Positions 1 through 58,210 of a DNA stretch of 58,210 nucleotides are shown one piece after another (the first letter of the stretch is position 1; the number at the start of each line of letters is the position of its first letter). Both the position numbers and the translations under genes were made by a program. The stretch lies in the NCBI GenBank assembly GCA_029863175.1, contig JAOTVX010000023.1, positions 1 through 58,210 on the forward strand, given 5' to 3'. The notes under the pieces are model-generated. The model made no database searches. It was not told the DNA's origin and saw only the letters and a list, made by a program, of their open reading frames with translations. The stretch is from Betaproteobacteria bacterium. Its GTDB lineage: Bacteria; Pseudomonadota; Gammaproteobacteria; Burkholderiales; SG8-41.

Positions 1-342
1 CTTCTGGGTCCCTTTCTCGATCGACTCGATGTGGCTTAACATCTCATGCTCGAAGCGGAACAGGAACAGGCGGGCGCGGGCGCGCAGCACCGGATCGGCA
101 GGCATGAGCTGTGGGTGCGGAAAACGGTCGTCGATGTACTCGTTGATGATATTCGACTCGTACAGGATCAGATCGCGCTCGACCAGTACCGGGACCTGGT
201 TGTAGGGGTTCATCACCGCCAGGTCCTCGGGCTTGTTGAACAGATCGACGTCGACGATCTGAAAATCCATCCCTTTCTCGTACAGCACGATGCGGCAGCG
301 CTGGCTGAAGGGGCAGGTCGTGCCTGAATATAAGGTCATCAT
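1..342 (-). CDS. sspA: SspA, stringent starvation protein A (glutathione S-transferase fold), partial
   Basis: The 114 codons present encode the N-terminal thioredoxin-like half of SspA; the C-terminal helical half lies beyond the window edge. Seen: the TTCPFSQRCR segment, then a VDLFNKPEDLAVMNPYNQVP stretch and the LYESNIINEYI segment typical of SspA. Two consecutive ATG codons (342 and 339) are possible starts. SspA is an RNA-polymerase-associated protein that in enterobacteria helps cells survive starvation and acid. In Betaproteobacteria it commonly follows the cytochrome bc1 genes, as here, where it lies downstream of petC on the same strand. A heptad repeat array separates the two. Confidence 0.93.
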   Translation of the reverse strand, partial: MMTLYSGTTCPFSQRCRIVLYEKGMDFQIVDVDLFNKPEDLAVMNPYNQVPVLVERDLILYESNIINEYIDDRFPHPQLMPADPVLRARARLFLFRFEHEMLSHIESIEKGTQK

Positions 343-348
343 AAGAGC

Positions 349-411
349 GGTGATGGGTAACGGGTGAGGGGTGACGGGCGACGGGTGACGGGTCACAGGT
401 TACAGGTCACG
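349..411. repeat. Intergenic heptad array, GGTGACG class
   Basis: Nine successive 7-nt units fill the petC-sspA gap. The first six follow GGTGACG (with GGTGATG, GGTAACG, GGCGACG variants); the last three switch to GGTCACA, GGTTACA, GGTCACG. GTGAC and GTCAC are reverse complements, so the two halves can pair with each other. The array ends 3 nt before the petC stop codon at 415-417. Confidence 0.85.
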
Positions 412-414
412 GTA

Positions 415-1188
415 TTAGTGGACGGCCTTCCAGTACTCCTTCTTCAGGGCGTAAGCGAGCACGAACAGGATGGCGAGGAAGAGCAGAACGTAAAAACCAA
501 TCTCGATGCGGGTGCGCTTCACCGGCTCGGCCATGTAGGCCAGAAAGTTGACGAGGTCGCCTACCAGGCGGTCGTACTCGAGCGGGTTCAGGCTCCCCGG
601 CCGGGCGAACACGAGTTTCTGCACCTCGCGCTTTTCCACGTCTTCCTCGTCGTTACCGCGGGGGATCGTGACCACTTCCGTGCGCAGTTCCTGCTCGCCC
701 TGCAACTGCCACAGGACGTGCGGCATGCCGACATCGCGATAGACGACGTTGTTCCAGCCTGTCGGTCGCGCTGGGTCGCGATAAAAGCTTCGCAAATAGG
801 TGTAGAGCCAGTCCGCACCGCTGCCTGCAGGCGAAGCGCGCGAACGCGCGATCACGGTGAGGTCCGGCGGAACCGCCCCGAACCATTCCTTCGCGTCATT
901 CGGATTCATGTTGTTTTTCATCAGATCGCCAACCTTCGCACCTGCGAAGATCAGGTTGTCGCGAATCTGCTGCGCAGTGAGACCCAGGTCCTCCAGCCGG
1001 TTATAGCGCATGTAGCTCGCGCTATGGCAGCCGAGGCAATAGTTCACGTAGACCCGCGCGCCGCGCTGCAGCGAGATCAGGTCATACTCATCGATCGGCG
1101 CGCGGTCGAGCGGTACTTCATCCCCCGCCGCCAGGGCAAGCGCCGGCGCCGCGAGCAGCGCCACAAGCAGTTGCCTGCCGCGGCCCAT
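415..1188 (-). CDS. petC: Cytochrome c1 of the bc1 complex
   Basis: Encodes the membrane-anchored c-type cytochrome that passes electrons from the Rieske centre to soluble cytochrome c or a terminal oxidase. The 257-residue protein has a signal peptide ending near residue 21, a single heme motif CLGCH at residues 51-55, a GMPHVLW segment that supplies the distal methionine, and a C-terminal transmembrane helix followed by basic residues (KKEYWK). Length is normal for the proteobacterial family. It is the last gene of petA-petB-petC, 1 nt after petB, so co-translation is likely. Confidence 0.97.
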   Translation of the reverse strand: MGRGRQLLVALLAAPALALAAGDEVPLDRAPIDEYDLISLQRGARVYVNYCLGCHSASYMRYNRLEDLGLTAQQIRDNLIFAGAKVGDLMKNNMNPNDAKEWFGAVPPDLTVIARSRASPAGSGADWLYTYLRSFYRDPARPTGWNNVVYRDVGMPHVLWQLQGEQELRTEVVTIPRGNDEEDVEKREVQKLVFARPGSLNPLEYDRLVGDLVNFLAYMAEPVKRTRIEIGFYVLLFLAILFVLAYALKKEYWKAVH

Positions 1189-1189
1189 G

Positions 1190-2596
1190 TCAGTGCACCC
1201 CTTCCCAGGTCACCCGCGAAGGTTCGGGCTTGGTCCGGTCCATTCTCGTGTACCACGGCATGAACAGGAAGAAAGCGAAATAGATCAGCGTGCCGATCTG
1301 CGACATCAAGGTGCCCATCGTCGTGACCGGTTGGGTACCAAAATACCCAAGCACGAAAAACACCAACACGAAAACCGCAAGCGCCCCCTTGAAGAGCGGC
1401 CCGCGGTAGCGGATCGACTTCACCGGGCTGCAGTCGATCCAGGGCAGGAGCCCGAAGACGAGCACCGCAACGCCCATCAGGACCACGCCCCAGACCTTGG
1501 GCTCGAGGGTGAAGAAACCCACGAGCAGGACGGCAGCGATTGCCGCGACGGTAAACTTGACCGCGCGCGCCTCGACCGACCGGATGATGAGCGCCGAATA
1601 ACCGATCACGCCGGCGGCGAGCACCCACATGAACGTTTCGGTCGTCGCCCGCAAGATCGAGTAATACGGCGTGAAATACCACACCGGCGCGATGTGCGTC
1701 GGCGTCTTCAGCGGATCAGCGGGTATGAAGTTGTTGTATTCCAGGAAATAGCCGCCGAACTCCGGCATGAAGAACATGATCACGCAGAACACGATCAAGA
1801 AAAAGACTGCCCCCATGATGTCCTTGACGGTGTAATACGGGTGAAACGGGATGCCGTCCAACGGATGGCCGGTCTGGGGATCCTTTTGCTTCTTGATTTC
1901 GATCCCGTCGGGGTTGTTCGACCCGACCTCGTGCAACGCCATGATGTGCGCGGCCACCAGCCCGAGGAGCACGAGCGGAATCGCGATCACGTGGAACGAG
2001 AAGAAACGGTTGAGCGTCGCGTCCGAGACCACATAGTCGCCGCGTATCCACAACGCCAGATCCGGCCCGATCAGCGGGATCGCATCGAACAGGTTCACGA
2101 TCACTTGCGCGCCCCAGGACGACATCTGTCCCCAAGGCAGGAGGTAGCCGAAGAAAGCCTCGGCCATCAGGCACAAGTAGATCATCATGCCGAAGATCCA
2201 GATGAGCTCGCGCGGCTGCCGGTAGGATCCGTACAGCATGCCGCGAAACATGTGCAGGTAGACCACAATGAAGAATGCCGACGCGCCGGTCGAATGCATG
2301 TACCGGATGAGCCAGCCGCCTGGCACCTCGCGCATGATGTATTCGACCGACGCAAACGCCTGCGCGGCGTCCGGCTTGTAGTGCATGGTGAGGAAGATGC
2401 CGGTGGCGATCTGGATCACGAGCACCAGAATCGCCAATGAGCCGAAGTAATACCAGAAGTTGAAATTTTTCGGCGCGTAGTACTCCGCGAGATGCTCGCG
2501 CCAGAGCTGGATCAGGGGAAAGCGCTGGTCGACCCACGTCAGCAGGCCGTTGAACGGCCCTGCCCCGGTGACCGGCGGCTTTTCGGTCGCTGCCAT
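1190..2596 (-). CDS. petB: Cytochrome b of the bc1 complex
   Basis: Polytopic di-heme subunit that oxidises and reduces quinone in the inner membrane. The 468-residue protein starts with the LIQLWREHLAEYYAPKNFNFWYYFG region found in proteobacterial cytochrome b, includes the PGGWLIRYMHSTGAS heme-binding helix, and has a PEFGG(Y)FLE segment at the position of the conserved quinol-site PEWY motif. The length (about 460) matches beta-proteobacterial homologues with extra C-terminal helices. It lies 3 nt downstream of petA and 1 nt upstream of petC. Confidence 0.97.
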   Translation of the reverse strand: MAATEKPPVTGAGPFNGLLTWVDQRFPLIQLWREHLAEYYAPKNFNFWYYFGSLAILVLVIQIATGIFLTMHYKPDAAQAFASVEYIMREVPGGWLIRYMHSTGASAFFIVVYLHMFRGMLYGSYRQPRELIWIFGMMIYLCLMAEAFFGYLLPWGQMSSWGAQVIVNLFDAIPLIGPDLALWIRGDYVVSDATLNRFFSFHVIAIPLVLLGLVAAHIMALHEVGSNNPDGIEIKKQKDPQTGHPLDGIPFHPYYTVKDIMGAVFFLIVFCVIMFFMPEFGGYFLEYNNFIPADPLKTPTHIAPVWYFTPYYSILRATTETFMWVLAAGVIGYSALIIRSVEARAVKFTVAAIAAVLLVGFFTLEPKVWGVVLMGVAVLVFGLLPWIDCSPVKSIRYRGPLFKGALAVFVLVFFVLGYFGTQPVTTMGTLMSQIGTLIYFAFFLFMPWYTRMDRTKPEPSRVTWEGVH

Positions 2597-2599
2597 CGC

Positions 2600-3199
2600 C
2601 TACGCCCCCTTCTGGTCTTCGCCAATGCGGATCGTGCTGTCCGACAGATACGTATGCGGCGGCACCGGGAGATTGTCGGGAGCGGGCTTGTTCTTGTAGA
2701 CACGGCCGGCCAGGTCAAAAAGCGAGCCATGGCACGGGCAATAGAACCCACCCTTCCAGTTGGCGTCGAATGGCTCCGCCTCGGCTTTAAACTTGTCGAC
2801 CGGAGAGCAGCCGAGGTGCGTGCAAATGCCAACGACGACCAGATATTCGGGCTTTATCGAACGATACTCGTTGCGCGCGTACGGCGGCGTGTAATCCGGG
2901 TTGCGCTGGCTCTCAGGATCGGCCACGTTGGTGTCGTTCTTCCTCACCGACTCGAGCATTTCTTTGGTCCGCCGCACGATCCAGACCGGTTTGCCGCGCC
3001 ATTCCAGGCGCATCAGCTCGCCGGGCGCGAGGTTGGTGATATCGGCCTCGACCGGCGCGCCAGCGGCCTTTGCCCGCTCCGAGGGCAACATGCTCGCGAC
3101 AAATGGCACTGCTGTGGCACCGGCAGCGACCCCTCCTGCGACACTGGTGGCGGCAATCAGAAAGCGCCGCTTGCCCGAGTCCAACTCTTTGTCTGCCAT
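2600..3199 (-). CDS. petA: Ubiquinol-cytochrome c reductase Rieske iron-sulfur subunit
   Basis: Carries the 2Fe-2S cluster that accepts the first electron from ubiquinol. The cluster ligands are visible as CTHLGC and CPCHGS, separated as usual. A twin-arginine-like N-terminus (SGKRRFLIAATSVAGG) precedes the membrane anchor, which fits Tat-dependent insertion; the tat genes are a few kb away. The start was set at the ATG at 3199 (MADKELDSG) rather than 24 nt upstream because homologues begin here. First gene of petABC, divergent from htrA. Confidence 0.96.
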   Translation of the reverse strand: MADKELDSGKRRFLIAATSVAGGVAAGATAVPFVASMLPSERAKAAGAPVEADITNLAPGELMRLEWRGKPVWIVRRTKEMLESVRKNDTNVADPESQRNPDYTPPYARNEYRSIKPEYLVVVGICTHLGCSPVDKFKAEAEPFDANWKGGFYCPCHGSLFDLAGRVYKNKPAPDNLPVPPHTYLSDSTIRIGEDQKGA

Positions 3200-3570
3200 A
3201 CGAATATTCCCGGCTGTTGGCAAAGGGCGACATTGTACACAAACGCGACGCGAAACTTAAGCAAAACTTGAAAAAATAACTTCTAGTCAATAGGTTGCAA
3301 CACCCATCTCCAGGCGCCTTCTCGGTCCGGCATCAGCGGTCCCGGCTGCGGGCTCCCGGCTTTAACGCGCGCGCTTCGACGCGTTCGGTCCGATCGGCGC
3401 CGAGCTTTCGGAATTAATCCGTTTCAGGCAATAATCGCTGTCATCAGGGACACTCCGATACTGGTTCAGGCAGGCGTCCAGCTCGTTGCGCTGAATATGC
3501 GGCTGGCCTTGTTGCTAAGAGATCGATTCGAACCGAACCAGTTCCAATAGACGCAAAGCATTCCCGACCC
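3200..3570. other. Divergent intergenic region between petA and htrA
   Basis: This 371-nt gap separates two divergently transcribed genes and should hold promoters for both. Apart from the candidate petA -10 listed separately, I see only GC-rich sequence with short CCGGCT-type repeats near 3340-3360. No convincing ORF, RNA gene or terminator was found. Confidence 0.5.
3232..3260 (-). promoter_or_regulatory. Candidate sigma70 promoter for petABC
   Basis: On the minus strand a TACAAT -10 element (3232-3237) lies 17 nt from a weak -35-like TTAAGT (3255-3260) and about 33 nt upstream of the petA ATG. The -10 is good and the -35 poor, so this is a suggestion only. Confidence 0.35.
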
Positions 3571-4734
3571 ATGCGCAAGCTTTGGCTGGTATTTGCCCAG
3601 ACCGCGACCGTTTGTCTCGCAGTGCTGTTCGTGGTCTCCACGCTGCGGCCTGACCTCCTTTCGTGGCGCGCGCGCAGTAACGTTGTTGCCATCAAGGAGC
3701 GGTCCGTCGGCGTGCCCGTCCGGGAGACGACCTCGTTCAGCGAGGCTGCGCGTAAGGCGATGCCGGCAGTGGTCAACATCTTTACGAGCCAGGATGTAAA
3801 GCGGCCGCGGCACCCGCTGCAGGATGATCCTGTCTTCCGCTACTTCTTCGGTAATCCTTCGGACCCGGACGTGCAGCGGCGCGAAGGATTGGGCTCCGGG
3901 GTGATCGTCAGCGAGACAGGCTACGTCCTCACCAATCACCATGTAATCGAGGCGGTGGACCAGATCGAAGTAGCGCTAGCCGATTCGCGCAAGGTGTCCG
4001 CGCAGGTGGTCGGTGCAGACCCGGAGACCGACCTCGCCGTGCTCAAGATCGAAGTGCGGGACCTGCCCTCCATTACGTTCGCGCGTTCGGATCGTCTTAG
4101 GGTGGGCGACGTCGTACTCGCGATTGGCAACCCGTTCGGCGTCGGCCAGACCGTCACGCTCGGCATTGTGAGCGGACTCGGCCGCAGCCATCTCGGCATC
4201 GCGACTTTCGAGAACTTCATTCAGACCGATGCGGCGATCAACCCGGGAAATTCCGGCGGGGCGCTCGTCGATACGCAAGGCAACCTCGTGGGAATCAACA
4301 CCGCGATCCTGTCGCAGACCGGGGCCGCTGCCGGTATCAGCTATGCAATTCCCGTGAGCATTGCCCGCCAGGTCATGGAGCAGATCATCCAGAAGGGATC
4401 CGTCACACGGGGATGGGTTGGCGTGGGGGTGCAGGACATCACCAAAGAGCTCGCCGAATCGTTCAAGTTGCCCAGCGCGAGTGGCGTGCTGATCTCACAG
4501 GTGGAGCGCGGCGGACCCGCGGACCGAGCGGGCGTGAAGCTGGGCGACGTCCTGGTCGCGGTGAACGACACCCCGGTCGCCGATTCGATCGGCATGCTGA
4601 ATCTGATTGCCGCGCTCGCGCCGGGCGCGAGCGCGCGGCTGAGGCTCCTGCGTGAGCAGGGCGCATCCGAGGTCACCGTCACGGTGGGGCAACGCCCGAA
4701 GCCGCAGCCGCAACCGCAACCGCAGAATCCCTGA
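3571..4734 (+). CDS. HtrA/Deg-family periplasmic serine protease
   Basis: Membrane-anchored trypsin-like protease of the DegS/DegQ type, involved in envelope protein quality control. The 387-residue protein has an uncleaved N-terminal hydrophobic segment (about residues 5-23) and a catalytic triad at His124 (TNHHV), Asp154 (ETDLAVL) and Ser228 (GNSGG). A single PDZ domain occupies roughly residues 275-370, followed by a short Pro-Gln-Lys tail. One PDZ domain and a membrane anchor favour a DegS-like arrangement over two-PDZ DegP. It is transcribed away from petABC and converges on tatC. Confidence 0.92.
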   Translation: MRKLWLVFAQTATVCLAVLFVVSTLRPDLLSWRARSNVVAIKERSVGVPVRETTSFSEAARKAMPAVVNIFTSQDVKRPRHPLQDDPVFRYFFGNPSDPDVQRREGLGSGVIVSETGYVLTNHHVIEAVDQIEVALADSRKVSAQVVGADPETDLAVLKIEVRDLPSITFARSDRLRVGDVVLAIGNPFGVGQTVTLGIVSGLGRSHLGIATFENFIQTDAAINPGNSGGALVDTQGNLVGINTAILSQTGAAAGISYAIPVSIARQVMEQIIQKGSVTRGWVGVGVQDITKELAESFKLPSASGVLISQVERGGPADRAGVKLGDVLVAVNDTPVADSIGMLNLIAALAPGASARLRLLREQGASEVTVTVGQRPKPQPQPQPQNP

Positions 4735-4758
4735 TCTGAACCTCTACGGCGCCAGGAG

Positions 4759-5565
4759 CTATTGGCTGCGGCCCTTGTCCTGGGCCTCGCTCTCGTCGAG
4801 CTCCCGATCCATTTCTTCTTCCCCGGGCGGACGGTAATCCCCCTCGTCTTGCGCCGGGCGCCGCCCAAATGCCCGCGCCGCGAGCAGCCCGACCTCAAAC
4901 AGCAACCACATCGGAAACGCGAGCAGCAGCTGCGAGATCACGTCCGGCGGCGTGACGATCGCGGCCACGACGAACGCGCCCACGACAAAATAAGGCCGGA
5001 TGTTGACGAGCTGCTCGATCGTCACGACGCCCATCCGCGTGAGCACGAGCACGACGATCGGCACTTCAAAGCTCACGCCGAAAGCGAGAAACATGGTGAG
5101 CACGAAGTTGAGATAGTTCTCGATGTCCGGCGCAACGGAGATGCTCTTCGGCGCAATGTTGAAGACGAAGTCGAAGACGAGCCGGAACACGAAGAAGTAG
5201 CAGAACGCGATGCCGACGAGGAAGAGCACCGTGCTCGCCGCAACGAGAGGAAGCACGAGTCGTTTTTCGTGGGCGTAGAGGCCGGGCGCGACGAATGCCC
5301 AGGCCTGATACAGGACGTACGGCAGCGCCACCGAGAAGGCGACCATGGCAGCCACCTTGACCGGGATCAGGAACGGCGTCACGACGCCCGTCGCGATCAT
5401 CTTGGCGCCGTTCGGCAGCGTGCTGAGTAGAGGCTGCGCAAGGATGTCGTAGAGTTCGGAGGCAAACGGAAACAGGCATACAAAGACGATTCCCACCGAG
5501 ATCAGGGTGCGCAAGAGGCGATCGCGCAGCTCCATCAAATGGGAAATGAAAGTGTCTTCGCTCAT
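4759..5565 (-). CDS. tatC: Tat translocase subunit TatC
   Basis: Six-helix receptor that binds twin-arginine signal peptides. The 268-residue protein begins with the family signature EDTFISHLMELRDRLLR and carries the usual six hydrophobic segments. An acidic tail (GDYRPPGEEEMDREL) extends beyond the last helix. It ends the tatA-tatB-tatC run, 21 nt downstream of tatB, and converges with htrA 24 nt away. A likely substrate, the Rieske protein, is encoded nearby. Confidence 0.97.
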   Translation of the reverse strand: MSEDTFISHLMELRDRLLRTLISVGIVFVCLFPFASELYDILAQPLLSTLPNGAKMIATGVVTPFLIPVKVAAMVAFSVALPYVLYQAWAFVAPGLYAHEKRLVLPLVAASTVLFLVGIAFCYFFVFRLVFDFVFNIAPKSISVAPDIENYLNFVLTMFLAFGVSFEVPIVVLVLTRMGVVTIEQLVNIRPYFVVGAFVVAAIVTPPDVISQLLLAFPMWLLFEVGLLAARAFGRRPAQDEGDYRPPGEEEMDRELDESEAQDKGRSQ

Positions 5566-5586
5566 TTGCCTCGTCCGTGAATCGAA

Positions 5587-6018
5587 TCACGCCGGCTTGC
5601 GCGTCGACGCCTCAGCAGAAGGCTCGAGCGCAAGGTCGAGTTGCGGGGAAGCGGGAACCGCGGATGGCTCGCGCTCGGCGGGAGCCGGCTCGGACTCGGG
5701 AGCGGGCGCCGTTTCCGGGTCGGCCTGGGACTGCGTGCATTGGGCGACCCGATTCAGCTCGTTATCCGTCTCGCTCAGTCCTTGTTGCACGGACTGTTCG
5801 AACGAGCGCGCCGTGTCCTCCACGCCGGTGCGAAGCTTCCTCAACTCGTCGAACTCCATCTCTCGCGAGATATCGGCTTTGACGTCATTGACGTAGCGCT
5901 GCATCCGGCCGAAGAGGTGACCGGCGGTGCGCGCGACCTTGGGCAGCCGCTCCGGCCCAATCACGATCAGGGCGACGACCGCGATGAGGAGCAACTCGGT
6001 GAACCCGATATCGAACAT
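5587..6018 (-). CDS. tatB: Tat translocase subunit TatB
   Basis: Single-pass protein that forms the substrate-binding core with TatC. It starts MFDIGFTELLLIAVVALIV, has the GPERLP hinge, then an amphipathic helix and a coiled, charged region, and ends in a variable Pro/Glu/Ala-rich tail. The 143 residues fit TatB rather than TatA. It lies between tatA and tatC on the same strand. Confidence 0.95.
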   Translation of the reverse strand: MFDIGFTELLLIAVVALIVIGPERLPKVARTAGHLFGRMQRYVNDVKADISREMEFDELRKLRTGVEDTARSFEQSVQQGLSETDNELNRVAQCTQSQADPETAPAPESEPAPAEREPSAVPASPQLDLALEPSAEASTRKPA

Positions 6019-6027
6019 GGAAGAACC

Positions 6028-6094
6028 GTGAGCGCCGAGCAGCGTGCGGTTCTGGCCGCAGCCAGCAGCTACTGCTTACCGATTACCGCTCACG
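6028..6094. repeat. Weak heptad-type array in the tatA-tatB gap
   Basis: The right half reads as 7-nt units GCTTACC, GATTACC, GCTCACG and runs into the tatA stop codon. A left half with GTGAGCG-like sequence could pair with it. It is a degenerate member of the intergenic array family and less certain than the others. Confidence 0.45.
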
Positions 6095-6320
6095 CCTTTG
6101 GCGTCTCCTTCTTGGCCTCGCCCTCGATGGTCTGTCCGGTGCTGGGCGGAATTTCCGGCTTCGCCTGCGCGGATTTTTCCTCCTCGGACTTCATGCCGTC
6201 CTTGAAGCCCTTCACTGCGCTGCCCATATCGGTGCCGAGATTGCGCAGCTTCTTGGTGCCAAAGACCAGTACGACCACCAGCAGTACGATCAGCCAGTGC
6301 CAGATGCTAAGCGAGCCCAT
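6090..6320 (-). CDS. tatA: Tat translocase subunit TatA
   Basis: Small pore-forming Tat component. The 76-residue protein has an N-terminal membrane helix ([17 protein letters not shown]), the [12 protein letters not shown] hinge and amphipathic helix, and a charged tail, as usual for TatA. It follows hisE by 62 nt, the common betaproteobacterial arrangement of tat genes at the end of the his operon. Confidence 0.96.
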
Positions 6321-6382
6321 GTATCACTCCTCGCCGCCCTTCATCGCGGGCAGCATTTAATCGCCGCGGACGCGCGCTCCGC

Positions 6383-6703
6383 TCAATTGCGCGATGCCTT
6401 TTCATCAACGCCCGAGATCCCCTCCCGGCGCCGCAGCTCGGCGAGCACGTCCTCGGGCTTGAGGCCGTGCCACGCCAGCACGACCAGGCTGTGAAACCAT
6501 AGATCCGCAGTTTCGCGCACGATGTTCAGTTTATCACCGCCCTTGGCGGCCAGCACCGTTTCGGCGGCCTCCTCGGCCAGCTTCTTGAGCATCGCGTCCT
6601 CGCCCTTGGCAAACAGGCTTGCCACGTATGAGGCCGCAGGCTCGGCCTCGCGGCGCGCCGCGATCACCTCGCCCAGACGGGTCAGCACATCGTCCTTGAT
6701 CAT
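6383..6703 (-). CDS. hisE: Phosphoribosyl-ATP pyrophosphatase HisE
   Basis: Hydrolyses phosphoribosyl-ATP to phosphoribosyl-AMP, step two of histidine synthesis. The 106-residue all-helical protein has the MazG-like metal-binding residues in [13 protein letters not shown] and the [10 protein letters not shown] segment. The start at 6703 gives the expected N-terminus ([14 protein letters not shown]) and a 4-nt ATGA overlap with hisI, so the longer upstream reading was rejected. HisI and HisE are separate genes here, not the fused HisIE of enterobacteria. Confidence 0.95.
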
Positions 6704-7089
6704 CGCCGGTAGATATCCTTCGGGTCCCTCAGAACCGGATCGACCACCACCCATTCGCCGTCCTCGAGCTTCTGGTAGAAGCAGCTTTGCCTTCCAGTAT
6801 GACAGGCGATGCCGCCCGCCTGCTCTACCGCCAGCACAATCACGTCCGCGTCGCAATCGAGCCTGATCTCCCGTACCTGCTGAACGTGACCCGATTCCTC
6901 CCCCTTGTGCCACAGTTTCGCGCGCGAGCGCGACCAGTAGTGCGCCTCTCCGGTTCGCGCCGTTTCCTGCAACGCTTCGCGGTTCATCCAGGCCACCATG
7001 AGCACTCTGCCGCTGCCCGCGTCCTGGGCTACTGCCGGCACCAATCCTTCAGGCGACCATTTGATCTTTTCGAGCCACGCTTCTTTCAC
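6700..7089 (-). CDS. hisI: Phosphoribosyl-AMP cyclohydrolase HisI
   Basis: Opens the purine ring of phosphoribosyl-AMP, step three of histidine synthesis. The 129-residue protein shows the [11 protein letters not shown] segment, the Mg-binding DCDAD motif, and the zinc-binding residues in [11 protein letters not shown]. It starts [11 protein letters not shown] and overlaps hisE by 4 nt. An inverted heptad array separates it from hisF upstream. Confidence 0.95.
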
Positions 7090-7091
7090 CG

Positions 7092-7197
7092 GTTCAACGT
7101 TCCAAGTTCAAGGTTCAAGGTTCAAGGTTCAAGGTTCAAGGTTCAAGGTTTAGACAGAATACACGGAACTTTGAACTTGGAACATTGAACATGGAAC
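7092..7197. repeat. Intergenic inverted heptad array, GTTCAAG class (hisF-hisI gap)
   Basis: The left arm (7092-7147) has eight 7-nt units: GTTCAAC, GTTCCAA and six perfect GTTCAAG. After a loop of about 17 nt, the right arm (7165-7197) has four full units and a partial one, alternating GGAAC and TGAAC forms, the reverse complement of the left. The array fills almost the whole gap between hisF and hisI. Confidence 0.93.
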
Positions 7198-7202
7198 GGC
7201 GG

Positions 7203-7973
7203 CTACAGCCGGACTTCGATGCCATGGCGCGCCATGTGCTCCTTCGCCTCGCGCACCGTGTACTCGCCGTAGTGAAAAATGCTCGCGGCCAGCACTGCGT
7301 CAGCATGGCCTTTGAGCACCCCGTCGACCAGATGATCGAGATTGCCTACACCACCGCTCGCGATGATGGGGATTGATAGCGCCTCGGAGAACGCGCGAGT
7401 TAGCTCGAGGTCGAAGCCGCTGCGGGTTCCATCGCGGTCCATGCTGGTCAGGAGAATTTCGCCGGCGCCGGCCCGCTCCATTCTCCGGCCCCAGTCGAGC
7501 GCATCCAGTCCCGTCGGCTTGCGCCCACCGTGGGTGTAGACCTCCCAACGCGGCGTGCCCGCACCTGGCACCTGTTTCGCGTCTATTGCCACGACGATGC
7601 ATTGCGCCCCGTAGCGGCCAGTCGCCTCGGCGACCAACTCCGGATTCTCCACCGCGGCCGTATTGATGCTGACCTTGTCGGCACCGGCATTGAGCAGGCG
7701 CCGCACGTCTTCCACGGCGCGAACGCCGCCGCCCACCGTCATTGGAATGAACACTTGCGCAGCGACTGCCTCCACCACGCCAACGATGACGTCCCGGCCG
7801 TCGCTCGAAGCGGTAATGTCCAGAAAGGTCAGCTCGTCCGCGCCCTGCTCGTCGTAGCGGCGCGCGATCTCCACGGGGTCGCCGGCATCGCGCAGCCCGA
7901 CGAAGTTGACGCCCTTCACCACTCGCCCGGCCGTGACGTCAAGACAGGGGATGACGCGCTTGGCAAGACCCAT
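7203..7973 (-). CDS. hisF: Imidazole glycerol phosphate synthase cyclase subunit HisF
   Basis: Beta/alpha-barrel enzyme that, with HisH, turns PRFAR and ammonia into imidazole glycerol phosphate and AICAR. The two catalytic aspartates sit in VIPCLDV near the N-terminus and in VVAIDAKQV mid-protein; phosphate-binding loops GGGVR and ASGGVG are present. Start set at 7973 ([13 protein letters not shown]), giving 256 residues, the family's usual size. It follows hisA across a repeat array. Confidence 0.97.
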
Positions 7974-8050
7974 ACGGATGGCAGGCTGAAGGATGGAGGC
8001 AGGCGATTCGGAATCAGCCCTCGTTATCCGTCTGCCTTTTGCCTCCCGTC
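7974..8050. repeat. Inverted short-unit array overlapping the hisA 3' end
   Basis: A left arm rich in GGATGGN/AGGCAGG-like units (about 7975-8003) faces a right arm with ATCCGTCTGCC and TTGCCTCCCG segments (about 8026-8048), roughly its reverse complement. The right arm reaches into hisA and encodes its last residues (GRQKADG). Unit boundaries are less clear than in the GTTC class. Confidence 0.6.
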
Positions 8051-8800
8051 TTCGGCGTTTGTGGCGCTGAGATGGTCGGCAAGCTTCTGGGCTTCCGCGT
8101 AGTTGAGCTTTCCCTCGTACACCGCGCGCCCGGTTATCGCGCCGGTGATGCCCTCGCGCTCGACCGCGCACAGCGCCTTGATGTCGTCCAGGCCGGTAAT
8201 GCCCCCGCTTGCGATGACGGGAACCGTCAGCTGGCGCGCAAGCATGACGGTCGCCTCGACATTCACGCCCTTCATCATGCCGTCGCGCCCGATGTCGGTG
8301 TAGATGATCGCCTCGACGCCGTAGTCCTGAAATTTTTTCGCAAGGTCCGCTACCTCGTGGCCCGTCATCTTCGACCAGCCGTCGACCGCGACCTTGCCAT
8401 CCTTCGCATCGAGCGCCACCATCACGTGCCCGGAAAACGCCGTGCAGGCATCGTGCAGGAAACCGGGCGTTTTTACCGCTGCGGTGCCGACGATGACGTA
8501 GCTTATGCCCGAGTCGAGGAGCTTCTCGATGGTGTCGAGATCGCGTACCCCGCCGCCGAGCTGCACCGGGAGCTGGTCGCCCACTGCCGCTACGATGGCC
8601 TTGATCGCGTTCTCGTTCTTGGGCCGACCCGCCGCCGCGCCGTTGAGATCGACGACGTGCAGTCGCCGCGCCCCCTGCGCGAACCATTGCTTGGCCATGG
8701 CCCCCGGGTCATCCGAGAACACCGTAGCGGTAGACATCACGCCCTGTTCGAGGCGCACGCATTTTCCGTCTTTGAGGTCGATTGCGGGAATGATCAGCAT
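8024..8800 (-). CDS. hisA: ProFAR isomerase HisA
   Basis: Amadori isomerase of histidine synthesis, a beta/alpha-barrel homologue of HisF. Catalytic Asp lies in [13 protein letters not shown] near the start and the second Asp in [11 protein letters not shown]. The start at 8800 ([13 protein letters not shown]) gives 258 residues; the longer upstream frame is not HisA-like. The last residues ([11 protein letters not shown]) are coded by an adjacent repeat array and have no match to the usual C-terminus as I know it. Confidence 0.96.
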
Positions 8801-8822
8801 GGTTGCGAAGTTAAGTTGCAGG

Positions 8823-9494
8823 TTAAGCGGGAACCGGTTGCGCCGCGTGGCGTAAAGTGGGCTGCCACGCCACGAAATTGGCCAGCAGCCGCAAGCCGGC
8901 GGCCTGGCTCTTCTCTGGATGAAACTGCACGGCAAAGACATTGTCTCGAGCGCACGCGCAAGCGAACGACACGCCGTAGACCGCCTCCGCGGCGACAATG
9001 CCGCGATTCGCTGGCTCCGGGAAATAGCTGTGCACGAAGTAGAAACGGGCGTTTTGCGGAATGCCCTCCCACAGCGCATGAGGCAACGTCTGGCGCACCT
9101 GGTTCCAGCCCATGTGCGGCACCTTCAGCCGTACGCCCCCGGCATCGGTCACTTTCTCGGCGGAAAAGCGCCGCACTTTTCCCGGCAGCAGGCCAAGGCC
9201 GGCGACATCGCCCTCATCGCTGCGCTCGAACAGCATCTGCAGCCCGATGCAGATTCCAAGAAACGGCTTGGCACGCGCGGCCCCGACGACGGCCCCACGG
9301 AGCCCGCGCGCGTCGAGCTCGCGCATGCAGTCGGGCATCGCGCCCTGTCCCGGAAAGACCACCCGCGCGGCGCGCCTCACCGTTTCCGGATCGTTGGTGA
9401 CGGCGACCGTCAGCCGGGGAGCGACGCGCTCGACGGCCTTCGCCACGGAGCGGAGATTCCCCATACCGTAATCAACCACAACGACGTCGGTCAT
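8823..9494 (-). CDS. hisH: Imidazole glycerol phosphate synthase glutaminase subunit HisH
   Basis: Class I glutamine amidotransferase that supplies ammonia to HisF. The 223-residue protein starts with [14 protein letters not shown], has the nucleophile Cys in [11 protein letters not shown] and the His-Glu pair in VQFHPEKS near the C-terminus. It sits 22 nt upstream of hisA in the operon. Confidence 0.97.
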
Positions 9495-9504
9495 GACTTC
9501 GTCA

Positions 9505-9595
9505 GTTCCAAGTTCAAAGTTCCACGTTCAATGTTCCATGTCTTACGCTAAAGCCTCGGATTTGAACCTTGAACTTTGAACCTTGAACTCGGAAC
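9505..9595. repeat. Intergenic inverted heptad array, GTTCNAN class (hisB-hisH gap)
   Basis: Left arm (9505-9539): five units GTTCCAA, GTTCAAA, GTTCCAC, GTTCAAT, GTTCCAT. Loop of 21 nt. Right arm (9561-9595): five units TTTGAAC, CTTGAAC, TTTGAAC, CTTGAAC, TCGGAAC. The two 35-nt arms can pair over most of their length. Confidence 0.92.
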
Positions 9596-9606
9596 GGGCG
9601 ACCGCC

Positions 9607-10191
9607 CTATAGGGAGCCTTTGGTGGAAGGCACGCCCTTTACGCGCGGGTCGGGCTCGACCGCCGTGCGCAGCGCGCGCGCAAATGCCTTGAATGCGGTC
9701 TCTGCCTGGTGATGTGCGTTGGCGCCATTGAGATTTTCAAGGTGAAGCGTGATCCGGGCATGATTGACGAAGCCCTGAAAAAACTCGTGGACGAGGTCGA
9801 CGTCGAATTCGCCAATGCGTGCGCGCGTGAATCCGACACGGTATTCAAGCCCCGGCCGCCCGGAAACATCCACTACCGCGCGCGACAGCGCCTCGTCGAG
9901 CGGAACGTACGCGTGGCCGTAACGGCGCACGCCCGATTTGTCGCCGACGGCCTTGGCGAAAGCCTGGCCCAGCGTGATGCCGATGTCCTCCACCGTGTGA
10001 TGGGCATCGATATGAAGGTCGCCCTTGGCCGACACCTCCAAGTCGAACACGCCGTGGCGCGCCACCTGCTCGAGCATGTGATCGAGAAAGGGGACGCCCG
10101 TGCCGATCTTTGCCTTTCCCGCCCCGTCGAGGTCGAGCTTCACCGTGATCCGGGTTTCCTGGGTATTGCGGCTGACTTCGGCTTTACGCAT
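9607..10191 (-). CDS. hisB: Imidazoleglycerol-phosphate dehydratase HisB
   Basis: Mn-dependent dehydratase that makes imidazole acetol phosphate. The family's metal-binding motifs are seen as [17 protein letters not shown] and the C-terminal [18 protein letters not shown]. Monofunctional form of about 195 residues without the phosphatase domain of enterobacterial HisB. Start placed at 10191 ([14 protein letters not shown]), the usual N-terminus, instead of the ATG four codons upstream. Confidence 0.96.
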
Positions 10192-10242
10192 GGTGGGGCT
10201 CACGGCGGTGCGGCGCGACGCGCGCAGATTGAGCCTTGGAGA

Positions 10243-11316
10243 TCAAGCGTTGAGGGTACGGGTCAATGCGGCGAGAAAAGCGTCGTTCTCTTGGGGGGTA
10301 CCGACCGTCACCCGCAGGCAATTCGCCAGCAGGCGGTGAGAGCCATGGAGACTCTTGATCAGTACTCCGCGTTGTTTCAAGCCGTCGAAAACACGCTCCG
10401 CGTTGCCAATTCTAAACAGTAGGAAGTTGGCGTCGCTCGGATAGGCCGTCAACCCCGGAACCTCCTGCAACCCGCGCAACAGGCGCCCTCGCTCAAGCTT
10501 GATGGCAGCGGCCTGTTCTGTCAACACTGCCTCGTGCTGCAGCACTTCGCACGCAACCACCTGCGTAAGCGTGTTGACATTATACGGCAAGCGCAACTTG
10601 TCGAGCTGCGCGATCCACTCCCCGCGGCCGGCCAGAACCCCGAGCCGGATCCCGGCCAGCCCCAGTTTCGAGAGCGTACGCATTACCAACAGGTTGGTCT
10701 GCTGCGGCACGCGCGCCATGAAGCTGAGGTCGGCGAACGCATGGTACGCTTCGTCGATCAACACCATGCCCGGCGCTGCCGCGATGATGCGCTCGATCCC
10801 CGCCGCATCGAAAAGGTTGCCCGTGGGATTATTGGGGTAGGCGAGGAAGATCAGCCCCGGCCTGTGCTGCTCGATGCCCGCCAGTAGGCGCCCGACGTCG
10901 AGCCCGAAGTCGTCACGCAGCTCCACGCCGACGTAGCGCACGCCCGCAAACGCCGAAATCATGCGGAACATCGTGAACGAGGGCTCAACGCCGAGCACCA
11001 CGGCTCCGGGGCGCGCTGCCGCTAGCACCAGCATCTGGAGGATTTCGTCCGAGCCGTTTCCCAGCAGTAACTCGGCTGCCTCCGGCACCGCGAAGGACAC
11101 TCTCAGCCGGGCCTTGAGCTGGCCCGCGCCGGGGTCAGGATAGCGGTTGAGCGAAGCGTCCTCGACCAGCCGCGCAATCCGGGCGCGCAGCGCCGGCGGC
11201 AGCCCGTACGGATTCTCCATCGCATCGAGCTTGACCATGCCGGAACTGTCGGGAACGTGGTAAGCGGTCAACGCGCGGATGTCGTCTCGAATGATCTCTT
11301 CGGGTGTTTTCGCCAT
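10243..11316 (-). CDS. hisC: Histidinol-phosphate aminotransferase HisC
   Basis: PLP-dependent class I/II aminotransferase converting imidazole acetol phosphate to histidinol phosphate. The 357-residue protein has MENPYGLPPALR, the NPNNPTGNLF-type loop (AYPNNPTGN), the LIDEAYHAF aspartate segment, and the PLP lysine in LSKLGLAGIRLG. Starts MAKTPEEIIRDDIRAL. Located between hisD and hisB; a 9-nt-unit array lies between it and hisD. Confidence 0.96.
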   Translation of the reverse strand: MAKTPEEIIRDDIRALTAYHVPDSSGMVKLDAMENPYGLPPALRARIARLVEDASLNRYPDPGAGQLKARLRVSFAVPEAAELLLGNGSDEILQMLVLAAARPGAVVLGVEPSFTMFRMISAFAGVRYVGVELRDDFGLDVGRLLAGIEQHRPGLIFLAYPNNPTGNLFDAAGIERIIAAAPGMVLIDEAYHAFADLSFMARVPQQTNLLVMRTLSKLGLAGIRLGVLAGRGEWIAQLDKLRLPYNVNTLTQVVACEVLQHEAVLTEQAAAIKLERGRLLRGLQEVPGLTAYPSDANFLLFRIGNAERVFDGLKQRGVLIKSLHGSHRLLANCLRVTVGTPQENDAFLAALTRTLNA

Positions 11317-11326
11317 AAGTCAGAGC

Positions 11327-11420
11327 AAAGACACAAAGGACACCAAGGACACGAAGGCTTACCCGAACAGAAAGCGATTTGGTCCGGCTGTCCCTTGTGT
11401 CCTTCGCGTCCTTCGTGTCT
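11327..11420. repeat. Intergenic inverted 9-nt array, AAGGACACN class (hisD-hisC gap)
   Basis: Left arm (11327-11357): AAAGACACA, AAGGACACC, AAGGACACG, AAGG. Right arm (11394-11420): CTTGTGTCC, TTCGCGTCC, TTCGTGTCT. The arms are reverse complements with few mismatches. The right arm reaches 2 nt into the hisD stop codon. Confidence 0.9.
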
Positions 11421-12729
11421 ATGCTTTTTCGATCTTCATGCGGTATTCGGCCGACCTGGCGTGCGCGGTCAGGCCTTCGCCACGGGCAAGCTCCACGGCG
11501 ATGGCACCGAGCTCGCGCGCGGCCTCCTTCGATATGCGAATGACGCTCGACCGCTTCTGGAAGTCGTAGACCCCGAGCGGCGAGGAAAAACGCGCGGTAC
11601 GTGACGTGGGCAGAACATGGTTCGGCCCCGCGCAGTAATCCCCAAGCGCCTCGGAACTGTAGGGTCCGAGGAAAATCGCGCCCGCATGCCGGATCGCCGG
11701 CAGCAAGACATCCGGATCTTTGACCGCCAGCTCGAGATGCTCCGGCGCAATCCGGTTGACCACTTCGCAGGCCTCATCGAGGTCGCGCACCCTGATCAGC
11801 GCGCCGCGCTTGTGCAGGGCCGCAGCGATCACATCGCGCCGCGGCATGTCCGCGAGCTGCCGCTCGATGCTGGCAGCCACCGCCTCGAGTAAGCGCAAAT
11901 CGGGCGTGATGAGGATCGCCTGCGCCAGCTCGTCGTGCTCCGCCTGGGCGAAGAGATCCATCGCAACCCAGTCGGGCGCGGCGCTTCCGTCACACACCAC
12001 CACGATTTCCGAGGGGCCGGCAATCATGTCGATGCCGACGACCCCGAAAACGCGCCGCTTCGCGGCAGCAACGTAGGCGTTGCCCGGGCCAACGATCTTG
12101 TCCACGGCGGGCACCGTTGCAGTGCCGTACGCAAGCGCAGCCACCGCCTGCGCGCCGCCGATCGTGAACACCCGCTCGACCCCGCAGATGGACGCGGCGG
12201 CGAGCACAAGGTCGTTTCGTTCGCCGCCAGGCGCCGGCACCACCATGATGATTTCGCGCACGCCCGCCACCTTGGCCGGCAACGCGTTCATGATCACGGA
12301 CGAGGGATAGGCCGCCTTGCCGCCCGGCACGTAGATGCCAACGAGATCGAGCGCCGTGACGCGCTGGCCAAGCTCTGTCCCGTTTGCTTCACGGTAGCTC
12401 CACGAGTCGGTGAGCTGCCTTTCGTGAAAGGTGCGCACCCGTGCTGCGGCCGCTTCGAGAGCCTTGCGCGTTTTCGCGGGAATTCGACCGAGTGCCGCGC
12501 GCGCCTCCGCGGCCGGAACTTCCAGCGCGGCCACTGATGCCGCCTCGACTCGGTCGAAGCGCCGCGTGTAATCAAGAAGCGCCGCGTCACCGCGCGTTTT
12601 GACGCCGGCAAGAATTCCCGCCACTGCGCTCTCGACGGCCGCATCCTGCGCCGACTCGAACGCAAGCAGCTCCTGCAGCCGGGCATCGAAATCGGGCTGG
12701 TCGCTCGTCAGGCGTCGGATCGTGGTCAT
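11419..12729 (-). CDS. hisD: Histidinol dehydrogenase HisD
   Basis: NAD- and zinc-dependent enzyme catalysing the last two steps, histidinol to histidine. The 436-residue protein is full length, with [20 protein letters not shown], the [10 protein letters not shown] segment, DMIAGPSEI, and the catalytic Glu-His pair in RIAPEHLEL. The final zinc-ligand region GPNHVLPT is present. Its ATG overlaps the end of the hisG reading frame by 4 nt, as expected in an intact operon. Confidence 0.97.
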
Positions 12730-12968
12730 GAGACGGCACGCGCAAAGGCGTCGAACAGGGGCCGGATCGCGGCGCGTTTTACCTTCAGCGCCGCCTGGGT
12801 GACGACGAGGCGCGCCCTGATGAGCCGCACATCGGGCCGCGCCGTCGCCATGATCAGTTTACGGGAGGTCTTCGGGTCGCCGCGCGCCATGACGCCCGCC
12901 GCCTTGAGCAGCGGCACCGTTTGGTCGTAAATGCGGCCCTTGGACAGGGCGAAGGTGATCACCGGCAA
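12726..12968 (-). pseudogene. hisG: hisG with a large internal in-frame deletion
   Basis: ATP phosphoribosyltransferase, first enzyme of histidine synthesis, is normally about 210-220 residues in the short (HisZ-dependent) form. Here only 80 codons remain. Residues 1-50 match the N-terminus ([20 protein letters not shown], then [16 protein letters not shown]), and from about residue 52 the sequence jumps to the extreme C-terminus ([20 protein letters not shown]). The middle, with the PRPP-binding loop, is missing. The junction (about 12810-12818) lies in a GCGCG-type short repeat and keeps frame and the ATGA overlap with hisD. The product cannot be catalytic. Real deletion or assembly collapse are both possible. 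Confidence 0.9.
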
Positions 12969-12990
12969 ACCTCAAAAAAACAGCATTTTA

Positions 12991-13077
12991 CCGCCAAGGC
13001 CGCGCGGAGCGCCAAGGGACCGTGAGTGCCCGCTGCTTTCGATTGCTCCTCTTCTTGGCGTCTTGGCGCTGAGAGGT
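12991..13077. repeat. Intergenic inverted array, GCCAAG/CTTGGC class (murA-hisG gap)
   Basis: Left arm (about 12991-13018) holds CGCCAAGGC and GCGCCAAGG units; right arm (about 13053-13077) holds CTTGGCGT, CTTGGCGC, then TGAGAGG. The arms are reverse complements with about 35 nt between them. Period is 9-10 nt. The same class recurs at 54984-55009. Confidence 0.75.
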
Positions 13078-13084
13078 TCGATGG

Positions 13085-14576
<1,492 letters not shown>

Positions 14577-14661
14577 GGCTTTATCCTGTGGGGTTATGCG
14601 CCGGGGCGCAAGAGCGTATGGAAATCGCACGAGCCACCAGTCAAGCATTTCAGGCGTCAGG

Positions 14662-15444
14662 TCAATGCCTGAGCTTGTATCCGGTTCTGAGGAGCCATAG
14701 CGTGAGGAATGATAAGGCGAAAAAACTGGCACCGACAATCGCGAGGCTCAACCAGGGCGAGACATCGCTGCGACCGAAGAAGCCGTAGCGAAAACCGTCC
14801 ACCATGTACAGGATCGGATTGAAGAACGAGAGCTTTTGCCAGAACGCGGGCAGCGAACGGATCGAGTAGAACACGCCGGAGAGGAACGTAAGCGGCAGAA
14901 TGATGAAGTTGCTGAACAACGCGAGCTCATCCACCTTGTCCGAATACAGCCCCGCGATGATGCCGAGCGCGCCCATGACGCCGCTGCCGGCGAGCGCAAA
15001 TGCGATCGTCCAGACCGGGTACTCGAGCCTGATATCGACGAACCACACCGTCGCCAGCAGCACGCCCAGGCCCACCACCAGGCCCCGCGCCATTGCCGCC
15101 AGAAGGTAAGCAAAAAAGAACTCACCGTATGAGAACGGCGGCAGCAGCACGAAAATGATGTTACCTGTCATCTTGGATTGCATCAGGCTCGACGAGCTGT
15201 TGGCAAAGGCGTTCTGTAGCACCGCCATCATCGTCAGTCCCGGCACGAGAAAAGTGCTGTACCCGAGCCCGGGAAAGATTTCGACCCGCCCCCGCAACGA
15301 ATAGGCAAACACGACCAGGAACAGCAGCACCGTGAGCACGGGCGCGAGTACGGTCTGGATGCTCACCTTCCAGAACCGCAGCCACTCCTTGCGAAAGAGG
15401 GTGTAGAACCCATGGAAAGAGCGGTATTCAATCGGCGCACTCAT
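14662..15444 (-). CDS. ABC-2 type transporter permease (YadH-like)
   Basis: Inner-membrane permease of an ABC-2 exporter with about six hydrophobic segments. The 260-residue protein contains the family segment around MQSKMTGNIIFVLLPPFSYGEFF and the LPLTFLSGVFYSIRSLP re-entrant region. It lies 11 nt downstream of its ATPase gene. This YadG/YadH pair is regularly found between mlaB and bolA in Betaproteobacteria; the substrate is not known. Confidence 0.9.
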   Translation of the reverse strand: MSAPIEYRSFHGFYTLFRKEWLRFWKVSIQTVLAPVLTVLLFLVVFAYSLRGRVEIFPGLGYSTFLVPGLTMMAVLQNAFANSSSSLMQSKMTGNIIFVLLPPFSYGEFFFAYLLAAMARGLVVGLGVLLATVWFVDIRLEYPVWTIAFALAGSGVMGALGIIAGLYSDKVDELALFSNFIILPLTFLSGVFYSIRSLPAFWQKLSFFNPILYMVDGFRYGFFGRSDVSPWLSLAIVGASFFALSFLTLWLLRTGYKLRH

Positions 15445-15455
15445 CCGCAGGACCT

Positions 15456-16355
15456 TTAGTGGCGGCTCATGATCTGCACGAAGATTTCCTCGAGATCCGG
15501 TTGCATCACTTCCATTTCCTGGATCTCGACGCGTGCGTTGCGCAGCTCGGCCATAACGCGCTCGACTTCAGTGTAAGCCGGGAGCGCCAGCCAATAGCCG
15601 CGCTCGTCGCGCTCCGTGACGAATGGCGCTAGCGCCTCGGGCAGCTGATCGGGGATCAGTCGCAGGGCAACGTAACACCCAGAGTGCATGCGCAGAAGAT
15701 TCTGCGTGGTATCGAGCGCAACCACGCGCCCCTGCTTGAGCATTGCGATGCGTTCGCACAATGCCTCGGCCTCCTCGAGGTAATGCGTCGTCAGGACAAT
15801 GGTATGACCGTCGCGATTGAGGCGCTTGACGAACCGCCACAGCGCCTGGCGCAGTTCCACGTCCACGCCGGCGGTCGGCTCGTCGAGCACGATGACCGGC
15901 GGCTTGTGCACGAGCGCCTGCGCCACCAGCACGCGCCGCTTCATGCCGCCGGAGAGAGAGCGCATGTTGGTCTCCGCTTTGCCGGCGAGATCGAGGTGAT
16001 ACATCACCTCCTCGATCCAGTCGCGGTTGTCGCGAATGCCGAAGTAGCCGGACTGGAAGCTGAGCGCCTCGCGCACCGTAAAGAAAGGATCGAACACCAG
16101 CTCCTGCGGCACTACCCCGAGCGAGCGCCGCGCCTCGCGGTAACGGGTCAGAACGTCGAAACCCATGACGCGCGCGCTGCCCCCCGAAACGCGCGCCAGG
16201 CCCGCAAGGATGTTGATCAGCGTGGTCTTGCCGGCACCGTTGGGACCGAGCAGACCGAAGAACTCGCCCGGCGCGATCTGGAACGTGACATCCGTCAGCG
16301 CCCTCAAGGTGTCATAGCGCTTCGAGACCCGCTCGAACTCAATCGCAGGGACCAT
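15456..16355 (-). CDS. ABC transporter ATP-binding protein (YadG-like)
   Basis: Nucleotide-binding subunit for the permease just downstream. The 299-residue protein shows Walker [10 protein letters not shown], signature LSGGMKRRV, Walker B VIVLDEPTAGVD and the H-loop TTHYLEEAE. An extra C-terminal domain of about 80 residues follows the ATPase core, ending in MEVMQPDLEEIFVQIM. Upstream lies a heptad array, then mlaB on the same strand. Confidence 0.94.
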   Translation of the reverse strand: MVPAIEFERVSKRYDTLRALTDVTFQIAPGEFFGLLGPNGAGKTTLINILAGLARVSGGSARVMGFDVLTRYREARRSLGVVPQELVFDPFFTVREALSFQSGYFGIRDNRDWIEEVMYHLDLAGKAETNMRSLSGGMKRRVLVAQALVHKPPVIVLDEPTAGVDVELRQALWRFVKRLNRDGHTIVLTTHYLEEAEALCERIAMLKQGRVVALDTTQNLLRMHSGCYVALRLIPDQLPEALAPFVTERDERGYWLALPAYTEVERVMAELRNARVEIQEMEVMQPDLEEIFVQIMSRH

Positions 16356-16362
16356 TTAGCGC

Positions 16363-16441
16363 GTGATGAGTGATGAGTGATGAGTGATGGGTGATGAGTG
16401 ATGAGTGATGGGCAAAACCACCTAAGACCCATTACTCATTG
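16363..16441. repeat. Intergenic heptad array, GTGATGR class
   Basis: Seven tandem 7-nt units (16363-16411): GTGATGA three times, GTGATGG, GTGATGA twice, GTGATGG. A short right arm with CCCATTA and CTCATTG (16428-16441) is the reverse complement of the GTGATGG/GTGATGA pair. It sits between the ABC ATPase and mlaB. Confidence 0.88.
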
Positions 16442-16452
16442 CTGGGCGGGGC

Positions 16453-16734
16453 TCAGCCCTCGCTCAGCAATTCGGTGACGCCGTAGAGCTTGGCGAGGCT
16501 CGTCAAATTGCCGGGAAGGTTGACGTACTGGATGCGGCGCCCGTGGCGCCCGGCCTCCCGCCGCCACTCGAGCAACAGGCTCACCGCCGTCGAATCCACC
16601 TCCGTAACGCCCTCCAAGTCGACCGTGACCCCCGGTGCCGTGAACAGCCCGTTGCCCTGGGCGAGAAGTGCGACGACGTTATTGATGGTGATTGGCCCCC
16701 GCAGGGTGCAACGGCCTTCGCGACATTCGATCAT
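16453..16734 (-). CDS. mlaB: STAS-domain protein MlaB
   Basis: Small cytoplasmic STAS protein (93 residues) that binds the MlaF ATPase and regulates the Mla phospholipid transporter. Visible STAS core: GVTVDLEGVTEVDSTAVSLLLEWRREA. It overlaps mlaC by 4 nt and is the last mla gene of the operon. Confidence 0.9.
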   Translation of the reverse strand: MIECREGRCTLRGPITINNVVALLAQGNGLFTAPGVTVDLEGVTEVDSTAVSLLLEWRREAGRHGRRIQYVNLPGNLTSLAKLYGVTELLSEG

Positions 16735-17366
16735 GGATTGGCGCCCTGGGTCCTTTGCGCAAGCTGCCGGTTCTTGCTGTCGAGCGCCTTGATCAGCCCG
16801 TCGATCCCGGCGCGCTGGACCTCTCCGTTGAAGGTGCTGCGGTAATTCTGCACCAGGCTCACGCCCTCGATCGCGACATCGTAGACTTTCCAGCCGTTGC
16901 CGGTTTTTTCCATGCTGTAGTCTACGGCCACAGGCGGGCGGCCCGGCTGGACAACCTGCGATTTCACCACCACATCGTCGTCTTCCGGTCGTATGCGCAA
17001 TGGCCGGTAGGTAATCGTCTGGTCGCGATACGACCCGAATGCAGTAGCGTAGGTGCGCACCAGCAGCGTGCGGAACTGCTCGACCAGCCCCCCCCGCTGC
17101 TGCGGGTTTGCCTTGCGCCAGTTCTTGCCCATCGCCAGCCGCGTCATCCGCGTGAAATTGAAATGCGGCAGCACCTTCGTCTCGATCAATTTCATCAACT
17201 TGCCTGGATTGCCGGCGTTGATATCCTTGTCCGAACGCAGGATCACGATCACCTCGTCGGTCACGCTCTTGGCGAGCACGTCCGGCGCCATCATGCCCTG
17301 CGCGTATAGCGGCAGCCCGGATGAGCCAACAGTTGCCAGCACCGCGAACAACAAGCTCCTGAGCAT
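16731..17366 (-). CDS. mlaC: Periplasmic phospholipid-binding protein MlaC
   Basis: Shuttles phospholipids across the periplasm between the outer-membrane and inner-membrane Mla complexes. The 211-residue protein has a signal peptide (LLFAVLATVGSSGLPLYA), then the Tol_Tol_Ttg2-type fold with HFNFTRMTRLAMGKNWRKA and a GNGWKVYDVAIEGVSLVQNYR end. No mlaA (vacJ) lies in the operon, although some relatives carry it between mlaD and mlaC. Confidence 0.95.
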   Translation of the reverse strand: MLRSLLFAVLATVGSSGLPLYAQGMMAPDVLAKSVTDEVIVILRSDKDINAGNPGKLMKLIETKVLPHFNFTRMTRLAMGKNWRKANPQQRGGLVEQFRTLLVRTYATAFGSYRDQTITYRPLRIRPEDDDVVVKSQVVQPGRPPVAVDYSMEKTGNGWKVYDVAIEGVSLVQNYRSTFNGEVQRAGIDGLIKALDSKNRQLAQRTQGANP

Positions 17367-17387
17367 CGTTTCGCTCGCGACCGGGTC

Positions 17388-17858
17388 CTATTTCGCCCCG
17401 CCTTCGGCCGCCTTGTTGTACAGGAACTGGCCGATCAGCTTCTCGAGCACCAGCGCGGACTGGGTGATTCTGGCGGCGTCGCCGTCCTTGAGCATGGCGC
17501 TGTCGCCCCCCGCCTCCAGGCCGATGTATTGCTCGCCCAGCAGCCCGGAGGTGAGGATCGATACCGAGGTGTCCTTCGGGAACAGGTAGCGCTTGTCGAG
17601 CTTAATTGCGACGCGGGCAACGTAACGCTGGGTATCGAACTCGACGTCGTCGACTCTTCCCACGACCACGCCGGCGCTCTTGACCGGTGCCCGCACCTTC
17701 AGGCCGCCAATGTTGTCGAACTCGGCGTACACGCGATAAGTCTCTCCAACATTGAACGTCGTGCTGGCGTTTCCCACCTTCAGCGCGAGCACCAGCAGCG
17801 CAATGATGCCCGCGACCACGAAAACGCCGACCCACAGATCAAGAACGGTTCTTTGCAT
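17388..17858 (-). CDS. mlaD: MCE-domain lipid-binding protein MlaD
   Basis: Inner-membrane-anchored MCE protein that forms the hexameric lipid ring on MlaFE. The 156-residue protein has one N-terminal helix (LDLWVGVFVVAGIIALLVLAL), followed by one MCE domain (YRVYAEFDNIGGLKVRAPVK, then the GLLGEQYIGL loop). Start at 17858 (MQRTVLDLWVG) matches the family; 13 upstream codons were excluded. It follows mlaE by 4 nt. Confidence 0.95.
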   Translation of the reverse strand: MQRTVLDLWVGVFVVAGIIALLVLALKVGNASTTFNVGETYRVYAEFDNIGGLKVRAPVKSAGVVVGRVDDVEFDTQRYVARVAIKLDKRYLFPKDTSVSILTSGLLGEQYIGLEAGGDSAMLKDGDAARITQSALVLEKLIGQFLYNKAAEGGAK

Positions 17859-17862
17859 AGGC

Positions 17863-18657
17863 TCAAATCCCTGTAAACATGAACGCGGTGAGCACAAAAT
17901 CCAGCCCCAGGATTGCCAGCGAGGACGTGACTACAGTGCGCGTAGTCGCCCCCGAGACGCCTTCTGCCGTCGGCGGCGCGTCGTAGCCCTCGAACAGCGC
18001 GATCGCGGTAACCGCCACACCAAAAACTACGCTCTTGATCACGCCATTCATGATGTCGTGTCTGACATCCACTGCGCTTTGCATCTGCGACCAGAACGCG
18101 CCTGCATCGACGCCGATGACCACCACCGTGATGAGGTAACCACCGAACACGCCCACCGCGCTGAACATCGCGGCCAGCAACGGCATCGAGATCACGCCAG
18201 CCCAGAAGCGCGGCCCGATGACGCGCGCGATGGGGTCAACGGCCATCATCTCCATGGCCGAGATCTGCTCGGTTGCTTTCATGAGGCCGATTTCCGCCGT
18301 CATCGCCGATCCGGCGCGGCTGGCGAACAGCAGCGCGGCGACCACCGGGCCAAGCTCGCGAGTAAGCGACAACGCAACGAGCGTGCCGACGGCCTCTGAA
18401 GAGCCGTACTTCTGCAGTGTCTCGTAGCCCTGCAAGCCGAGAACCATGCCGACGAACAGGCCGGAGACGATGATGATGATGAGCGAGAGCACGCCCGTGA
18501 AGTAGATCTCCCGCACCGTCAGGTGAAAGCGGCGGAAGCTTGTCGGCGAGCGCAGCAGCGTCAGCAGGAAAAAACGGCTCGCGTAGCCCAGGCGCCAGAC
18601 CCCGTTGACGACCTGGTGGCCGATGCCGCGCAGGCCGCTGGCGAGCCGCTCAGGCAC
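17863..18657 (-). CDS. mlaE: Mla ABC transporter permease MlaE
   Basis: Permease of the MlaFEDB complex that moves phospholipids at the inner membrane. The 264-residue protein carries the MlaE family signature around [33 protein letters not shown] and the [19 protein letters not shown] segment. It overlaps mlaF by 8 nt. Confidence 0.96.
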
Positions 18658-19456
18658 GGGCGCCCCTCAACTCGAGGTCTGCCGCGTACTCGGATCCGGG
18701 ATAGTGGAACGGCAGCGGCCCATCCATCTCACCCCAGACAAACTGATGGACGAAGGGCGCGTTGGAGCCGCGGATGTCGTCCGGCGTGCCGGCGGTAACC
18801 ACCGCGCCATCCGACATGAAATAGACGTAGTCGACGATCTTGAGCGTTTCCTGAACGTCGTGTGTGACCACAATGGAGGTTGCGCCCAACGCGTCATTGA
18901 GGTGGCGGATGAGCTCGCTGATCACGCCCATCGAAATCGGGTCGAGCCCGGTGAACGGCTCGTCGTACAGGATGAGCATGGGGTCGAGCGCCACGGCGCG
19001 CGCCAGCGCAACACGGCGCGCCATCCCGCCGGAGAGCTCCGAGGGCATCATGTGCTGGGCGCCACGCAGACCGACCGCGTTGAGCTTCATCATCACCAAA
19101 TCGTGGATCATGCTCTCCGGAAGGTCGGTGTGCTCTCGAATCTGGAAGGCAACGTTGTCGTAGGCCGACAGGTCCGTGAACAGTGCGCCGAACTGGAACA
19201 GCATGCCCATCTTGCGGCGCATCTCGTAGAGCCCATCCTGGTCGAGCTTGCTCATCAGGCGCCCGGCGACCCGCACTTCCCCCGTCGTCGGCCGCAGGGC
19301 GCCGCCGATCAGCCGCAGCAGGGTGGTCTTGCCGCAGCCGCTCAGTCCCATGATGCTCACAACCTTGCCGCGGGGCACGGTCATGTTGATGCCCTTCAAC
19401 ACCGGACGAACGTCGTACGAAAAGTTGACGTCCTTGATTTCAACCAAGTTTTCCAT
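18650..19456 (-). CDS. mlaF: Mla ABC transporter ATPase MlaF
   Basis: Energises the Mla phospholipid transporter. The 268-residue protein shows Walker [11 protein letters not shown]-loop region [20 protein letters not shown], signature [14 protein letters not shown], Walker [14 protein letters not shown] and H-loop [10 protein letters not shown]. It is the first gene of a 14.7-kb co-directional minus-strand block ending at tatC. Confidence 0.96.
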
Positions 19457-19587
19457 CGCGGCGGGCGCTGATAAAAGGGCTCAATTCTAAACCACATCAT
19501 CGCGCCCGAACAATGCGGCGCGCGCCCGTTGGAGTTTGCGTGACCGGGTGGCATCATAACGCGACCCTCCCGCGGCCCATCGTTCGC

Positions 19588-19779
19588 ATGCGCTTCGACC
19601 TGTTCTATGGGCTCGCCGCTCCGCCTCAGTTGGGCCTGACCGAGGCGCAGGCCTATGCCGAGACGCTCGCGCAGCTCGAGCTCGCTGACCGGCTGGGCTT
19701 CGCACGCGAAGTGATGCCCGTTTTGCCGCAGAACTCCGGATCCAGGACCCCAGATTCAGCAAAACCACTCATGAACTGA
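19588..19779 (+). pseudogene. Luciferase-like monooxygenase remnant with a large internal deletion
   Basis: The first 38 residues (MRFDLFYGLAAPPQLGLTEA, then AETLAQLELADRLGF) match the N-terminus of an LLM-class flavin oxidoreductase, usually 340-400 residues. The frame then passes directly into AREVMPVL, which resembles the very C-terminus of the same family (FAREVMP). The junction is near 19702. The last 15 residues come from flanking repeat-like DNA. The flavin-binding barrel is missing, so this cannot be a working enzyme. Confidence 0.75.
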
Positions 19780-19875
19780 GGCGCGCATCGGTCTGAACGT
19801 CGCCTCATGAATGCTGAATTCCGAAACCTGAAGCCTGAACCCTGAACTTGGAACTTGGAACTTGGAACTTGGAAC
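19733..19875. repeat. Intergenic heptad array, TTGGAAC/CCTGAAC class
   Basis: Seven consecutive 7-nt units (19827-19875): CCTGAAG, CCTGAAC twice, TTGGAAC four times. A weaker left arm near 19733-19760 contains GATCCAGGA and CCAGATTCAG segments and partly complements the right. The left portion overlaps the end of the LLM remnant. It ends 20 nt before the dehydrogenase start. Confidence 0.82.
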
Positions 19876-19894
19876 TTTAAATCCTCGATCCTGA

Positions 19895-20788
19895 ATGCCG
19901 ATGAAGGTTTTCGTCACCGGTTCTAGCTCCCGCCTGGCAGCGGCGTTGCTGCCCCGGTTGTGTGCGCAGCCCGGGATCGAGCAGGTCACCGGCATCGACA
20001 TCGCGCCGCCCCGCTATCACCATCCAAAGTTTCGGGCGGCGCAAATGGATTTCCGCAGCCCGGAGCTCGAACGCCTGGTGGAAGGGCACACCGGATTCGT
20101 GCACCTCGCCTTCGTGGTACCGCGCGGCAGAATGTCCGAGCAGGACATGTTTGACATCAATGTGACCGGCAGCCTCAAGGCGTTCCATGCCGCGCGCAAG
20201 GCGGGCGCACTGCGGCTGCTCCACCTTTCCAGCGCCGCCGTGTATGGCAGCGGCGTGCATGTGCGCGAGAACGCGCCGCTCCAACCCCTGCCGGGATTTC
20301 TGTACGCGCACCACAAGGCGCGCCTCGAGCGGCTGCTGGAGCTCGAGTTTCCGGAATGCGTGCGGTTGCGGCCCCACGTCATCCTCGGGCCGAACGCCCA
20401 GCCCCTGCTGCGGCAGCTCCTCAACCAGCCGTGTTACGTGCGCCTCCCTGGGGCGCATCCCCTTCTGCAGTGCGTGCACGAGGACGACGTAGCGCGAGCC
20501 GTGTGTCTCGCGCTCGAGCGCGAGGTCCGGGGTCCCTTCAATCTCGCCGCCGAGGACGGCTTCAGCTTCCGCGACGCCATACGGAGTCGTCACCGGCTCG
20601 CTTTGCCGCTGCCCCTGTTCGTGGCGGCGGGGGCAGCGCGCCTCGCTTGGCATTTTTTCGGCTGGGGTGGGGAGCCGGCGTGGGTCGATGGCTTGACGCG
20701 AACACTGCTCATCAATTGCCGACGCGCCGCTCACGAACTCGGGTGGCGCAGCAGCCGCAGCGCTGCCGACGTGTTGAGACAAACGTAA
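19895..20788 (+). CDS. NAD-dependent epimerase/dehydratase family protein (extended SDR)
   Basis: A 297-residue Rossmann-fold protein of unknown substrate. The N-terminal nucleotide loop reads VTGSSSRLAAALLP, a departure from the usual GxxGxxG: the second and third glycines are Ser and Ala. The catalytic segment is LHLSSAAVYGSG and the active-site Tyr-Lys appears as YAHHK. ATG codons at 19895 and 19901 are both possible starts. It stands alone between the LLM remnant and the pilus locus. I cannot assign a pathway. Confidence 0.85.
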   Translation: MPMKVFVTGSSSRLAAALLPRLCAQPGIEQVTGIDIAPPRYHHPKFRAAQMDFRSPELERLVEGHTGFVHLAFVVPRGRMSEQDMFDINVTGSLKAFHAARKAGALRLLHLSSAAVYGSGVHVRENAPLQPLPGFLYAHHKARLERLLELEFPECVRLRPHVILGPNAQPLLRQLLNQPCYVRLPGAHPLLQCVHEDDVARAVCLALEREVRGPFNLAAEDGFSFRDAIRSRHRLALPLPLFVAAGAARLAWHFFGWGGEPAWVDGLTRTLLINCRRAAHELGWRSSRSAADVLRQT

Positions 20789-21046
20789 AGCGGGTCGCGC
20801 AGGCGTCGTGCGCATTCGGGCGCTCGCACTTCAAACCGCCGGGCGAATTCAAAGCCCGACGTTCAAGCCATTGCTCAGGAGCATGCGTCGCGTCGGTGCG
20901 AGACATTGCGCCACGAACGCGCGCCGCGCCGGGTTCTTCTTCTACAGCCACGGCGCGGCATCGCTAGCCCCCGCCAAGTTGTGATAGGCCGAGCTTTGGG
21001 ATACCGTAACGCGGACTCCAATCCGCGGATACTGATACTGCACTGC
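20789..21046. other. Intergenic region before the ABC ATPase; nothing identified
   Basis: This 258-nt gap is GC-rich with no convincing ORF, array or terminator. A short GCGGA/TCCGC palindrome lies near 21010-21027, just upstream of the ATPase start, but it is too small to interpret. Confidence 0.4.
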
Positions 21047-21766
21047 ATGACCGGCGTTGCGTTGCACTTCGAACAGGTCAGCAAGCGCTTCGGCGAGGTC
21101 GCGGCATTGACCGATTTCACGCTCGAGGTGGGGCGGGGCGAGTTTTTCGGGCTGGTCGGGGTCAATGGAGCAGGCAAGACGACGTTGATCAAGTGCCTGC
21201 TCGATTTCTGCGATGCCGACAGCGGAGGAATCGAGATCTTCGGAGTAAGACACCGCCTTACTGCCGCACGCAGCCGGCTCGCCTTCCTGCCCGAGCGCTT
21301 CAATCCGCCGCATTTTCTGACAGGTCGCGATTTCCTCCAGTACATGCTCAAGCTCTACGGGCAGCCCTACGAGGACCGTCAGATCGCGCAGGTTTTCGCA
21401 GGGCTCGACCTCGATCCGGCGGTGCTCGGAAAGGCGGCGCGCACCTACTCCAAGGGGATGACCCAGAAACTGGGGCTCGCGGCGTGCCTGCTATCCGGCA
21501 AGGATCTCTATGTCCTCGACGAGCCCACTGGTGGCCTGGACCCGAAGGCGAGGGCCCTGTTCAAGCGAGCATTGCGCGAGCTGAAGCAGGCCAACCGGAC
21601 TGTGTTCTTCACCTCCCACGCGCTCGCGGATATTGCCGAAATGTGCGACCGGATGGCCGTACTGCACGGAGGCAAGCTGCGCTTCGCGGGCAGCCCGGAG
21701 GAGCTCGCGCAGCCCTTTGGCGCTGGCGGCCTGGAGCAGGCGTTCCTGGCCTGCATCGCATCCTGA
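21047..21766 (+). CDS. ABC transporter ATP-binding protein at the left edge of the pilus locus
   Basis: A 239-residue ATPase of the ABC-2 export type: Walker A GVNGAGKTT, signature YSKGMTQKLGLA (SKGM instead of SGGQ, common in this group), Walker B LYVLDEPTGGLDP and H-loop FTSHALADIAEMC. The start at 21047 (MTGVALHFEQVSKRFG) was preferred to longer upstream readings. No permease gene is adjacent; the only unpaired ABC-2 permease in the window is at 38397, on the far side of the pilus genes, and may be its partner. Confidence 0.92.
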   Translation: MTGVALHFEQVSKRFGEVAALTDFTLEVGRGEFFGLVGVNGAGKTTLIKCLLDFCDADSGGIEIFGVRHRLTAARSRLAFLPERFNPPHFLTGRDFLQYMLKLYGQPYEDRQIAQVFAGLDLDPAVLGKAARTYSKGMTQKLGLAACLLSGKDLYVLDEPTGGLDPKARALFKRALRELKQANRTVFFTSHALADIAEMCDRMAVLHGGKLRFAGSPEELAQPFGAGGLEQAFLACIAS

Positions 21767-21832
21767 CCCGAGTCGCACCGGCCCTGGAAAAGCCTTTGCG
21801 ATACAATAAAGTTAGGTTACCGGGGGCAAGCC

Positions 21833-23296
21833 GTGAAGGAAGCTGAGTCCAATAAGCCCGATCTGCTGATCGTTGACGACGATCCGCTGATCACCGACAC
21901 GCTCAATTTCGTGCTGGGGCGAGACTTCAATGTCTACGTCGCCGACTCTCGCGCGGGCGTCAAGAGCATGCTGCGCCAGCTCGAGCGGGCGCCGCAGCTC
22001 GCGCTGATCGACCTCGGCCTGCCGCCAACACCGCATCGTCCCGACGAGGGGTTTCGGCTGATCAGCGAGCTCATCGCCCATTCGCCCGGAATCAAGATCG
22101 TGGTGCTCTCGGGGCAGAGCGACGAAACCAATGCGCGGCACGCACGCACGCTTGGCGCGATCGAGTTCGTCGCCAAGCCGTGCGAGCCGGAGGCGCTTAA
22201 GCGCCTGCTTGTTCGCGCGCTCGAAATCAGCGACGCTGAGCTCGGGGCCGCTGCCGATAGCGGTCTGCTGGGCAAGAGCTTGCTCATGGACAAGCTGCGG
22301 CAACAGATTGCGCAGTTCGCCAATGCGCCGTTCCCGGTCCTGATCGAGGGCGAGTCCGGCAGCGGCAAGGAGCTCGTGGCGGGTTCGCTGCATCGCATGA
22401 GTCAGCGGGGGGGGCGCCCGTTTCTCGCGTTGAACTGCGCAGCCATTTCCCCCACGCTGGTGGAACCGACACTGTTCGGCTACGTTAAGGGCGCCTTTAC
22501 CGGAGCAACCACCTCACGCTCCGGCTATTTCGAGGATGCGAAGGACTCCACGTTGTTCCTCGACGAGATCGGCGAGCTCCCGCTCGAGCTGCAAGCGAAA
22601 CTGCTGCGGGTGCTGGAAAACGGCGAGTACCAGCGCGTGGGTGAAACCCAGAGCCGGGTATCCAACGCCCGCGTAGTGGCAGCGACCAACCGTGACATGC
22701 GCCAGGAGATCCGTGGCGGTCGCTTCCGCGCCGATCTCTACCACCGCCTCTCTGTCTTCACTATCAGCGTGCCGCCGCTGCGAGATCTGGGCGAGGACAA
22801 GCGCACCCTGCTCGATCATTTCCGGGACTTCTATGCGCACCAGGCGCGCGTCGACCCGTTCGAGCTCGATGCAAATGCTTTGGAGCTGTGGCTTGACTAC
22901 AGCTTCCCGGGAAACGTCCGCGAGCTCCGCAACATCGCGATCCGCCTCACCACCAAGTACGGTGGCCAAAAGGTCAATGGGGAACGGCTGCGGACAGAGC
23001 TCGACATGGAGAGCCTCGACATCGAGCTGCCAGGGCTGGCGGTGGGTCAGGACTTCAATTCCGTGCTGGAGGCGGCGAAGCGCCACCTGCAGATGCAGAA
23101 GGGCTTCAATCTCGACCACACGATTGGCCAGTGGGAACGCGGCTACATCGAGGCTGCCTTGATGATTACGCAGGGCAATCTCACGCAGGCCGCCAAGCTG
23201 CTCGGAATCCACCGCACCACGCTCTACAGCAGAATGCAAAATTACGCGGACAGCGGTGGCGAGACGGCGAAGGCAGCGCGGCCCGCTTTCAAGTAA
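21833..23296 (+). CDS. Sigma54-dependent response regulator (PrsR-like)
   Basis: A 487-residue bacterial enhancer-binding protein. Receiver domain with phosphoacceptor Asp60 (LIDLG) and acidic pocket DDD at 15-17; AAA+ domain with Walker A GESGSGKE, an intact sigma54-contacting GAFTGA loop, and Walker [10 protein letters not shown]; a C-terminal Fis-type helix-turn-helix ([20 protein letters not shown]). GTG start at 21833. The receiver resembles the PrsR type. It probably activates the sigma54 promoter of the prepilin gene at 40175; the histidine kinase at 36636-38390 is the likely partner. Confidence 0.93.
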
Positions 23297-23335
23297 GCCG
23301 CGGACGCCTGACGCGAAACGGCCGGAGAACGGGCG

Positions 23336-25057
23336 ATGTACTACAGCCATTTCGGACTGAACCAGCCCCCGTTCAAGATCACGCCCAACACCGAGTTTTT
23401 CTTCAGCGGCGGCAATCGCGGCCCGGTGCTGGAAGCCCTCATCTACGCGATTACGCACGGCGAGGGCATTGTCAAGGTAACCGGGGAGGTGGGCAGCGGG
23501 AAAACCATGCTGTGCCACATGCTTCAGGCGCGGCTTCCCGCCCACATCGAGTCCGTCTATATCGCAAATCCCAGCGTCTCCCCCGAGGAGATCCTGCATG
23601 CGATCGCGTTCGAGCTGCAGCTCGGGGTCGGGCTAGATGCGTCGCGGCTGGAAGTGGTGCGGGCGCTGCACGATTATCTGCTCGGGCGCCACGCCGAGGG
23701 CAAGCGGGTGGTGGTGTTCGTGGAAGAGTCCCAGAGCATGCCGCTGCCGAGCCTGGAGGAGATCCGCCTGCTCTCGAACCTCGAGACGAAAAACGACAAA
23801 CTGCTGCAGATCGTGCTGTTCGGGCAACCCGAGCTCGATCAGAATCTGCGCCAGGCCAACATCCGGCAATTGCGCGAACGCATTACTCACAGCTTCCGGC
23901 TCGAGCCCCTTTCAGTCGATGAGACCCGCGAGTACCTCATGTTCCGCATGCGCGCGGCGGGTTACCACGGTCCGGAGCTGTTCCCCGAGCCGGTGGTGAA
24001 AGCCGTTGCGCGGGCGGCGCACGGACTCTCGCGGCGCGTCAATCTGATCGCCGACAAGGCGCTGCTTGCGGCTTTTTCAGAAAATACTCACACCATCCGG
24101 CGCAAGCACGTCGACGCGGCGGTAGCTGACAGTGAGTTCAGCGCGGCGCCCCGCTCTAGAACCGGGCTGCGCCCGATTTGGGGGGTTGCTCTGCTGGCGC
24201 TAGGCGTTGCTGTAGGTGTCGGATTCTACGCATGGTTCCAGGAGGCGTTAATCCGCACGCCGGCGCCAGTGGGAGTGCAAGACCGCGCGGCCCCGGTCGA
24301 GAAGAAGGCGGAACCGCGCGTGCACGCCGCTGCACCCGCCCCCAAGAGCGCCCCGGCCAGTCCGACACCGACCGCAGTTTCGGCTGCTGACCAGGCCATG
24401 GCGGCAGCCACGGCCGAGGAGAAAGAAGCGGCTCCGAACCCTGCGTCCGTTTCTGTCGCGACGAGACCGGCATCCAGCGCGGCACCGGATCCAGCGACCA
24501 GCGCGCCCCCGGAGGAGAAGCCCGCTCCACAACCTCCGGCAGTCTCCGTTCCAGACAAACCCGCGACCATAGCGGCAGCTGAGCCGGCGACCGGGGCGCC
24601 CGCCCCCGAGTCCGCAACCGTCTCTCTGCCCGAGGGGGTCAGCTCCACCACACGTGCCACACCCAAAGCCAAGGTTACCTCGGCAACCCGGCCAGCACGA
24701 TCGCAACCAGTTGATTCTAAAGATATCCTTGAGGTTCGGCTCGCCGCGACCAAGGAATGGCTTGCAACCGAGGCACCCACGACGTCCAGCATTCAGTTGC
24801 TGGGAACCTACAATCCTGAAACTTTAAGGTACCATCTCAACGACCTTTCGAAGGTTATTGAAATAAATAAAGTTTTTGTGTATCGTACTCGAGCAAAGCA
24901 AAAACCGTGGTTAACAGTTCTTTACGGGAGCTTCAATAGTTATCGTGCAGCTCGGGAAGCGCTTGATAAACTGCCGGAATCACTCAAAGGGAACGGACCC
25001 TTCTTGCGTACGGTGGCGGGGATTCGGGGGGAGATCAGTCGGCATGGAGCTTCGTGA
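23336..25057 (+). CDS. mshM: MshM/ExeA-type AAA ATPase with C-terminal SPOR-like domain
   Basis: Cytoplasmic ATPase with a periplasmic extension, of the ExeA/MshM kind that helps place a secretin in the cell wall. Seen: the family start MYYSHFGLNQPPFKITPN, Walker A GEVGSGKT at 50-57, Walker B VVVFVEESQ, then a transmembrane helix at about residues 278-298. A long Pro/Ala-rich linker of nearly 180 residues follows. The last 95 residues (SIQLLGTYN through WLTVLYGSFNSYRAAREAL) look like a SPOR domain, which binds septal peptidoglycan. Codons 465-560 are noticeably more AT-rich than the rest. Confidence 0.88.
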   Translation: MYYSHFGLNQPPFKITPNTEFFFSGGNRGPVLEALIYAITHGEGIVKVTGEVGSGKTMLCHMLQARLPAHIESVYIANPSVSPEEILHAIAFELQLGVGLDASRLEVVRALHDYLLGRHAEGKRVVVFVEESQSMPLPSLEEIRLLSNLETKNDKLLQIVLFGQPELDQNLRQANIRQLRERITHSFRLEPLSVDETREYLMFRMRAAGYHGPELFPEPVVKAVARAAHGLSRRVNLIADKALLAAFSENTHTIRRKHVDAAVADSEFSAAPRSRTGLRPIWGVALLALGVAVGVGFYAWFQEALIRTPAPVGVQDRAAPVEKKAEPRVHAAAPAPKSAPASPTPTAVSAADQAMAAATAEEKEAAPNPASVSVATRPASSAAPDPATSAPPEEKPAPQPPAVSVPDKPATIAAAEPATGAPAPESATVSLPEGVSSTTRATPKAKVTSATRPARSQPVDSKDILEVRLAATKEWLATEAPTTSSIQLLGTYNPETLRYHLNDLSKVIEINKVFVYRTRAKQKPWLTVLYGSFNSYRAAREALDKLPESLKGNGPFLRTVAGIRGEISRHGAS

Positions 25058-25120
25058 CCCCGCCCGGGCAAAATCCCCCCTGAGAGCAAGGGATGGCTCG
25101 ATCAGGGGACAAACAACGCG

Positions 25121-27070
25121 ATGCGATCTGTAGCGGAATCAGAAGGCAGTAACGGCTCTGTAAAGTCACGCCTGAGTGACACCGCGCCGCTGAAGTCGGG
25201 TCTGTTCTCGGTATTCTCGATACGCGCGTGGATCGTCCCGCTCGTTGTCAGCGTGATGGTCGCCGGCTGCTCGGCCTACAAGCCGTATATCCCGACTTCT
25301 AAAGGCCACATCGGGCTCGAAAAGCCCAAGCCGAAGCCCGAGGCGGACCGGGTAATTCCGCCCCCAGCGCGCGCCACCACATTCGTGCCCCCGCCGAAGC
25401 CCACGGTCAAACCGCAGACCTACACGGTGGTAGTGAACGAAGTGCAGGTCAAGGATCTGCTCCTCGCCCTGGCGCGCGACACCAAGCAGAACATCGATAT
25501 CCACCCCGGGATCACCGGCCTGGTGAGCCTGAATGCGGTCAATCAAACGCTGCCGGCGATTCTGGAACGTATCGCCAAACAGGTGAACATGCGCTACCGC
25601 GTGGAAGGCAACACGATCATCGTCTCGCCCAACGTGCCATACGTCAAAACGTACCGCATCGGCTATGTGAACATGGTCCGCGATACCACTTCGACGATTG
25701 GCGTTTCCGGTGAGATCGGTTCCGCGAGCGGCGGACCCACGCCCGCGGGTGGAGGCGGGGGGTCGAGCACGACCGTACGCACGACCTCACGCAATAATTT
25801 CTGGGAGCAACTGCGCGAAAATATCCGCTCCATCCTGAACTCGACCCGCCTGCAGAGCCTCAATGCCGAGGACAAGGCCGAGCGCCTCGCCCAGGAAAAG
25901 CAGGTGCAGGAGATGCGCACGAAGCAGATAGAAGCCGCCAGTCGTGCCGGCCAGGGGGCGCCGACGCTGGCCTCGTCGGTCATCACGGCAACCGGGGGAG
26001 CGCAGCGCGGTTCGCTGTTGCCCGATGACGTCGTCGTGAGTTCCGTCTCGGGAACAGTGACGGTTAACGCGACGGAAAAGCAGCATCAGCTGATCCAGCG
26101 GCACATCGATAGCATCGTCACTTCGATGCAGCGCCAGGTGCTGATCGAAGCAACCATCGTCGAGGTGCAGCTTTCCAACGCCTACCAGTCGGGGATCGAC
26201 TGGTCACGCGTCTCGCAAAGCGGTGGCGTCGCCTTCTCAACACTGGGCGCGCTCGCGGGCTTTGGTACTGTTTCTACTGGCGCGACGATTGCGAACCTCT
26301 TCGCGCTTACCTACAACGAGAACAACGTGCGCGAAGGGCAAATCCAGCTCACGGTCAAGCTGCTCGAGGCGTTCGGTAACACCAAGGTCCTGTCGAGCCC
26401 GAAGTTGATGGCACTCAACAATCAGACGGCGCTCCTCAAGGTCGTGGACAATGTCGTCTACTTCGAGGTCAAATCTGACACCACCCAGAACCAAACGAAT
26501 TTGGTTACCAACTTCAGCACGACGGCGAAAACAGTGGCCGTTGGGGTGGTGATGGGGGTCACGCCGCAAATCAACGACGATAATCGGATTTCTGTGATCG
26601 TGCGGCCGACGATTACCCGCTTGAACCCGATCAAGCCGTTCGTAAACGACCCTAATCCATCATTGTGTGACTTGTCCAGGAACAACTGCGTGGTGAACCA
26701 GGTCCCCCAGGTGCAGGTGCGCGAGATGGAGTCGGTGCTGCAGGTCGCCAATGGCCAGACCGTGATTCTTGGCGGCCTGATGCAGGATAACGTGAAGAGC
26801 GATCGCGAACAGGTGCCTTTTGTGGGCAACATTCCCGACCTCGGGGAAGCCTTTGCTCTGAAGAAAGAGGAGGTCACCAAGACCGAGCTGGTGATCTTTC
26901 TTCGGACCACGATCGTCAACAATCCGACGCTCGAGAGCGACCAGCTCAAGTTCTTCAAGCGTTTCCTGCCGGAACCGGAGACCAAGCCCGACCTGAGCAC
27001 CGTGCCGAAAGATCTGCGGCCGCCACCGCCAAACTTTTTCATCCAGGAACCGGCGGGCGCGGCGCAATGA
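25121..27070 (+). CDS. mshL: MshL-type outer-membrane secretin
   Basis: Forms the outer-membrane pore of the MSHA pilus. The 649-residue protein is a predicted lipoprotein with lipobox VAGC (Cys50) after an unusually long 49-residue leader. An N-terminal secretin_N/STN-like region (VKDLLLALARDTKQNIDIHP) precedes a Gly/Ser-rich loop near residue 205. The secretin core includes MQRQVLIEATIVEVQLSN and the C-terminal VANGQTVILGGLMQD, FVGNIPDLGEAF motifs. The start has an AGGGG sequence about 12 nt upstream. Its stop overlaps the next gene (ATGA). Confidence 0.95.
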   Translation: MRSVAESEGSNGSVKSRLSDTAPLKSGLFSVFSIRAWIVPLVVSVMVAGCSAYKPYIPTSKGHIGLEKPKPKPEADRVIPPPARATTFVPPPKPTVKPQTYTVVVNEVQVKDLLLALARDTKQNIDIHPGITGLVSLNAVNQTLPAILERIAKQVNMRYRVEGNTIIVSPNVPYVKTYRIGYVNMVRDTTSTIGVSGEIGSASGGPTPAGGGGGSSTTVRTTSRNNFWEQLRENIRSILNSTRLQSLNAEDKAERLAQEKQVQEMRTKQIEAASRAGQGAPTLASSVITATGGAQRGSLLPDDVVVSSVSGTVTVNATEKQHQLIQRHIDSIVTSMQRQVLIEATIVEVQLSNAYQSGIDWSRVSQSGGVAFSTLGALAGFGTVSTGATIANLFALTYNENNVREGQIQLTVKLLEAFGNTKVLSSPKLMALNNQTALLKVVDNVVYFEVKSDTTQNQTNLVTNFSTTAKTVAVGVVMGVTPQINDDNRISVIVRPTITRLNPIKPFVNDPNPSLCDLSRNNCVVNQVPQVQVREMESVLQVANGQTVILGGLMQDNVKSDREQVPFVGNIPDLGEAFALKKEEVTKTELVIFLRTTIVNNPTLESDQLKFFKRFLPEPETKPDLSTVPKDLRPPPPNFFIQEPAGAAQ

Positions 27071-28275
27071 GCCTGTTGATGAAGGCCTTGGAAAAGGCCG
27101 CCAAAGATCGGGGCGACGCGCGCCAGGAAGCGCCCGCCACAGCAGCTGCGGATGCGAGCGCTGCGCCCGCTCGTGCAGAGTTGTTGCTCGAGCCGCTGGA
27201 GCTGGCCGCGGATTCATCATCCCCGCCCGACCCCGCAGCGGCCGCGCAGCCGGCCCCGGCGCCTGGCGCAGCGCGGGAGCAGGCTCAGGCCGCGACGGTG
27301 CTCCAGGCTGCAGCCCGGCCGCAGTCGTCTGGCGCGGGCGCCAATCTCCGCAATTACCCGATTGTCGTGCTCGGCATCATCGCGGTGCTGATCGCCATCG
27401 GATTCGCTGTTTACGTCGCGCTGCAGATTTTTCAGCCTAGCATGCTGATCCGCCAGGCACCGGTAGCGCCCAAGGGCCCGCTACCCCCATTCACGCAGGC
27501 ACCACAGCCGCTGACTGCCGCGCCCGTTCCTGCTCCGTTGCCGGCGGCGTCAGTGCTTCCGCCCAGCGTTGCCGGCACCGCGACGAGCGAGCCCACGCCA
27601 GTCGTCCGGCCCACGCCGCGTCCAACCCCGCGGCCGGCGCCGCGCGCGGCCGCGCCGGAGCGCAACACGATCGTGGTCAGCCGCGGCAGTCCCGCACCCG
27701 CCATGAATCCCTTGTTGCCTCGAGCCTACGCCGCGCTCCAGGCGAACCGGCTCGCGGAAGCCAAGAACCTTTACAACCAACTGCTGCGTGCCGAGCCAAG
27801 GAGCAGCGACGCGCTGCTCGGCCTGGCCGCGATTGCGACGTTCGAGGACGACAGCGAGGAAGCCACCAAGCGCTATTTGCGCATACTGGAACTCGATCCC
27901 CGGCACGCTCTCGCGCAAAGCGGGCTGATCGGCCTGCTCGGCCGTGCCGATCCCATCGCTGCGGAATCCCGCCTGAAAAGCCTGATCGCGCGCGAGCCGT
28001 CCCCGTACCTTTACTTCACGCTCGGCAACCTTTATGCCGACCAGTCCATGTGGCCGGCAGCGCAGCATGCCTACTTCCAGGCCCATCACCTCGAGCCAAC
28101 CAACCCGGATTACGCTTACAACCTCGCGGTCAGCCTCGAGCACGTCGGCCAACCCCAGGTTGCGCTCCGCTTCTACCGGCGGGCGGCGGAGCTCGCTGCA
28201 GCCAAGGGGCACACCCACTTCAACCTCGCACAGGCACAAGAGCGCATTGGCAAACTCGCCTCGCAGGTAGAGTAG
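27067..28275 (+). CDS. MshN-like TPR protein with N-terminal membrane anchor
   Basis: A 402-residue inner-membrane protein: short cytoplasmic start MSLLMKALEKAAKDRG, transmembrane helix at about 98-120 (IVVLGIIAVLIAIGFAVYVAL), Pro-rich periplasmic linker, and TPR repeats from about 220 to the end (for example LLGLAAIATFEDDSEEATKRYL). This layout matches MshN of MSHA loci, an assembly factor. It overlaps mshL by 4 nt. Its stop codon is part of a hairpin. Confidence 0.85.
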   Translation: MSLLMKALEKAAKDRGDARQEAPATAAADASAAPARAELLLEPLELAADSSSPPDPAAAAQPAPAPGAAREQAQAATVLQAAARPQSSGAGANLRNYPIVVLGIIAVLIAIGFAVYVALQIFQPSMLIRQAPVAPKGPLPPFTQAPQPLTAAPVPAPLPAASVLPPSVAGTATSEPTPVVRPTPRPTPRPAPRAAAPERNTIVVSRGSPAPAMNPLLPRAYAALQANRLAEAKNLYNQLLRAEPRSSDALLGLAAIATFEDDSEEATKRYLRILELDPRHALAQSGLIGLLGRADPIAAESRLKSLIAREPSPYLYFTLGNLYADQSMWPAAQHAYFQAHHLEPTNPDYAYNLAVSLEHVGQPQVALRFYRRAAELAAAKGHTHFNLAQAQERIGKLASQVE

Positions 28276-28307
28276 GAGTCTGACGGACCAAAGTCCGACA
28301 AACTCCT
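28274..28307 (+). repeat. Stop-codon-spanning hairpin after the MshN-like gene
   Basis: A 15-nt arm (28274-28288, AGGAGTCTGACGGAC) begins inside the TAG stop codon and pairs with 28293-28307 (GTCCGACAAACTCCT) across a 4-nt CAAA loop; 13 of 15 positions pair. No U-run follows, so it is not a standard terminator. It lies in the 58-nt gap before mshE. Confidence 0.85.
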
Positions 28308-28333
28308 AGCCGTGAACATCCGCTTCACGCACC

Positions 28334-30040
28334 ATGGCTGAACAGCGCAAGAAACTACGTCTCGGCGAACTTTTGGTCCAGCAGGGGCTAATCACCACGG
28401 ATCAGCTCTCGATCGCACTGGCCGAGCAGCGCCACAACAACACCCCCCTCGGCCGCCTGCTGGTGCGCCTCGGTTTCGTCACCGAGAGCGCCATCCGCGA
28501 CATCATGGCGCGCACCATTGGGCAGGAGGCGATCGACCTCGGGCACGTGGTTGCCGATCCCGAGGCGCTGAAGCTGGTGGCCCAGGAATTTGCGCGCCGC
28601 AGCCGAATCTTGCCGATTGCGTTCGATCCCGCTGATAAGATTCTCACCATCGCCACCACCGAGATTTTCAACGTGGTCGCGATGGACCAGTTGCGTGCCA
28701 TGCTGGGGCCTGAAATCGAGATCAAGACCCAGCTCGCGAGCGAAGCCCAACTCAGCGATTACATCGACCAGTTCTATGGCTACGAGCTCTCGGTCGACGG
28801 CATCCTCAAGGAGATCGAAACCGGCGAGATCGATTACGAGAGCCTTCAGGTCGCCGGTGGTGACGAGTACACCCAGCCCATGGTCCGGCTGGTCAACGCG
28901 CTGCTGGTGGACGCGGTGAAACGCAGCGCCTCGGACATCCATCTCGAGCCGGAGTATGCGTTCCTACGCATTCGCTACCGCATCGACGGCGTGCTCGAGA
29001 CCGTGCGCAGCCTGCACAAGACCTACCTGCCCGGCATCACGGTGCGCATCAAGGTCGTCAGTGGCATGAATATCGCCGAGACACGCTCGCCCCAGGACGG
29101 CCGGTTGTCGCTGACGCTCAATGGCCGCCCGATCGATTTCCGGGTCTCTGCGCAGCCCACCATTTATGGCGAGAACATCGTGCTGCGCGTGCTCGACCGC
29201 GAAAAATCGATCATCAGCCTGGACCGCATGAATCTGTCGAAGGAGACCCTGGCCAAGCTCAACGTGATGCTGGCGCGGCCCGAGGGCATTCTGGTGGTCA
29301 CCGGCCCGACGGGCAGCGGAAAGACGACGACGCTCTACTCGCTTCTGGCACAGGTGAACGACGAGACTGTCAACATCATGACCCTGGAGGATCCGGTTGA
29401 GTACCCGCTCACGCTGATGCGACAGACCTCGGTGAACGAGGTGGCGCGCATGGAGTTCGCCGATGGGATTCGCTCGATCATGCGGCAGGATCCCGACATC
29501 ATCCTGGTGGGCGAAGTGCGCGACAAGGAAACAGCCGAGATGGCGTTCCGCGCGGCGATGACCGGCCACCAGGTGTTCACGACGCTGCATACGAACTCTG
29601 CCCTGGGCACCTTTCCCCGGCTGCTCGATATCGGTATACATCCGGAAATCATGGCTGGCAACATCATTGGGGTGGTCGCACAACGGTTGGTGCGCGTGCT
29701 CTGCACGCACTGCAAAGAGGCCTATGCCCCGCCTAAGGAGGAGCGGCAGCTCTTCGGCTCGCTGGGGCAGAAAGTTTCCTACGTCTACCGCCCGGTCGGT
29801 TGCAGGAACTGTGACAACAAGGGCTACAAAGGCCGCATTGCCCTCATGGAGCTGCTGGTAATGGACGGAGATCTGGACGAGCTCGTCGCGCGCCGGGGAA
29901 CCGCCAAGGAACTCCGCACCGCGGCGCTCGCCAAGGGATTCCGATCGCTTGCCGAGGAGGGGCTGCAGCGCGTCATCGACGGCAGCACCAGCCTCGCCGA
30001 GGTGGGCCGCGCCGTAGACCTTACCGGGCGGTTCGACTAG
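28334..30040 (+). CDS. mshE: MshE-type pilus assembly/extension ATPase
   Basis: Hexameric ATPase of the GspE/PilB superfamily that powers pilus extension. The 568-residue protein starts with an MshEN domain (RLGELLVQQGLITTDQLSIA, then LGRLLVRLGFVTE), the region known in MshE to bind cyclic di-GMP. Walker A GPTGSGKTTTLY is at about 324-335, Walker B ILVGEVRDKETAEMA near 390, and a zinc-binding four-cysteine motif (CTHC and CRNC) lies in the C-terminal domain. Full length. A heptad array separates it from mshG. Confidence 0.95.
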   Translation: MAEQRKKLRLGELLVQQGLITTDQLSIALAEQRHNNTPLGRLLVRLGFVTESAIRDIMARTIGQEAIDLGHVVADPEALKLVAQEFARRSRILPIAFDPADKILTIATTEIFNVVAMDQLRAMLGPEIEIKTQLASEAQLSDYIDQFYGYELSVDGILKEIETGEIDYESLQVAGGDEYTQPMVRLVNALLVDAVKRSASDIHLEPEYAFLRIRYRIDGVLETVRSLHKTYLPGITVRIKVVSGMNIAETRSPQDGRLSLTLNGRPIDFRVSAQPTIYGENIVLRVLDREKSIISLDRMNLSKETLAKLNVMLARPEGILVVTGPTGSGKTTTLYSLLAQVNDETVNIMTLEDPVEYPLTLMRQTSVNEVARMEFADGIRSIMRQDPDIILVGEVRDKETAEMAFRAAMTGHQVFTTLHTNSALGTFPRLLDIGIHPEIMAGNIIGVVAQRLVRVLCTHCKEAYAPPKEERQLFGSLGQKVSYVYRPVGCRNCDNKGYKGRIALMELLVMDGDLDELVARRGTAKELRTAALAKGFRSLAEEGLQRVIDGSTSLAEVGRAVDLTGRFD

Positions 30041-30045
30041 TGCCC

Positions 30046-30136
30046 GTTCCGGGTTCCGGGTTCCGGGTTCCAGGTTCAAGGTTCAAAGTTGCAGTATTGG
30101 CGTAGAACATTGAACATTGAGCATTGAACATTAAAC
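30046..30136. repeat. Intergenic inverted heptad array, GTTCCGG/GAACATT class (mshE-mshG gap)
   Basis: Left arm (30046-30087): GTTCCGG three times, GTTCCAG, GTTCAAG, GTTCAAA. Right arm (30105-30136): GAACATT twice, GAGCATT, GAACATT, AAAC. It begins 5 nt after the mshE stop and ends 10 nt before the mshG start codon. Confidence 0.9.
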
Positions 30137-30146
30137 ACGCAAATCG

Positions 30147-31352
30147 GTGCCTACCTACGAGTACAAAGCGGTAGACCGGGGTGGGCGCCCCGCCCGTGGC
30201 GGCCTTGAGGCCGTCAACGAAGTCGATCTCGAACTGCGCCTGCGGCGCATGGGACTCGACCTCATCACCTACAAGCAAGTCGAGCGGGAAACAGCCGGCT
30301 TCCGCAGCGGCAAAATCACCCGCCAGGATCTGATCAACTTCTGCTTCGACATGGAGCAGATGTACCGCTCCGGCATTCCGATCATGGACGGGTTGCGCGA
30401 TCTGCGCGACTCGAGCGACAACGCGCGGTTCCGCGAGGTCCTGACCTCCATGACCGAGGACATGGAAGGCGGCCGGGTGCTGTCCCAGTGCACCGCCGCG
30501 CACCCGAGCGTCTTCGATAACGTGTTCACGAGCCTGCTCCGGGCTGGCGAGCAGAGCGGGCGAATCGCCGAGGTATTCGAGAACCTGGCTGCGTCGCTGA
30601 GGTGGCAGGATGAGCTCGCTTCCCAGACCAAGCGCCTGCTGATCTATCCGGCGATGGTGCTGGTTGTCGTGCTCGCGGTGGTGGTTTTCCTTTTGATCTA
30701 TCTCGTTCCGCAGATCACCTCGCTCCTCAAAACCATGGGAATGGCCCTGCCCATGCAAACCCGGGCGCTGATATTCGTCTCCAATGCCGTCATTGACTAT
30801 TGGCCGTTTCTGTTCGGCGTGCCGGTGGCTGCGGCCGTCGCCCTCGTGCTGCTAATCAGGCGCAACCCGAAAGCCGCTTATCTGTGGGACCACGCGAAGC
30901 TTCGCCTGCCCTTCCTCGGGCCTATCCTGCAGAAGATCATTCTTGCGCGTTTCTCCAATTTCTTTGCGTTGATGTATCAGTCGGGAATTACCGTGCTCGA
31001 CGCCTTAAAGACCAGCGAGGATATCGTGGGCAACAGGGTAGTCGCCGATGCGCTGATGCGTGCCGGCCAGCAGATCAATGCCGGGGAGACGCTGACCGAG
31101 GCGTTCCGGAACCTCGGGATCTTTCCGCCGCTCGTGATTCGAATGCTAAGGGTCGGCGAGGCAACCGGGGCAATCGACGCCTCGCTAAAGAATGTGAACT
31201 ACTTCTACACGCGGGATGTCCGTGAGGCAGTGGACAACGGGCTCAAACTCCTTGAGCCCAGCCTCACCCTGGGCCTGGGCGTGGTTCTTGCTTTCATCAT
31301 GTGGTCCGTGCTCTCGCCGGTGTATGATATTTTGGGCAAAATGAAGTTCTAA
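30147..31352 (+). CDS. mshG: MshG-type inner-membrane platform protein (GspF/PilC family)
   Basis: Polytopic platform protein that couples the MshE ATPase to pilin polymerisation. The 401-residue protein starts MPTYEYKAVDRGGRPARGGL, has two T2SSF domains (around EQMYRSGIPIMDGLRDLRDS and FALMYQSGITVLDALKTSED) and three transmembrane segments. The start codon is GTG at 30147. Confidence 0.95.
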   Translation: MPTYEYKAVDRGGRPARGGLEAVNEVDLELRLRRMGLDLITYKQVERETAGFRSGKITRQDLINFCFDMEQMYRSGIPIMDGLRDLRDSSDNARFREVLTSMTEDMEGGRVLSQCTAAHPSVFDNVFTSLLRAGEQSGRIAEVFENLAASLRWQDELASQTKRLLIYPAMVLVVVLAVVVFLLIYLVPQITSLLKTMGMALPMQTRALIFVSNAVIDYWPFLFGVPVAAAVALVLLIRRNPKAAYLWDHAKLRLPFLGPILQKIILARFSNFFALMYQSGITVLDALKTSEDIVGNRVVADALMRAGQQINAGETLTEAFRNLGIFPPLVIRMLRVGEATGAIDASLKNVNYFYTRDVREAVDNGLKLLEPSLTLGLGVVLAFIMWSVLSPVYDILGKMKF

Positions 31353-31358
31353 CCGACG

Positions 31359-31440
31359 GAAAAGGAGAAATAAGCAATAGTCCCCCCATGGCCTTTCGGA
31401 GCACTATCTCATATTTCCCATTCCCTATTCACCAGTCACG
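31359..31440. repeat. Degenerate inverted array between mshG and mshI
   Basis: A left segment AAGGAGAAATAAGCAATAGT (about 31362-31381) is roughly the reverse complement of the right segment ACTATCTCATATTTCCCATT (about 31403-31422), which continues as CCCTATTCACC-like units. A degenerate member of the array family. Confidence 0.5.
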
Positions 31441-31448
31441 GAAGTTGA

Positions 31449-33038
31449 ATGGCTGACAAACTTCTGATCGGCATCTCGGCCCAAGGGGCGACGGTCGCGC
31501 GCTGGCGCGGCAACCGTATTCGCGAATGCGAGGTGTTCGACAACGATGCGGGCGGACTCGCCGCTTTCCGCGAATACCTGGCAACGTGCGCCTACATGCC
31601 CGCCTCCGTGATGGTGGACGCGGTCGAAGAGGACTACCGTTTCGAGACGTTGCCTCACGCATTCGGGTCCGATCGCACCCAGATGGTGAACCGCAAGCTG
31701 CGGCAGCATTACCGCAATACCCCGTACCTGGCTTCGTGGCTGCTGGGCCGCGACACCAGCAAGCGCCGCGATGATCGTTATCTTTTTTCGGCGCTCACCA
31801 ATCCCGAACTCATCGATGAGTGGCTACAGGCCTTGGTGGCGCGCGGCCTTCCGGTCGCTGGCGTCTATCTTCTGCCAATGGTCAGCGCCGCGCTTCCGCA
31901 GAAGCTGGACCTCAAGGCCAGCAATCTCCTGATCGTGGGACGGCATACCGGCGGGCTGCGGCTCACGTTTTTCCGCGACCGGCAGTTCCGGTTAAGCCGC
32001 CTTACGCGCGGCGACGGCGGCAAGAGCAGCGACCGGGCCCGCTATTTCGGCGAGGAAGTCTCGAACACGCGGCTCTACCTGCACGCGTTGCGCACGATGA
32101 CGCTTGATGAGCAGCTTACGGTACTGCTGCTCGACCAGCGCGATGATCTCGTTGAGGTCACGGCCGCAGTCGCGCGCGACAACCCGAGCCTCGACTGCGT
32201 GCGGCTCGGCCGCCGCGAGCTGGCGACGCGGCTGGGGCTGGCCGAATCCCTGCTCGATGTGTCGCCCTACGTCATCTATCTTCAGCTCCTGGGTTCCAAG
32301 GCGCCGCAGAGCAACCTCGCGCCCGTCAACGTCACGCTCGGCCACAAGCACTATCAGTCGCGTCGGGGGATTTACGCCGCGAGCGCAGCGATCGCGCTCA
32401 CCGCCATCGTTTGGACCGGCGCAGACCTGCTGAGGACACTGGAGCTGCGCGGCAAGGAACAATTGGCAGCGCGCGAGACCGCACAGCTTACTGCGCAATA
32501 CGTGCAGGTGACAAACCAGTTTCCCGCGGCACCGGCGTCGGCGGAGAACCTGAGGCGCACGGTCGAAATTGCCCAAAAGCTGCGCGAGGGCACACGCACC
32601 CCGCTCGCGATGATGTCGGTCGTGAGCCGAGCGCTCGCGCCGAGCCGGTCTATCGTCATCAGCGAGTTGGGGTGGAAGTACGGCACCACCGCGATCGAGG
32701 CGGAAAACCAGAGCACGCGCACTGCGGAAGCCGCGGCGCCTGCAGTGCCAGTCTTCAACCCCCTGACGCCGGCAACACCCGCCCTCGTGCGCAAGCAAAG
32801 CGGCCTCATCCAGGGCGAGATCCGCCCGTTCCGCGGCGATTACCGCGAGGCAATCGACATCATCAACGAATTCGCGGAACGTATCGAGAAAGACCCGTCC
32901 GTCGCAGAGGTTCGGGTCGTCAAGCTTCCGCTCGACGTGAACCCGACGCTGCAGCTCTCCGGCAACACGCTCGACAACCCCGAGCAGGCTGGCACGGCCG
33001 AATTCAAGCTGCTGGTCGTATTCAGACCCAACGTATGA
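31449..33038 (+). CDS. mshI: MshI-like actin-fold/PilN-like pilus biogenesis protein
   Basis: A 529-residue protein that seems to combine a cytoplasmic PilM/GspL-type actin-like half (starts ADKLLIGISAQGATVARWRG; DLKASNLLIVGRHTGGLRLT) with a transmembrane helix near residues 303-320 (GIYAASAAIALTAIVWTGA) and a periplasmic PilN-like ferredoxin-fold region. Role: part of the inner-membrane alignment complex. Identity rests mainly on operon position and fold pattern. It overlaps the next gene by 4 nt. Confidence 0.78.
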   Translation: MADKLLIGISAQGATVARWRGNRIRECEVFDNDAGGLAAFREYLATCAYMPASVMVDAVEEDYRFETLPHAFGSDRTQMVNRKLRQHYRNTPYLASWLLGRDTSKRRDDRYLFSALTNPELIDEWLQALVARGLPVAGVYLLPMVSAALPQKLDLKASNLLIVGRHTGGLRLTFFRDRQFRLSRLTRGDGGKSSDRARYFGEEVSNTRLYLHALRTMTLDEQLTVLLLDQRDDLVEVTAAVARDNPSLDCVRLGRRELATRLGLAESLLDVSPYVIYLQLLGSKAPQSNLAPVNVTLGHKHYQSRRGIYAASAAIALTAIVWTGADLLRTLELRGKEQLAARETAQLTAQYVQVTNQFPAAPASAENLRRTVEIAQKLREGTRTPLAMMSVVSRALAPSRSIVISELGWKYGTTAIEAENQSTRTAEAAAPAVPVFNPLTPATPALVRKQSGLIQGEIRPFRGDYREAIDIINEFAERIEKDPSVAEVRVVKLPLDVNPTLQLSGNTLDNPEQAGTAEFKLLVVFRPNV

Positions 33039-33646
33039 ACCAGGCTGACCTTCAGGCACTCAAGAATCCGCTGCTCGTTCTGTTCGCCGTATTGCTCCTG
33101 GCCGCAGGGGCAGTCTATTCGACAGAGCAGCTCAAGGCTTCGTCACAACGGCAGCTCGCGCAGCAGCAGGCACGGCTCAATGAGGCCCGCACACGGCTGC
33201 AGAAGTCGGGTGATGAGAAGGACATCATCGTGCGTTACCGTGATGCCTTCCAGTCTCTGCAGCGTGTCGGATTCGTCGGGGAGGAAAAGCGCATCAACTG
33301 GCTCGACGGGCTGCGTCTCGCCAACCAGCAGGCGGACCTGTTTGGTGTCGACTACCAGATCAGCGCGCGGAAGAGATATCGGTATGCCGCGTCCCTCAAC
33401 CCGGGCGAGATCGTGTTGCTCGAGTCCGTGATGCGCCTGAAGTTCCGCTTGCTGCACGAGGAGGACATTAACCGTTTTTTCGACCTGCTGGCGCGCCAGA
33501 ACGTCGGGGTCTTTAACCTCGACCAGTGTGATATGCGCCGCATTAACACGGGCGGCGTCATCCGCTATCAGCCGAACGTGACGGCCGATTGCGAGGTCTC
33601 ATGGATAACCGCGAAGGTGAAGGCGTCCGGAGGGAGTAAACGATGA
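33035..33646 (+). CDS. MshJ/PilO-like pilus biogenesis protein
   Basis: A 203-residue bitopic protein: transmembrane helix at about 12-28 (LLVLFAVLLLAAGAVYS), a coiled coil rich in Gln/Leu (ASSQRQLAQQQARLNEAR), then a globular periplasmic domain containing LRLANQQADLFGVDYQI. This is the layout of PilO/GspM/MshJ proteins that pair with the PilN-like partner upstream. It has 4-nt overlaps on both sides, so tight co-translation is expected. Confidence 0.8.
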   Translation: MNQADLQALKNPLLVLFAVLLLAAGAVYSTEQLKASSQRQLAQQQARLNEARTRLQKSGDEKDIIVRYRDAFQSLQRVGFVGEEKRINWLDGLRLANQQADLFGVDYQISARKRYRYAASLNPGEIVLLESVMRLKFRLLHEEDINRFFDLLARQNVGVFNLDQCDMRRINTGGVIRYQPNVTADCEVSWITAKVKASGGSKR

Positions 33647-34236
33647 TGCGTCTTGCGTTGACCTGCATCGTCGTCGCCCTTGCCGCGCCGGCGGCGGCAG
33701 CGGATTCCTCACTGGGACGTCTCTTCTTTACGCCCTCCCAGCGCGCTTCGCTCGACGTTGCCCGCAGCCAGCGCACAAGGGGCACGGTCGCCACCGAAAA
33801 AACCGAAGAGGCTGCTCAGCCGGTCCCGCAAACCATAACGTATGGTGGCATGGTTCGACGCAGCGACGGCCGGACAACGGTCTGGATCAACGACCGCGCG
33901 ATCCCGGACCGACAGCCGGCGGGCGAGTCCGCGATCGTCCATCGAGTGCGGCCTGACGGAGCCGTCACCCTCGCCGTGCCGCAGTCGAGCCGTCGCATCG
34001 ACTTGAAAGTCGGGCAGAGCGTGGAAGTCCTGTCGGGCGCAGTCGAGGAAGGCTACCGGCAGCGGCCGGCGGTGAGCGGGGACCAGCCGACGGGCGACGA
34101 AGCAAAGGACAACCGCACGGCGAAAAGCAAAACGGAGAAAGCAACGCCGCGCGGCGGCGACGACCGGCCGTACTCCGAGGTACGCGAGCGCGCCGCCCCG
34201 CAGGAAGCCCGCGCTGCGAGCGCCGGTTCCCGTTGA
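33643..34236 (+). CDS. MshK/PilP-like periplasmic pilus protein
   Basis: A 197-residue exported protein with signal peptide (LALTCIVVALAAPAAAA), then the GRLFFTPSQRASLDVARSQR motif shared by small pilus-biogenesis proteins near the alignment complex, and a beta-rich middle (TYGGMVRRSDGRTTVWIND). The last 55 residues are disordered, charged and Lys/Glu/Arg-rich. Assignment to MshK is by motif and place in the operon. Confidence 0.72.
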   Translation: MMRLALTCIVVALAAPAAAADSSLGRLFFTPSQRASLDVARSQRTRGTVATEKTEEAAQPVPQTITYGGMVRRSDGRTTVWINDRAIPDRQPAGESAIVHRVRPDGAVTLAVPQSSRRIDLKVGQSVEVLSGAVEEGYRQRPAVSGDQPTGDEAKDNRTAKSKTEKATPRGGDDRPYSEVRERAAPQEARAASAGSR

Positions 34237-34243
34237 GGCGGAC

Positions 34244-35545
34244 ATGACCGTCGCATGCCGCTCTCGTCGGGAGCCCCGGTGGAGGCAGCGTGGGCAAGCG
34301 TTGCTTGCGTTGCTGATGCTGCTTGGCATCGCCCTCTCGGTCTTTGTCTATAACATGATCGATCCGGCGCAGGCCTCCGCGCGGCGAGAGGCCCGAACCG
34401 AGGCCGCCCTAAGGGATGTGAAGGACGCGCTGATCGGCTGGTCGGTCGCGCGCACGAGCCCGACCGATGGCCTCAACGCTCGCCCCGGAGAGCTTCCGTG
34501 CCCCGACATTAACCCGCTCGACGGATTCGAGGACGGGAACTGCGTCGCAGGAGCGCTCGGGCGTGTGCCGTGGAAGACTCTGGGAATCCCCGAACCCAAG
34601 GATGAAACCGGAGAGCTGCTTTGGTACACGATCGCAGGGCCATTGCGCATCTGGAACACGAATCCGAACCCGATCAACAGCGATACCCAGGGCAATCTGA
34701 CGGTTTATCAAAACAGCGTTGCGACCTCGCTGACGACCGAGGCCGTGGCAATCGTCTTCGCGCCCGGCGCGGCCCTCGGCAATCAGAACCGGGATCCCGC
34801 CGCAGTTGATACCTGTCCCACGACCGGCACGTTGATCGCACGCAACCGGTGTGCGGCAAACTATCTGGAAACGGCTGCGACGGTTAACAACGCGACCCTT
34901 GGCGGGCCTTTCATCAGCACGCAGTCATCGGGCGCCTTTAATGACAAGCTGCTTGTCCTCACGAGCGCGGACCTGATGCCAGTGGTCGAGCGCCGAGTCG
35001 CCATTGAATTGCGAAAGCTGCTTCAAGACTACAAAGCCAATACTGCGTGCGCCTGTACGAACCTGGGCGGAACCGCCGGTTGCTACCCTTATGCCGACTT
35101 GAGCGATGGTTTCAGCGATGCGGCTCCGTTCTTCCCCGGCAATGAGAACAACCGGGGCCGTATTCCGGCCCTGGGCGCGGCACCCTTCGATTGGGGGACC
35201 TCGCCATGTGCGTCTCCCGTGCCCAGCATCCCGGCCTGGTTCGTGAACAATGACTGGAGGTTGGTGGTTTACTACTCCGCGGGTCAGAACTTCCTGGGCC
35301 CCGGTGCCTGCGTCACGTGCGTGGATCCGACACTCACGGTGAATGGTGTCGCCGGCAGCGAGGCGGTTGTTTTAACGCCGGGGCCCTTGCTGAGCGCCGC
35401 CCCGCGAGCGCCGGTACCAACCAATGACCCGACGTACTGGCAATACTACTTCCCCAATGACTCGGCAAATTACGACCTGAACGACATTTATGTCACCCCT
35501 TCCGCCACGGCTTACGCTCGTGATCGCATCTACACCATCCCCTAG
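34244..35545 (+). CDS. Large prepilin-like protein with atypical N-terminus
   Basis: A 433-residue protein with one hydrophobic N-terminal helix (QALLALLMLLGIALSVFVYN) after a basic leader RWRQRG. The helix position and the preceding Gly suggest a type IV prepilin-like substrate, but the usual FTLIE start of the mature chain is replaced by QALLA, so the conserved Glu5 is missing. The rest is a Cys-rich, Asn/Thr/Pro-rich exported domain (for example ACACTNLGGTAGCYP). It may be a tip or minor pilin, or a membrane-anchored adhesin. Its stop codon lies in a perfect hairpin. Confidence 0.65.
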   Translation: MTVACRSRREPRWRQRGQALLALLMLLGIALSVFVYNMIDPAQASARREARTEAALRDVKDALIGWSVARTSPTDGLNARPGELPCPDINPLDGFEDGNCVAGALGRVPWKTLGIPEPKDETGELLWYTIAGPLRIWNTNPNPINSDTQGNLTVYQNSVATSLTTEAVAIVFAPGAALGNQNRDPAAVDTCPTTGTLIARNRCAANYLETAATVNNATLGGPFISTQSSGAFNDKLLVLTSADLMPVVERRVAIELRKLLQDYKANTACACTNLGGTAGCYPYADLSDGFSDAAPFFPGNENNRGRIPALGAAPFDWGTSPCASPVPSIPAWFVNNDWRLVVYYSAGQNFLGPGACVTCVDPTLTVNGVAGSEAVVLTPGPLLSAAPRAPVPTNDPTYWQYYFPNDSANYDLNDIYVTPSATAYARDRIYTIP

Positions 35546-35577
35546 GATTTTGCCGGACTCCCGTCCGGCAAAATCCT
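35544..35577 (+). repeat. Perfect 15-bp hairpin spanning a stop codon
   Basis: Arms 35544-35558 (AGGATTTTGCCGGAC) and 35563-35577 (GTCCGGCAAAATCCT) are exact reverse complements around a TCCC loop. The left arm starts within the TAG stop of the upstream gene. No run of T follows the right arm (TAACC), so intrinsic termination is doubtful; it may protect a 3' end or be a processing site. Confidence 0.92.
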
Positions 35578-35703
35578 TAACCGGCCCTAATGATACGGAT
35601 TAGCTGCTACCGGGACATGGATACGACTGCGTCCCGTTTGCTCCCTGGCTCCAGGAGGAGCTGTTTGGGTCAGATTCGTTCGTCTGGCAGGCCCAGGTCA
35701 GGA

Positions 35704-36534
35704 ATGCGCCGGCCTAGGCGAATTCCTCGCGGCTTCACTATCATCGAGCTCGCCGTGACGATGGTCGTCATCGCGATCCTGCTGGGCAGCATCCTGGTGC
35801 CGCTCAACACCCAGGTCGAGAGCCGCAAATACGACGAGACCCAGCGCGTCCTCGAGCGGGCGCGCGAGGCGCTGCTCGGGTTCGCCGCAGCGAATGGGCG
35901 GTTCCCCTGCCCGGCATCCGCAACCAGCAACGGGGCGGAACATGTCGTGTCCGTCGCGCTCGGCACTTGCGACCCGACCGTGAGCGCGCCGCCCGTTAAC
36001 GCCGGATTCCTGCCGGCGGCCACTCTCGGACTGGCGCCGGTGGATGGCCAGGGTTACGCGGTCGACGCCTGGGGCCTCACCCCCTACAACCGCATCCGTT
36101 ATGCGGTATCCAGCCAGACGGTCAACGGCGTCGCGAATCCGTTCACCGCCTTGCCCAATCCTCCGACCAATACGACTGGCATGCGGGCTGCCGGCATGGC
36201 GAACATTTCCGGCGCGGCGCTGCTCCACGTGTGTAGCAGCGGAGCGTCTCCACCCGTAGTTGCGGGCAGCGTTTGCAGCGTGCCGGCGAATGTGAATACC
36301 CTGACCACAAACGCGGTTGTGGTCATCTGGTCGGTCGGTCCGAACGCCGCCACGACAGGCGGTCTCAGCACCGATGAGGCGGAGAACCCGAATCCGGTGG
36401 GCGGGAGTAACGACCGTATCTTCGTGAGCAAGACCCGCTCCGGCGGGACGGCCGGCGAGTTCGACGACAGCGTGACCTGGATCAGCTCCGCGACCGTTTT
36501 TAACCGGTTGATTCAGGCGGGCCAGCTGCCCTGA
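35704..36534 (+). CDS. Type IV prepilin-like protein (minor pilin)
   Basis: A 276-residue prepilin with canonical cleavage motif PRG/FTIIELAVTMVVIAILLG; Glu5 is present. A Gly/Ser/Ala/Asn-rich exported domain with paired cysteines (GRFPCPASATSNG; VALGTCDPT) follows. The start at 35704 gives a 9-residue basic leader (MRRPRRIPRG region) typical of prepilins; the longer reading would add 38 unsuitable residues. Last plus-strand gene before the histidine kinase. Confidence 0.88.
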   Translation: MRRPRRIPRGFTIIELAVTMVVIAILLGSILVPLNTQVESRKYDETQRVLERAREALLGFAAANGRFPCPASATSNGAEHVVSVALGTCDPTVSAPPVNAGFLPAATLGLAPVDGQGYAVDAWGLTPYNRIRYAVSSQTVNGVANPFTALPNPPTNTTGMRAAGMANISGAALLHVCSSGASPPVVAGSVCSVPANVNTLTTNAVVVIWSVGPNAATTGGLSTDEAENPNPVGGSNDRIFVSKTRSGGTAGEFDDSVTWISSATVFNRLIQAGQLP

Positions 36535-36539
36535 CCTAC

Positions 36540-36618
36540 GTTCCGAGTTCCGGGTTCCGCGTTCGGGGTTCCGGGTTCAATGATCCCAACCCCGAACTTT
36601 GAACTTTGAACCTTGAAC
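36540..36618. repeat. Intergenic inverted heptad array, GTTCCGN class
   Basis: Left arm (36540-36581): GTTCCGA, GTTCCGG, GTTCCGC, GTTCGGG, GTTCCGG, GTTCAAT. Right arm (36591-36618): CCCGAAC, TTTGAAC twice, CTTGAAC. It lies between two convergent genes, the minor prepilin and the histidine kinase. Confidence 0.91.
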
Positions 36619-36635
36619 GTAAAAGCGGGGCGGCG

Positions 36636-38390
36636 TTACTCCGCGCCACTTTCACGTGTCAGCACGAAGCAGATCATTCCCGGTTCATTCGCGGCGAGCA
36701 CCAGCCGATAGCCGGCGTCGGCCGCCTGCTTGGCGGCCTGGAACAGCCCGATGCCGAGCCCGGTGTGGGATTGCACAGGGTTATCGAACAACTGCTCGGC
36801 CACGTTGTTGGCAATGGCCGCGCCGTTATCGCATACCGTCAGGGTGCCGCCGCGAGCCACCGAAAGCGTGACGCGCACCTGCAGGGTCGAAAGGTCGGCC
36901 GACTTGGCCAGCGCGTTCTCGATGAGGTTGTCCGCAACGCTGTCGAACAACTCCAATGGCAGCTTGAGATCCTTCGCGGGCCCATCGACGTGGAACTGGA
37001 TCTTGCGCCCGGTGAAGCGTTGCAGCAGGCCTTCCCACCAGCTCGCCGCTTCCACCATGCTCGAGTCCGTTTGCTGCGGCGAGCGCAGCTTGTCCAGCGT
37101 CACGTTCAGCCGCTGGGTGATCTGCGGCAGCTGCCGCTGCATGAGCGCCTGCAGCCCCTGCGCCTGCTCGGCGCTGCTCGACTCGACCGCGGCGCAAAGC
37201 GAGCGCAGCGATTGCAGGAGGTTCTTCACGTCGTGCGTCAGCCTGGCGCCCGTTTCATGGATTGCCTGCGTATAGGCGCTTTGCCGCTGGATCTGCTCGC
37301 GACGCTTGGCGTCGTAGAAGTGCCCCACCATCTGCGTGAGCAGCTTGAGATGCAACAGCACCGCCGGGGACAGCGACCAGCCCGTGTAGATGCGCAATCG
37401 CAGGTCGTGGAACGAGAGGTCGGCAAAGAACTCCGATTTTTCTCCGAACTCCCCCTGGCCAAGGCGCGCTTCCCATTCCAGGCCGCTGACCCACGGCAGC
37501 TCCAGAATGTGCTCGAGCGCCAGCGCCAGGAAGCGCTGGGGCTGCGTCTCGTTCTCGGCCAGATCGGCCAGCTGCTGCACCCAGTGTTCGAACGGCAGCC
37601 CCAGGCTCATGAAGTAGCGCGACAGGATATGGCCGAGCCCGACGAAGCCGCTGTGCGGATTCCAGAGCCAGGACATGGCGATCAGCAGCAGCGCGATCGC
37701 AAACAACGTCTGCGCGAGAGCCAGCGGGTAATTGCCGTGGCTGACCTGCTTGACGACGAAGCTGCCCAGCACCAGCGCGGCGACCAGCAGGAACAGGATC
37801 AGGCTGTAGAAGAGGTCTACCGCGAGCGGGAGCACACTGCGGGGCGACTCGACGCGCGTCAGCACGATCGCCAGGGGCAACAGCGGCAAGCCGAACTGCA
37901 CCAGCAGCACCAGCGCATCCTCGAGGCTTTGGCCGACGAACAGATGCGGCACCACCCAGATCAGCAGCAACGACAGCAAATAGATCGCCGCGAGCAGCGA
38001 CACCAGGCGTTGCCGGCGTTCCGCTATGCCCGGCACGGATCCACCGATCAACCCGAAGAGCACGGCGAGCCAGACCGCCATCAGCCACCAGTTGTTCCAG
38101 GCGGCAAGCAGAAAACCGACGATGACCACCAGGAACGCATAGCGCGGCTCGATGTTGCGCTCGCCGCGCCACAGCGGCTGCCAGATCAGGAACAGGCCCA
38201 GATGCGCGAGCAAAAACGCGCGGGGCCCCCAGTCGTCGATGCCCCACGCGAGCGCGGCGTGCAGGGCGAGCAGCATCAAACCCATCCACACATGCGGACG
38301 GGCGGCGACCGCGCGGCCGTTCGTGCGGACGGCCGCCGCGGCTGACGGCGGCACTGTTTCGCTATACTGTCGGGAACCCATGGTGATCAT
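36636..38390 (-). CDS. Multi-helix membrane sensor histidine kinase (PrsK-like)
   Basis: A 584-residue kinase. The N-terminal half has about eight hydrophobic helices (for example FLLAHLGLFLIW, LLLVAALVLGSFVV). It is followed by a linker and then the dimerisation box with phospho-His in GARLTHDVKNLLQSLRSL, N-box NLIENALAKS, G1 VCDNGAAI and G2 GLGIGLFQAAK. Starts at 38390 (MITMGSRQYS) and 38381 (MGSRQYS) are both in frame. It is the likely partner of the sigma54 regulator at 21833. It is divergent from the permease gene with only 6 nt between start codons. Confidence 0.9.
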   Translation of the reverse strand: MITMGSRQYSETVPPSAAAAVRTNGRAVAARPHVWMGLMLLALHAALAWGIDDWGPRAFLLAHLGLFLIWQPLWRGERNIEPRYAFLVVIVGFLLAAWNNWWLMAVWLAVLFGLIGGSVPGIAERRQRLVSLLAAIYLLSLLLIWVVPHLFVGQSLEDALVLLVQFGLPLLPLAIVLTRVESPRSVLPLAVDLFYSLILFLLVAALVLGSFVVKQVSHGNYPLALAQTLFAIALLLIAMSWLWNPHSGFVGLGHILSRYFMSLGLPFEHWVQQLADLAENETQPQRFLALALEHILELPWVSGLEWEARLGQGEFGEKSEFFADLSFHDLRLRIYTGWSLSPAVLLHLKLLTQMVGHFYDAKRREQIQRQSAYTQAIHETGARLTHDVKNLLQSLRSLCAAVESSSAEQAQGLQALMQRQLPQITQRLNVTLDKLRSPQQTDSSMVEAASWWEGLLQRFTGRKIQFHVDGPAKDLKLPLELFDSVADNLIENALAKSADLSTLQVRVTLSVARGGTLTVCDNGAAIANNVAEQLFDNPVQSHTGLGIGLFQAAKQAADAGYRLVLAANEPGMICFVLTRESGAE

Positions 38391-38396
38391 TTTGGC

Positions 38397-39167
38397 ATGA
38401 ATTCCAGAATCGCGACTATGGCGCGTTACACGCTCCTCGAGGCGTTGCGGACGCGGTTTCCAGTCCTCGTGCTCGTCGCGGTCGCGGTGTTGCTGTTGGC
38501 GAGCTTTTTTGTCGAGAGCATAGCGGTCACGGAGGGCGCGCGGTTCCAGGCCGCCTTTTATGCCGCCAGCATGCGTCTGGCGGGCGTTTTCGTCGCAGGG
38601 CTGTACGTCCTCGTCAGCATCGCCCGCGAGTTCAATGACAAGGGCTTCGATATCCTGCTCGCCCTCGATTTGCCGCGCGCGCATTACGTGCTGGGCAAGC
38701 TCGCCGGATTTCTCGCGCTGGCGGTCCTGATTGCCGCCGTCGCGAGCCTGCCGCTGGTCTGGTTTGCGCCCCTCGGAGCAGTCGTGCAGTGGGCGGTTTC
38801 GCTCGCTCTCGAGCTTGCCATCGTGGTCACGCTCGCCCTGTTCTGCATGCTGACCTTCAGCCAACTCGTACCCGCCGCGAGCTTCGTCCTGGCGTTCTAC
38901 CTCCTCGCGCGGTCGATCACGGCAATCCGCTTGATGGGTACCCACCCCCTCGCGGGCGCGGACTCGTTGTCGCACCAGGTCATTAGCGGGACGGTCGAGG
39001 CGCTGGCGCTTGTGATGCCGGCATTCGACACGTGGACCCAGACTGCGTGGCTGGTCGACCAACCGGCCGCATGGGCAAGCCTGCTGCATATCGGCTGGCA
39101 AAGCATCGTCTACGTGCTGTTGCTAACGGCGGCGGCGATGTTCGATCTTTACCGGAAGAATTTTTGA
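38397..39167 (+). CDS. ABC-2 type permease at the right edge of the pilus locus
   Basis: A 256-residue membrane protein with six or so hydrophobic helices and the family segment SIAREFNDKGFDILLALDLPRAHYVLGKLAGF seen in ABC-2 permeases. It has no ATPase gene beside it; the orphan ATPase at 21047 is a candidate partner. Its terminal codons (KNF, stop) lie in the left arm of a perfect hairpin. Substrate unknown. Confidence 0.85.
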   Translation: MNSRIATMARYTLLEALRTRFPVLVLVAVAVLLLASFFVESIAVTEGARFQAAFYAASMRLAGVFVAGLYVLVSIAREFNDKGFDILLALDLPRAHYVLGKLAGFLALAVLIAAVASLPLVWFAPLGAVVQWAVSLALELAIVVTLALFCMLTFSQLVPAASFVLAFYLLARSITAIRLMGTHPLAGADSLSHQVISGTVEALALVMPAFDTWTQTAWLVDQPAAWASLLHIGWQSIVYVLLLTAAAMFDLYRKNF

Positions 39168-39189
39168 GAGCGGGTCTCAAAAATTCTTA
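39156..39189 (+). repeat. Perfect hairpin spanning the permease stop codon
   Basis: AAGAATTTTTGAGA (starting near 39157) and TCTCAAAAATTCTT (ending near 39189) are exact reverse complements around a short GCGGG-type loop. The TGA stop is inside the left arm. Coordinates are good to about 1 nt. This is the third hairpin of this design in the pilus locus. Confidence 0.88.
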
Positions 39190-39202
39190 AGCGGGAACCG
39201 GA

Positions 39203-39931
39203 ATGAAACGCGGCGAGGAGCGTTCGATCGGCCAGGTCCCAAAGCCGGTGCGAGTGCTGCTCGCGGCGGCGCTGGTATTGCAAATCGGGTGGCAGGCCCT
39301 GCAGCCGAAGCCAATCGCTCGAGCCGAGGCACTCAGCGCGCCCCCAACGGCGGCGACGCTGGGCACGCTTGCCTTTGGCGAGCCGATCGCTTTCGCCGCG
39401 CTGCTGACGCTCCACCTTCAGGCATTCGACAACCAGCCGGGTATCAGCATCCCGTTCGCTCAACTGGATTACGGGCGCGTGGGTGAATGGCTCGATGCAA
39501 TACTCCGGCTCGACCCGGTAAGCCAATATCCCCTGCTCATGGCGGCACAACTCTACGGGCAGATCCCCGACCCGACGAAACAACGACAGATGTGCGAGTT
39601 GGTCCGCCGGCAATTCGAACAGGATCCCAACCGGCGTTGGCGATGGCTCGCGCACTGCGCCATCATGGCCAAGCACCGGTTGCGCGATACGAGACTTGCT
39701 CTGGCCTACGCGGAAGCAATCGCGCGCAGCGCCACGCAGGCGCCAACCTGGGCGCGGCAGATGCGCATTTTCGTGCTCGAGAACATGGGAGAGGCTGAGG
39801 CCGCAGCCATTCTTCTGGGAGGATTACTCGTCAGCGGCGAGGTAACTGACCCTCAGGAAATCCATTTCCTGACGGAGCGACTAAAGCAGCTGAAAGGTGC
39901 CGACAAATCGTCACGGCCGTCGGAAAAATGA
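39203..39931 (+). CDS. Membrane-anchored protein of unknown function next to the ABC permease
   Basis: A 242-residue protein that I do not recognise. One N-terminal hydrophobic segment (PVRVLLAAALVLQIGWQAL, about residues 16-34) suggests an inner-membrane anchor with a periplasmic domain. The rest is helical and TPR-like in feel (YPLLMAAQLYGQIPDPTKQR; LALAYAEAIARSATQAPTW). It lies 35 nt after the permease and is probably co-transcribed, so it may be an accessory subunit of that transporter. Confidence 0.7.
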   Translation: MKRGEERSIGQVPKPVRVLLAAALVLQIGWQALQPKPIARAEALSAPPTAATLGTLAFGEPIAFAALLTLHLQAFDNQPGISIPFAQLDYGRVGEWLDAILRLDPVSQYPLLMAAQLYGQIPDPTKQRQMCELVRRQFEQDPNRRWRWLAHCAIMAKHRLRDTRLALAYAEAIARSATQAPTWARQMRIFVLENMGEAEAAAILLGGLLVSGEVTDPQEIHFLTERLKQLKGADKSSRPSEK

Positions 39932-40121
39932 CACCTCGCCAGCGGGCTGAGCGACATCTCTCTAATCTTTAATCATTAATCGGCGCGCCTGCCATTCTGA
40001 GACAAAGTGCCCACGGGACGATAAAGCTTCTTTCCATCAATTGGTTAAGCCTTAGCTCGCAAGCACAGTGGGTTCTTTCACGCTCCCCGGCCCATATTAA
40101 CCACGATCGAGATGTGAAACT

Positions 40122-40136
40122 TGGCACATAACTTGC
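40122..40136 (+). promoter_or_regulatory. Sigma54 (-24/-12) promoter of the prepilin gene
   Basis: TGGCACATAACTTGC matches the RpoN consensus TGGCACG-N4-TTGC at every conserved base except the last G of the -24 block, with the required spacing between the GG and GC dinucleotides. It lies 38 nt upstream of the prepilin ATG. The window encodes RpoN (46988) and a GAFTGA-type activator (21833). Confidence 0.88.
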
Positions 40137-40174
40137 GGCAACGTTGCCACTCGGATTTCGTAAAGGAGCGGGTC

Positions 40175-40867
40175 ATGCGTAAACAGCAAGGTTTCACCTT
40201 GATCGAGATTGCGATCGTGCTCGTGATCATCGGGCTCCTGCTCGGCGGCGTGTTGAAAGGCCAGGAACTCATCACCAGCGCCCGCGTGCGTAACCTGATC
40301 TCGCAGCAGGACGGCGTCAAGGCCGCCTTCTTCGGCTTCCTGGACCGTTATCGCGCCTACCCCGGCGACTACAACCAGGCGCAGGCCAACATCCCGAGCT
40401 GTGCGGCATGCGCCCAGGGCAATAACAACGGCCAGATCCGCTCCGTTGCTGGCGGCGATGTCATCGATGAACAGATCGCTGTCTGGGAACACCTCTCCCG
40501 CGCGGGCTTCATCAACGGCAGCTACACCTATGCGGCGGGCGCGGAAACCACGGCCTCGGCGCCGACCAACCCGTACGCGCGCTACCTGCAGATGATTTAC
40601 GACAACGTGTATGATGGCGCCCCGACGGTCCGCCATAATCTCAAGACTGGGAACCAGATCCCGTCGGACATCCTCGCCGAGGTCGACCGCAAGGTCGACG
40701 ATGGAAGCGGGACAGGTGGCTCTTTCCGCTTCTCCGCCTACCCCGGCCAGTCCGCCGGCGGGGGCACGGCTCCGGTCGGCTCGGGCAGCTGCTATGCCGC
40801 AGCCGCTCCGAATAACTGGGTGGCGAACGCGCCGGTTCCCGTTTGTGGCGGTACCAGCCTGTTCTAA
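40175..40867 (+). CDS. Type IV prepilin (probable main pilin of the locus)
   Basis: A 230-residue prepilin with a short leader and canonical motif QQG/FTLIEIAIVLVIIGLLLG, Glu5 present. The exported domain has RYRAYPGDYNQAQANIPSC and two pairs of cysteines (CAAC; C in GSGSCY and PVCGG). Start set at ATG 40175 because it has a strong AAAGGAG site at 40162-40168, lies just downstream of a sigma54 promoter, and gives a 6-7 residue leader; longer readings would include the promoter. A rho-independent terminator follows, so it is its own transcription unit. Confidence 0.92.
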   Translation: MRKQQGFTLIEIAIVLVIIGLLLGGVLKGQELITSARVRNLISQQDGVKAAFFGFLDRYRAYPGDYNQAQANIPSCAACAQGNNNGQIRSVAGGDVIDEQIAVWEHLSRAGFINGSYTYAAGAETTASAPTNPYARYLQMIYDNVYDGAPTVRHNLKTGNQIPSDILAEVDRKVDDGSGTGGSFRFSAYPGQSAGGGTAPVGSGSCYAAAAPNNWVANAPVPVCGGTSLF

Positions 40868-40873
40868 CAAAAA

Positions 40874-41058
40874 GTTCGAAGTTCCAGGTTCAAAGTTTCA
40901 AGTTCGAAAAGCCCGCGGAAGACGCGGGCTTTTTTTGTTGGCGGCGCGCCACTGGCGGAACCGAACCCCGAACACCGAACGCCGAACCTTGAACCTTGAA
41001 CCTTGAACCTTGAACCTTGAACTCCGAACCCAGAACACGGAAACACGGAAACACGGAA
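40874..41058. repeat. Long composite array with a nested terminator (prepilin-antiporter gap)
   Basis: Left arm (40874-40908): GTTCGAA, GTTCCAG, GTTCAAA, GTTTCAA, GTTCGAA. Right arm (40961-41037): eleven 7-nt units, CCGAACN four times, TTGAACN five times, CCGAACC, CAGAACA. These are followed by three 8-nt ACACGGAA units (41035-41058). The rho-independent terminator of the prepilin gene sits in the loop. It lies between convergent genes. Confidence 0.93.
40911..40936 (+). terminator. Rho-independent terminator of the prepilin gene
   Basis: Perfect 7-bp GC stem GCCCGCG / CGCGGGC with a GAAGA loop, followed by seven T. It ends transcription of the prepilin gene 44 nt after its stop codon. The preceding AAAA run makes it possibly bidirectional, which would also serve the convergent antiporter gene. 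Confidence 0.93.
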
Positions 41059-41065
41059 CTTGCTT

Positions 41066-43036
41066 CTAGCCTTGCATGAGCTTCATCTCCGCCGCTGCAA
41101 CGCCTTCCTCCGCGCCCAGCAGCACCAGAACGTCGCCCTCCTCCACGCGAGTATCGGCGTCCGGCGTTACCGTCCGGGCATTCTTCCGACGGAAAGCGGT
41201 AACCTCCACGCCCAGGAGTCTCAGTTCAAGCTCTCCCAGCTGCTTGCCGATCGCTGCCGCGCCTGGCGTGATCGACACCGAGTGCAGGCGCGGCTGATTC
41301 GCCTGATCAAGCCCCTCGGTCTCGTCCGTGATACCGCGAAAGAAACCGCGGAACAGGCTGTAGCGCTGCTCACGTGTCTCGCGCATCCTCTGCAAAACCC
41401 GGTTCAGCGGAACACCGAGCAACATGAGCGTCGTCGAAGCCAGTATCAGGCTCCCCTCAAGAATCTCGGCGACGACCTCGACGGCGCCAGCGGATTTCAA
41501 CCGGTCGATGTCGCTCTCGTCGCGGGTGCGCACGACAACCGGCAGCGCGGGCCGCAACTCCCCCACGTGCCGCAGGATCTTGAGCGCGGACGTTGTATCG
41601 GCGTAGGTGATCGCAAGCGCGCGGGCGCGTAGCAATCCCGCCGCCGTTAGCACCTCCGGGCGCGCCGCATCTCCGAACACGACGCTTTCACCAGCCGCCG
41701 CCGCTTCCTTGATGCGCTGGGGATCGACGTCAAGCGCAATGAACGGGATCGATTCCTGACGCAGCAGACGCGCGAGGTTCTGGCCGCTGCGCCCGAATCC
41801 GCAGATGACGACATGCCGGTCGGCGCTCATGGCCTGCACGGCAATGTTGTGCACCTGCATCGCCCGGTTCATCCAGTCCGACCGGACCCAGCGGCGTACA
41901 ACGTGCTCGCTGCGCTCGACCATGAATGGCGCGAGGAGCATCGAGAGGAGCATCGCTCCGAGCACCGGCTGCATTACGTCCGCCGCGACCAGTTCGAGGG
42001 CGTCGGCACGCGCCAGCAGCACGAGCCCGAATTCGCCGCATCCGGCCAACGCCAGTCCGGTGCGCATCGCGGCACCGGTGTTGCGCTCGAACAGCACGCT
42101 CAAGCCGAAGATGAGACCGGCCTTGAACACGAGGAGCGCCAGCAGCAATAGCGCGACCCACGCAAAGTTCCCGATCACGACCTGGGGGTCGAGCAGCATG
42201 CCGATCGTGACGAAAAACAGGCCAAGCAGCACGTCGCGGAACGGCCGGATGTCCACCTCCACCTGGTAGCGGTACTCGGTCTCCGAGATCAGTGCGCCGG
42301 CCAGAAAGGCCCCCAGCGCGAGCGAGAGCCCCGCCATTTCGGTCAGGTACGCGAGCCCGAGCGTGATCAGCAGGACGTTAAGAACGAAAAGCTCGGCGGA
42401 CTTCTGCCTCGCTACGAGATGGAACCATGCGCGCATGAGCCGCTGGCCGAAGAACAGCAGCAACGCGAGCACGGCCGCCGCCTTGAGCAACGCCAGGCCA
42501 AGGTCTGCGGCGAGAGTTCCCGAGCCCGACTCGAGCGCCGGCACCACGATCAACAACGGCACCACCGCCAGGTCCTGGAACAGGAGCACGCCGATGATCT
42601 GCCGCCCGTGGGGTGTGTTGAGCTCCAGGCGCTCGGCGAGGATCTTCGCCAGGATCGCCGTCGACGACATCGCCAGCACCCCGCCGAGGATCAGTCCTGC
42701 GCGCCACTCGAAGGCAAGCGCGTGCGCGACTGCCCAGACCGCCAGCATCGTAAGCGCGACCTGCGCGGCGCCGAGGCCGAACACGAGGCGGCGGATGGTA
42801 ATCAGTTTTGGGAGGCTGAATTCGAGGCCGATACTGAACATCAGGAACACGATGCCGATCTCGGCCAGCTGACTCGCCTCCTCCATTTCCGGGATCCACG
42901 CCAGTGCATGCGGACCGATCGCGACGCCGACAATGAGGTAGCCCAGCATCGGCGGAAGCCTGAGGGAGCGGAACACAACCACGATGAGCACCGCGGTCGC
43001 AAGCAGGATCAGAACGGATTGCAGCGTCGAAGGCAT
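41066..43036 (-). CDS. CPA2-family monovalent cation:proton antiporter (KefB/YbaL-like) with RCK domains
   Basis: Potassium or sodium/proton antiporter. The 656-residue protein has 12-13 hydrophobic segments in a Na_H_Exchanger domain (for example RLPPMLGYLIVGVAIGPHAL), then an RCK/TrkA-N nucleotide-binding domain (HVVICGFGRSGQNLARLLRQ) and a TrkA-C domain at the C-terminus (EEGDVLVLLGAEEG). Start at 43036 (MPSTLQSVLILLA); the 33 upstream codons are read from repeat-array DNA. Convergent with the prepilin gene, divergent from kdsD. Confidence 0.93.
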   Translation of the reverse strand: MPSTLQSVLILLATAVLIVVVFRSLRLPPMLGYLIVGVAIGPHALAWIPEMEEASQLAEIGIVFLMFSIGLEFSLPKLITIRRLVFGLGAAQVALTMLAVWAVAHALAFEWRAGLILGGVLAMSSTAILAKILAERLELNTPHGRQIIGVLLFQDLAVVPLLIVVPALESGSGTLAADLGLALLKAAAVLALLLFFGQRLMRAWFHLVARQKSAELFVLNVLLITLGLAYLTEMAGLSLALGAFLAGALISETEYRYQVEVDIRPFRDVLLGLFFVTIGMLLDPQVVIGNFAWVALLLLALLVFKAGLIFGLSVLFERNTGAAMRTGLALAGCGEFGLVLLARADALELVAADVMQPVLGAMLLSMLLAPFMVERSEHVVRRWVRSDWMNRAMQVHNIAVQAMSADRHVVICGFGRSGQNLARLLRQESIPFIALDVDPQRIKEAAAAGESVVFGDAARPEVLTAAGLLRARALAITYADTTSALKILRHVGELRPALPVVVRTRDESDIDRLKSAGAVEVVAEILEGSLILASTTLMLLGVPLNRVLQRMRETREQRYSLFRGFFRGITDETEGLDQANQPRLHSVSITPGAAAIGKQLGELELRLLGVEVTAFRRKNARTVTPDADTRVEEGDVLVLLGAEEGVAAAEMKLMQG

Positions 43037-43044
43037 CGCGGAAA

Positions 43045-43142
43045 CAGTGAACGGTGAACAGTGATCTGAGAATCGTAAACGGCGGTTTCGAATCTCTCGT
43101 GACCAACGGCTTATGGCTAACGGGTCACCAGTCACCGGTCAC
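43045..43142. repeat. Inverted heptad array between the antiporter gene and kdsD
   Basis: Left arm (43045-43065): CAGTGAA, CGGTGAA, CAGTGAT. Right arm (43107-43141): CGGCTTA, TGGCTAA, CGGGTCA, CCAGTCA, CCGGTCA. Partial complementarity between GGTGA and GGTCACC-type units. It lies between divergent genes, where a terminator is not needed. Confidence 0.8.
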
Positions 43143-43207
43143 CCCAGTGGATGATGCCCTATCGGGCCTGAAATGCAAGCGGACGGACCAGTCGAAGCGA
43201 TTGATTC

Positions 43208-43216
43208 TGCTATACT
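43208..43216 (+). promoter_or_regulatory. Candidate extended -10 promoter for kdsD
   Basis: TGCTATACT gives an extended -10 (TG-N-TATACT) just 9 nt upstream of the kdsD ATG. No good -35 is visible, as is usual for extended -10 promoters. It implies a very short leader. Confidence 0.4.
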
Positions 43217-43225
43217 TAACGCGCC

Positions 43226-44230
43226 ATGAAGACGGCACCTGCAAGCAGCGGCATCGCGCCCGACCAGCACCCGGCGCTCGCGATGGCGCGCACGGTGCTC
43301 GAGATCGAGGCGCAGGCTATTTCGGGACTGGTCGCCCGGCTCGATGCGCATTTTGTGCGCGCCATAGAGCTGATCATGGGCCGCCGCGGGCGTGTGGTCG
43401 TCAGCGGTATTGGCAAGTCAGGTCACATCGCCCGCAAGATTGCATCGACCCTTGCCAGCACCGGCACGCCTGCTTACTTCGTGCATCCCACGGAGGCCAG
43501 CCATGGCGATCTCGGCATGGTGACCCGCGACGACGTGTTCATCGCGCTCTCCAACTCGGGAGAAAGCGCGGAGCTGCTGGCGATTGTTCCTTTGCTCAAG
43601 CGCCAGGGCGCGAAGCTGATCGCCTTGACCGGCAATGCCGCGTCTACGCTCGCCCAGGAAGCCGATGCGCACCTCTATGCAGGTGCGGAGAAGGAAGCAT
43701 GCCCTCTGAACCTTGCGCCGACTGCCAGCACCACGGCAGCGCTGGCCCTCGGTGACGCACTCGCAGTAGCGATAATGAGCACGAAAGGCTTCACGAAGGA
43801 CGACTTCGCCGCAGCCCATCCCGGCGGGACCCTGGGCCGCAAGCTGCTCACGCACGTGCGCGACGTCATGCGCACGAGCGCGAACGCCCCCCGTATCGGC
43901 CACCAGGCCACGCTCATGGACGGCATGCTCGAGATGTCGCGGGGACGCATGGGCATGACCGCCGTCCTCGACGATGCCGGCCGCGTCGTGGGAGTTTTCA
44001 CCGACGGCGACTTGCGCCGCAACATCGAAAAAGACACGGACATGCGCTCGACCCGGATCGATGAGGTCATGACTCGCAATCCGCGCACCATCGGGCCGGA
44101 CCGCCTCGCGGCCGAGGCCGTCGAGATCATGGAGCGCTACAAAGTGAATCAGCTGCTTGTCGTTGATGACCGCCAGCAGCTGGTCGGCGCCCTGAACATG
44201 CACGACTTGTTCCGGGGCAAGGTCCTCTAA
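43226..44230 (+). CDS. kdsD: Arabinose-5-phosphate isomerase KdsD
   Basis: Converts ribulose-5-phosphate to arabinose-5-phosphate for KDO synthesis. The 334-residue protein has a SIS sugar-isomerase domain (VVVSGIGKSGHIARKIASTL, HPTEASHGDLGM, SNSGESAELL) followed by two CBS domains (MRTSANAPRI, DEVMTRNPRTIGPD). First gene of the KDO/LPS-transport cluster. Confidence 0.97.
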   Translation: MKTAPASSGIAPDQHPALAMARTVLEIEAQAISGLVARLDAHFVRAIELIMGRRGRVVVSGIGKSGHIARKIASTLASTGTPAYFVHPTEASHGDLGMVTRDDVFIALSNSGESAELLAIVPLLKRQGAKLIALTGNAASTLAQEADAHLYAGAEKEACPLNLAPTASTTAALALGDALAVAIMSTKGFTKDDFAAAHPGGTLGRKLLTHVRDVMRTSANAPRIGHQATLMDGMLEMSRGRMGMTAVLDDAGRVVGVFTDGDLRRNIEKDTDMRSTRIDEVMTRNPRTIGPDRLAAEAVEIMERYKVNQLLVVDDRQQLVGALNMHDLFRGKVL

Positions 44231-44232
44231 AT

Positions 44233-44318
44233 GTTCCGCGTTCAAGGTTTCAGGGTCAAGGTCCCATTGCTGGCGGTTCAAACTTTGAACTTTGAACTTT
44301 GAACCCAGAACGTTAAAC
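44233..44318. repeat. Inverted heptad array between kdsD and kdsC
   Basis: Left arm (44233-44260): GTTCCGC, GTTCAAG, GTTTCAG, GGTCAAG. Right arm (44284-44318): TTTGAAC three times, CCAGAAC, GTTAAAC. It begins 2 nt after the kdsD stop and ends 3 nt before the kdsC ATG, so the kdsC ribosome-binding region lies within the right arm. Confidence 0.9.
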
Positions 44319-44321
44319 GCG

Positions 44322-44846
44322 ATGCAGGAAGTCTACGCGCGCGCCAGGAACCTGCGGGTCGCCGTATTCGACGTGGACGGGGTGCTGACCGACGGCACGT
44401 TGTATTACCTCCCCTCAGGCGAAGAGCTGAAAGCGTTCAACGTGCTCGACGGCCACGGAATGAAGATGCTCCAGGAGAGCGGTGTTAAACTGGCAATAAT
44501 CAGCAGTCGCAGCTCGCGCTGCGTGGAGGAGCGTGCACGCAACCTCGGCGTCGATCTCGTGTATCAAGGCGCCGGCGACAAGCTCGCCGCCTTCAACACG
44601 CTGCTGAGCCATTGCGGAGTCGCGGCGAACACCTGCAGCTTCATTGGCGACGATGTCGTCGACCTCCCGGTAATGCGGCGCTGCGGGCTCGCGGCATCGG
44701 TGCCCGATGCGCCGGCCTTCGTGCGCCGGGAGGCACACTACGTCACACGCGCGCGGGGCGGTCACGGTGCGGCGCGCGAGCTGTGCGAGCTCATCATGCA
44801 GGCCCAGGGAACGCTGTCCGCGCGGCTGGCCGCTTACCTGGCATGA
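44322..44846 (+). CDS. kdsC: KDO-8-phosphate phosphatase KdsC
   Basis: HAD-family phosphatase, 174 residues. Motif I FDVDGVLTDGTLYY with nucleophile Asp, motif II ISSRSS, motif IV FIGDDVVDLPVM. Start at 44322 (MQEVYARARNLR); the ten codons upstream in frame are read from the repeat array and have no KdsC character. No clear Shine-Dalgarno sequence is visible because the array occupies that site. Confidence 0.95.
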   Translation: MQEVYARARNLRVAVFDVDGVLTDGTLYYLPSGEELKAFNVLDGHGMKMLQESGVKLAIISSRSSRCVEERARNLGVDLVYQGAGDKLAAFNTLLSHCGVAANTCSFIGDDVVDLPVMRRCGLAASVPDAPAFVRREAHYVTRARGGHGAARELCELIMQAQGTLSARLAAYLA

Positions 44847-44897
44847 GTCTGCCGCGACAGGAATATTGATGTTGCCGGAACGGGGGAACGGAAACTG

Positions 44898-45497
44898 GTG
44901 ATCGGCAGTCGGTTTACGACATGGGCGCCGATAGTGGTGCTCGGGGTGATGGCCGCGCTCACCTTCTGGCTCGACCGGGTGATCGAATCGGGCGCGCGAG
45001 ACATCGTCGGCCCGAGCCGGAGCGACCCCGATTTCATCGTGCAAAATATCTCGGCAGTGAGCATTGGCGAAACCGGGAAGGCGGCCCACGCGCTGACCGC
45101 GGTAAAGATGGTGCACTACCCCGATGACGACAGCACGCTGCTCACCCAGCCCCGGTTCGTGAGCTACGGCGAGACCAAGGCCCCGGTGACGATCACGGCA
45201 AATCAGGGCGTCGTCTCGTCTAAAGGCGACCATGTTTACTTCCAGGACAACGTGCGCGTCGCGCGTGCCCCGTACGGCGATCAAAGCGAGCTTATCCTGC
45301 GCACCAGCTTCCTGCACGTGATCCCTGATGCCGACCTCGCCAAGACGGACCGGTACGTCACGATCGTCGACGATGCGACCGTGGTGACCGCCGTTGGCTT
45401 AGAATTGAACATCAGTAGCCACGAGCTCAAGCTGCTCTCCAATGTTCGCAGCACCTATGACCCGACCAAGGCACCGCCACGCGGCGACAGGCGCTGA
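44898..45497 (+). CDS. lptC: LPS export protein LptC
   Basis: Bitopic inner-membrane protein that passes LPS from LptBFG to LptA. The 199-residue protein has an N-terminal helix (WAPIVVLGVMAALTFWLDR) and a beta-jellyroll with NQGVVSSKGDHVYFQDNVRV. GTG start at 44898 with a GGGGGAACGG sequence upstream. It overlaps lptA by about 40 nt. Confidence 0.92.
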   Translation: MIGSRFTTWAPIVVLGVMAALTFWLDRVIESGARDIVGPSRSDPDFIVQNISAVSIGETGKAAHALTAVKMVHYPDDDSTLLTQPRFVSYGETKAPVTITANQGVVSSKGDHVYFQDNVRVARAPYGDQSELILRTSFLHVIPDADLAKTDRYVTIVDDATVVTAVGLELNISSHELKLLSNVRSTYDPTKAPPRGDRR

Positions 45498-46119
45498 GCC
45501 TGGCGCGCCGTGGCGCAGGGCGCTCCGGGCGCTCGCGCTCGGGTGGCTAGTGCTGCACGCAAGCGCTGTCGCAATGGCCGAAAAGGCCGACCGCAACAAG
45601 CCGGTCAATCTGGAGGCGGACAAGGTCACCATCAATGAGGCCAAGCAGATCGCCGTGTTCGAAGGCAACGTCATCTTGCGTCAAGGCACCCTCGAGCTCC
45701 GCGGCGATCGCATGGAAGTACGTCAGGACAAAGGCGGCTTCAAGTTCGGCACCGCATGGGGAAATCGCGCGTATTTCCGGCAGAAGCGTGATGGCTTCGA
45801 CGAGTACATCGAGGGCTGGGCCGAGCGCCTGGAGTATGACGGCCGCGCCGAGACCATGAAAATGTTCAATCGGGCAAACATCAAGCGCGGTCAGGACGAA
45901 ATCAGCGGCAATTTCATCTCTTACGACGCGAAATCGGAGTTCTATCAGGTCATCGGCGGGGGCGCTAAGGCGGCGGACCCGAAACACTCGGATGGCCGGG
46001 TACGCGCGGTGATCCAGCCCAAGCCCAAGAAAAAGCCTGCTGCCAATCCGCCCCTCGGCCTTAAACCGTCAAAGGGGCTCACGCCTCCACGTGAAGAATC
46101 TGAGACTCGCAAAAATTAG
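45457..46119 (+). CDS. lptA: Periplasmic LPS transport protein LptA
   Basis: Forms the periplasmic bridge for LPS. The 220-residue protein has a basic N-terminus, a signal peptide ([19 protein letters not shown]), and the OstA-like repeat region with [28 protein letters not shown] and the [13 protein letters not shown] strand. A Pro/Lys-rich tail follows. Start at 45457 or 45442 cannot be decided; both overlap lptC. Confidence 0.92.
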
Positions 46120-46135
46120 CAGCGTGGCAGAGGCG

Positions 46136-46915
46136 ATGCAGGCACCGCTCCCCTTGCCGCCCGGAGGCGCACCCGCAGCCGCGCCCGGGCCGCAGAGCGA
46201 GCTGCGGGCCGACCGGCTGCGCAAGCGCTACCGTTCACGGGTCGTGGTCAAGGACGTGTCGCTCGAGGTGCGCAGCAGCGAAGTGATCGGGTTGCTCGGG
46301 CCCAATGGTGCGGGCAAGACGACGTGTTTTTACATGATGGTCGGCCTGATTCCGATGGACGGGGGCGAGCTACACCTCGACGGGGTCCGATTGACGCATA
46401 TGCCGATGCACCGCCGCGCCCGACTCGGGGTGAGCTACCTGCCCCAGGAAGCCTCCATCTTTCGGCGGCTGTCGGTGGCCGAGAACGTGCAAGCGGTGCT
46501 GGAGCTCTACAACCAGGATCCCGACGTGATCGGCAACAAGCTCGACGCCTTGTTACACGACCTGACCATCGGGCATCTGCGCAACAACTCCGCGGTAAGC
46601 CTGTCGGGGGGCGAGCGGCGGCGCACCGAAATCGCACGGGCACTGGCTACCGAGCCGCGTTTCATCCTGCTTGACGAGCCATTTGCAGGGGTCGACCCGA
46701 TTGCGGTCCTGGAAATCCAGAAAATCATAGGCTTCCTCAAGAAGCGCGGCATCGGGATCCTGATTACTGACCATAATGTGCGAGAAACCCTGGGCATTTG
46801 CGACCGGGCCTATATCATTAACGACGGGACGGTTCTCGCCTACGGTAAGCCGGATGAAATCGTTTACAATGAAGAAGTAAGGCAAGTTTATCTGGGAGAG
46901 CACTTTAGGCTCTAA
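46136..46915 (+). CDS. lptB: LPS export ABC transporter ATPase LptB
   Basis: Powers LPS extraction from the inner membrane with LptFG. Walker [10 protein letters not shown], the LptB-specific segment [17 protein letters not shown], signature [15 protein letters not shown], Walker [15 protein letters not shown]-loop [10 protein letters not shown]. The ATG at 46136 gives a 259-residue protein with a short Pro/Ala-rich extension; a GTG at 46091 overlapping lptA is the alternative. Confidence 0.96.
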
Positions 46916-46987
46916 GTTGCTCGCGCAGCTCTTTTCGGCGCGGAACGAATCTCGCGGGGAAACCCGTCGGTCACCCCGTACCCAGGC

Positions 46988-48418
46988 ATGAAGCATTCTC
47001 TACAGCTCCGACTCTCCCAGCACCTCACCCTGACGCCACAGCTGCAGCAGTCGATACGGCTGCTGCAGCTCTCGACGATCGAGTTAAACCAGGAGCTCGA
47101 GCGCATCCTCCAGGAAAACCCGCTGCTCGAGCGGGAAGACGGGGTGAGCGACCAATCCGCGCCGCCGCCCGCCGACACGGCGACCGTCACCCGCGACGAA
47201 GCGCCCGCCACTGAAGGGGCCGGGAGTGACGCCGAATCGCGCGAACCCGAGAACGCGGAGCTGGGTGCGCTCGACGATCTCCCCGGACCTGGTTCCCGGG
47301 AGGATGCGGAAGACAGCGACTATCACCAACAGCGAGCCGACGCCCCGACACTGCGTGCGCACCTGCTCGCGCAGCTGTCACTGACCAAGTTGTCCGAGCG
47401 TGACGGCAAGCTCGTCACGCTGCTGATCGACTCTCTCGACGATGGCGGTTACCTAACACAGAGCCTCGACGAACTGCTGCAGATGCTTCCGCCAGAGACC
47501 GAGGCCGAGGAACTCCAGATCGCGCTCAAGCATCTGCAAAATCTCGAGCCTGTCGGGGTCGGCGCGCGCAACCTGAGCGAGTGTCTCACCCTGCAGATCG
47601 CCGCGCTGCCAACCGATGCCCCCTACCGGGCGGAGGCGATGGAGATCGCCAAGCACCATCTCGAGGCGCTGGCGGCACGGGATTTCGGCAAGCTCAAGAA
47701 ACTGCTTCGTTGCGACGACGTTATGCTGAGGGGCGTGCAAAAGCTCATCACCAGTCTCAATCCGCGGCCCGGTCGTGATTTCTTCTCGGACGAGACACGC
47801 TACGTTGTGCCGGACGTGATCGTGAAAAAGATGAAGGGGGTCTGGATTGCGTCGCTCAACCCGGATGCGATGCCGCGGCTGCGCATCAACCGCCTCTATG
47901 CCGATATCCTGCAGCGCAACCGCAATGCCGGATCGCAACAGCTGGCAACCCATCTGCAGGAGGCAAAATGGCTGATCAAGAACGTCCAGCAGCGGTTCGA
48001 GACCATTCTGCGTGTGTCTCAGGCGATCATTGACCGTCAGCGCAATTTCTTCGAACATGGGGAAGTCGCCATGCGGCCGCTGGTCCTGCGGGAAATCGCC
48101 GAGGGGCTCGACCTGCACGAATCGACGGTGTCACGGGTCACGACCCAGAAGTTCATGCATACGCCGCGCGGCATTTTCGAGCTCAAGTTCTTCTTCGGCA
48201 GCCATGTCACGACCGAGACGGGCGGTTCGGCATCGAGCACTGCGATCCGGGCTCTGATCAAGCAGCTGGTGGCGGCCGAAAATGGCCGCAAGCCCCTGAG
48301 CGATGGCCAGATTTCGGAGATCCTGGCCCAGCAGGGTCTCGTCGTGGCACGCCGCACAGTGGCAAAATACCGGGAAACCCTGCAGATCCTGCCGGTGAAT
48401 CTGCGTAAGATGATCTAG
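46988..48418 (+). CDS. rpoN: RNA polymerase sigma54 factor RpoN
   Basis: Sigma factor for -24/-12 promoters. The 476-residue protein has the Gln-rich region I (LRLSQHLTLTPQLQQSIRLL), an acidic region II, the core-binding region III, the HTH around LHESTVSRVTTQKFMHTPRG, and the RpoN box ARRTVAKYRE near the C-terminus. It would serve the prepilin promoter at 40122. Standard place between lptB and hpf. Confidence 0.97.
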   Translation: MKHSLQLRLSQHLTLTPQLQQSIRLLQLSTIELNQELERILQENPLLEREDGVSDQSAPPPADTATVTRDEAPATEGAGSDAESREPENAELGALDDLPGPGSREDAEDSDYHQQRADAPTLRAHLLAQLSLTKLSERDGKLVTLLIDSLDDGGYLTQSLDELLQMLPPETEAEELQIALKHLQNLEPVGVGARNLSECLTLQIAALPTDAPYRAEAMEIAKHHLEALAARDFGKLKKLLRCDDVMLRGVQKLITSLNPRPGRDFFSDETRYVVPDVIVKKMKGVWIASLNPDAMPRLRINRLYADILQRNRNAGSQQLATHLQEAKWLIKNVQQRFETILRVSQAIIDRQRNFFEHGEVAMRPLVLREIAEGLDLHESTVSRVTTQKFMHTPRGIFELKFFFGSHVTTETGGSASSTAIRALIKQLVAAENGRKPLSDGQISEILAQQGLVVARRTVAKYRETLQILPVNLRKMI

Positions 48419-48427
48419 GAGCGTTTG

Positions 48428-48754
48428 ATGAACCTGCATCTAACGGGACACCACATCGAAGTTACTCCGGCCATACGCGATTACGTCTCGAGCAAGCTCG
48501 AACGCATCACGCACCACTTCGATCACGTAATCGACGTCAACATCATCCTTTCGGTGGAAAAGCTCCGGCGCAAAATTGAAGCCAACGTACACGTGCGCGG
48601 CCGGGACATTTTCTGCGAGAGCGTAGATCACGACATGTATGCGGCGATCGACAGCCTGGTGGACAAGCTCGACCGAACGATCATCAAGCACAAGGAAAAA
48701 TCGCTCGAGCGCCGCCACAGCGGTGCGACGTTCAAGCGGGGTACCGAGAAATAG
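48428..48754 (+). CDS. hpf: Short ribosome hibernation-promoting factor HPF
   Basis: Binds the 30S decoding region and promotes inactive 100S dimers. The 108-residue protein (MNLHLTGHHIEVTPAIRDYV, then the DMYAAIDSLVDKLDRTIIKHKEK helix) is the short form. ATG at 48428 is the likely start, directly preceded by an in-frame TTG. Follows rpoN by 9 nt. Confidence 0.95.
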   Translation: MNLHLTGHHIEVTPAIRDYVSSKLERITHHFDHVIDVNIILSVEKLRRKIEANVHVRGRDIFCESVDHDMYAAIDSLVDKLDRTIIKHKEKSLERRHSGATFKRGTEK

Positions 48755-48812
48755 CTTTGCGCCGCCCCGTCAGCATCGGGGAGCCACCCGATACTAAGCC
48801 AAGGTCCGATCC

Positions 48813-49298
48813 ATGAACTTGATTTCCAAACTGTTGCCGCCCGCGAATGTCATCCTGGACCTCGACGTGAGCAGCAAGAAGCGGGTCTTCGAGCAGGCCG
48901 GCCTGCTGTTCGAGAACAATCACCAGATCGCCCGCAGCCAGGTGTTCGACAGCCTCTTCGCGCGCGAGAAACTCGGCTCGACAGGTCTCGGCCAGGGCAT
49001 CGCGATTCCGCACGGTCGGATCAAGGGCTTAAAGGAGGCTGTCGGCGCACTGGTGCGGATGAAGCAACCGATCCCCTTCGACGCGCCGGACGGGCAGTCG
49101 GTGAGCCTGATCTTCGTGCTGCTGGTCCCTGACCGGGCGACAGACGCGCACCTGCAGATCCTTTCGGAGCTCGCGCAGATGTTCGGCGACAAGCCCTTCC
49201 GCGAACGCCTGCTCTCCAGTGTGAGCGTCGCCGAGCTACATCAACTTATTGCCGAATGGCAGCCGCATGCCGCAGGTCAGCGTAGCTCGGTTGTTTGA
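48813..49298 (+). CDS. ptsN: Nitrogen-PTS EIIA protein PtsN
   Basis: Phosphoacceptor protein of the nitrogen phosphotransferase system, which regulates K+ transport and other processes. The 161-residue protein has the active His in GIAIPHGRIKG and the FVLLVPDRATDAHLQILSEL segment. It overlaps hprK by 32 nt. Confidence 0.95.
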   Translation: MNLISKLLPPANVILDLDVSSKKRVFEQAGLLFENNHQIARSQVFDSLFAREKLGSTGLGQGIAIPHGRIKGLKEAVGALVRMKQPIPFDAPDGQSVSLIFVLLVPDRATDAHLQILSELAQMFGDKPFRERLLSSVSVAELHQLIAEWQPHAAGQRSSVV

Positions 49299-50211
49299 GG
49301 ACAACCGTGAGAAGCTGAGGCTGGAGTGGGTCGCCGGGCGCAGTGGCGGCGTTAAGGCGCTCAACAGCGAGCTCACCATGGATTCCTCCAAGGGCCTGAT
49401 TGGCCATCTCAACTTCATCCATCCCAACTTGATCCAGGTGCTCGGCCCGTCCGAGATCGAATACCTCGACGGGCTCGAGGCGGCCAGCTGCCGCTCGGTC
49501 CTCACGCAGCTCTGCACCAAGGAACTGGCGTGCTTTATTATCGCGGGAGCCGATTGCGTTCCGCGGTCGCTGATCGACATTGCCGAGACGGCAGCGACCG
49601 CGTTGCTGCGCTCGCCCGTGCCAAGCGTGGAGCTGATGTGGATGCTGCGCCCCTATCTCGCGCGCGCGCTCGCCGAAAGCACGACGGCGCACGGTGTCTT
49701 CCTCGACGTGCTCGGGATGGGCGTGCTCATCAAGGGCGACTCCGGCGTGGGCAAGAGCGAGCTCGCTCTGGAACTCATCAGCCGCGGCAGCGGCCTCATC
49801 GCCGATGACGTCGTCGAGCTCTACCGTGTCGGGCCGGAGACGATCGAAGGGCGCTGCCCGGAGCTGCTGCGGGACTTTCTGGAAGTGCGTGGCCTCGGGG
49901 TGCTCAATATCCGGAGCATTTTCGGAGAGGCGGCATTGCGGCCCCGAAGAAACCTCAAGCTGATTGTCCGGTTGGAGCGTTTATCGCCAGCTGACCCGCG
50001 TTCCGGCGAGCGGCTCCCGCTGCATGCCAGCACCGAGCCCATCCTCGGCATCGACGTCCACAAAGTAACCCTTCCGGTTGCTGCCGGCCGCAACCTGGCC
50101 GTGCTAACGGAGGCCGCGGTACGCAATTACGTTCTGCAGCTGCGTGGCGTGGACAGCACCGAGGAATTCGTCGCCCGGCAGGCCCAACAAATGCAAGAGC
50201 GTGACCAGTGA
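49267..50211 (+). CDS. hprK: HPr kinase/phosphorylase HprK
   Basis: Bifunctional Ser kinase/phosphorylase of HPr. The 314-residue protein starts MPQVSVARLFEDNREKLRLEWV (ATG 49267), with Walker A GDSGVGKSELALEL and the HprK signature LEVRGLGVLNIRSIFGEAAL. The last two codons and the stop are part of a GTGACCA repeat, the left arm of the downstream array. Confidence 0.96.
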   Translation: MPQVSVARLFEDNREKLRLEWVAGRSGGVKALNSELTMDSSKGLIGHLNFIHPNLIQVLGPSEIEYLDGLEAASCRSVLTQLCTKELACFIIAGADCVPRSLIDIAETAATALLRSPVPSVELMWMLRPYLARALAESTTAHGVFLDVLGMGVLIKGDSGVGKSELALELISRGSGLIADDVVELYRVGPETIEGRCPELLRDFLEVRGLGVLNIRSIFGEAALRPRRNLKLIVRLERLSPADPRSGERLPLHASTEPILGIDVHKVTLPVAAGRNLAVLTEAAVRNYVLQLRGVDSTEEFVARQAQQMQERDQ

Positions 50212-50275
50212 CCAGCTATTTGACGGTCGAGGTTCTTAAAGTTTTCGGGTCACCGGTCACCGCTCACCGGTCACG
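50201..50275. repeat. Inverted heptad array, GTGACCA/CGGTCAC class (hprK-rapZ gap)
   Basis: Left arm: two GTGACCA units (50201-50214) that contain the hprK stop codon. Right arm (50247-50274): GGGTCAC, CGGTCAC, CGCTCAC, CGGTCAC. The arms are reverse complements. The spacer of about 32 nt has no clear feature. Confidence 0.85.
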
Positions 50276-50287
50276 GCTTTCCGTGGC

Positions 50288-51124
50288 ATGCAGCTGATCC
50301 TCATCACCGGCCTCTCGGGGTCGGGTAAAAGCATCGCTCTTCATGTGCTCGAGGACAGCGGCTTCTACCACATCGACAATCTGCCTGCGCGGCTGCTTCC
50401 GGACGTAGTAGATTTCCTGACGGCGGCAGGCCATCCACGCGCGGCGATCAGTCTCGAGCTCCGCGCCGGCGAAGCGGTTGCGGAGCTACCCGAAAGACTG
50501 GCGCAGTTCAAGCGCCGCGGCGTGGACGCGCGCATGCTATACCTCGAGGCCAAAGCCGACACGCTGATCAAACGGTTTTCCGAAACGCGCCGCCGCCACC
50601 CCCTCTCCGACGGCGGGCTCACGCTCCCCGAATGCATCGAGCGCGAACGCGCTCTGCTCTCGCCTCTGGCAGACGCGGCACACCGCGTTGACACCAGCGA
50701 TCTCAGCCCGACTGCGCTGCGCAGCTGGGTCAAGGATTTCATGGCGCTTCCCCCTACCGGGCTCACGCTTCTTTTCGAATCGTTCGGCTTCAAGCACGGC
50801 ATCCCGCTCGACGCCGATCTGGTATTCGATGTGCGCTGCCTGCCGAATCCGAACTACGACCCCCGCCTCCAGCCCCTCACCGGCCGTGATCCTGCGGTCA
50901 TCGAGTTCCTGGGCGCCGATGCGCAGACCGCAAAGATGCTCGCGGACATCCGGCGTTTCGTCGATGACTGGCTGCCGTGCTTCGAGCGTGACAACAGGAG
51001 CTATCTCACGGTCGCGATCGGGTGCACTGGCGGGCGGCACCGTTCGGTCTACTTTGTCGAGACACTGGCGGAGCACTTCAGGGATAAGGCCCGGGTCCTG
51101 GTGCGCCACCGTGAACTCTCGTGA
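50288..51124 (+). CDS. rapZ: RNase adapter protein RapZ
   Basis: P-loop protein that in E. coli binds small RNAs and guides RNase E to GlmZ; it also senses GlcN6P. The 278-residue protein shows Walker [21 protein letters not shown], the [10 protein letters not shown] segment, and the conserved C-terminal RNA-binding region [21 protein letters not shown]. Full length. The usual hprK-rapZ neighbourhood, but the ptsH-ptsI genes often found next are not present here. Confidence 0.97.
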
Positions 51125-51246
51125 GGGCGCGAGAGCGTCAGGGCGTGAGAGCGAAGCACACTGTTTTTGATTATCGATCTCACGATGTCTCGATCTTACA
51201 ATCTCCCGGTCTTTCGATCTCCCGACCTCCCGATCTCACGACTCAA
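51121..51246. repeat. Inverted octad array, GTGAGAGC/CGATCTCN class
   Basis: Left arm (51121-51152): GTGAGGGC, GCGAGAGC, GTCAGGGC, GTGAGAGC, starting in the rapZ stop codon. Right arm (51175-51246): nine 8-nt units around CGATCTCN (CGATCTCA, CGATGTCT, CGATCTTA, CAATCTCC, CGGTCTTT, CGATCTCC, CGACCTCC, CGATCTCA, CGACTCAA). GAGA and TCTC cores pair. Period is 8 rather than 7. Confidence 0.9.
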
Positions 51247-51258
51247 TGTTGAGCTAAC

Positions 51259-51864
51259 GTGAAGATCGAACCCAACCAAGAGATCTTCATCTTCCCGCTG
51301 CAGGCCGTGCTGTTCCCCGAGGGCCTGCTGCCGCTCAAGGTCTTCGAGCAGCGCTATATGGAGATGACCAAGGCATGTCTGCGCGACGGGCAGCCTTTTG
51401 GCGTCTGCCTCATCCGGGAGGGGCATGAGGTGGGCAGCGCGGCAGTGCCGGAGCCGGTGGGCTGTCTCGCCAATATCGTGCACTGGGAGATGCCGCAACT
51501 GGGTGTGTTCCAGTTGCTCGCGCGTGGCGGAGAGCGTTTCCTGATTCGCGAGATGCGGGTTCAACCGAACCAGCTCATCGCAGCGTCCACCGAACCGCTG
51601 CCCTCCGATACCGGGCGCGACCAGGTCGATCCGGCTTGTGGTGAACTGCTTCGTGTGATCATCGATAAAGCGGGAGCGGAGCGTTTTCCCGCGCCGCTTC
51701 GGCTAGACGACGCAGCGTGGGTCGGCTTTCGCCTGGCCGAAATGCTGCCGATGGACACCGCAGACCGGCAGCAGTTGCTCGAGCTCACCGACGCGCAGGA
51801 GCGGCTGGCGCGGCTCAAGCGAATAATGGTGCAGCAAGGGCTCGCATCGTCCGATCAGGCGTGA
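51259..51864 (+). CDS. LON substrate-binding-domain protein
   Basis: A 201-residue stand-alone homologue of the Lon protease N-terminal domain, without ATPase or protease domains. Seen: IFPLQAVLFPEGLLPLKVFEQRYMEM and the FGVCLIREGHEVG strand. GTG start. A 20-codon GTG-initiated frame (VTDKARAEKIRAAG...) overlaps its stop at 51861-51923 and could be a leftover of another gene. The biological role of these single-domain proteins is not well defined. Confidence 0.88.
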   Translation: MKIEPNQEIFIFPLQAVLFPEGLLPLKVFEQRYMEMTKACLRDGQPFGVCLIREGHEVGSAAVPEPVGCLANIVHWEMPQLGVFQLLARGGERFLIREMRVQPNQLIAASTEPLPSDTGRDQVDPACGELLRVIIDKAGAERFPAPLRLDDAAWVGFRLAEMLPMDTADRQQLLELTDAQERLARLKRIMVQQGLASSDQA

Positions 51865-51999
51865 CCGATAAGGCGCGCGCCGAGAAGATCCGTGCGGCCG
51901 GTGAGCCCGTCGAGTTGTGGTAACGTAACCTCGCGAACTACCGTAAAACAGCATCAGACAGCGCGATTCCGCATTTCCAACCGCGATAGGAGAAAATAC

Positions 52000-52287
52000 A
52001 TGGCCAATGAGGGCTATCACGAACCCATTGACGAGCTCAAGGACGAAACGCGGGACATGCACCGCGCAATTACCTCTCTGATGGAGGAGCTGGAGGCCGT
52101 CGACTGGTACAACCAGCGGGTCGATGCCTGCAAGGACAAGGCGCTAAGGGCCATCCTCGCTCACAACCGGGATGAAGAAAAAGAGCACGCCGCGATGGTG
52201 CTGGAGTGGATCCGGAGAAAAGACCCCACGTTCGACAAAGAATTGAAGGATTACCTGTACACCGATAAGCCCATCGCACACGAGTAA
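52000..52287 (+). CDS. Encapsulated-ferritin (EncFtn) family ferroxidase, short form without cargo tag
   Basis: A 95-residue two-helix ferritin-like protein. It matches EncFtn proteins: MEELEAVDWYNQRVD, LAHNRDEEKEHAAMVLEWIR. Iron ligands by comparison with the Rhodospirillum rubrum protein are Glu30, Glu60 and His63; Trp36 is conserved. Known EncFtn proteins carry a C-terminal encapsulin-targeting peptide of LGSL type and precede the shell gene. Here the protein ends at TDKPIAHE with no such tag, and no shell gene follows. TAGGAG at 51988-51993 is a good ribosome-binding site. Confidence 0.88.
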   Translation: MANEGYHEPIDELKDETRDMHRAITSLMEELEAVDWYNQRVDACKDKALRAILAHNRDEEKEHAAMVLEWIRRKDPTFDKELKDYLYTDKPIAHE

Positions 52288-52359
52288 GATCGTCGCCCCC
52301 CGCGGCGGGACGATGTCGCTCGCCGGGCTATCCCCGGCATTGCCAGGGGGAGACCCAGA

Positions 52360-52443
52360 ACATCCTCGCTAGACAGAATCAAGTTGCAGCAGAGGCTGGA
52401 CGAGATCGGGAAATTGCCGGCGCAACCGCAGGAACACGGATGA
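52360..52443 (+). pseudogene. arsC C-terminal remnant (arsenate reductase, thioredoxin-coupled type)
   Basis: An in-frame stretch without a start codon reads SSLDRIKLQQRLDEIGKLPA and ends in a TGA that overlaps the acr3 ATG (ATGA). This sequence matches the C-terminal tail of low-molecular-weight-phosphatase-type ArsC proteins, which are often encoded just before acr3. The catalytic N-terminus is absent. It looks like the 3' stump of a deleted arsC gene joined to the region after the ferritin gene. Confidence 0.7.
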
Positions 52444-53555
52444 ACACCGCGTCCGAGACCACGGCTGGCACGCGCCCGCCCCCCGGAGGGATTGGTTTTT
52501 TCGAGCGCTACCTCAGCGTCTGGGTCGCGCTGTGCATCGTATTGGGAATCGCCCTCGGGCATTACTTCCCGGAACCTTTCAAGACGCTGGGGCGCATGGA
52601 GATCGCCCGCGTAAACGTTCCGGTCGGCCTTCTCATCTGGGTCATGATCATTCCGATGCTGCTCAGGATCGACTTTCGCGCGATCCATCAAGTGAGCGAG
52701 CACTGGCGCGGGATCGGCGTGACGCTGCTGGTGAACTGGGCGCTGAAGCCTTTCTCGATGGCACTCCTTGCCTGGATTTTCATCCGCCACGTTTTCGCGC
52801 CCTGGCTGCCGCCCGAGCAGATCGACAGCTACGTCGCTGGCCTGATCCTGCTGGCTGCCGCCCCGTGCACTGCAATGGTGTTCGTCTGGAGCCAGCTGGC
52901 CCGCGGCGATCCCTATTTCACCCTGAGCCAGGTGGCACTCAACGACACGATCATGATCATCGCGTTCGCGCCCATCGTCGCGCTGCTGCTAGGGCTGTCC
53001 TCGATCACAGTGCCGTGGGACACGTTGCTGACCTCGGTCGGCCTGTACATCGTGGTGCCGGTGATTATCGCGCAAGTCTGGCGCGGCGCGCGCCTGCGAA
53101 GGGGCACGGCAGCCTTGCAGCAAACGCTGGAAAAACTGCAGCCCTGGGGCGTTGCCGCGCTTTTGCTGACGCTGATCCTGCTGTTCGGGTTTCAGGGAGA
53201 GCAGGTCCTCGGGCAACCGCTCATCATCGTCATGCTCGCGGTGCCCATCACCATCCAGGTCTACTTCAATTCCGGGCTCGCCTACCTGCTCAACCGGCGC
53301 CTGGGGGTCGCGCATTGCGTCGCGGGACCTTCGGCGCTGATCGGCGCGAGCAATTTCTTCGAGCTCGCCGTCGCAGCCGCGATCAGCCTGTTCGGCTTCG
53401 ACTCCGGGGCGGCCCTCGCCACGGTGGTGGGCGTGTTGATCGAGGTGCCGGTCATGCTGACCGTAGTGCGAATCGTCAACGCGAGCGAGCCGTGGTACGA
53501 GCGCCGCGCGGCCGTGGTCCGCGCTAATGCAGCTCCAGCCGCTCCCCCCAGATAA
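52440..53555 (+). CDS. acr3: Arsenite efflux transporter Acr3
   Basis: Ten-helix arsenite/proton antiporter. The 371-residue protein starts MNTASETTAG, has the family segment FFERYLSVWVALCIVLGIALG, the conserved Cys in LLAAAPCTAMVFVWSQLARG and the GASNFFELAVAAAI segment. Its ATG overlaps the arsC remnant by 4 nt, the mark of a former operon. No arsR regulator is visible. Confidence 0.96.
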   Translation: MNTASETTAGTRPPPGGIGFFERYLSVWVALCIVLGIALGHYFPEPFKTLGRMEIARVNVPVGLLIWVMIIPMLLRIDFRAIHQVSEHWRGIGVTLLVNWALKPFSMALLAWIFIRHVFAPWLPPEQIDSYVAGLILLAAAPCTAMVFVWSQLARGDPYFTLSQVALNDTIMIIAFAPIVALLLGLSSITVPWDTLLTSVGLYIVVPVIIAQVWRGARLRRGTAALQQTLEKLQPWGVAALLLTLILLFGFQGEQVLGQPLIIVMLAVPITIQVYFNSGLAYLLNRRLGVAHCVAGPSALIGASNFFELAVAAAISLFGFDSGAALATVVGVLIEVPVMLTVVRIVNASEPWYERRAAVVRANAAPAAPPR

Positions 53556-53613
53556 GCTCGCGCACGCCCCGTCGCCCGTGTCGGCGCGGGTGAGGGAACT
53601 TCTCCAGCGCTAG

Positions 53614-54711
53614 CTATTGGTGCCCCACGCTGAACGGTGAGAGCTCCGATTCGCGTTTCACGTTTCCCGTTTCACGAGATTCGAGCTGAGCGAGAATCTT
53701 CCTCACCGGCACTGGAATCGCGGCGCACCGCGCCTCCTCGAGTGAGACCCAGACTTGCCCCAGCTCTGCCGCATGCGGCACGAGGGCCGAAACGTGCACG
53801 CGGAGAGGCCGGATATCGAGGGTAAAGTGGGTGAATCCGTGCCCGAGGGTCGGCAGTTTTTCAACCCCGAGCACGTGAGCACGGAAGCGCTGGAGGCAGT
53901 GCGCCTGCAGATCGGCGTGACGAGCGACCTCCGGCAGGCACCACAGGCCGCCCCACAGACCCGGGGCCGGACGCTTCTCCAGCAACACTTCACCGGCGCA
54001 CGTGAGCGCCAGCATGATGGTGCGTTTGTGCGGCCGGTGCTTGTGTGGCCGCACGCCCGGCAGCGCGCCGATTGCGCCGCGCTTGAAGGCAACGCAATCG
54101 GCATGGACCGGACAGGCCGCGCAGCGTGGCCTCACCCGCGTGCACACGCCGGCGCCGAGATCCATCAAGCCCTGTGTGTAGGTCTGGAGATGGCGTCGCG
54201 GCAGAAGCCGCTCCGCCTCACGCCACAGCCGGTCGGCGATCCGTTTCTCGCCCGGGAAGCCCTTCACGCCACGGTAGCGTGCCAAAACCCGCTTGACGTT
54301 GCCATCCAGAATGGCCCGGCGAGCGCCGAACGCGAAGATGCCTATCGCCGCGGCAGTGGAGCGACCGATCCCGGGCAGCGACTCGACGTCCTCAACGCGT
54401 TTGGGAAAGCGACCGGCATGGGACCCAACGACGACCTGTGCGGCGCGGCGCAGGTTGCGCCCGCGCGCGTAGTAGCCAAGGCCGCTCCAGAGACGCAGGA
54501 CTTCGTCCTCCGGCGCCGCCGCGAGCGAGGCGATCGTCGGAAAATGCGACAGGAACCGCAGATAGTAGGGAATGACCGTCGCCACCTGGGTCTGCTGCAA
54601 CATGATCTCCGCAAGCCAAATGCGGTACGGATCGCGCGTGCCCTGCCATGGCAGGTCGTGCCGCCCGTGCGCCTTTTGCCACGTAACGATGCGGGTTGCA
54701 AAGCTGCGCAT
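53614..54711 (-). CDS. mutY: Adenine DNA glycosylase MutY
   Basis: Removes A mispaired with 8-oxoG. The 365-residue protein has catalytic Glu in WLAEIMLQQTQVATVIPYY, helix-hairpin-helix LPGIGRSTAAAI, Asp in ILDGNVKRVLARY, the 4Fe-4S cluster CTRVRPRCAACPVHADC (spacing 6-2-5), and a NUDIX-like C-terminal domain. Start at 54711 (MRSFATRIVTWQ); upstream codons are not MutY. The final residues (ETGNVKRESELSPFSVGHQ) are read from a 7-nt repeat (CGTTTCA, CGTTTCC, CGTTTCA at 53654-53674). Confidence 0.96.
   Translation of the reverse strand: MRSFATRIVTWQKAHGRHDLPWQGTRDPYRIWLAEIMLQQTQVATVIPYYLRFLSHFPTIASLAAAPEDEVLRLWSGLGYYARGRNLRRAAQVVVGSHAGRFPKRVEDVESLPGIGRSTAAAIGIFAFGARRAILDGNVKRVLARYRGVKGFPGEKRIADRLWREAERLLPRRHLQTYTQGLMDLGAGVCTRVRPRCAACPVHADCVAFKRGAIGALPGVRPHKHRPHKRTIMLALTCAGEVLLEKRPAPGLWGGLWCLPEVARHADLQAHCLQRFRAHVLGVEKLPTLGHGFTHFTLDIRPLRVHVSALVPHAAELGQVWVSLEEARCAAIPVPVRKILAQLESRETGNVKRESELSPFSVGHQ
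53654..53674. repeat. Heptad repeat inside the mutY 3' end
   Basis: Three 7-nt units CGTTTCA, CGTTTCC, CGTTTCA lie within the last codons of mutY and encode part of its divergent tail. A possible partner arm (GCTGAACGGTGAGAGC, about 53630-53645) lies at the stop codon. It shows array DNA becoming coding sequence. Confidence 0.65.
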
Positions 54712-55077
54712 GCCAGGGGCCGTGACTAGAGCGCGTCTCAAAAATCGAAAAACATCATTAGCCGCAGATAAACGCGGATAGAAAACTGGCGGTACCACCG
54801 ACAACGCAAACGTTACTCTGGTTTTTTTCCTGTTACGATTCACCGCTTACCGTTTACCAACAATGGCCGGCGGTGAACGCCGATTGCCGCGGATAAAGGA
54901 GGAAGTGCATTGATTTGCGCGGGTGTTCTGTCCGCATTCATCTGCGTTTATCTGCGTTTATCTGCGGCTCCATTCTTGTTTTTCTTGGCGGCCTTGGCGT
55001 CTTGGCGGTTCACTTGTCGCCTTGTTTTTCCCCAGCGTCCTCGGCGGTGAGAGGTTTGCTTTTACCGGTCACCGTCG
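54712..55077. repeat. 366-nt gap filled with a mosaic of repeat classes
   Basis: No gene. Four array classes lie side by side: a GCCGCAGATAAACGCGGAT segment (54761-54779) that complements a 10-nt array ATCTGCGTTT, ATCTGCGTTT, ATCTGCGGCT (54939-54968); 7-nt TTACCG units near 54838-54858; a 9-nt CTTGGCGGC, CTTGGCGT, CTTGGCGGT block (54984-55009); and a GGTCACC/TTACCGG segment ending at the AsmA stop (55062-55075). It separates AsmA from mutY, both on the minus strand. Confidence 0.8.
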
Positions 55078-57396
55078 TTAGCGGCCAAAGATCCCCTTCA
55101 GCTGGTCCTTGATGCTGCCGCCGCTCGTGCCGCCATCCTTTGGCGCGCCTGGTTGCGCGGCGCTGCCTCCGAGCCGCTGCTCGAGCTGCCGCTGCAACTC
55201 GCGCTTGGCGACGTCCCCCGCGACACCGCTAAAGTCGATGCTGTAGGACGGCTTGGCAAAAGTCCCCGTGAGGCGAACCGGGACCGTGATGCCGGTGAGA
55301 TCCGTCAGCTCGCGACCGCTTTGGCCCTTTGAAGTGGCCACGACCGACGCTTTGACAAGGTAATTGAGCGTTTCCTGGCCGATGTCGATTTCGCCTTCGC
55401 CGGCCAGGCGCAGCAGCGGCGACTTGCCCTGCAAATCGTTGTTGCGTGCGACCCCGTTCTTGATGTTGAACGTGCCCGACAGCTCGCTGAAATCGGTCTT
55501 CTGCGAACCGCTAGCCGCCTGTGTGTGCTGCCCTTTGAGCGCGCCGAGCTTGGATTTCACGTTGCGCAGCGTGCCCGCCACGTCGATGCCCTTGATCGCC
55601 CCGTCGGCAAGCTTGATCGCTGCGTTGCCGTTCAGCGCCTTCTTAAGCGCAGACACGGTATTGCCTCGTCCGGTGACATCCAGGGAAACATCGCCCCGGC
55701 CTTCGAGCGTATCGAAGTCAGCCGCGTCCTTGAGCAGCGGCCCCATATCGACTCCCGTGAGTGTCTGCTTGAGCGTGATGACGGGCGTCTGAGCGGCCTG
55801 AACGGAAACCGCGCCCTTCATCGACCCGCGATAAAGGTTTGCGCTAAGCGGACTCACGTCGAGCCGGCCATTCGCCGCCTTGATGTCGATGCGCACGTTG
55901 GAGGCCTTCACGTTGGACGCCTTTAACTGCCCGATCTTCACGCTGCCATTGGCGTTGAGCCCTTTCAGTGCGGAGAAATCCAGGGGCTGCTCTCCCGCCT
56001 TGCCGCCCGCGCCCGGCGCGGGTTTCGACGCCGGCGCCGGCTTGCCGCCGCCTTTGGCGATATAGCGGTCGGCGTCGAGCTTGTCCACGTTGATGTCGAA
56101 CGTGTAGGAGGGCGGCGTGAACTTTGCGAGCCCTACCCGCCCATCGATGTTGCTCTCGTCAACGCGCGTCTTGAATACGAGGCTGGCGGTCTGCTTCAAG
56201 AGGTCCACCGCGGCCGTGCCGGTGATCGTCGCTTCGATCGGGCTCTTCGGCAGGTTCGGATCTTTGACACTGACATTGCCCGTCAACTTGGATAGCTCCA
56301 GGCGCTGCGCGTCGACACTGCCCGTGACCGGGCTCGCGAGCTTCGCCTTGACCGTCATGCCTTCCTGCTGCAGATCCACTGACGCATTGATCTGGGCGGA
56401 CTTGAAGGCCTTGGCACTGCCCGCGATTTCCGGGATATCCAGACGGGCATTGAGCTTGCTCTTCGCGTCGTTCAACACGGCCTCGAGCATCATGCGTTCC
56501 CCGCTCACCCGGTCCTTCGTGACCGCCAGTTTGGGCGCCTCCAGACGGATCTTCACGTCGCCGCTGTCCTGTTTACCGGTTACCGTGACCGTGAACTTGG
56601 ACGCTGAAAGCTCCTTCGTCGCACCGCTCAGGTCGATATCGCCCTTCGCGCTCGCAACCAATCCTTTAAATTGGACCGCGTCACCCTTGGCATCGAGATC
56701 GAGGCCTTCCAAAGCGAGGCGCTGTTTCGCGGGATCGAACGTAAGCCGCGTCTTGAGTGCGACCTGCAGGTTCAACTTCGGCTTGTCGGCCTGGGCGTGG
56801 ACCGAGAGCTCCACATCCGTGGGAACGCCGGGCGCGATGCGTCCGGTCTTGAGGTTGAGCTTCGACAGCGCGTACTTCGCGCCTGCGGCCTGATCGATGT
56901 AATTGATGGCCGCGTCATCGATCTCAACCCGCGCGATATCCACCTTGAAATCCGCCTCCCCGCCCTCGGGCGCCGGTCCGGTCTGCTTTGCCGGTGGTGG
57001 CGCGCCTGCGAGATCATCGACGTTTGTCTTCCCTTCCTTCGTCTTGACGAGGGTCGCGCGCAAACCCTTGATGTCGACCGTGTCGACGATGACTTGCTTC
57101 GACAGGAGCGGCATGAGCTTCACCGCAACGCGCACCTCTTCCACCGCGGCGAATTGCTTATCACTGCTACGCTCCGAGAGCGATGCTTTGCCGACCTTCG
57201 CCCCAATGCTCGGCCAGAACGAAAGCTTGATGTCGCCGTCGAGAGTGAGCGTGCGCTGGGTCTTGTCCTTCACCGCCTTCACGATCTGCGGCTTGTACTG
57301 GTTGGGATCGAAGGTCGCCGACACATAGGCGATGACGCCGATCACGACTACGATCAGGCCGGCAAATGCGATCACAACATACTTGACGATTTTCAT
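55078..57396 (-). CDS. AsmA-family envelope protein
   Basis: A 772-residue protein anchored by one N-terminal helix (YVVIAFAGLIVVVIGVIAYVSA), followed by an AsmA domain (FDPNQYKPQIVKAVKDKTQRTLTLDG start) and a C-terminal AsmA_2 region (LEGRGDVSLDVTGRGNTVSALKKALNGNAAIKLADGAI). AsmA proteins are thought to act in outer-membrane biogenesis and lipid traffic. The middle holds a Gly/Pro/Ala-rich linker (GKPAPASKPAPGAGGKAG). Confidence 0.92.
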   Translation of the reverse strand: MKIVKYVVIAFAGLIVVVIGVIAYVSATFDPNQYKPQIVKAVKDKTQRTLTLDGDIKLSFWPSIGAKVGKASLSERSSDKQFAAVEEVRVAVKLMPLLSKQVIVDTVDIKGLRATLVKTKEGKTNVDDLAGAPPPAKQTGPAPEGGEADFKVDIARVEIDDAAINYIDQAAGAKYALSKLNLKTGRIAPGVPTDVELSVHAQADKPKLNLQVALKTRLTFDPAKQRLALEGLDLDAKGDAVQFKGLVASAKGDIDLSGATKELSASKFTVTVTGKQDSGDVKIRLEAPKLAVTKDRVSGERMMLEAVLNDAKSKLNARLDIPEIAGSAKAFKSAQINASVDLQQEGMTVKAKLASPVTGSVDAQRLELSKLTGNVSVKDPNLPKSPIEATITGTAAVDLLKQTASLVFKTRVDESNIDGRVGLAKFTPPSYTFDINVDKLDADRYIAKGGGKPAPASKPAPGAGGKAGEQPLDFSALKGLNANGSVKIGQLKASNVKASNVRIDIKAANGRLDVSPLSANLYRGSMKGAVSVQAAQTPVITLKQTLTGVDMGPLLKDAADFDTLEGRGDVSLDVTGRGNTVSALKKALNGNAAIKLADGAIKGIDVAGTLRNVKSKLGALKGQHTQAASGSQKTDFSELSGTFNIKNGVARNNDLQGKSPLLRLAGEGEIDIGQETLNYLVKASVVATSKGQSGRELTDLTGITVPVRLTGTFAKPSYSIDFSGVAGDVAKRELQRQLEQRLGGSAAQPGAPKDGGTSGGSIKDQLKGIFGR

Positions 57397-57622
57397 TGCA
57401 AGGCCGCTCCGGAAAGGGGAGAGATGGGTTCATGCCGGCGGCGGCGCGCCGCCCAGCATCATGCAAGTTTAAGGTGTGCCGCGCTCAGGGGCAACGTTCG
57501 ACAAAACACCCGCTGGTTACCCTGTCGCTGGAGTACGACAGCGTGACCGGCATCAGGCCCCGCAGGTGAGTAATACGCCTGCGGGGCCCGTATTTAGATT
57601 ACAGATTGACCGTATGTACCGG
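57397..57622. other. Gap between AsmA and the peptidoglycan-binding gene
   Basis: Apart from the hairpin at 57556-57588, the gap contains GC-rich sequence with a small GGCGGCGGCGCGCCGCC palindrome near 57440 and no convincing promoter or ORF. Confidence 0.4.
57556..57588 (-). terminator. Strong GC hairpin after the peptidoglycan-binding gene
   Basis: An 11-bp perfect stem (GGCCCCGCAGG at 57556-57566, CCTGCGGGGCC at 57578-57588) with an 11-nt loop lies 34 nt downstream of the stop codon of the minus-strand gene. There is no U-run in either direction, so it may be a transcript-end stabiliser rather than a classic terminator. Confidence 0.5.
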
Positions 57623-58210
57623 CTAGATCTCTACACCCAATGCCTTCAACGTCGTCAGGGTTAGCCCACCCCGGGGCAAACCTTTCCTACGCTGATATTC
57701 ATCCACGGCATGCATGGTCTCGGTTCCGATCACGCCATCAATGGGGCCTGGACTGAATCCTGACTTACTCAAAGCCCGTTGCACGTCGGTGATAATCTTG
57801 GCGCTCATATTGGTCTGACACAGTACCGGTTTCCACTCCAAACGTTCGTCGGTGACCTTAGTCTGCTTCACCACCTTTTGGGTCTGGGCTGGAATTTCAA
57901 TACGTTCCTCCTGAGCCGGTGACGCTAATTTAAGCACTTTGATCGTTTTATATTCGGCAGGAATTTCCACCGAACGGAACGACGCTGGCGACGTCACCTT
58001 ACGTTGTTCAACGGTTACGTATTTGGCAGGTATTTCCTGCAGACAAATTCGGTTGCCGGTGCGATCGCCAATATGGGTGGAATCAGAATCCTCGTGCCAC
58101 AAAAACTTGGCATCTGCCACCTTTACCCTTTTATTGACCGTCTTATACTGTGCCGCTACCTCAGCCCTCTTTTCCTGGGCTTCAGCTACCACTTTGCGGA
58201 CCTTGCGCGT
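57623..58210 (-). CDS. Repeat-containing protein with C-terminal peptidoglycan-binding domain, partial
   Basis: The frame stays open to the window edge, so the N-terminus is missing; the GTG at 58192 is only the first internal start. At least three related segments of about 30-40 residues are seen (AAQYKTVNKRVKVADAK; IPAKYVTVEQRKVTSPASF; IPAEYKTIKVLKLASPAQ; IPAQTQKVVKQTKV), followed by a PG_binding_1 domain (IITDVQRALSKSGFSPGPID, then GTETMHAVDEYQRRKGL). Probably an envelope protein. Base composition is visibly lower in GC than the neighbours, which suggests later acquisition. Confidence 0.82.
   Translation of the reverse strand, partial: TRKVRKVVAEAQEKRAEVAAQYKTVNKRVKVADAKFLWHEDSDSTHIGDRTGNRICLQEIPAKYVTVEQRKVTSPASFRSVEIPAEYKTIKVLKLASPAQEERIEIPAQTQKVVKQTKVTDERLEWKPVLCQTNMSAKIITDVQRALSKSGFSPGPIDGVIGTETMHAVDEYQRRKGLPRGGLTLTTLKALGVEI

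Follow-up and report, generated by a model that had tools for sequence, protein, structure and literature searches.

Extragenic tandem and inverted repeats

Cyanobacterial STRR are intergenic tandem arrays of heptanucleotides, with CCCCAGT as a known unit. Opposed arrays are reported from Geobacter metallireducens, where paired tandem sites of 3–5 units of 7–9 nt lie on opposite strands (PMC2700814). The consensuses of its classes 1 to 3 include free positions (GTTGCTYN, TCTCCGTS[Y] and MTYCTGA), there are 8 to 24 pairs per class, the distance within a pair varies in classes 1 and 2, and the authors of that report proposed that the paired sites bind unknown global regulators. The TAACTGA heptanucleotide repeats of Beggiatoa form direct arrays, with one inverted repeat among the 170 sets described for BOGUAY (PMC4679880).

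The arrays analysed here, in a stretch of 58,210 nt (hereafter the window) and in stretches of seven relatives, share traits with several such systems. Like the Geobacter sites, as far as that report describes them, they are opposed tandem arrays in one gap with several classes per genome, so that arm pairing with variable unit length, named in the original prediction as a difference from STRR and REP/BIME, is not wholly new. Unlike the few Geobacter classes described, they are made of many kinds of unit (the sample of genome G056 has 27 clusters, 14 of them with at least two rows), and classes replace one another among relatives. In 2.37 Mb we found no match to two copies of GTTGCTYN or TCTCCGTSY and three matches to three copies of MTYCTGA; three copies of GTTCNNN gave 892. 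Two copies of CCCCAGT, the sole STRR unit tried, had no match in the same 2.37 Mb. Unlike the TAACTGA arrays as reported, opposed arms are common here and polarity is fixed. The arrays resemble REP, BIME and REPIN sequences in being extragenic, dispersed, arranged in inverted pairs, placed at gene 3' ends and grouped in mosaic clusters, but their arms are made of short tandem units, and for the GTTC class no correlation with a Y1 transposase was seen. Among 169 stems, the REP-type tag GTAG marked the outer end in five and CGTC in seven, compared with 5 to 9 for control words. The unit strings were not found in the literature searched, and two array stretches compared with plasmids had no match there.

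Tandem arrays in the window

Genes in the window were called with our own gene caller (60 genes; re-trained for the gap counts). Gaps of at least 40 nt were counted as array gaps when they held at least 20 nt of array at a TRF score of at least 40, and stems were called when the best one had a z above 3 relative to 20 dinucleotide shuffles of the same gap. Thirteen of the 38 gaps of at least 40 nt carry a tandem array, and arrays occupy 16.6% of the intergenic and 0.5% of the coding bases. The arrays are real and their frequency is far above chance. No Rfam family matched the window at its gathering score. Stems with z above 3 were found in nine of the 13 array gaps (7090, 9495, 11317, 16356, 30041, 36535, 40868, 44231 and 54712); the others were gaps 289–414 (z 1.7), 19780 (0.6, one-armed), 50212 (1.5) and 51125 (2.4). 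Three of the 25 array-free gaps also exceeded this value (28276, 35546 and 39063), with short palindromes of a different kind.

The original prediction was partly confirmed by this census. TRF recovered the arrays at the positions that it named, and their letters read as it gave them. Its count of about twenty gaps was too high (13 to 15 is fair, by TRF and shuffled stems), and its GCCAAG/CTTGGC pair in gap 12963 (CGCCAAG/CTTGGCG, 12988..13068) is a weak one, with a stem no better than shuffles (z -0.1) and no array at a TRF score of 40 or more.

The GTTC class is represented by a GTTCNNN array, a loop and a GAACNNN array at 7091..7197, filling nearly the whole gap 7090–7202 (z 11.5), and by GTTCNNN/GAACNNN pairs at 9504..9595 (gap 9495–9606, z 15.4), 30046..30137 (z 6.8, after a T2SSE ATPase gene assigned with Pfam, 28334–30040), 36539..36618 (z 10.3, convergent gap) and 44233..44311 (z 5.8, after a KpsF/GutQ-family gene, 43226–44230). 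At 40872..41058, also in a convergent gap (z 7.4), a hairpin resembling an intrinsic terminator (about 40907–40937) separates the two arms. TRF also found a one-armed GAACNNN array without a stem (19823..19877).

Among the other classes, a 9-nt AAGGACACN/GTGTCCTTN pair at 11326..11419 (z 12.4) adjoins a HisD-like gene (11419–12729, Pfam), a GTGATGA array with a short CCCATTACTCATTG arm lies at 16363..16445 (z 3.7), and a composite at 54761..55060 (z 9.3) combines 10-nt GATNNACGCN and ATCTGCGTNN arms with a CTTGGCGGC unit and a GGTCACCG remnant. A 7-nt GTGACGG/GTAACGG array followed by a short GGTCACAGGTTACAGGTCACGG arm (349..412, gap 289–414) forms a weak stem, as does a degenerate GTGAACG/GGTCACC pair in a divergent gap (43043..43143, z 1.7). 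The GTGACCA/GGTCACC pair at 50201..50278 lies between the HPr kinase and RapZ genes, its left arm overlapping a stop codon, and an 8-nt G(T/C)GAGAGC/CGATCTCN pair lies after the RapZ gene (51120..51241). Several arrays lie within one same-strand gene run that includes the HisD-like and His_biosynth genes.

Units, placement and abundance

The sample, including the window, comprises 361 kb of intergenic and 2.01 Mb of coding DNA. Gap statistics were limited to gaps of at least 40 nt (at least 25 nt for the comparison of orthologues) and up to 400–600 nt; those on the class match between arms used the lower limit only and included all longer gaps (1.49 Mb). We found 162 inverted array pairs in intergenic DNA and three in coding DNA, so the equal frequency inside genes that was named beforehand as a refuting outcome was not seen. 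At a loose TRF score of 28, tandem arrays were present in 405 of 993 gaps (1.49 Mb).

Periods of 7 and 14 make up 596 of the 847 intergenic TRF rows, in agreement with the heptanucleotide arrays of STRR, and are followed by 9, 10 and 8, which bears out the predicted unit length of 7–10 nt. Over the 7-nt period, mismatches between units cluster at particular phases (variance 1.93 versus 0.94 expected; in excess in 239 of 287 runs), and adjacent GTTC units have unlike NNN in 334 of 448 cases. The unit is thus a constant core with free positions, most clearly in GTTC. The same unit classes were found again in many gaps and genomes. Of the 74 genomes available for the family, ten carry the GTTC pattern, including three outside the sampled relatives (G008, G010 and G059).

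Arrays occupy convergent gaps (76 of 135) more often than divergent ones (40 of 162), and in co-directional gaps the stem starts at a median of 6 nt past the stop codon. The 5' arm is mostly G-rich (119 versus 32) and purine-rich (129 versus 35) among 169 stems.

Arrays in orthologous gaps

We compared gaps between orthologues at a median protein identity of 74%. Inverted arrays were present in both gaps of 50 pairs, in one gap of 51 and in neither of 169 (odds ratio 13, or 16 when both gaps measured 80–300 nt). Both gaps carried arrays in 53 of 336 pairs, versus 25.0 (SD 4.3) in length-matched shuffles, none of 1000 of which was as high; this count leaves out the pairs between the window and G001, with which it becomes 56 of 347 versus 26.1. 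In 16 of the 50 pairs that kept inverted arrays, the unit had changed in both arms. Inverted arrays are therefore kept at orthologous sites while the class is replaced in both arms.

The gaps of the window illustrate both outcomes. In relative L001, the array at 7091 keeps its class with different unit numbers, the pair at 9504 is retained, both arms of the gap orthologous to 11326..11419 have a different unit type, and the array at 16363, which has a different unit in G054, is absent. The gap at 30046 carries GTTC in G001, G060 and G003 and a different class in G053. The one at 36539 carries GTTC in G032, an 8-nt GTGAGGGC class in G054 and a GTGCAAA class in G053. The succession of arm, hairpin and arm at 40872 is repeated in G032, G060 and G001, and the gap at 44233 is also GTTC in G054, G056, G003 and G032. 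The gap at 50201 has other unit classes in G054, G056 and G003, and its longest GTGACCA run has two units in the window versus ten in G001. The array at 51120 is longer and of the same class in G054, of other classes in G056 and G003, and was not seen in G001.

Arm class, polarity and base pairing

The two arrays of one gap matched in inverted orientation (SW≥12) in 71 of 157 gaps (1.49 Mb). The controls gave 7% for direct matches within gaps, 8.5% for inverted matches across gaps and 2.5% for direct matches across gaps. The view that both arms belong to the same class in most gaps therefore holds, and generalises beyond the window. Polarity is fixed in the classes tested: of 77 GTTC gaps, 75 have the core arm 5' of its complement, as do 29 of 29 GTGA, 71 of 71 GT[AG]A (a set that overlaps GTGA), 9 of 10 GGAT and 8 of 8 GAT..ACGC gaps, and this order is constant in co-directional, convergent and divergent gaps, wherever the class is present.

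Among arms matched for class, partners from one gap gave no stronger pairing than arms taken from different gaps (SW 16.6 in both cases; 15.3 versus 14.9 for non-GTTC and 19.3 versus 20.0 for GTTC). Covariation between arms, as originally claimed, is thus supported for unit class and unsupported for base pairs; equal pairing of arms from different gaps, named as counter-evidence, does not occur with random gaps and does occur within a class. GTTC arms have fewer identical free bases than expected (0.061 versus 0.114; 0 of 1000 permutations) and fewer perfect runs of at least 14 nt (6.8% versus 20.5%). This free-base deficit was seen for the GTTC class. In the ten GGAT gaps free-base identity was higher within than across gaps (0.352 versus 0.140), and likewise for GTGA and GT[AG]A, which is partly an effect of subclasses pooled under one core; GGATTGA arms often share an identical unit. 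The two GTTC arms are homogenised separately (homogeneity rho 0.0006). Their loops were alike at SW≥12 in 19 of 861 loop pairs, versus one in shuffled loops, as measured by aligning the loops only; gap-versus-gap BLAST is misleading here, since its gapped alignments extend from one arm into the other.

The lasting features thus seem to be the unit core, the inverted order and the fixed polarity, and not exact arm pairing. The original prediction held that the hairpin is kept and the sequence is not. In its support, arms of one gap pair far better than those of random gaps, genes almost never contain such pairs, and inverted arrays outlast a change of unit in both arms, whereas base pairing as the kept feature is unsupported, so that the interpretation is partly supported and its main point holds at the level of class only. 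A selected RNA or DNA stem with free sequence (a terminator, a protector of mRNA 3' ends or a cruciform) is possible but unlikely. It would account for the class shared within gaps and replaced in both arms, for stems close to stop codons and in convergent gaps, and for the frequent identity of GGATTGA arms. TTTT lies at most 12 nt downstream of 13 of 122 co-directional stems versus 3 of 122 upstream, which fits a stem followed by a T run in these few cases and leaves most stems unlike intrinsic terminators. In transcript orientation, however, array stems had 196 G.U against 205 A.C, so a selected RNA hairpin is unsupported by a G.U excess; the tRNA control (5 versus 1) is small and serves as a sanity check only. 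A kept stem would also need no fixed polarity. The repeated occurrence of arrays within the one same-strand run with the HisD-like gene, the equal pairing of class-matched arms across gaps and the scarcity of long perfect GTTC runs also count against it. We see no sign of selection on base pairing itself.

We consider it quite unlikely that the arrays are neutral, with tandem units of 7–10 nt arising by slippage where spacers are unconstrained and the second arm by template switching or inversion. The differing unit numbers of single arms between close relatives, as in the GTGACCA run, the separate homogenisation of GTTC arms and the restriction to non-coding DNA would follow from such a process. 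Phase-clustered mismatches, classes recurring across gaps and genomes, fixed polarity and upkeep at orthologous sites beyond the length-matched expectation would not, and template switching predicts matching free bases, where the GTTC arms differ. Even distribution of unit variation, mixed polarity or random occupancy of gaps, each of which would favour a neutral origin, were absent.

Proposed paired-site elements and dispersal of arrays

We tentatively favour, at somewhat less than an even chance, paired-site extragenic elements akin to the Geobacter sites and to BIME or MITE, with many interchangeable unit classes. Such an element would consist of two facing arrays of one unit around a short centre, in a single polarity and mostly close 3' of a stop codon. 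Its core would be the target of a transposase-like or nucleoid-like factor that binds DNA sequence-specifically and requires a pair of opposed arrays, and each class may have its own factor or specificity. Like REP/BIME or MITE, elements would spread among permissive spacers and displace each other there; hairpin potential would be a by-product, and long perfect GTTC palindromes may be lost or selected against. If so, such elements hold much of the spacer DNA, their sequence turning over while architecture and place persist, and they offer a concrete test of whether extragenic repeats are maintained by site recognition, hairpins or writing. Fixed polarity, a constant core and the lack of base-level arm covariation beyond class constrain any account of bacterial heptanucleotide repeats. 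The 27 unit clusters of G056 speak against paired-site elements, in that they need many factors or a loose one, as do the failure to find a binding factor, the confinement of the free-base deficit to GTTC and the shared units of GGATTGA arms.

The same core, polarity, orthologous upkeep and convergent preference could mark host-selected regulatory or chromosome-organising sites, in which a nucleoid-type protein bound to the opposed arrays would insulate the ends of genes; the regulators proposed for Geobacter in the report cited above are a parallel. This is decidedly unlikely: arrays in 405 of 993 gaps would be too many for ordinary regulation, the unit types are many, and GTTC is found in only 10 of 74 genomes.

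An enzyme might instead write repeats head to head: where spacer DNA is broken or nicked, it would extend both 3' ends with a G-rich unit specific to the class. The result would be a unit array, a centre and a complement array, as in telomere fusion, and rewriting would switch the two arms to a new class together, leaving the site in place. It would explain the polarity with its mostly G- or purine-rich 5' arm, the identity of arm class with arm-specific variants and the mostly unique loops, and DRT10 is reported as a precedent for telomerase-like bacterial synthesis of tandem repeats (PMC12632851). We regard this as improbable, as many unit types need many templates, and the terminator within the loop of gap 40868 and the shared loops of the 10-nt class fit it poorly. 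RVT_1, present in 25 of 74 genomes, was also unmatched in the GTTC-bearing genomes G001, G010, G032, G053 and G059, drafts that may be incomplete.

Three candidate trans factors were considered, namely Y1 transposase, reverse transcriptase and SbcD, and none explains the array load of the 74 genomes. The Y1 transposase PF01797 occurs in 52 of them, and its load shows a weak correlation with the 10-nt arrays (rho 0.35) and none with those of GTTC (0.05), values uncorrected for kinship. It is missing from 5 of the 30 genomes with at least ten matches to the 10-nt class, and 13 genomes with at least two copies have zero such matches. SbcD was above cut-off in none of the 74 genomes, with weak matches in 25.

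Copying of whole elements is unsupported for the 7-nt arrays, given the few alike GTTC loops and the lack of a conserved flank, in which these classes differ from MITEs. The 10-nt class, whose unit pattern occurs in 44 of 74 genomes, resembles MITEs with internal tandem repeats in its conserved 5' boundary (TTTAGCCGC) and in the loop and flanks common to at least three copies in G056. With these features, with a mosaic of CCAAG with GAT at 16 places and with nested arrays, dispersal as a unit is apparently seen in this class.

Arrays are located between genes

The window (GC content 62.7%) has 38 gaps that are 40 nt or longer, and an array occurs in 13 of them, according to gene calls made with our own codon model (60 genes, later re-trained). 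Tandem Repeats Finder (TRF) and direct reading of the sequence confirmed the arrays at the places named in the original prediction. Its figure of about twenty gaps was an overcount. In nine of the 13 array gaps, and in 3 of the 25 other gaps, the best stem exceeded dinucleotide shuffles by more than 3 SD. The arm pairs at 349, 12991, 50201 and 51121 were weak in this stem test. The 18 TRF rows between genes of the window form eight clusters of unit type. One run of same-strand genes that includes His_biosynth and HisD genes (window 7090-16452) has arrays in four gaps (7090, 9495, 11317 and 16356) and a weak array in a fifth (12963). Strong terminators inside this run would be expected to harm.

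By its HisD-like protein, the MAG Betaproteobacteria bacterium SG8_41 (91% identity; locus L001, genome G001) was the closest relative among the best 80 loci listed. The inverted-array pattern of the GTTC class (GTTCNNN in one arm, GAACNNN in the other) occurs in 10 of the 74 genomes of its family, and the control, i.e., the same pattern read backwards, gave no match in all but two genomes, with one per strand in these. We sampled seven of the ten genomes (G001, G003, G032, G053, G054, G056 and G060). The full set comprises 141 loci and 2.37 Mb, including the window and L001, and the first analyses used 1.49 Mb. The relatives are draft genomes in which some contigs start or end in arrays (e.g., G003:C11 and G001:C20), and arrays of the greatest length or perfection may therefore be absent. 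This could add to the scarcity of long perfect palindromes, but hardly at 11 to 14 nt.

Arrays made up 2.9 to 20.8% of the intergenic DNA of the window and the seven relatives, densities that are on the high side because the stretches were non-random (many were chosen as orthologs of the window or since their contigs appeared in array searches), and 0.26 to 1.0% of the coding DNA. Comparisons of genes with spacers, or of arms with arms, should be little affected by this choice. The values for 79 loci from other Betaproteobacteria were 1.5% and 0.3%. Inverted pairs of two arrays were found 162 times in 361 kb of intergenic DNA versus three times in 2.01 Mb of coding DNA, and two of these three look like ordinary arrays and may lie in miscalled genes. 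Hence, the equal frequency inside genes that was originally named as evidence against such elements was not seen. With a loose TRF score of 28, arrays were present in 289 of 696 co-directional, 76 of 135 convergent and 40 of 162 divergent gaps of at least 40 nt. Within co-directional gaps, stems begin a median of 6 nt past the stop codon, and a median of 16 nt separates their ends from the next start.

Unit types are diverse. The sample of G056 alone gave 242 intergenic TRF rows in 27 clusters, of which 14 comprise at least two rows. Among the 847 TRF rows of the first set, all genomes included, the most frequent periods were 7 (472) and 14 (124), followed by 9, 10 and 8. Adjacent GTTCNNN units differed in their free bases in 334 of 448 cases (mostly position 5 A/C, position 6 A/G, position 7 any base). 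Middle units flanked by exact GTTC units had the exact core in 300 cases and one change in 39, a count biased toward the core by construction because units with more changes were left out. The distribution of mismatches among the seven phases, which is free of this bias, had a variance of 1.93 in 287 period-7 runs (0.94 if even) and exceeded expectation in 239 of them.

The two arms share a class and follow a fixed order

The statement that in most gaps both arms are of one class held. An inverted match with a Smith-Waterman-type score (SW) of at least 12 was found between the arms of 71 of the 157 two-array gaps (45%), versus 8.5% for inverted matches across gaps; direct matches reached 7% within and 2.5% across gaps. 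The same-gap pair outscored the median of the sampled cross-gap partners in 117 of the 157 gaps and all of them in 33, as would be expected if some classes are common.

The order of the arms is strict within the named classes. The core arm precedes its complement (5' to 3') in 75 of 77 gaps for GTTC, 29 of 29 for GTGA, 71 of 71 for GT[AG]A (which overlaps GTGA), 9 of 10 for GGAT, 8 of 8 for GGT[AG]A, 10 of 10 for TGAC and 8 of 8 for GAT..ACGC. A breakdown of five cores by gap orientation placed all three exceptions in co-directional gaps. The cores were picked after viewing the data; the tests of polarity and of the arms are symmetric with respect to this choice. Across all 169 array stems polarity is only a tendency, since G outnumbered C in the 5' arm of 119 stems and C outnumbered G in that of 32, and the 5' arm was purine-richer in 129 and purine-poorer in 35.

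Base pairing between the arms

The original prediction held that the hairpin is what is kept. If this meant base pairing, true partners should pair better than arms of the same class from other gaps, and they do not: the SW score was 16.6 for both (166 pairs and 1404 comparisons, all classes). Perfect runs at 14 nt were found in 11.2% of the class-matched arms from other gaps versus 6.7% of the true pairs (12.2% versus 7.3% without GTTC), even though true pairs had been preselected at SW of at least 9, a bias in their favour. For GTTC, perfect runs of at least 14 nt occurred in 6.8% of 74 same-gap pairs versus 20.5% across gaps. Free bases of this class agreed less within gaps (0.061) than across gaps (0.114; 77 gaps, with none of 1000 permutations as low), both in the first data set (0.062 versus 0.098) and in later, separate stretches (0.060 versus 0.130; each 1/1000).

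Free-base identity was higher within than across gaps for GTGA (0.089 versus 0.033), GT[AG]A (0.065 versus 0.035) and GGAT (0.352 versus 0.140), cores that lump subclasses, so that class match by itself raises the within-gap value. The GGAT units, for example, split into GGATTGA, GGATTCA/GGATCC and GGATGAA types. Arms of GGATTGA often have the identical unit on both sides, and the avoidance of matching free bases is therefore a result for GTTC and no general rule. GGT[AG]A, TGAC and GAT..ACGC gave no clear difference between within-gap and cross-gap identity. Among the non-canonical pairs of 122 co-directional stems, read in transcript orientation, G.U was not in excess of A.C (196 versus 205, p 0.69). 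The arms of GTTC pairs were uncorrelated in homogeneity (rho 0.0006, 63 gaps) and weakly correlated in unit number (rho 0.23, p 0.046, 74 gaps). A hairpin conserved as base pairing is thus unsupported.

Arrays persist at orthologous gaps, in some cases with a new class

Between the window and L001 the arrays differ in unit number at 7091 and in class at 11327, and the array at 16363 is missing from L001. At 50201 the longest GTGACCA run has two units in the window and ten in G001. We compared 270 pairs of orthologous gaps, excluding the close window-G001 pair (flanking proteins with a median identity of 74%). Both gaps had inverted arrays in 50 pairs, a single gap did in 51 and none did in 169 (odds ratio 13, p 3e-17, p-values being optimistic because gap pairs are mutually non-independent). 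The association held when both gaps were 80 to 300 nt long (odds ratio 16, 99 pairs). In 1000 length-matched shuffles the expectation for inverted arrays in both gaps was 25.0 (SD 4.3, maximum 41) versus 53 observed among 336 pairs. In 16 of the 50 shared cases the arms fail to pair across orthologs (SW below 12) and pair with their own partner (13 or more). At 36535 the units are GTTC in the window and in G032, GTGAGGGC in G054 and GTGCAAA in G053, all behind the same gene and at most about 30 nt past its stop codon (flanking identities down to 34 to 60%).

The idea that something beyond sequence persists was borne out, and is strengthened by this replacement of classes. What persists is an architecture: one class in both arms, a fixed polarity, a core and a site behind a gene. 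Base pairing itself was not shown to persist. We therefore tentatively favour paired arrays of putative recognition sites that spread and are replaced like BIME or MITE elements, a reading we consider possible if somewhat short of probable. The closest description found is that of paired tandem 7-9 nt sites in Geobacter metallireducens (PMC2700814). The comparison also drew on accounts of REP elements (PMC3733652), TAACTGA repeats (PMC4679880) and DRT10 (PMC12632851). The unit strings that we tried had no resembling match in the literature searched.

Spread of the arrays and neighbouring elements

The 10-nt class (unit GATNNACGCN) acts like a dispersed element. Its boundary TTTAGCCGC is conserved (up to 1.8 bits), whereas GTTC and GT[AG]A arrays have nearly no flank signal, and at least three copies in G056 have a common loop and flanks (83 to 95% identity). 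A mosaic of CCAAG plus GAT recurs at 16 places in 13 loci. Whole-element copying was not shown for the 7-nt classes, where like loop pairs numbered 19 of 861 for GTTC and 13 of 1378 for GT[AG]A (1 and 2 after shuffling). The 10-nt pattern was matched in 44 of the 74 family genomes as well as in 23 of the 249 genomes in a phylum sample, there mostly by single matches that may be due to chance; two or more matches were found in G001 and otherwise only in G114, G198, G234, G250 and G258. GTTC and 10-nt loads covary across genomes (rho 0.55, uncorrected for kinship), a possible sign of a permissive factor common to both. SbcD (TIGR00619) was under the cut-off in all 74 family genomes, including array-free ones (25 weak matches), and passed it in 8 of 14 control genomes.

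A second family consists of short near-perfect palindromes, e.g., GAGTTTGTCGGACTN..AGTCCGACAAACTC or GATTTTGCCGGACTCCCGTCCGGCAAAATCC. Its stems in the window (28276-28310, 35546-35577 and about 39155-39195) pass z 3, and relatives have it at L159:5720 and in the gaps L154 3584-3682 and L150 6742-6952. The palindrome at 28276 is missing from the orthologous gap of G001 (58 nt versus 28 nt), and the family is REP-like and may be mobile. G056 also has a dispersed element, non-coding and about 270 nt long, that starts with AACCTATTTCATATATAGGC (L370:7990-8264, L203:12864-13138, L180:17119-17390, L201:4108-4374 and L168:13822-13969). Four copies are 98.5-99.6% alike; a shorter match reaches about 95% and a remote one, in L199, 71%. 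A hairpin resembling an intrinsic terminator lies between two GTTC arms at 40907-40937 of the window and in the orthologous gaps of L160, L152 and L147, i.e., in four genomes. Among 130 array stems with loops of at least 15 nt, three have a hairpin with a T or A run inside the loop, all in convergent gaps. Finally, G056 has nested arrays (L168:18658-18989 and L169:14538-14717), in which the pair of one class lies inside an arm or the loop of the other, and the nested pair of L168 retains its own flanks.
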